The notes under the pieces were generated by a model that worked only from the letters and a program-made list of their open reading frames with translations, made no database searches and was not told where the DNA came from. A program made the translations under genes and the position numbers. This document shows, one piece after another, positions 1 to 18,015 of a stretch of 18,015 nt of DNA; the stretch's first letter is position 1, and each line of letters opens with the position of its first letter. Origin of the DNA: a bacterium (GTDB taxonomy: Bacteria > UBP18 > UBA7526); assembly GCA_030619985.1 (NCBI GenBank), contig JAUXAI010000020.1, positions 1-18,015 on the forward strand. The letters run 5' to 3'.

Positions 1-510
1 CTCATGTCCACTGAGGGAGATATCGGTAAGTATAAGGCCCAGATAGCAGCAGATAGGGTAAGGGCCATAAACTCCAGTCTAATTGTTACCTCTTATACTG
101 ACACCATTACGGAAGGGAATGTAAAAGAAGTCCTGAAGGGCGCGGATGTGGTGGTGGATGGGCTGGATCTTCTCCCTCCCCGTTTTATGGTAGAGAAGGC
201 AGCCCGGGAACTGGGTATCCCCTTTGTCTATGGTGCCATTGCGGGATTCGTTGGCCAGATAATGACTATTTTTCCAGAGGATGAGGGGCTCTCTCTCATC
301 TATGGCAAGAAAAAAGAGTATCCCCAGAGAGGAGATGAGGTCACTGCTGGTAACCCCTCTGCCACCCCCACCATGATCACCTCCTGGCAGGTGCAGGAGG
401 TGGTGAAGATATTAACTGGTATTGGGAAGCCCCTACGCAATCGTTTATTATATCTCGATGCCAAAGAGGGCACCGCAGAGGTTATTGAATTGAAATCGGA
501 GGGTAAATAA
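1..510 (+). CDS. ThiF/MoeB/HesA-family E1-like adenylyltransferase (5' end cut by window)
   Basis: The reading frame is open from base 1 and about 170 residues are visible, so the N-terminal nucleotide-binding region lies outside the window. The visible part matches the second half of ThiF/MoeB/HesA proteins: a DIGKYKAQIAADRVRAIN stretch, the DVVVDGLD strand, the GIPFVYGAIAGFVGQI segment that precedes the crossover loop, and a C-terminal helix (QVQEVVKILTG) with LLYLDAKEGT. Known family members adenylate the C-terminal Gly of small sulfur carriers such as MoaD or ThiS. A MoaD-like carrier with a Gly-Gly end lies 1 kb downstream and is the likely partner (inference). The visible part contains no cysteine, so the usual zinc-binding CxxC pairs and the ThiF-type catalytic Cys are missing. 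The next gene starts one base after its stop. Confidence 0.85.
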   Translation, partial: LMSTEGDIGKYKAQIAADRVRAINSSLIVTSYTDTITEGNVKEVLKGADVVVDGLDLLPPRFMVEKAARELGIPFVYGAIAGFVGQIMTIFPEDEGLSLIYGKKKEYPQRGDEVTAGNPSATPTMITSWQVQEVVKILTGIGKPLRNRLLYLDAKEGTAEVIELKSEGK

Positions 511-511
511 G

Positions 512-886
512 ATGGCTAAGAGAATCCGAATTAAAGCAGGCAGAATAGAGATGCCAGCGGAATTGAACGAATCAAAGACCGCCTCCCTTATCTGGGACGC
601 TCTACCCATTAAGGCTAGAGTCAATACCTGGGGTGACGAGATCTATTTCTCCATACCGGTAAAGGCAGAACTGGATGATCCCAGAGAGGTGGTGGAGAAG
701 GGTGATTTAGGTTATTGGCCTCCGGAATCGGCGTTCTGCATCTTCTTCGGTCCTACACCGATAAGTAAAGGAGAGGAGATCAGGCCAGCCAGCGGGGTTA
801 ATCTGGTGGGTCGTCTTTTGGGTGATCCTCAGGAGTTCAAAAAGGTCTCTTCTGGAGAAAGAATAATCTTGGAGAAGGAAGAATGA
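512..886 (+). CDS. Cyclophilin-like fold protein (TM1367-like, DUF369)
   Basis: This 124-residue protein resembles the small cyclophilin-fold family typified by Thermotoga TM1367. Recognisable points are an N-terminal beta strand (KRIRIKAGRIEMPAELNE), the helix TASLIWDALPI, the strand WGDEIYFSIPV, and the motif GDLGYWPPESAFCIFFGPTP followed by NLVGRLLGD. The molecular function of the family is not established; peptidyl-prolyl isomerase activity should not be assumed from the fold. The ATG has a good ribosome site (CGGAGGG, 497-503). The gene lies one base after the E1-like gene and overlaps cutA by an ATGA, so the three are probably translationally coupled. Family assignment is from memory of the pattern and is fairly sure. 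Confidence 0.78.
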   Translation: MAKRIRIKAGRIEMPAELNESKTASLIWDALPIKARVNTWGDEIYFSIPVKAELDDPREVVEKGDLGYWPPESAFCIFFGPTPISKGEEIRPASGVNLVGRLLGDPQEFKKVSSGERIILEKEE

Positions 887-1227
887 CCGATACTATTGTG
901 GTCATGATTACCTGTTCCTCAAAAAGAGAAGCCGTCAAAATCAAAGAAGCATTATTAGAGAAGAGAAAAGCAGCCTGTATAAATATCATTTCTGGCGTAA
1001 ACTCTTTTTTCTGGTGGAAAGGCAAGATAGATTCCTCTCTTGAGGTTTTACTATTAGCCAAAACAAAGAAGAAAATGCTTAGGGGGATTATCACCCTGGT
1101 CAAGAAGATACATAGCTATGAGGTTCCCGAAATAATTGCCCTGCCCATTGTGGGCGGAAATAAGGATTATTTGAATTGGATAGGAGAGGAGCTTAAAAAG
1201 AGTAAACGCAAAAGCGCAAAAATTTAG
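883..1227 (+). CDS. cutA: CutA-type divalent-cation tolerance protein
   Basis: The 114-residue product matches CutA1: RKAACINIISGVNSFFWWKGKI, then SLEVLLLAKTKK, HSYEVPEIIALPI and a terminal GNKDYLNWI. CutA forms a trimer with a ferredoxin-like fold. Its name comes from copper tolerance in E. coli, but its true biochemical role is unsettled. The start ATG overlaps the upstream stop (ATGA) and is preceded by GGAGAAGGA (871-879). The last ten residues (KKSKRKSAKI) extend past the usual CutA core and are encoded by a short repeat, and the stop codon itself (1225-1227) lies within a repeat copy. The original C-terminus may therefore have been replaced by read-through into the repeat (inference). 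Confidence 0.9.
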   Translation: MTDTIVVMITCSSKREAVKIKEALLEKRKAACINIISGVNSFFWWKGKIDSSLEVLLLAKTKKKMLRGIITLVKKIHSYEVPEIIALPIVGGNKDYLNWIGEELKKSKRKSAKI

Positions 1228-1259
1228 CGTCTTAGCGGATTTTTAGCGTCTTGGCGATT
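1205..1259. repeat. Short direct repeat of the GCGTCTTAGCG word family
   Basis: Two near-identical units, TTTAGCGTCTTAGCGGA (1223-1239) and TTTAGCGTCTTGGCGA (1242-1257), follow an inverted version of the word (AAACGCAAAAGCGCAAAAA, 1203-1221). The block covers the tail and stop of cutA and the whole cutA-nifU gap. It is one of several word-like repeat families in this window. Confidence 0.7.
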
Positions 1260-1278
1260 GCAAAGGAGGTCTAAAGAA

Positions 1279-1503
1279 ATGCGCGATAGGATTGAGAGGG
1301 TTTTAGCAGAAGAGGTAAGGCCCATGCTGGCCATGCATGGGGGAAATGTAGAATTAATCGAAGTGACGGATGAAGGCGTGGTCAAGGTGAGATTAACCGG
1401 GGGTTGTGCCGGTTGTCCAGCGGCTCAGATGACCGTGGTAGGAATAGTTGAGAAAGCCATTAAATCTAAGGTCCCGGAAGTCAAAAGAGTGGAGGCGGTC
1501 TAA
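1279..1503 (+). CDS. NifU C-terminal-domain (NfuA-type) Fe-S scaffold or carrier protein
   Basis: The protein is a stand-alone NifU C-terminal domain: 74 residues from ATG 1279, which has the strong ribosome site AAAGGAGGT (1262-1270) eight bases upstream. An in-frame TTG at 1258 lies upstream of that site and is unlikely to be the start. Hallmarks are the RPMLAMHGGNVELIEV segment and the CAGC motif (C43, C46) that binds or transfers an Fe-S cluster between two monomers. It overlaps the MoaD-like gene by one base (TAATG). With the SufC/SufB-like pair just downstream it could act as the cluster carrier of that system (inference from context). Confidence 0.9.
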   Translation: MRDRIERVLAEEVRPMLAMHGGNVELIEVTDEGVVKVRLTGGCAGCPAAQMTVVGIVEKAIKSKVPEVKRVEAV

Positions 1504-1781
1504 TGGCTCAGATTACGGTTCGTTTCTATACTACTTTAAGGGAGAAGGTAGGGAAGAGCAAGGCCCTCTCAAATGTCCACACCGTGGCCCAGGCATTAGA
1601 AGAACTGAAGAGGCAGTTTGGTTCCCGATTTATCGATCAACTCTATAATCCCAATGGAACAATAAAGAATTATTACATCCTCCTCCTCTCCGGTCGTAGC
1701 ATCGATAGGAAAGAGATCAAGAAGACCGGTTTAAAGGAAGGGGATATTCTTCACATCTTTCCCCCTATCGCTGGGGGCTAA
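1503..1781 (+). CDS. MoaD/ThiS-family ubiquitin-like sulfur carrier protein
   Basis: This 92-residue beta-grasp protein opens with ITVRFYTTLREKVGKSKAL, typical of MoaD, and ends with GDILHIFPPIAGG. The exposed Gly-Gly C-terminus is the residue pair that E1-like enzymes adenylate and then convert to thiocarboxylate. The central part (VAQALEELKRQFG, LLLSGRSIDR) also fits. Carriers of this kind feed sulfur to molybdopterin or tungstopterin, thiamine, or other acceptors, and the sequence alone does not say which. The E1-like gene at the window start and the FdhD homologue downstream make a pterin-cofactor role attractive (inference). The ribosome site is GGAGG at 1491-1495, inside nifU, and the start overlaps the nifU stop. 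Confidence 0.88.
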   Translation: MAQITVRFYTTLREKVGKSKALSNVHTVAQALEELKRQFGSRFIDQLYNPNGTIKNYYILLLSGRSIDRKEIKKTGLKEGDILHIFPPIAGG

Positions 1782-1783
1782 AA

Positions 1784-2557
1784 ATGCTTGAGATAAAGGG
1801 TTTGAGATTGACCTTAAACGGACATCCTATACTGCGGGGAATAAACCTTGAGGTAAAGAAGGGCGAGATTCACACCATCTTAGGAGTGAATGGTGCCGGA
1901 AAGAGTTCTTTGGCCTATTGCCTCATGGGGAGCGAGGGGTATCGGCCACAGGAAGGAAGGATTAGATTCTTAGGAAATGATATTACCAATCTCTCCATCT
2001 CCCAGAGGGCGAGAATGGGATTGACCTTGGCCTGGCAGGAGTCGGCTCGCTTCGAAGGCCTCTTAGCAAGGGAGTATCTCTCCTTGGGAATGAGGAATAG
2101 GGGGGATAGCAAAAGAGTAACTCACGCCTTAGAGTTGGTTGCCTTAAATCCTAAAGAGTTCTTAGGCCGGGCAGTAGATAAGACCCTCTCTGGTGGAGAG
2201 AGGAAGAGGATTGAGCTTGCCAGCATAATTGCCATGAGACCCAAATTAGCTATACTCGATGAGCCAGACTCTGGGATCGACATGCTCTCTCTCGATGATA
2301 TCTTAAATGTCATTAAGAGTATGAAAAAAGAAGGGAGCACCATATTCCTCATTACCCATCGTGAGGAGATGGCTTCTATCTCGGATAGGGTATCCTTAAT
2401 GTGCGATGGCCTCATCGTTAAAACCGGAAAGCCAAAAGAGGAGATGGATTACTTTAAGTTGCATTGTAAGCCATGTCCCACCCATAAGTTTCCGGGCAAA
2501 CTAAAGGAGGGTACCACTGAGAACACAGAGAAGAAACTAACGAGAACACAAAGATAA
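1784..2557 (+). CDS. sufC: SufC-like (SmsC) Fe-S assembly ABC ATPase
   Basis: A 257-residue soluble ABC ATPase of the SufC type. Walker A is GVNGAGKSS (34-42), the Q-loop is TLAWQES (81-87), the signature is LSGGERKR (135-142), Walker B with D-loop is LAILDEPDSGID (155-166) and the switch histidine is in LITHREE. SufC ATPases drive the SufB/SufD-type scaffold that follows. Here there is only one scaffold gene, the arrangement of the minimal SMS-type system known from archaea and anaerobic bacteria. A CKPC pair lies at residues 228-231, beyond the core. The final 17 or so residues (from about 241, KEGTTENTEKKLTRTQR) are encoded by the ACCACTGAGAACACAGAG repeat and look like an acquired tail. 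The ATG is two bases after the moaD-like stop. Confidence 0.92.
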   Translation: MLEIKGLRLTLNGHPILRGINLEVKKGEIHTILGVNGAGKSSLAYCLMGSEGYRPQEGRIRFLGNDITNLSISQRARMGLTLAWQESARFEGLLAREYLSLGMRNRGDSKRVTHALELVALNPKEFLGRAVDKTLSGGERKRIELASIIAMRPKLAILDEPDSGIDMLSLDDILNVIKSMKKEGSTIFLITHREEMASISDRVSLMCDGLIVKTGKPKEEMDYFKLHCKPCPTHKFPGKLKEGTTENTEKKLTRTQR

Positions 2558-2621
2558 TTGCAGAAGCCGTAAAAGAAGTTCTCTGTGAACTCTGTGTTTA
2601 CAATTCTGTGACCTCTGTGGT
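2513..2621. repeat. Word-type inverted repeat (CACAGAG/CTCTGTG family)
   Basis: The left half, ACCACTGAGAACACAGAG (2513-2530), is coding sequence for the SufC tail. The right half, 2581-2621, carries CTCTGTGAACTCTGTGTTT and CTGTGACCTCTGTGG. AACACAGAG (2522-2530) and CTCTGTGTT (2590-2598) are exact inverted copies, and ACCAC (2513-2517) faces GTGGT (2617-2621). The element fills the gap between the sufC-like and sufB-like genes and could fold into a long imperfect hairpin. Confidence 0.7.
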
Positions 2622-2638
2622 TGCAAAGGAATAAGAAG

Positions 2639-3577
2639 ATGAGCGATTATGAGAGCATGGTTAGGGCCTATCGAAAAGCAGGTGGCGACCCCAGAGTCTT
2701 AAGAGACCCTAAGTGTGCTTTTCTGGTAGTAAATAAGAATAAGATCTTAGGAAAGAAGAAGATAGAGGGAATAAAGGTCTTTCGAGCAGAGGAATTACCC
2801 AAGGGGGTAAAGATAACCCTTATTACTCAAAAGGGATATAGAATCGAGAAACCAGTCTATCTCTGTTTCGGCATCCTTCCCAAAAGGGGACTGCAGGAGA
2901 TTTATGTTGACGTAAAGATAGCGGATGGCTCGAGCATTACCCTAATTGCCCACTGCACCTTCCCCAATGCAGTGAAAATCAAACATATCATGAGCGCCGA
3001 GTTCCGAATCGGGAAGGGAGCCTTCTTAGGCTATCACGAGACCCATTACCATGGAGAGAGCGGGGGAGCAGAGGTCATCCCTCAGGGTAAGATATATATT
3101 GATAAGGGAGGAAGGCTCGATACCAGTTTCACCTTAATTAAGGGAAAGGTTGGTAAGTTAAGGATTGACTATGAGGCCCGGGCAAAGGAGAAGGCAGTAG
3201 CAGAACTGGTGGTCAAGGTATATGGAAAGGGGGATGATGACATCCGAATAAAGGAAAAGGCGATATTGGATGGTCCTTATGCCAAGAGCCTCATCAAGGC
3301 TCGAGTAGCGGTTAAGGATAGAGCAAAGACCATGGCCATCGGGATCACAGAGGGGAATGCTCCCTTCTGTAGGGGACATGTGGACTGCATTGAGATCGTT
3401 CAGGGAAAGGCGCAAGCAAAGGCCTTACCCATTGTTCAAGTAATCGATGATAGAGCAAGGGTGACCCATGAGGCAGCCATCGGCAGTATCGATAAGAAGC
3501 AACTCGAGACGGTAATGGCCCGGGGGCTTTCCAAAGAAGAGGCCATCGACGTTGTGGTCAAGGGGATGTTGAGATAG
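2639..3577 (+). CDS. sufB: SufB/SufD-family Fe-S scaffold protein (SmsB-like)
   Basis: A 312-residue SUF-family beta-helix protein. The core is recognisable in VKIADGSSITLIAHCTFPN, the HYHGESGGAEVIP segment, and the C-terminal hallmark RVTHEAAIGSIDKKQLETVM followed by ARGLSKEEAIDVVVKGML. Cysteines at 244 and 250 (FCRGHVDC) and His278 are candidates for cluster ligands (inference from family). It lacks the long N-terminal domain of E. coli SufB and is nearer in size to the scaffold of minimal SufBC/SMS systems, where one protein forms the homodimer partner of the ATPase. I chose ATG 2639 over the in-frame TTG at 2621 because AAAGGA (2625-2630) sits eight bases before it and because 2621 lies in a repeat. 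fdhD follows after five bases. Confidence 0.9.
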   Translation: MSDYESMVRAYRKAGGDPRVLRDPKCAFLVVNKNKILGKKKIEGIKVFRAEELPKGVKITLITQKGYRIEKPVYLCFGILPKRGLQEIYVDVKIADGSSITLIAHCTFPNAVKIKHIMSAEFRIGKGAFLGYHETHYHGESGGAEVIPQGKIYIDKGGRLDTSFTLIKGKVGKLRIDYEARAKEKAVAELVVKVYGKGDDDIRIKEKAILDGPYAKSLIKARVAVKDRAKTMAIGITEGNAPFCRGHVDCIEIVQGKAQAKALPIVQVIDDRARVTHEAAIGSIDKKQLETVMARGLSKEEAIDVVVKGMLR

Positions 3578-3582
3578 ATAGG

Positions 3583-4281
3583 ATGGATCTAACTGAGAAC
3601 CTCAAAATCACCCGTATTTCAGGGAAGAAAAGAGAAGAGATAGAGGATATTGTTGTTAAAGAAATATCCCTTACCATCTTTCTGAATGGGAAGAGAGTGA
3701 AGAGATTATGTTGTAGTCCAGATAAGATTAGAGAACTTGTTTTAGGGTTCTTCTATTCTCAAGGGAGACTAAAGAACCCGAAGGACTTAAAGTCCTTAAG
3801 ATGGGACAGGAAGAAAGGGATTGTGAAAGTCGAGATTCCCCTTTCTAAAGGTCCAAGACTTCTTAAGGTTAGATCGAATCTAAGAATAAAGAAGGAATCC
3901 GTCTTCGGTCTCGCTTTAGCGACAGAGAAAAGATCAAAACTATTCCGGGCCACGGGAGGAGTCCATAGCGCTTGCCTGACAGATAGAAAGAAGATAATTT
4001 TATTCACCGAAGATATTGGAAGGCAGAATGCTCTGGATAAGATTATCGGAGAATCTCTCTTAAAGAATGTTTCCCTTCAGAATAAGGTTATGCTAACCTC
4101 AGGAAGAATAACGGGTGAAACAATAACCAAGATGGCGCGGGCAAGAATTCCTATTATCGTCTCCCCCGGAGCACCCACCGATTTAGCAGTCAATTTGGCT
4201 AAAAAGTTAGGAATAACAATAGTGGGCTTCACCCGGGAAGAGAGGATGAATATCTATTCTCACAAAGGGAGAATAATTTAA
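3583..4281 (+). CDS. fdhD: FdhD-family protein lacking the CxxC loop cysteines
   Basis: The 232-residue product carries the FdhD core: ATGGVHSA (123-130), the TEDIGRQNALDK motif (142-153), LTSGRITGE (171-179) and the C-terminal GFTREERMNIYS. FdhD is the sulfurtransferase that sulfurates the Mo- or W-bis-MGD cofactor before insertion into formate dehydrogenase. In E. coli two cysteines of a flexible loop (C121 and C124) are needed. The corresponding stretch here (about 100-120, NLRIKKESVFGLALATEKRS) contains no cysteine. The only others are C43-C44 and C131. The gene may have a changed mechanism, or act only in cofactor binding (inference). The ribosome site is weak (AGG abuts the ATG), suggesting coupling to the upstream gene five bases away. 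Confidence 0.85.
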   Translation: MDLTENLKITRISGKKREEIEDIVVKEISLTIFLNGKRVKRLCCSPDKIRELVLGFFYSQGRLKNPKDLKSLRWDRKKGIVKVEIPLSKGPRLLKVRSNLRIKKESVFGLALATEKRSKLFRATGGVHSACLTDRKKIILFTEDIGRQNALDKIIGESLLKNVSLQNKVMLTSGRITGETITKMARARIPIIVSPGAPTDLAVNLAKKLGITIVGFTREERMNIYSHKGRII

Positions 4282-4301
4282 AATTTTTGTAAGGAAACGT
4301 A

Positions 4302-4703
4302 ATGGAGGAAGAGGGAAAGGTAATCAAAGTAGAAGGGAATCTTACCCAGGTGGAGGTTGAGAGGAAGAGCGCTTGCCGGGCCTGTGGTCTCTGTAGCCTG
4401 GTAGGAAAGAATACCATGATCGCAGAGGTAGAGAATACTATCGGGGCCAAGGTGGGTGAGAGAGTCAGAATAGAGATTCCCTCTTCTGTAATACTAAAGG
4501 GCGCCCTTCTATTCTATATTCTTCCTTTGGTAGCCTTGATCCTGGGTATGATATTAGGAATAAAGATTACCAATCTCCAGACAGGGGGTCTCATCTTGGG
4601 ATTTTCCTTCTTCATCCTCTCCTTCGTTTTTAGCTGGCTTTACAACAAGAAAACAAGAGACAGAAACATCTATCGTTCCAAGATTACTAAAATAATTAAA
4701 TAA
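4302..4703 (+). CDS. RseC/MucC-family (SoxR-reducing system) membrane protein
   Basis: A 133-residue protein with the RseC/MucC layout: an N-terminal soluble strand region (GKVIKVEGNLTQVEVERKSA), a cysteine cluster CRACGLC (C25, C28, C31), a second strand region (VGERVRIEIPSSVILKGA) and two membrane helices at about 68-90 and 94-113, followed by a lysine/arginine-rich tail. Known members are linked to RpoE regulation, to SoxR reduction together with Rsx/Rnf, and to thiamine synthesis; in anaerobes they are often beside Rnf or cofactor genes. The Cys cluster suggests Fe-S or metal binding. The ribosome site is AAGGA (4291-4295). The permease gene starts immediately after the stop. Confidence 0.82.
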   Translation: MEEEGKVIKVEGNLTQVEVERKSACRACGLCSLVGKNTMIAEVENTIGAKVGERVRIEIPSSVILKGALLFYILPLVALILGMILGIKITNLQTGGLILGFSFFILSFVFSWLYNKKTRDRNIYRSKITKIIK

Positions 4704-5696
4704 ATGATTCAATTCTTAGTCGTTCTCAAAGATTATCTTATTGAACTATTTCCTGTTCTGGCCCTTGGATTTTTCTTAAGCGGCCTCATCCATGAATTCC
4801 TTCCCACCGCTTGGGTGGAGAGGCACCTGGGAGGAAGAGGGATAAGACCCATTATTTATGCTACCATTTCCGGGGCACTTCTTCCTCTATGCTGCTTTGG
4901 TGCTCTACCGGTGGCCATTAGTTTCTTCAAAAAAGGGGCACGTCTCGGACCAGTTTTAGCCTTTCTTGTCGCTACTCCCGCTACCTCAGCCACTGCCTTT
5001 CTGGTCACCTATCGCCTCTTGGGATTAAACTTCACCCTTTTCTTATCTCTTTCTGTTATCTTAATCGGTTTAACCCTTGGCCTAATGGGAAATCTCTTTA
5101 GACTCTCCCCTACTCCTCACCTCCTCCATGAGGAGGATCCGGTCTGTGGGATGTGCGTGGATAGAGAGAAGGGACTGAAGAGAGAGTATGAAGGAAGAAC
5201 CTACTACTTTTGTTCTCCTCATTGCCGGGAAATCTTTGAAAGGGAGCCTCAGAAGTATGTGGGAGAGAGTAGATATAGAAAGGGGGTCAGAGAAAGGATA
5301 AAGTCTGTCTTTAAATTTGGCTTCTGGGACTTATTAAAAGAGATTGGCCCGGAGTTAGCCCTGGGTTTAGTCCTAGCGGCTCTTATCATGGTTGTCACTC
5401 CTGTAGGAAGGTTAATCGGAAATTACCTGAGCGGAGGATTTGGCTATCTCTTTGCCCTTCCCTTTGGGTTGGCCATGTACATCTGTTCTACAGCGAGCGT
5501 TCCCTTAGTTCATGCCTTCTTAACCCAAGGGATGAATATCGGAGCAGGCATGGTCCTTTTAATTGTGGGACCGGTCACCAGTTTTGGTACTATCTTGGTT
5601 GTTAAGAAAGAGTTTGGCACAAGAATCCTATTCCTCTATCTGCTCGTTATCTGTGCCTTGTCCTTAATCCTAGGATACGGTTTCTCTAAAATGTAA
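4704..5696 (+). CDS. DUF318-family permease with internal YHS metal-binding domain (putative metal or metalloid efflux)
   Basis: A 330-residue integral membrane protein in two halves. Residues 1-130 hold the first helical bundle with ALLPLCCFGALPVAISFFKK and FLVATPATSATAFLVTY, typical of PF03773 permeases such as the SO_0444-type Cu/Zn exporters and ArsP. Residues 145-187 form a YHS domain, DPVCGMC (C148, C151) and YYFCSPHC (C170, C174). Residues 213-330 form the second bundle with CSTASVPLVHAF and IVGPVTSFGTILVVK. The cytoplasmic loop of such permeases is usually plain, so the YHS insertion suggests that a bound metal loads or gates the transporter (inference). The ArsR/ACR3 unit next door makes metal or metalloid export plausible, but the substrate cannot be read from sequence. 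Confidence 0.8.
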   Translation: MIQFLVVLKDYLIELFPVLALGFFLSGLIHEFLPTAWVERHLGGRGIRPIIYATISGALLPLCCFGALPVAISFFKKGARLGPVLAFLVATPATSATAFLVTYRLLGLNFTLFLSLSVILIGLTLGLMGNLFRLSPTPHLLHEEDPVCGMCVDREKGLKREYEGRTYYFCSPHCREIFEREPQKYVGESRYRKGVRERIKSVFKFGFWDLLKEIGPELALGLVLAALIMVVTPVGRLIGNYLSGGFGYLFALPFGLAMYICSTASVPLVHAFLTQGMNIGAGMVLLIVGPVTSFGTILVVKKEFGTRILFLYLLVICALSLILGYGFSKM

Positions 5697-5750
5697 GGAT
5701 ACGCTACCACTTAGTTGGATAAACATCATTATTTGTTTCCGAGGAAAATC

Positions 5751-5787
5751 TTCTGCTGTCCGAGATTACTTGGGGAGCAGAATTTTT
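5751..5787 (+). terminator. Candidate rho-independent terminator after the permease gene
   Basis: TTCTGCT (5751-5757) and AGCAGAA (5776-5782) form a 7-bp stem with an 18-base loop, followed by TTTTT (5783-5787). It would end the ten-gene run and lies directly before the arsR promoter. The large loop makes it less certain. Confidence 0.45.
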
Positions 5788-5788
5788 C

Positions 5789-5817
5789 TTGACATTTATA
5801 TGAATATATGTTAATAT
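5789..5817 (+). promoter_or_regulatory. sigma70-type promoter of the arsR-ACR3 unit
   Basis: A perfect -35 box TTGACA (5789-5794) is separated by exactly 17 bases from TAATAT (5812-5817, one mismatch to TATAAT). An in-frame ATG at 5816 overlaps the -10 box, which argues for translation starting further down, at 5849. It is the clearest promoter in the window. Confidence 0.85.
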
Positions 5818-5824
5818 GTTCATA
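5799..5824. promoter_or_regulatory. Possible ArsR operator
   Basis: TATGAA (5799-5804) and TTCATA (5819-5824) are exact inverted copies flanking the promoter spacer and the -10 box, within a strongly AT-rich alternating stretch. ArsR-family repressors bind such imperfect palindromes and repress by blocking RNA polymerase. The position fits autorepression, but the six-base arms are short and could arise by chance in AT-rich DNA. Confidence 0.45.
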
Positions 5825-5848
5825 AGATTGATTGAATGGAGGAAAATT

Positions 5849-6187
5849 ATGGAGAAGATGAGAAAATTATTCAGCGCTTTAGCGAATGAAACTAGATTGC
5901 GTATTTATTTACTTCTATTGAAGGGAGAACTGTGCGTCTGCGAATTGGTAGATATACTGAATATGGAACAATCAAGGATTTCGCATAGTTTAAGGATTCT
6001 GAAAGAAGTGGGCCTTCTCGATGACCGACGGGAAGGTAAATGGATTATCTATTCGGTAAATCCGAAGATAAGCAAGAATAAGATTATTCAAGGGTTAAGA
6101 GATGAATTAAAATTGTCAACTCAGGATTTAAGGAATCTTGATAGATGCAAAAAAGAGAAGATAAGAGAAAAATGCAAGAAGAGATAA
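5849..6187 (+). CDS. arsR: ArsR/SmtB-family metalloregulator
   Basis: The 112-residue product is a winged-helix repressor: FSALANETRLRIYLLLLKGE, the metal-site motif ELCVCELVDIL in the alpha3 region, the recognition helix QSRISHSLRILKEVGLL and the wing DDRREGKWIIYSV. The ELCVCEL cysteine pair is the As(III)/Sb(III) site of classical ArsR proteins, so inducer-driven derepression is expected. A Cys-containing tail (CKKEKIREKCKK) may add ligands. I chose ATG 5849 because GGAGGA (5838-5843) lies five bases ahead, while ATG 5816 lies in the -10 box. It is autoregulated if the operator reading is right, and ACR3 follows within 110 bases on the same transcript. Confidence 0.92.
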   Translation: MEKMRKLFSALANETRLRIYLLLLKGELCVCELVDILNMEQSRISHSLRILKEVGLLDDRREGKWIIYSVNPKISKNKIIQGLRDELKLSTQDLRNLDRCKKEKIREKCKKR

Positions 6188-6188
6188 T

Positions 6189-6269
6189 ATGTTATTAAAA
6201 GCGGGTTTAGTTGCTTTAAGAGAATATATTGTTATCTTAATAGCGGTTGCAGGGAAGGATTATAATTAA
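6189..6269 (+). pseudogene. Small ORF, possible 5' remnant of a permease gene
   Basis: A 26-codon ORF (MLLKAGLVALREYIVILIAV, then AGKDYN) begins two bases after the arsR stop and ends before ACR3. Its opening resembles the N-terminal start of ArsP/DUF318 permeases, which commonly follow arsR in anaerobes, and breaks off after the first hydrophobic helix. I read it as a possible deletion remnant. A real small membrane peptide cannot be excluded, and no clear ribosome site was seen. Confidence 0.3.
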
Positions 6270-6296
6270 TCTGGGACGTTTGAAGAAGAAATAATT

Positions 6297-7469
6297 ATGG
6301 CTAAAGAAGAAAGAAAACTTAATGTCTTTGAAAAATATCTTACTTTCTGGGTTTTGTTATGCATTGGTGCCGGCATTATTATTGGTAAAGTTGCACCGAA
6401 TATGGCGAAATTTCTGGATGAACTAGCAATTTATGTTAAGGAAGCACCGGTAGTTTCCATTCCCATTGCCGTCTGTTTATTTTTTATGATGTATCCCATT
6501 ATGATTAAGATAGATTTTGCCGAGGTACTTAAAGCCGGGAAATCTCCCAAGCCAGTAGGATTAACCTTATTTGCCAACTGGGCTGTTAAGCCATTTACTA
6601 TGTATGCTATCTCTCTTTTCTTTCTCGGGTTTCTTTTCAAGAAATTTATTGGAACCAACGCAGTTGATTATGTCAAACTACCACCCGGTGCTACCGGTTG
6701 GATAGTGGGAGCGATTCATGGTGCGGGCACTGTTGTTGTGCATAACGGATTGAAAATGCTTGAGATTCCACTGTGGAGGAGTTATCTTGCCGGATGTATT
6801 CTTCTGGGGATTGCCCCCTGCACGGCAATGGTTCTCGTCTGGGGCTTTCTGGCAAAAGGTAATGACGGACATACCCTGGTTATGGTAGCAATAAATTCTC
6901 TAACAATGCTCCTTCTCTATGGGCCTCTTGGTGGATTTTTACTTGGTATAGGCAGATTACCTGTTCCCTGGCAGGCATTATTACTTTCCATCAGTATCTA
7001 TGTTGCCCTACCCCTTGTTGCCGGATATTTTTCAAGAAAATGGATAATAAAGGTAAAAGGTGAAGGGTGGTTCAGGGAGAAATTTTTACATCTACTCACA
7101 CCAGTATCAATTATTGCACTTTTATTTACTCTTGTTTTACTCTTTTCATTTAAAGGTAACATAATTTTAACCAAACCCCTCACTATCCTATGGATAGCTA
7201 TCCCGCTTTTCATTCAGACGAATCTTATATTCTGGCTCACTTATGGACTGGCAAGAATTCTTAAACTCCAGTATGAAGATGCCGCACCCTCTGCCATGAT
7301 CGGGGCCAGCAATCATTTTGAAGTAGCCATTGCTACCGCCACGATGTTGTTTGGATTATCTTCGGGAGCAGCCCTGGCAACAGTTGTGGGGGTGCTCATT
7401 GAAGTTCCGGTGATGTTAATGCTGGTGAAGATATGTCTAAGAACAAAGTATTTTTTCGTTAAAATTTAG
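6297..7469 (+). CDS. acr3: ACR3-family arsenite efflux permease
   Basis: A 390-residue membrane protein with about ten helices and ACR3 signatures: [31 protein letters not shown], the essential cysteine in [15 protein letters not shown] (C175), [16 protein letters not shown], and [20 protein letters not shown] containing the conserved Glu. ACR3 exports As(III) using the proton gradient. The loop between helix 4 and helix 5 (about 115-160, with a [20 protein letters not shown] stretch) is longer than the short linker I recall from better-known ACR3 proteins. No arsC or arsA is visible, so the unit is a minimal arsR-acr3 pair. No strong ribosome site was seen. The gene looks less purine-biased than its neighbours, which may point to separate acquisition (weak inference). 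Confidence 0.93.
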
Positions 7470-7565
7470 GTGATTATAAAATATCTAACATCAGTGTTTA
7501 ATATCTAGTACTAAATCCAATCTAATAGCACACTATCACTCTTCGCCGCTAGAGAATGAATTAGG

Positions 7566-7594
7566 GCAGGAGCTTTAAAAAGCTCCTGCTTTTT
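7566..7594 (+). terminator. Rho-independent terminator after ACR3
   Basis: GCAGGAGCTTT (7566-7576) and AAAGCTCCTGC (7579-7589) are perfect inverted copies, realistically a 9-bp GC-rich stem with a small A-rich loop, followed by TTTTT (7590-7594) and further T runs. It closes the arsenic unit. Confidence 0.88.
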
Positions 7595-7621
7595 GTGTTT
7601 TTGAGGATATTGTGCTAAAAT
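7593..7621 (+). promoter_or_regulatory. Weak candidate promoter upstream of mfd
   Basis: TGCTAAAAT (7613-7621) is an extended -10 element (TGNTAAAAT). The hexamer 17 bases upstream, TTGTGT (7593-7598), matches three of six consensus bases. mfd needs a promoter after the ACR3 terminator, but this one is tentative. Confidence 0.25.
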
Positions 7622-7628
7622 TAAAGGT

Positions 7629-7725
7629 GATTTCTGAAAAAATCAGAAATCTTTGATTACACTGATTAAAGACAAGATTATTCACCCCCTTAGATGCTTG
7701 CTATCTAACGGGGCAAGCAGATTAA
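7629..7725. repeat. Intergenic palindrome cluster before mfd
   Basis: The 287-base gap before mfd has, besides the terminator, a perfect 9-bp hairpin GATTTCTGA/TCAGAAATC (7629-7637, 7643-7651), an ATTACACTGATTAAAG word, and a second palindrome. In the latter CCCCTTAGAT (7686-7695) pairs with ATCTAACGGGG (7703-7713, one bulged G). TGCTTGC (7695-7701) can instead pair with GCAAGCA (7713-7719), a competing stem. It may be a mobile repeat unit or a leader structure; no coding sequence is seen here. Confidence 0.55.
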
Positions 7726-7756
7726 AACTTCAACAGCAAAATTAATGAGGATATAA

Positions 7757-10700
7757 ATGGATTTTGGTAAGTCAAAAGGATTAAAGAGAGTCTTAAACGA
7801 TTTAAAAAAGGGCGAGAAGGAAGTCAGAGTCTCTGGACTCTGGGGGAGTGCTAAGGCCCTTCTTCTTTCTTCTCTATCTAAGAAGTTATCTCACCCTATC
7901 TTAATTATTACTTCAGATGAAGAGAAGAGAATCGAGGTGGAAGAAGACCTTGGTATCTTTAGCACAGAAGTCCCTATTCTCTCCTTTCCTTCACAGGAGA
8001 TGAATAAAAGACTATTTTCTCTTTCCTCTCTTCTTTCTTCCACCGAGTTTCTTCTGGTAACGGATCGGAAAGTGCTTGAAGAGAAGATAATCTCACCGAA
8101 TGATTTCTTAAAATTTTCCTCTAAGATAAGGGTAAATGAAGACCTAAAACGGGAAAGATTTATTAAGGGATTGGTCTCTTCGGGATATGAGGGAACCCCT
8201 ATGATTGAAAGGAGGGGAGAATTCAGCATCCGGGGAGGGATCATAGATATCTGGTCATCCCAGGATGAGAATCCTCTAAGAATAGAGTTGCTCGGAGAAA
8301 GAATAGAGTCCCTGAGAAGGTTCGATCCTCTTACTCAGAGGTCAATTAAGAAGATAAAGGAAGCCCAGATTATTCCTTTTACCTCTCAGGGAAAGGCCAC
8401 CCTCTTCGACTATTTACCAAAGAATACCCTAATCGCCACAGAATCTCCGAACCATGCCTCATCGGCAGGTCGCCGAAGAGGCGACTCCGAACTCAAAACT
8501 CCGAACTATCAATTGCTTCGCTTCCTTCCTTTCTTCCAGGAAGGAGCGATTGATTTCGCTACCCAGCCTATGGAGAACTTCCATCGCAAGATCGATCTCT
8601 TAAGGGAAAGAATAAGAGAATGGCAGAGGGAAAATTATAGAATATTCATCTTTGCTGATAACCAGGGTCAAAAAGAAAGATACCTTGATCTCCTCAAAGA
8701 TTTGAAGGAATTGGAGATAAGGGTGGGCTCCCTCTCAGCTGGTTTCTTAGCCCCAGAGTTAAAATTAGCTATTCTTACAGATGAGGAGATATTCGGAAGA
8801 TATGGCCAGAGGAAGTATTTAGAGAAGTTTAGATATAAGGAAGGGGTTCCTATCTCTACCTTCTTTGAATTAGAAGAAGGAGACTATGTCGTCCATCAGG
8901 ATTATGGCATCGGAATCTATGAGGGTCTGAAGAGGTTGAAGGTGGGGGGAGGAGAGATGGACTTCTCATCTCTGAGATATGCCGGCGGGGATAGGCTCTA
9001 TATTCCTATAGATAAGAGTCACTTCGTCAGTAAATATATTGGAACAGAGGGTTATCGACCAAAGGTCTATAGATTGGGAGGGACTTCCTGGGAGAGGGTG
9101 AGAGAGAAGGTAAGGGAGAGGGTGAGAGAATTGGCAGAGGAACTTCTGAACCTCTATGCCTCAAGGAAGGCCTTTAAAGGTTACTCCTTTCCTAAAGATG
9201 ACCACTGGCAGATGGAGTTTGACTCTGCCTTCATCTATTCCGAGACCCCGGATCAGGCAAGGGCCATAGAAGAGGTGAAGAGGAATATGGAGGATCCCCA
9301 CCCCATGGATAGGCTAATCTGCGGAGATGTGGGATATGGAAAGACGGAGATCGCCATGCGGTCGGCCTTCAAGGCGGCCATAGATGGGAAACAGGCGGCA
9401 TTATTAACTCCCACTACTATCTTAGCAGAGCAGCACTATCGTACTTTCAGAGAGAGGTTCGCCGACTGGCCAGTGAGAATAGAGATGCTCTCCCGATTCC
9501 GGACCAAGACCGAGCAGGGGAAGATCATAAAGGATTTGAAGAAGGGACTGGTCGATATCATCATCGGAACCCACCGGCTCATCCAGAAGGACGTGGACTT
9601 CAAGGACCTGGGTTTGGTAATTATTTATGAGGAGCAAAGGTTTGGGGTGAGGCACAAAGAAAGGTTGAAAGCTTTGAGGAAGCTGGTTGATGTCTTGACC
9701 TTAAGTGCCACTCCCATTCCCCGGACACTACATCTTTCACTATCCGGGATCTGGGACATGAGTATTGTCAACACTCCACCAGAAGGAAGGCTCCCCATCG
9801 CTACCTATGTTACAGAGTATGATGAGAAGATAGTAAAGAGGGCCATTGAATTTGAACTCTTCCGAAAGGGACAGGTCTATTTCGTCCATAATAGAATAGA
9901 AAATATCCCTGGCTTAGCCAAGAGTTTAAAAAAGGTCTTTCCCAAGGCAAGGATTGCCATAGCCCATGGAAGGATGGCGGAAAGAGAATTAGAAGAGGTG
10001 ATGCTAAGGTTTGTGAGAAGAGAGATCGATATTTTAGTCTCTACGGTCATCGTGGAGTCTGGACTCGATATCCCGAATGTCAACACTCTCATCGTTAAGG
10101 ATGCCCAGGACTTCGGGCTTTCTACGCTCTATCAGCTGAGGGGTAGAGTGGGAAGGGGACGCAATAAGGCCTACGCCTACTTCTTCTATCCCAGGGGATA
10201 TCCCCTCTCTTCAGTTCAGACGAAGAGGCTGGCCACCATCTCCCACTTTACGGAATTGGGTTCTGGATTTAAGATCGCCATGAAGGATTTAGAAATCAGG
10301 GGAGCGGGAAACATCCTAGGTCCCGAGCAATCGGGTTATATCATGGAGGTGGGCTTTGACTTATACTGTAAGTTACTGGAAGAGGCGGTGGAGAGACTAA
10401 AGGGGAAGGAGCCTACTCCTTCCCTTCCTTCTCCCAAGATTACTCTGGATATTAAAGCCTATCTCCCCCAAGAATATATTCCAGATCAGACGCAAAGAAT
10501 TGTTTTTTATAAAAGGATGGCTTCTTCTCTAAAGGAAGAAGAGATTAAGGATTTAGAAGAGGAATTAAAGGATAGGTTCGGCCCTCTACCAGAAGAGGCA
10601 AAGAATCTATTAGGGATTATGGACTTGAAGATATTAGCCCAGAGGCTGGGAATTGTAGAGATCATTAAAGAAGGAGAAAGAGCAAGTTTGAAGTGGGAAA

Positions 10701-10828
10701 GAGGAATCCCCCCGAATATTAAAGACCTCATTAAAAGAAGGCTGCTCCAAAAAGAAAATGGAGTCTCTTTTCTCCTGAAAGGAAAGAGTATCAAAGCCCT
10801 GAAAAATATTTTGCAAAGACTCCTCTGA
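7757..10828 (+). CDS. mfd: Transcription-repair coupling factor Mfd
   Basis: A 1023-residue protein, a little shorter than E. coli Mfd (1148). In order: a UvrB-like N-terminal region (about 1-210, with RRGEFSIRGGIIDIWS), a linker region, the CarD-like RNA-polymerase-interacting domain starting GDYVVHQDYGIGIYEGLKRL (about 374-440), the helicase module with Walker A GDVGYGKTE (523-531), the EEQRFGVRHKERL box, LSATPIPRTL and the GRVGRGRNKAYAYFF arginine-finger motif, and the C-terminal TRCF domain. Mfd displaces stalled RNA polymerase and recruits UvrA. Two oddities: the first Asp of the DEEQ box is Tyr624 (codon TAT, 9626-9628), and residues about 230-251 are encoded by a hairpin plus ACTCCGAACT repeats. 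The ribosome site is TGAGGA, six bases ahead. Confidence 0.96.
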   Translation: MDFGKSKGLKRVLNDLKKGEKEVRVSGLWGSAKALLLSSLSKKLSHPILIITSDEEKRIEVEEDLGIFSTEVPILSFPSQEMNKRLFSLSSLLSSTEFLLVTDRKVLEEKIISPNDFLKFSSKIRVNEDLKRERFIKGLVSSGYEGTPMIERRGEFSIRGGIIDIWSSQDENPLRIELLGERIESLRRFDPLTQRSIKKIKEAQIIPFTSQGKATLFDYLPKNTLIATESPNHASSAGRRRGDSELKTPNYQLLRFLPFFQEGAIDFATQPMENFHRKIDLLRERIREWQRENYRIFIFADNQGQKERYLDLLKDLKELEIRVGSLSAGFLAPELKLAILTDEEIFGRYGQRKYLEKFRYKEGVPISTFFELEEGDYVVHQDYGIGIYEGLKRLKVGGGEMDFSSLRYAGGDRLYIPIDKSHFVSKYIGTEGYRPKVYRLGGTSWERVREKVRERVRELAEELLNLYASRKAFKGYSFPKDDHWQMEFDSAFIYSETPDQARAIEEVKRNMEDPHPMDRLICGDVGYGKTEIAMRSAFKAAIDGKQAALLTPTTILAEQHYRTFRERFADWPVRIEMLSRFRTKTEQGKIIKDLKKGLVDIIIGTHRLIQKDVDFKDLGLVIIYEEQRFGVRHKERLKALRKLVDVLTLSATPIPRTLHLSLSGIWDMSIVNTPPEGRLPIATYVTEYDEKIVKRAIEFELFRKGQVYFVHNRIENIPGLAKSLKKVFPKARIAIAHGRMAERELEEVMLRFVRREIDILVSTVIVESGLDIPNVNTLIVKDAQDFGLSTLYQLRGRVGRGRNKAYAYFFYPRGYPLSSVQTKRLATISHFTELGSGFKIAMKDLEIRGAGNILGPEQSGYIMEVGFDLYCKLLEEAVERLKGKEPTPSLPSPKITLDIKAYLPQEYIPDQTQRIVFYKRMASSLKEEEIKDLEEELKDRFGPLPEEAKNLLGIMDLKILAQRLGIVEIIKEGERASLKWERGIPPNIKDLIKRRLLQKENGVSFLLKGKSIKALKNILQRLL
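8444..8508. repeat. In-frame hairpin plus ACTCCGAACT repeat tract inside mfd
   Basis: GCCTCATCGGC (8456-8466) and GCCGAAGAGGC (8472-8482) form an 11-bp stem with one mismatch and a 5-base loop. Directly after it are two copies of ACTCCGAACT (8484-8493 and 8498-8507), and a related TCTCCGAACC (8444-8453) precedes it. The tract encodes the low-information segment HASSAGRRRGDSELKTPN between the N-terminal module and the following helices, in phase with the gene. Confidence 0.7.
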
Positions 10829-10854
10829 TATGTTAAACTATAGACGCCGATAGC

Positions 10855-10884
10855 CGCAGATTACAACGCAGATTAACGCAGATA
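10855..10884. repeat. CGCAGATTA word repeats in the mfd-ppiC gap
   Basis: CGCAGATTA occurs at 10855-10863 and 10867-10875, with a third degenerate copy CGCAGATA at 10877-10884. They fill most of the 77-base gap after mfd, just before the ribosome site of the next gene. No terminator is obvious after mfd. Confidence 0.65.
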
Positions 10885-10905
10885 CTGACAGAAAGGAGAG
10901 AATTA

Positions 10906-11811
10906 ATGACGAAAAAACTCTTTCTTATATGCTTAGTCTCTTTTCTTTTGATCTTTGGCTGCAGAAAAAGACCAGAGGAGAAGGGAATAGTTGCCCGGGT
11001 CAATAGGGAACCCATTACCTTAGAGGAGTTCAATAAGGCTTTCTTACCCTATTCTCCGAGTAGAGAGGAGATTCCCGCCCTAAAGAGAAGGGTTCTCGAT
11101 CAATTGATTGAGAAGAGGCTCAAGCTTCAGGAAGCGCGAAGGTTGGGATTGAGGGTTACTGATGAGGAGTTAAACCAGAGAATAAGGGAAACCATGGGTT
11201 CCTATCCCAAGAGTGAGTTCATTACTTTTTTAGCTAAGGAGAAGACGACCTTTGAGGAATGGAAGGAAAAAATAAGAGAGGATATCCTGATTGAGAAACT
11301 CATTACCTCCCAGGTCTATCTTCCCATAAAGGTGAGCGAGAAAGAAATTACTGCTTATTACCGGGAGCATCAAGACCAATTCGGGGAACCAAAGAAGTTC
11401 AGGATCCGCCAGATCTTGGCGGAGAGCCAAACGGAGGCAGAGGAGATTCTCAAGGCCTTGGGAAAGGGAGAAAGATTTGAGGAACTGGCCCGGGAGAAAT
11501 CTTTGAGTCCGGATAAAGAGCGGGGAGGGGATATGGGCTATTTCTCTAAGGAAGAGATGCTCGCTGAATGGGAGGAGGCGGTGGGTAAGCTTTCTCCGGG
11601 TGAGGTGAGCTATCCTGTAGAATCTCCCTATGGCTGGCACATCTTCAAGCTGGAAGAGATAAAATCCCCCCGGATACTGAGCTTGAAAGAAGCCAGAAAG
11701 GAGATTAAAGAGAAACTCCTCCTTGAGAGAAGAGAGAGAGCATTAAAGGAGTGGCTCTTGGGTCTCCGTGTCCGGGCAGAAATTGAGATCAATGAGGAAT
11801 TGCTTAGATAA
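10906..11811 (+). CDS. SurA/PrsA-like peptidyl-prolyl isomerase lipoprotein (PpiC family)
   Basis: A 301-residue exported foldase. The N-terminus MTKKLFLICLVSFLLIFGC has a lipoprotein signal with C19 as the probable lipidated residue. A SurA-type N-terminal chaperone region follows (VNREPITLEEFNKAF, VLDQLIEKRLKLQEARRLG). A parvulin domain lies at about 164-251, including KKFRIRQILAES, SLSPDKERGGDMGYF and YGWHIFKLEEI. Such proteins help outer-membrane or secreted proteins fold in the envelope. The start has a strong ribosome site, AAAGGAG (10892-10898), seven bases ahead. The next gene is a shorter paralogue, so the two probably arose by tandem duplication and divergence. PrsA versus SurA cannot be told from sequence alone. 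Confidence 0.9.
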   Translation: MTKKLFLICLVSFLLIFGCRKRPEEKGIVARVNREPITLEEFNKAFLPYSPSREEIPALKRRVLDQLIEKRLKLQEARRLGLRVTDEELNQRIRETMGSYPKSEFITFLAKEKTTFEEWKEKIREDILIEKLITSQVYLPIKVSEKEITAYYREHQDQFGEPKKFRIRQILAESQTEAEEILKALGKGERFEELAREKSLSPDKERGGDMGYFSKEEMLAEWEEAVGKLSPGEVSYPVESPYGWHIFKLEEIKSPRILSLKEARKEIKEKLLLERRERALKEWLLGLRVRAEIEINEELLR

Positions 11812-11828
11812 TAAAGGACATTGAAATA

Positions 11829-11896
11829 ATAAGCACCAAATTCCAAATAATAAATCACAAACAAATTCAAAATCACAATTACCAAATGTCCAAAAC
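11829..11896. repeat. CAAATTCCAAATAATAAA-type word repeats between the two PpiC genes
   Basis: The 130-base gap between the two foldase genes is filled by loose repeats of the ACCAAATTCCAAATAATAAA kind (CACAAACAAATTCAAAATCACAATTACCAAATGTCC). It is AT-rich and non-coding, a second word family distinct from the GC-containing ones. I see no clear promoter in it. Confidence 0.55.
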
Positions 11897-11952
11897 AAAG
11901 ACTGTTTTAGTCATTGTGTATTGTAATTTATATGTAAACGGTGAATAGGGCA

Positions 11953-12825
11953 ATGAACAAAAAATCTTTTCTATTTTTACTATTCTTGATGCTGGTTTTC
12001 GTCAGTTATTCTCAGGCAAAGATCGTGGAGCGTGTCGTTGCCCGGATAAACGATGAGATCATTACCCTCTCTGAACTGGAGGAGGCCTACCAGCAATTAA
12101 AGAGCGCTCTCCCTGAAGGGGAAAGAATGCCTTCTAAGGGGAAGCTGCTGAAGAGGATGATTGAGAACAAACTCCTTCTCCAGGAAGCAAAGAGAGAGGG
12201 GATTAAGGTATCAAAAGGAGAGATCCAGGAGAATATTGAGAGAGTGAAAGCAGGGTTTCTTTCTGAGAAGGCCTTTGAGATGGCCCTGGAACGAGAAGGA
12301 ATAAAGATAGAGGATCTGGAAAAAAGATATGAAGAAGAACTCATGATTAAAAAACTCATTGATAGAGAGGTGAAGCCCGAGGTTGAGGTAACAAAGAAAG
12401 AGATTAGAGACTATTATGAGAAGAACAAAGGAAGGTTTAGAGAAGAAGAGAAGGTGAAAATAAGACACGCTCTTTTTAAGGATTATTCTCAGGCTCGCAA
12501 GATACTGGAAGAGTTAAAGTCTGGGGCACCTTTTGAAGAGATAGTAAAGGAAGGATATCTGGGCTCTTTTAAAAGGGGCCAGCTTGATAGGAGAATTGAA
12601 GAGATAGCCTCTAGTCTGAAAAAGGGAGAGATAAGTTCGATAATTAAGACAGAGGCCGGCTATCATATCATCAAACTGGAGAAGAAAGAGAAAGCGAGAT
12701 TAAAGAAACTCTCTGAAGTAAGAGAGGAAATCAGGAATATTCTCTCCTCACAGAGGATGGAGAGGAAGCTTAAGGAATATCTGGAAGAACTAAAAGCAAA
12801 ACAGGAGATCGAAATCCGACTCTGA
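11953..12825 (+). CDS. SurA-like periplasmic foldase with shortened parvulin domain
   Basis: A 290-residue exported protein. A Sec signal peptide (MNKKSFLFLLFLMLVFVSYS, predicted cut after SQA, residue 22) is followed by KIVERVVARINDEIITLSEL, typical of SurA, and LLKRMIENKLLLQEAKREG. The parvulin region (about 165-250: EEKVKIRHALFKDYSQA to AGYHIIKLEK) lacks the stretch that in the upstream paralogue reads KSLSPDKERGGD, about nine residues. Catalytic PPIase activity may be lost while the chaperone role remains (inference). I chose ATG 11953; a GTG at 11941 in frame would add four residues. Neither has a good ribosome site. Confidence 0.85.
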   Translation: MNKKSFLFLLFLMLVFVSYSQAKIVERVVARINDEIITLSELEEAYQQLKSALPEGERMPSKGKLLKRMIENKLLLQEAKREGIKVSKGEIQENIERVKAGFLSEKAFEMALEREGIKIEDLEKRYEEELMIKKLIDREVKPEVEVTKKEIRDYYEKNKGRFREEEKVKIRHALFKDYSQARKILEELKSGAPFEEIVKEGYLGSFKRGQLDRRIEEIASSLKKGEISSIIKTEAGYHIIKLEKKEKARLKKLSEVREEIRNILSSQRMERKLKEYLEELKAKQEIEIRL

Positions 12826-12840
12826 TTGTAAAAAATAGCT

Positions 12841-12871
12841 AAGGAGAGCGGATGGAAGCTCTCTTTTTTTT
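12841..12871 (+). terminator. Rho-independent terminator after the second foldase gene
   Basis: AAGGAGAGC (12841-12849) pairs with GCTCTCTTT (12858-12866) in a 9-bp stem with one G-T pair and an 8-base loop, followed by a run of T ending at 12871. The ribosome site of pdxA (AAGGAG, 12877-12882) lies just beyond it. Confidence 0.8.
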
Positions 12872-12888
12872 CAGTTAAGGAGCTTTAG

Positions 12889-13896
12889 ATGATGGTTAAG
12901 CCAGTGATTGGGATTACTATGGGGGATGCAGCAGGGATTGGGCCAGAGATTATTATAAAGGCTTTAAGCGAAAAAGAGATTTATAAAATCTCCTCCCCAT
13001 TAGTCATCGGAGATGGGAAGGTGATAAGTTCGGAGTTAATAGTTCGGAGTTCGGAGTTAGAAATTAATTCTATTAGCAAAATAAGGGAGGCGAAATTTAA
13101 GTTTGGGATCATTAATCTGATAGATTTAAAAAACATCAAGATGGAAAGGCTTAAGATAGGAAAGGTTAATAAGATGGCTGCCAAAGCAGCAGTAGACTAT
13201 ATAAAGAAGGCGGTCTCTTTGGCAAAAGAGGGTGAGATCGACGCTATTACTACTGCTCCAGTAAATAAAAAAGGATTACAAAGGGCGGAATTTAGGTTTC
13301 TTGGTCATACAGAACTCTTAGCCCATCTTACCAAGACAAAGAATTATGCCATGATGCTTGTGGGTGGTCCCTTGAGGGTGGTCTTGGTAACCACTCATCT
13401 ACCTCTAAGTAAGGTAAGTTCCTCTTTGAGAAAAGAGAAGATTTATCAGACCATAGAATTGGCCTGGAATAATATGAAATATTTTGGGATAAAAAAACCG
13501 AGGGTTGGAGTGGCGGGTCTGAATCCTCATGCGGGAGAGGAAGGGTTGTTCGGCAAAGAGGAGAAAAAGTTTATTATCCCGGCAGTAAAAGAGGCAAAGA
13601 AGAAAGGAATAAAGGCAGAAGGACCTATTCCTCCAGATACTATCTTCCATCGTGCTCTAAAAGGCGAGTTTGACTGTGTGGTATGTATGTATCACGATCA
13701 AGGTCTAATCCCTTTGAAGATGCTTGCCTTTGATAGGGGGGTGAATGTAACTTTAGGCCTTCCCATTATCAGGACCTCTGTTGACCACGGAACAGCCTAC
13801 GAGATTGCAGGAAAGGGGGTGGCCAACCCCCAGAGCCTAATAGAAGCCATAAAATTAGCCGCAAAGCTAGCCAAAACAAGGAGCGGGAGGCAGTGA
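12889..13896 (+). CDS. pdxA: 4-hydroxythreonine-4-phosphate dehydrogenase PdxA
   Basis: A 335-residue member of the PdxA family. It opens with KPVIGITMGDAAGIGPEII. The metal-binding histidines fall at H170 (VTTHLPL), H214 (LNPHAGEEG) and H269 (MYHDQGLIPLK), matching H166, H211 and H266 of E. coli. The C-terminal motif is LGLPIIRTSVDHGTAYEIAG. PdxA oxidises 4-phosphohydroxy-L-threonine in the DXP-independent pyridoxal phosphate route. A PdxA2-type threonate role cannot be excluded without a tree. ATG at 12889 and ATG at 12892 both fit the ribosome site AAGGAG. Residues 47-58 (SSELIVRSSELE) are encoded by three copies of an AGTTCGGAGTT word, in a region that is normally variable. No other pdx gene is visible. 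Confidence 0.93.
   Translation: MMVKPVIGITMGDAAGIGPEIIIKALSEKEIYKISSPLVIGDGKVISSELIVRSSELEINSISKIREAKFKFGIINLIDLKNIKMERLKIGKVNKMAAKAAVDYIKKAVSLAKEGEIDAITTAPVNKKGLQRAEFRFLGHTELLAHLTKTKNYAMMLVGGPLRVVLVTTHLPLSKVSSSLRKEKIYQTIELAWNNMKYFGIKKPRVGVAGLNPHAGEEGLFGKEEKKFIIPAVKEAKKKGIKAEGPIPPDTIFHRALKGEFDCVVCMYHDQGLIPLKMLAFDRGVNVTLGLPIIRTSVDHGTAYEIAGKGVANPQSLIEAIKLAAKLAKTRSGRQ
13027..13058. repeat. In-frame AGTTCGGAGTT repeats inside pdxA
   Basis: Three copies of the 11-mer AGTTCGGAGTT occur at 13027-13037, 13041-13051 and 13048-13058, the last two overlapping by four bases. The word is the reverse complement of the AACTCCGAACT word in mfd, and a 12-base match (13039-13050 against 8498-8509) is exact. 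Confidence 0.75.
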
Positions 13897-14060
13897 ATCG
13901 GGAAAACGGGGAATCGGAGAAAGTGAGAAAGTGGGCAGGTGAGAGAATTTCCAATTGCCAATTCCTAATTTCCAATGATCTAAATTAGACATTGAACATT
14001 TAAGAATTGGACATTTTATTAGAAATTGGATATTAGATATTAGAAATTTAGCATATACGG
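13897..14060. repeat. Repeat-filled pdxA-rsmA gap (GAATCGG and CAATT/AATTGG words)
   Basis: The 174-base gap begins with GAATCGGGAAAACGGGGAATCGG, a GC-containing word pair that starts right at the pdxA stop. It continues with CCAATTGCCAATTCC and TTCCAATG words and then inverted versions (AAGAATTGG, AGAAATTGG), ending in TTAGATATTAG. It is non-coding as far as I can see. I saw no ribosome site for rsmA. Confidence 0.55.
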
Positions 14061-14070
14061 GTACCTTATT

Positions 14071-14985
14071 ATGTCTAATGAGATGGTTTTACCTAAAGTA
14101 ACGAAGGAATTTTTGAAAGAACATGGAATAAGGATAAAGAAGAGACTGGGGCAGAATTTTCTCATTGATGAAGGAATACTAAATAGGATAGTAGAAGTAG
14201 CCGATCTTGGTAAAGATGATATCGTCATTGAGATTGGACCAGGAATGGGAACCCTGACAAAGAAATTGGCCCAAGAAGTCAAGAAAGTTCTGGCTATAGA
14301 AATTGATGAGAATCTGGTTAAACTTCTAAAGGAGACTTTAGCTCCCTTTAAAAATATAGAAATCATCCATGCTGATATTCTCAAGATAAATCTCAAGAAA
14401 TTGGTTACCCGGTTATCCGGTTATCCGGTTACCCGGTTTAAAAAACAAGCAGACTGGCAGACTGGCAGACTGGCAGACAAGGTTAAAGTAGTTGCTAACC
14501 TTCCCTACTACATCACCACTCCCATCATTATTCATCTTCTGAAAGCAAGGGAAATCCTTTCTAAGATTGTGATTATGGTTCAGAAGGAGGTGGGGAGAAG
14601 GATGGTGGCCAAACCACGCACTAAGGATTATGGGGCTTTGTCTCTATTGGTTCAGTATTATACCAAGCCCCAGATTACGATCAAAGTGCCCAGGAGCGCT
14701 TTCCTTCCCGAGCCAGAGGTCGATTCTTGTGTAGTGAATTTAGAGGTCCTGGAGAAGCCCGCGGTCGAGGTCAAGGATGAGGAGTTATTCTTTAAGGTGG
14801 TGAGAGCCGCCTTTGAACAAAGGAGAAAAGCACTAAAGAATGCTCTAAGTCGGACAAGGGATTTAAGATTAAGCAAGAAGAAGGTTTTGGAAATCTTAGA
14901 GAAAGCGGATATCAAGCCTTTGAGAAGGGGGGAGACGCTGAGCCTGGAAGAGTTTGCAAGGTTGAGCAATTTGCTTACAAAGTAA
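14071..14985 (+). CDS. rsmA: 16S rRNA dimethyladenosine transferase RsmA (KsgA)
   Basis: A 304-residue SAM-dependent methyltransferase with the full RsmA series: RLGQNFLIDEGILNRIV, IEIGPGMGTLTKKLA (53-67), EIDENLVKLL, HADILK, VANLPYYITTPIIIHLL, the MVQKEVGRRMVAKP segment, FLPEPEVDSCVVNL, and RAAFEQRRKALKNAL. It dimethylates two adjacent adenosines in the helix 45 hairpin of 16S rRNA late in small-subunit assembly. The protein is about 30 residues longer than is usual for the family. The extra length matches residues 111-136, a repeat-encoded insert between the ADILK and NLPYY motifs. The stop codon lies inside another repeat. No ribosome site was seen for ATG 14071. Confidence 0.95.
   Translation: MSNEMVLPKVTKEFLKEHGIRIKKRLGQNFLIDEGILNRIVEVADLGKDDIVIEIGPGMGTLTKKLAQEVKKVLAIEIDENLVKLLKETLAPFKNIEIIHADILKINLKKLVTRLSGYPVTRFKKQADWQTGRLADKVKVVANLPYYITTPIIIHLLKAREILSKIVIMVQKEVGRRMVAKPRTKDYGALSLLVQYYTKPQITIKVPRSAFLPEPEVDSCVVNLEVLEKPAVEVKDEELFFKVVRAAFEQRRKALKNALSRTRDLRLSKKKVLEILEKADIKPLRRGETLSLEEFARLSNLLTK
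14403..14478. repeat. In-frame 8-bp tandem repeats inside rsmA
   Basis: Four consecutive 8-bp units, GGTTACCC, GGTTATCC, GGTTATCC and GGTTACCC (14403-14434), are followed by an A-rich linker and then 3.5 copies of the 8-bp unit AGACTGGC (14451-14478). The period of 8 is not a multiple of 3, yet the whole keeps the gene in frame. It codes for LVTRLSGYPVTRF and QADWQTGRLAD. Confidence 0.9.
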
Positions 14986-15048
14986 CCAGTAACCAGTTTA
15001 CAGTTTACAGTAAAAAAGCTGGTTACTGTTCGCTGGTTACTGTAAACT
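14981..15048. repeat. GTAACCAG/GTTTACAG repeat and inverted repeat at the rsmA stop
   Basis: The tract starts inside the rsmA stop (TAA 14983-14985) with two AGTAACCAG copies and AGTTTACAG copies. AGTTTACAGTAA (15002-15013) and TTACTGTAAACT (15037-15048) are a perfect 12-bp inverted pair with a 23-base loop, and CAGTAACCAG (14987-14996) matches CTGGTTACTG (15019-15028). It could form a strong hairpin between rsmA and the kinase gene, but with no T run it is not a typical terminator. Confidence 0.75.
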
Positions 15049-15069
15049 ATCCGAATGAAATGAGAAGAG

Positions 15070-16206
15070 ATGAAGATCGCTATTGCGCCCGATTCATTTA
15101 AAGAAAACCTGAGCGCTTTAGAAGTGGCTAAGTTAATAGAGAAGGGGATAAGAAGGGTCTATCCTAAGGCAAAGATTATTAAGGTTCCTATGGCGGATGG
15201 TGGGGAAGGGACGGTAAGGTCTTTAGTAGATGCTACAAAAGGAAGGATAATAAGAGAAGAAGTGACCGGGCCATTGGGTAGAAAAGTAAAGGCCTCTTAC
15301 GGGATCTTAGGAGACAAGAAAACAGCAATCATTGAGATGGCCTCTGCCTCAGGTCTTCCGCTCGTTCCAAAAAATAAGAGGAATCCTTTGTTAACTACTA
15401 CCTATGGAACAGGAGAACTGATAAAGGCCGCTCTGGATAGAGGGTGTAGAAGGATCATCGTAGGCATTGGAGGAAGTGCTACGGTAGATGGCGGAGCAGG
15501 AATGGCCCAAGCCCTGGGAGTGAGATTATTGGATAAAAAAGGAAGAGAGATCGGCTTTGGTGGCGGAGCATTGGGAAATCTGGAGAGAATTGATATTTCT
15601 AAGATGGATGAGAGAATCAAAAAGACAGAGGTATTAGTAGCCTCAGATGTCGACAATCCCTTGACTGGGCCGAAGGGAGCTGCCAGGGTTTATGCTCCCC
15701 AGAAGGGAGCCACTCCATCCATGGTCAAGAGATTGGAAAAGAATCTGAAGAGGTACGCCTCAATTATCAAGAGAGATTTAAAGAAGGACATCAAAGATGT
15801 CCCAGGAACGGGAGCAGCAGGAGGATTAGGGGCAGGCTTGATTACATTCTTAGATGCCAAGATAAGATTGGGAGTGGATATTGTCATTGAGACCGTCGGG
15901 TTAAAAAAGCGCTTAAAGGATGCTGATTTAGTCATCACTGGAGAAGGAAAGATGGATTCCCAAACAATCTATGGAAAGACACCCATTGGAGTGGCAAAAT
16001 TGGCCAAGAGATATAATATCCCGGTAGTGGCCATCGTAGGAGAAGTCGGTGAGGGTGTTGAAAAAGTCTATAAGCATGGAATAGATGGAATAATGACTAC
16101 CACTCCTTATCCTATGACCCACTCCCAGGCAGTAGGAAAATCCTCCCGACTAATCCCAGACGCTTCAGAGCAATTGATGAGACTAATCAAAGTTAAGATA
16201 GACTAA
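15070..16206 (+). CDS. Glycerate kinase (GlxK/GarK type)
   Basis: A 378-residue kinase of the glycerate 2-kinase I family: KIAIAPDSFKENLSALEVAK, VPMADGGEGTVRSLVDAT, the P-loop-like glycine region IIVGIGGSATVDGGAGMAQA, VASDVDNPLTGPKGAARVYA, and LVITGEGKMDSQTIYGKTP near the C-terminus. It phosphorylates D-glycerate at the 2-position using ATP, linking glycerate to glycolysis. The length matches the family. The ribosome site is weak (GAG at 15062-15064). Neighbouring genes give no pathway clue, and its place after rsmA is probably chance packing. Confidence 0.93.
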   Translation: MKIAIAPDSFKENLSALEVAKLIEKGIRRVYPKAKIIKVPMADGGEGTVRSLVDATKGRIIREEVTGPLGRKVKASYGILGDKKTAIIEMASASGLPLVPKNKRNPLLTTTYGTGELIKAALDRGCRRIIVGIGGSATVDGGAGMAQALGVRLLDKKGREIGFGGGALGNLERIDISKMDERIKKTEVLVASDVDNPLTGPKGAARVYAPQKGATPSMVKRLEKNLKRYASIIKRDLKKDIKDVPGTGAAGGLGAGLITFLDAKIRLGVDIVIETVGLKKRLKDADLVITGEGKMDSQTIYGKTPIGVAKLAKRYNIPVVAIVGEVGEGVEKVYKHGIDGIMTTTPYPMTHSQAVGKSSRLIPDASEQLMRLIKVKID

Positions 16207-16227
16207 AGACCTAAATTATGTTATAAT
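16199..16227 (+). promoter_or_regulatory. Candidate extended -10 promoter before the TPR genes
   Basis: TGTTATAAT (16219-16227) is a consensus extended -10 with a perfect TATAAT. TAGACT (16199-16204), 17 bases upstream, matches four of six -35 bases. The predicted start would lie very near the ribosome site AAGGAG (16234-16239), giving an unusually short leader, so the call is moderate. Confidence 0.5.
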
Positions 16228-16246
16228 TTCTGTAAGGAGAAACGGT

Positions 16247-17032
16247 ATGCACAGAGTAAAAAATATTGTCATTGGGATTACTATTGGGTTGGTTTTGATA
16301 TTGAGTATCACAGTCTCTACTGCCTGGGCCCAAACGGAGGATATAGATAAAATAGTTAAAGAGATAACTAAGATCGTTAAATCTCATCCTCAGTATGTGG
16401 TGGAACTCTATAGGTCACTGGGTCAGTTCTATAGTAAGCAAGGAAGGGTGGAAGAGGCTATCGATGCCTATAAAAAGGCTTTAGAGATTGCTCCCAACGA
16501 TATTCATCTTCATCAAAGCCTCGCTCATCTATATAGTCGGCAAAAAATGTACGAAGAGGCCATTCTGGAATACAAGAAGCTGATAAAGCTACATCCAGAG
16601 AGCAGCCACTTCTATGGAGAATTAGCAAAACTCTATTATAAGACAGGGAAGAAGGAGGAAGCCCAGTTACTCTGCCAAAAGATGATAGAGATGCAGCCCT
16701 ATAATTCCTACACCTATTCTCAGCTAGGAAGAATTTATGGAGAGCAGGGGATGCATGATGAGGCAGTGACCGCCTATAAGAAGGCCATAGAGTTAAACCC
16801 CAATGTTGCCTACTTCCATCAGGCTCTGGCTCGAGCCTATAAGAAACAGAGAGACTACGATAAGGCGATTGCTTGCTATGAGAAGGCTTTAAAACTAATC
16901 GGTTATGGGCCACAGAGAGAGTGGATACGAAGAGAGTTGGTTGAATTATATGAGAAGACAGGAAGATTAGATGAACTGGCCGAAGAACTGGAGAAGAAAT
17001 TGAAGGATATTAAGAAAGGAGAAAGCAAATGA
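16247..17032 (+). CDS. Exported tetratricopeptide-repeat protein
   Basis: A 261-residue protein with a Sec signal peptide (hydrophobic core IGITIGLVLILSITVSTAWA, likely cut after residue 28) and about six TPR units from residue 54. Clear ones are LYRSLGQFYSKQGRVEEAID, LHQSLAHLYSRQKMYEEAIL and YSQLGRIYGEQGMHDEAVTA. TPR arrays are protein-interaction scaffolds. In the diderm periplasm they act in outer-membrane assembly, polysaccharide export and similar systems, and nothing here tells which. The ATG follows AAGGAG at a seven-base distance. The gene overlaps the next one by ATGA and is probably cotranscribed with it. Confidence 0.85.
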   Translation: MHRVKNIVIGITIGLVLILSITVSTAWAQTEDIDKIVKEITKIVKSHPQYVVELYRSLGQFYSKQGRVEEAIDAYKKALEIAPNDIHLHQSLAHLYSRQKMYEEAILEYKKLIKLHPESSHFYGELAKLYYKTGKKEEAQLLCQKMIEMQPYNSYTYSQLGRIYGEQGMHDEAVTAYKKAIELNPNVAYFHQALARAYKKQRDYDKAIACYEKALKLIGYGPQREWIRRELVELYEKTGRLDELAEELEKKLKDIKKGESK

Positions 17033-18015
17033 AAGAGTTTAAAAAGTTTTTTGGGGTGGTCATTTTGATTCTATCGTTTTCAGTAGTTCTCTGGGCACAG
17101 GAGGCCCCAATTCCCAAAGGGGCTTTAGAAGATTACAAGATGTTGGGGGAGATCTACCAAAAGCAGGAGAGGTTTGAGAAGGCGATTGAAGTCTATGAGA
17201 AGGCATTGAAGATTGCTCCAGAGGATATTGAACTTCATAAAGAGCTTGCTCAGATCTATAATAGAAGAAAGATGTATGAGAAGGCTGCTGAGGAGTATAG
17301 AAAGATGCTTCTGCTTAGACCTGGAGAAGAGCGCCATAGGCTGGAATTAGCCAAAGTCTATAGCAAGCAGAGAAAATACCAGGAAGCAATAACGGAATAT
17401 AAGAGGGTTCTGGAGACTGCTACCTCGGAGTGGGTCATTACTCAGGCCCAGAGGGGATTGGCCGAGACCTATATAAAAACCGGGGAAGGACTCAAGGTCG
17501 CCCAGGATTATGAGAAGAGAATTAAGAAGAGGCCAAAGGATATCAGTTCCTATAAGTTCCTGGGAGAAATATACGAAAAGCAGAAAAAGTATGAAGAGGC
17601 CATTAATATCTACAGAAAGGCCTTAAAGATTGAGCCCACAGATGAGAAGATCCGTAACTCTTTAGCCAGGGTATATGAGCGCCAGGGTAGGTATGAGGAG
17701 GCCCTGGCTGAATTCAAAAGATTAGTAGAACTAAAACCGAATAGCACCTCCTATTACCAGAGTCTGGCCAGCTGTTACTTCAAGCTGGGGAAGAAGGAAG
17801 AGGGTATCTCTGCTCTAAATAGTCTTATCGGGATAAGACCAGATAGTGGCTGGGCGTATAGTATGGCAGGAAGTATCTATTCTCAGAACAGGATGTATGA
17901 TGAGGCAATAGAGGCTTACCAGAAGGCCATGGAACTTGATCCTGAGAGGGAGCGCTATAGCAAGAGCCTGGCTGATATCTATAAGAAACAGGGGAAGTAT
18001 GGCGAAGCAATCAAG
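17029..18015 (+). CDS. Second exported tetratricopeptide-repeat protein (3' end cut by window)
   Basis: The frame from ATG 17029 stays open to the last base (329 codons), so the protein continues outside the window. The first residues (MKEFKKFFGVVILILSFSVV) form a signal peptide, likely cut after LWA at residue 23. At least seven TPR-like repeats follow, such as YKMLGEIYQKQERFEKAIEV, YKFLGEIYEKQKKYEEAINI and YSMAGSIYSQNRMYDEAIEA. Its second repeat (KIAPEDIELHKELAQIYNRR) aligns closely with EIAPNDIHLHQSLAHLYSRQ of the preceding gene, pointing to tandem duplication. The start lies within the upstream stop (ATGA). Function beyond protein interaction is unknown. Confidence 0.85.
   Translation, partial: MKEFKKFFGVVILILSFSVVLWAQEAPIPKGALEDYKMLGEIYQKQERFEKAIEVYEKALKIAPEDIELHKELAQIYNRRKMYEKAAEEYRKMLLLRPGEERHRLELAKVYSKQRKYQEAITEYKRVLETATSEWVITQAQRGLAETYIKTGEGLKVAQDYEKRIKKRPKDISSYKFLGEIYEKQKKYEEAINIYRKALKIEPTDEKIRNSLARVYERQGRYEEALAEFKRLVELKPNSTSYYQSLASCYFKLGKKEEGISALNSLIGIRPDSGWAYSMAGSIYSQNRMYDEAIEAYQKAMELDPERERYSKSLADIYKKQGKYGEAIK

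Follow-up and report, generated by a model that had tools for sequence, protein, structure and literature searches.

Several described systems resemble parts of what is reported here. Intervening sequences (IVS) of 23S rRNA with an S23p ORF, found in Coxiella, Leptospira and others, are selfish elements of about 430–450 bp with complementary ends, one ORF of the PF05635/TIGR02436 type and gene-less forms (PMC4990558). The TAACTGA heptamers of Beggiatoaceae, Cyanobacteria and Bacteroidetes, common to distant lineages, stand in tandem between genes and close to start codons; they are direct repeats of one word for which inverted arms or a linked ORF are unreported, and in Beggiatoaceae a regulatory or mRNA-processing role that preserves them has been proposed (PMC4679880). 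Rickettsia palindromic elements are palindromes of about 100–150 bp inserted in frame in protein genes (PMC10969869, a review), and, compared by description, they are restricted to one lineage and have neither word arrays nor a known gene-bearing form. REP/REPIN sequences are palindromes dispersed outside genes; they have a conserved REP head and gene-bearing relatives with RAYT (Y1) transposases. MITEs are short, non-autonomous sequences with inverted ends and presence/absence polymorphism. The short tandemly repeated repetitive (STRR) heptanucleotides of cyanobacteria are dispersed tandem heptamers in intergenic DNA, and we know of no inverted arms or cargo in them.

The DNA analysed here, called the window, is a stretch of 18,015 nucleotides in which a first-pass annotation had named families of 7–12-base words, in tandem or as inverted pairs, and had proposed that one process grows them at gene borders and sometimes within genes. 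All of the named words are present at or very near the places given for them, and they are real repeats: exact tandem duplications of period 7–12 numbered 8 in the window, compared with a mean of 1.85 and a highest count of 6 in 60 dinucleotide shuffles, and the longest exact run was 22, compared with ≤13 after shuffling. Nor are they restricted to the window, as tandem arrays of period 6–9 (z > 3) were found in 107 of 253 intergenic gaps drawn from 593 kb of the window's own genome, compared with 1 of 253 shuffled gaps. The range of unit lengths had been drawn too wide, units being mostly 7 or 8 bases (period 7 or 8 in 91 of the 107 array-bearing gaps), and most families are not simple tandem words but arrays set in inverted pairs, which form imperfect hairpins. 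Fold strength differs by family, the GTAACCAG/GTTTACAG site being a very strong hairpin (z −7.0), the other window families mostly folding moderately (z −1.7 to −2.4), and CGCAGATTA taken alone folding no better than chance. Like STRR sequences, the window elements are dispersed tandem short words in intergenic DNA; the words differ from those of the TAACTGA and STRR repeats, and in place of direct repeats of one word there are many words, mostly in inverted pairs, and cargo ORFs. An Rfam search of the window gave 0 matches above gathering score, PADLOC gave no defence-system match, and none of the described REP or MITE families was found to match.

A common architecture links these word families genome-wide and also in other phyla, at gene borders and in frame within genes. 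In gene-bearing copies of ∼450 bp, an array of a 7–8-base word is followed by one ORF and then by the inverted word array. The ORF encodes either a four-helix-bundle protein of the 23S-rRNA intervening-sequence (23S_rRNA_IVP/S23p) family, TIGR02436/PF05635, or a GxxExxY protein, TIGR04256/PF13366, with a PD-(D/E)XK nuclease core whose active site is kept; four-helix-bundle copies score above the PF05635 and TIGR02436 cut-offs, whereas GxxExxY and gene-less copies do not. Ten four-helix-bundle ORFs were found in the window's 1.25-Mb genome, compared with 0 in 14 control genomes. Inverted arms, counted as present at z > 4, flank 41 of 70 scored four-helix-bundle ORFs (13/23, 18/28 and 10/19 by sample, the last picked without regard to repeats), compared with 24 of 506 control ORFs (Fisher p 4e-27), so that complementary ends able to form a stem, a trait of IVS, are present here too. 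The corresponding count was 22 of 34 for scored GxxExxY ORFs (p 3e-18 against the same controls), and arms were absent from both of the longer PF05635 proteins in the scoring (L279 and L280). GIY-YIG ORFs were considered as a third cargo and rejected; their arms are weak as a group (4/18), and most of the others adjoin tRNA gene fragments or sit in a different MITE.

The two ORF types supply the partner gene that the first-pass annotation had envisaged, the GxxExxY ORF with its nuclease active site included. Its other candidates, a reverse transcriptase or a REP-associated tyrosine transposase, did not turn up: Y1 transposase (PF01797) had 0 matches in G000–G003 (G000 being the window's own genome), which are 75–93% complete, and reverse transcriptase (PF00078) had 0 matches in 6 genomes, including the incomplete MAGs G000–G003. 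As had been noticed, no transposase gene is seen near the words. Compared with REP/REPIN, the conserved head is absent and the arms are arrays. Unlike IVS, which sit in rRNA and are excised from it by RNase III, the present elements are scattered over the genome outside rRNA, some between protein genes and some within them; each arm is built from several copies of a short word, an ORF of a second, unrelated type can stand where the S23p-type ORF stands, and many phyla are involved; a 23S gene in which to look for an IVS was not found in G000–G003 or G006.

Most copies have no ORF, only two arms and a short loop between them, and every copy in the window is of this kind; we read them as the same small mobile element as the gene-bearing copies. 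Between an upstream ORF and a NifU/NfuA-like gene, a hairpin of GCGTCTTAGCG/GCGTCTTGGCG words (1192..1264) is bordered by duplicated (A)GAGGAG/AAAGGAG, and the site is empty in G002 and G003. Its word recurs around GxxExxY ORFs of other phyla (L306, with GCGTCTTGGCG, L297 and L298), but the scored match is below threshold, so that the word counts as unassigned and a link to GxxExxY arms is tentative. The CACAGAG ... CTCTGTG hairpin between SufC-like and SufD/SufB-like genes (2513..2621) is bordered by duplicated AAAGGAG/AAAGGAA, and its site is empty in G002 and nearly empty in G003; the nearest cargo arms, those of GxxExxY L311 (CACAGAGAACACTGAG) and L157, match weakly, at the null 95% line. 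Relative to sister species, the repeats at 1205–1259 and 2513–2621 are insertions. In the gap that separates mfd from a peptidyl-prolyl isomerase gene, the CGCAGATTA array (10838..10895) is a one-sided remnant; it matches the arms of GxxExxY elements L162 (19.5) and L170 (19.0), with a shuffled-query maximum of 15.

Other sites in the window point to four-helix-bundle elements. The CAAATTC/CAATTGTG hairpin (11829..11930), which separates the genes of two SurA/PrsA-like peptidyl-prolyl isomerases, has a longer ortholog at the corresponding site of G005 (L045), and its arms match element L132 of the same genome (G000:C47) with a score of 28.5, the null maximum being 18. The GAGAAAGTG array after pdxA (13895..13945), in a gap nearly empty in G001, resembles the arms of L284, L110, L270 and L116 with a score of about the null maximum. 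Between rsmA and the glycerate kinase gene, the strongly folding GTAACCAG/GTTTACAG ... CTGGTTACTG hairpin (14979..15064) matches L123 of G002 (19.0, null maximum 15); this site is empty in G002, carries a different word hairpin in G001 and G004, and in G005 has arms with a four-helix-bundle ORF (G005:C14:16079-16393). The hairpin of AATTTCC/GGAAATT ... TTAGAAATTGG before rsmA (13946..14050) has dispersed copies in G000–G005, those elsewhere in the genus and family being 82–95% identical; it is assigned to neither class, as arm-match scoring of the available elements found no cargo-bearing kin for it.

Three further arrays lie in frame within genes, as Rickettsia palindromic elements do. In mfd (8440..8515) the words are TCCGAACT, and sister species have other words there (CACCCAT, ACTTATC); in pdxA (13020..13062) the AGTTCGG word is shared with G004, while G001, G003 and G005 have other words and G002 has no array. 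In arm-match scoring of the available elements, neither array had a cargo-bearing relative. In rsmA a hairpin of GGTTAYCCGG words and then CAGACTGG words (14400..14482) matches the arms of one four-helix-bundle clade (L242, 16.5; L243, 17.5; L285, 15.5; null maximum 15). The frames of all three genes stay open and the genes are recognised, with arrays at the same spots in sister species. Where window words could be matched, each fits the arms of a single cargo class.

Whole units (arm, ORF and inverted arm) occupy different sites with unrelated flanks. L127 and L129, at two different sites of G000, are 91% identical over 450 bp, and their homology begins 22 bp before the ATG and stops 56 bp after the stop codon, which puts both limits at the outer ends of the word arrays or close to them. 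A third site of this unit is L113; in a distant genome, L260 shares 76% identity with it over 455 bp and has almost identical ends, and L172/L173 in G002 are an equivalent dispersed GxxExxY pair. At L154:14488 one site has the same word in gene-bearing and gene-less form in G000 and G002. Two sister species differ by about 60 insertions, mostly hairpins, and orthologous sites are often empty or have another word. Junction overlaps of 4–14 bp occur at 43% of junctions, compared with 10% in the null, with varying lengths and some calls limited by the alignment, and they show no fixed length for a target duplication.

The architecture, and even identical words, recur in distant phyla. The CAAAT family, to which the hairpin at 11829..11930 belongs, was found in 9 other genomes, and all 9 also have PF05635; an exact scan of viral contigs gave no CAAAT core, and thus no sign that phages carry this family. 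Protein identity and word similarity have no global correlation (Spearman about 0), and words are shared only in protein pairs of at least about 58% identity; two independent clades support a cross-phylum pairing of protein and word. GxxExxY proteins 64–70% identical can bear different words, so word recognition is not strict in this family.

Growth of the arrays in place at gene borders, by replication slippage or template switching and without movement, would make the small ORFs coincidental or residents of insertion-tolerant places. Short tandem words of variable copy number, and single sites bearing different words in different species, would agree with this. However, the words are arranged as inverted pairs, identical words with an ORF recur at unlinked sites with unrelated flanks, dispersed units are 90% identical, the architecture recurs across phyla and the association with two protein families is strong; we therefore regard such growth in place, a version of what the first-pass annotation had suggested, as very unlikely. 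Slightly less likely still is a host function that preserves the hairpins, in regulation or mRNA processing, such as that of RNase III stem-loops or inter-cistron terminators. They do lie between co-directional genes and beside ribosome-binding sites, like most TAACTGA repeats (PMC4679880), and in an alignment of 16 CAAAT hairpins the 22 paired columns are nearly invariant; but orthologous sites are empty or other-worded, many copies lie within coding sequence, and compensatory changes number 0 of 22, so selection on the folded form is unproven and we do not claim a conserved RNA fold for this family. A secondary effect of the hairpins on mRNA is possible.

It is also improbable, if a little less so, that the repeats are MITEs of the usual kind, mobilised by a conventional transposase encoded at another place in the genome, with the four-helix-bundle and GxxExxY genes as passengers. 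Gene-less elements that have inverted repeats and, at some junctions, short duplications do look like MITEs, and a separate MITE with CCCGCACC ends and 4–6 bp duplications does exist here. Fixed terminal inverted repeats common to all copies are, in contrast, absent from the word elements, whose arm sequence differs from copy to copy and thus offers no single terminal sequence for one transposase, and whose junction overlaps vary; absence of Y1 transposase and reverse transcriptase, the only two families covered, from the incomplete G000–G003 genomes points the same way.

We consider it probable, from sequence comparison, that the word arrays represent the arms of very small mobile elements, a family whose cargo is a four-helix-bundle or GxxExxY ORF. 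Gene-less copies would come mainly from ORF loss, and may move in trans. The encoded protein would bind the words repeated in each of the two arms, and because S23p forms a pentamer, every subunit could find a site of its own in a row of identical words. A GxxExxY protein would instead cut DNA; no catalytic site is recognised in the four-helix-bundle protein, so movement may call for some additional activity. Insertions would survive wherever the hairpin does no harm: in gaps between co-transcribed genes, beside ribosome-binding sites, within the loops of older elements, and in protein loops that tolerate an in-frame addition. A broader proposal, which we find plausible but still rather doubtful, is that these elements form a new class, with inverted arrays of an interchangeable 7–8-base word as ends in place of fixed sequences. 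A four-helix-bundle oligomer would read the word, or a GxxExxY nuclease would cut it; word and protein would co-diverge, new words would arise, and the class would account for heptamer repeats as well as for two small orphan genes that are among the most common in bacterial phyla.

TIGR02436 and GxxExxY are common annotations in uncultured bacteria, without an agreed function. If the small-element reading holds, both would turn out to be the one gene that elements of this sort carry, so that widespread orphan genes and unexplained repeats, intergenic heptamers among them, would get a joint explanation and a source, and S23p rRNA intervening sequences would possibly occupy a single niche within a far wider family. 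With no transposase recognised, the question is raised of how a ∼450-bp unit with variable ends moves. We found no published link of either protein with word arrays in the open-access literature that was searched. Diversity-generating retroelements differ in that a reverse transcriptase was not found in G000–G003, and their accessory protein Avd, also a four-helix bundle, is a distant relative (NF033474 at E 3e-4, which is under the cut-off).

The repeated words that the first-pass annotation had placed in the window were found at, or very near, those positions, and exact tandem duplications of period 7–12 numbered 8, compared with a mean of 1.85 and a maximum of 6 in 60 dinucleotide shuffles, in which the longest exact run was 13 versus 22 in the window. 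Arrays were then counted in intergenic gaps of 60–700 bp over 593 kb of the source genome G000 (a 1.25 Mb draft, 83.65% complete, whose entire contig C89 is the window). Arrays of period 6–9 at z>3 were present in 107 of 253 gaps, with period 7 or 8 in 91 of these, compared with 1/253 after shuffling; thus, the words are a genome-wide feature, and the restriction to the window that would have spoken against a common process was not observed. Most arrays are arranged as inverted pairs. Folding was strongest at 14979-15050 (z -7.0) and weaker at the remaining sites, the CGCAGATTA array by itself folded no better than chance, and no compensatory base changes backing the folded form were found.

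The window encodes, among others, NfuA/NifU-like, SufC-like and SufD/SufB-like proteins, acr3, mfd, a peptidyl-prolyl isomerase, pdxA, rsmA and glycerate kinase. Arrays inside mfd, pdxA and rsmA leave the reading frames open and the genes recognisable. Between the SUF-type genes and mfd (5816-7469), a small ArsR-like regulator ORF, identified by eye, precedes the ACR3 arsenite efflux gene.

Orthologous regions are present in five further genomes of the family (G001-G005), where the insert is missing in some species and replaced by another word in others. Site 2506-2628 is empty in G002, and so is site 14979-15072; at the latter, G001 and G004 have a different hairpin, and G005 has a four-helix-bundle ORF (G005:C14:16079-16393) between GTTGGATA arrays and their inverse. 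The array spot in mfd is occupied by TCCGAAC, CACCCAT or ACTTATC depending on the species. In a half-genome comparison, G000 and G002 differed by ∼60 insertions, mostly word hairpins, several of which were nested inside the loop of another hairpin. A small palindrome, GGATGCCAGCGAAGCGCATCCGGCATC, also lies in the loop of CGCAGAT-type hairpins (L079:1088-1200; L149:9424, G002 allele), and is apparently another dispersed element preferring hairpin loops.

Two types of ORF stand between the inverted arrays. Copies of PF05635 (23S_rRNA_IVP; TIGR02436, four helix bundle protein) number 10 each in G000 and G002 and 8 in G006, which is unrelated; 14 control genomes have none. These copies stand alone between arrays whose word differs from copy to copy. 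When 505 ORFs were ranked without bias by inverted flank similarity, five four-helix-bundle ORFs came near the top and GxxExxY ORFs (PF13366, TIGR04256), which have the same placement, were also leading. Residues E29, D68, E78-x-K80 and Q92 are kept in nine aligned GxxExxY proteins, as would be expected of a PD-(D/E)XK nuclease. Counting flanks as arms at z>4 relative to shuffles, we found arms at 13/23 four-helix-bundle ORFs of the family and its neighbours, 18/28 in nine genomes of other lineages and 10/19 in genomes chosen irrespective of repeats (one duplicate locus excluded), and at 22/34 GxxExxY ORFs, versus 24/506 control ORFs of G000 (Fisher p = 4e-27 for four-helix-bundle and 3e-18 for GxxExxY ORFs). 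This rule is conservative; by eye, arrays can be seen on at least one side of most other copies too. Three GxxExxY matches (L308, L310, L314) fall within open frames of G044 and G049 that span ∼770-900 codons and may be fusions or read-through frames; their flanks were left out of the element scoring.

Comparison of individual copies showed that the mobile unit consists of word-array ends and one ORF. L127 and L129, at two sites in G000, encode proteins 98% identical and share 91% DNA identity over 450 bp, from 22 bp before the ATG to 56 bp after the stop. These limits coincide, exactly or nearly, with the outer edges of the arrays, outside which the flanks are unrelated. In G001, L113 adds a third site, and L260 (genome HSP1.bin6, G049) is 76% identical over 455 bp with almost the same ends. 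The GxxExxY unit at L172 and L173 in G002 follows the same pattern of dispersal. At L154:14488, GGTTACGG arms enclose a four-helix-bundle ORF in G000, and the same site in G002 has a gene-less GGTTACGG hairpin; in-frame stops in several ORFs fit with arms that outlast a decaying gene.

Window words were compared with the flank pairs of 67 four-helix-bundle and 36 GxxExxY ORFs, using shuffled queries as nulls. Matches were restricted to GxxExxY arms for CGCAGATTA (L162, L170) and, with a score at threshold, CACAGAG (L311, L157), and to four-helix-bundle arms for CAAATT (L132), the rsmA array (L242, L243, L285) and GTAACCAG (L123). GAGAAAGTG had a borderline match to four-helix-bundle arms. GCGTCTTAGCG scored below threshold, yet L306 bears GCGTCTTGGCG exactly. 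TCCGAAC and the 13946-14050 hairpin had no gene-bearing relative among these pairs.

A 24-base core of the CAAAT family (window hairpin 11829-11930) recurs letter for letter in close relatives of G000 and in genomes labelled Omnitrophota, Desulfobacterales, Deltaproteobacteria (among them the complete chromosome CP070735), Wolfebacteria and Liptonbacteria. In 16 aligned copies the centre is near-invariant, while the heptamers on either side vary in number and spelling; PF05635 is encoded in 9/9 carriers tested outside the family of G000, at 2-12 copies each. Four-helix-bundle proteins at least 58% identical across lineages shared a word in 10/10 pairs, which represent two or three clades (L113/L127/L129 with L260; L242/L243/L258/L285; more weakly L257/L259), and below ∼50% identity the words were unrelated. 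Because unconstrained flanks should not align at 58-60% protein identity, a functional tie between protein and word is plausible, on a thin basis of so few clades. GxxExxY proteins 64-70% identical may carry different words, hence their tie to the word is looser.

The nearest relative of these elements is the 23S rRNA intervening sequence, with complementary ends, an S23p ORF and excision by RNase III (PMC4990558), but identity fails on location, since word-array elements occupy protein genes and the gaps between them. Among published word arrays, the TAACTGA repeats (PMC4679880) come closest, and in-frame insertion is shared with Rickettsia palindromic elements (PMC10969869). No link between word arrays and four-helix-bundle or GxxExxY proteins was found in the open-access library searched, and on that scope the novelty of the link is provisional.

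Two of the partner enzymes suggested by the first-pass annotation did not appear in these drafts (75-93% complete): no reverse transcriptase was found in six genomes, and no Y1 transposase in G000-G003. A four-helix-bundle query hit the solved chain 2gsc with an E-value of 1e-10. S23p assembles as a homopentamer (PMC4990558), and since a row of equal words suits such a ring, the four-helix-bundle protein may bind the array as a ring; the GxxExxY protein, from its nuclease core, would cut DNA. Overlaps of 4-14 bp, not fixed in length, occurred at 43% of junctions versus 10% in the null. At two sites of the window AAAGGAG is duplicated, possibly because selection preserves a ribosome-binding site.

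Many elements carry CCGAGCGGAGCGAG or a degraded version of it, for example CCGAATGAAATGAG, at one end beside the downstream start codon (window 15037-15064, L090 near 16460, L103 in the G002 allele, and others), recalling the GCGNAGC mini-hairpin of DNA, which is very stable. A distinct MITE family with ends CCCGCACCTTTT...AAAGGTGCGGG (∼80-140 bp, target duplication 4-6 bp) occurs in G000 at L075:11841-11979, L078:9505-9587 and L148:6151-6282, sites that lack it in G002, and at L176 (G002:C35); one copy region has a GIY-YIG ORF between such ends. In G006, small GIY-YIG ORFs at L180, L184 and L187 lie between a tRNA gene and its partial copy, as if an element inserted in tRNA genes and restored them.
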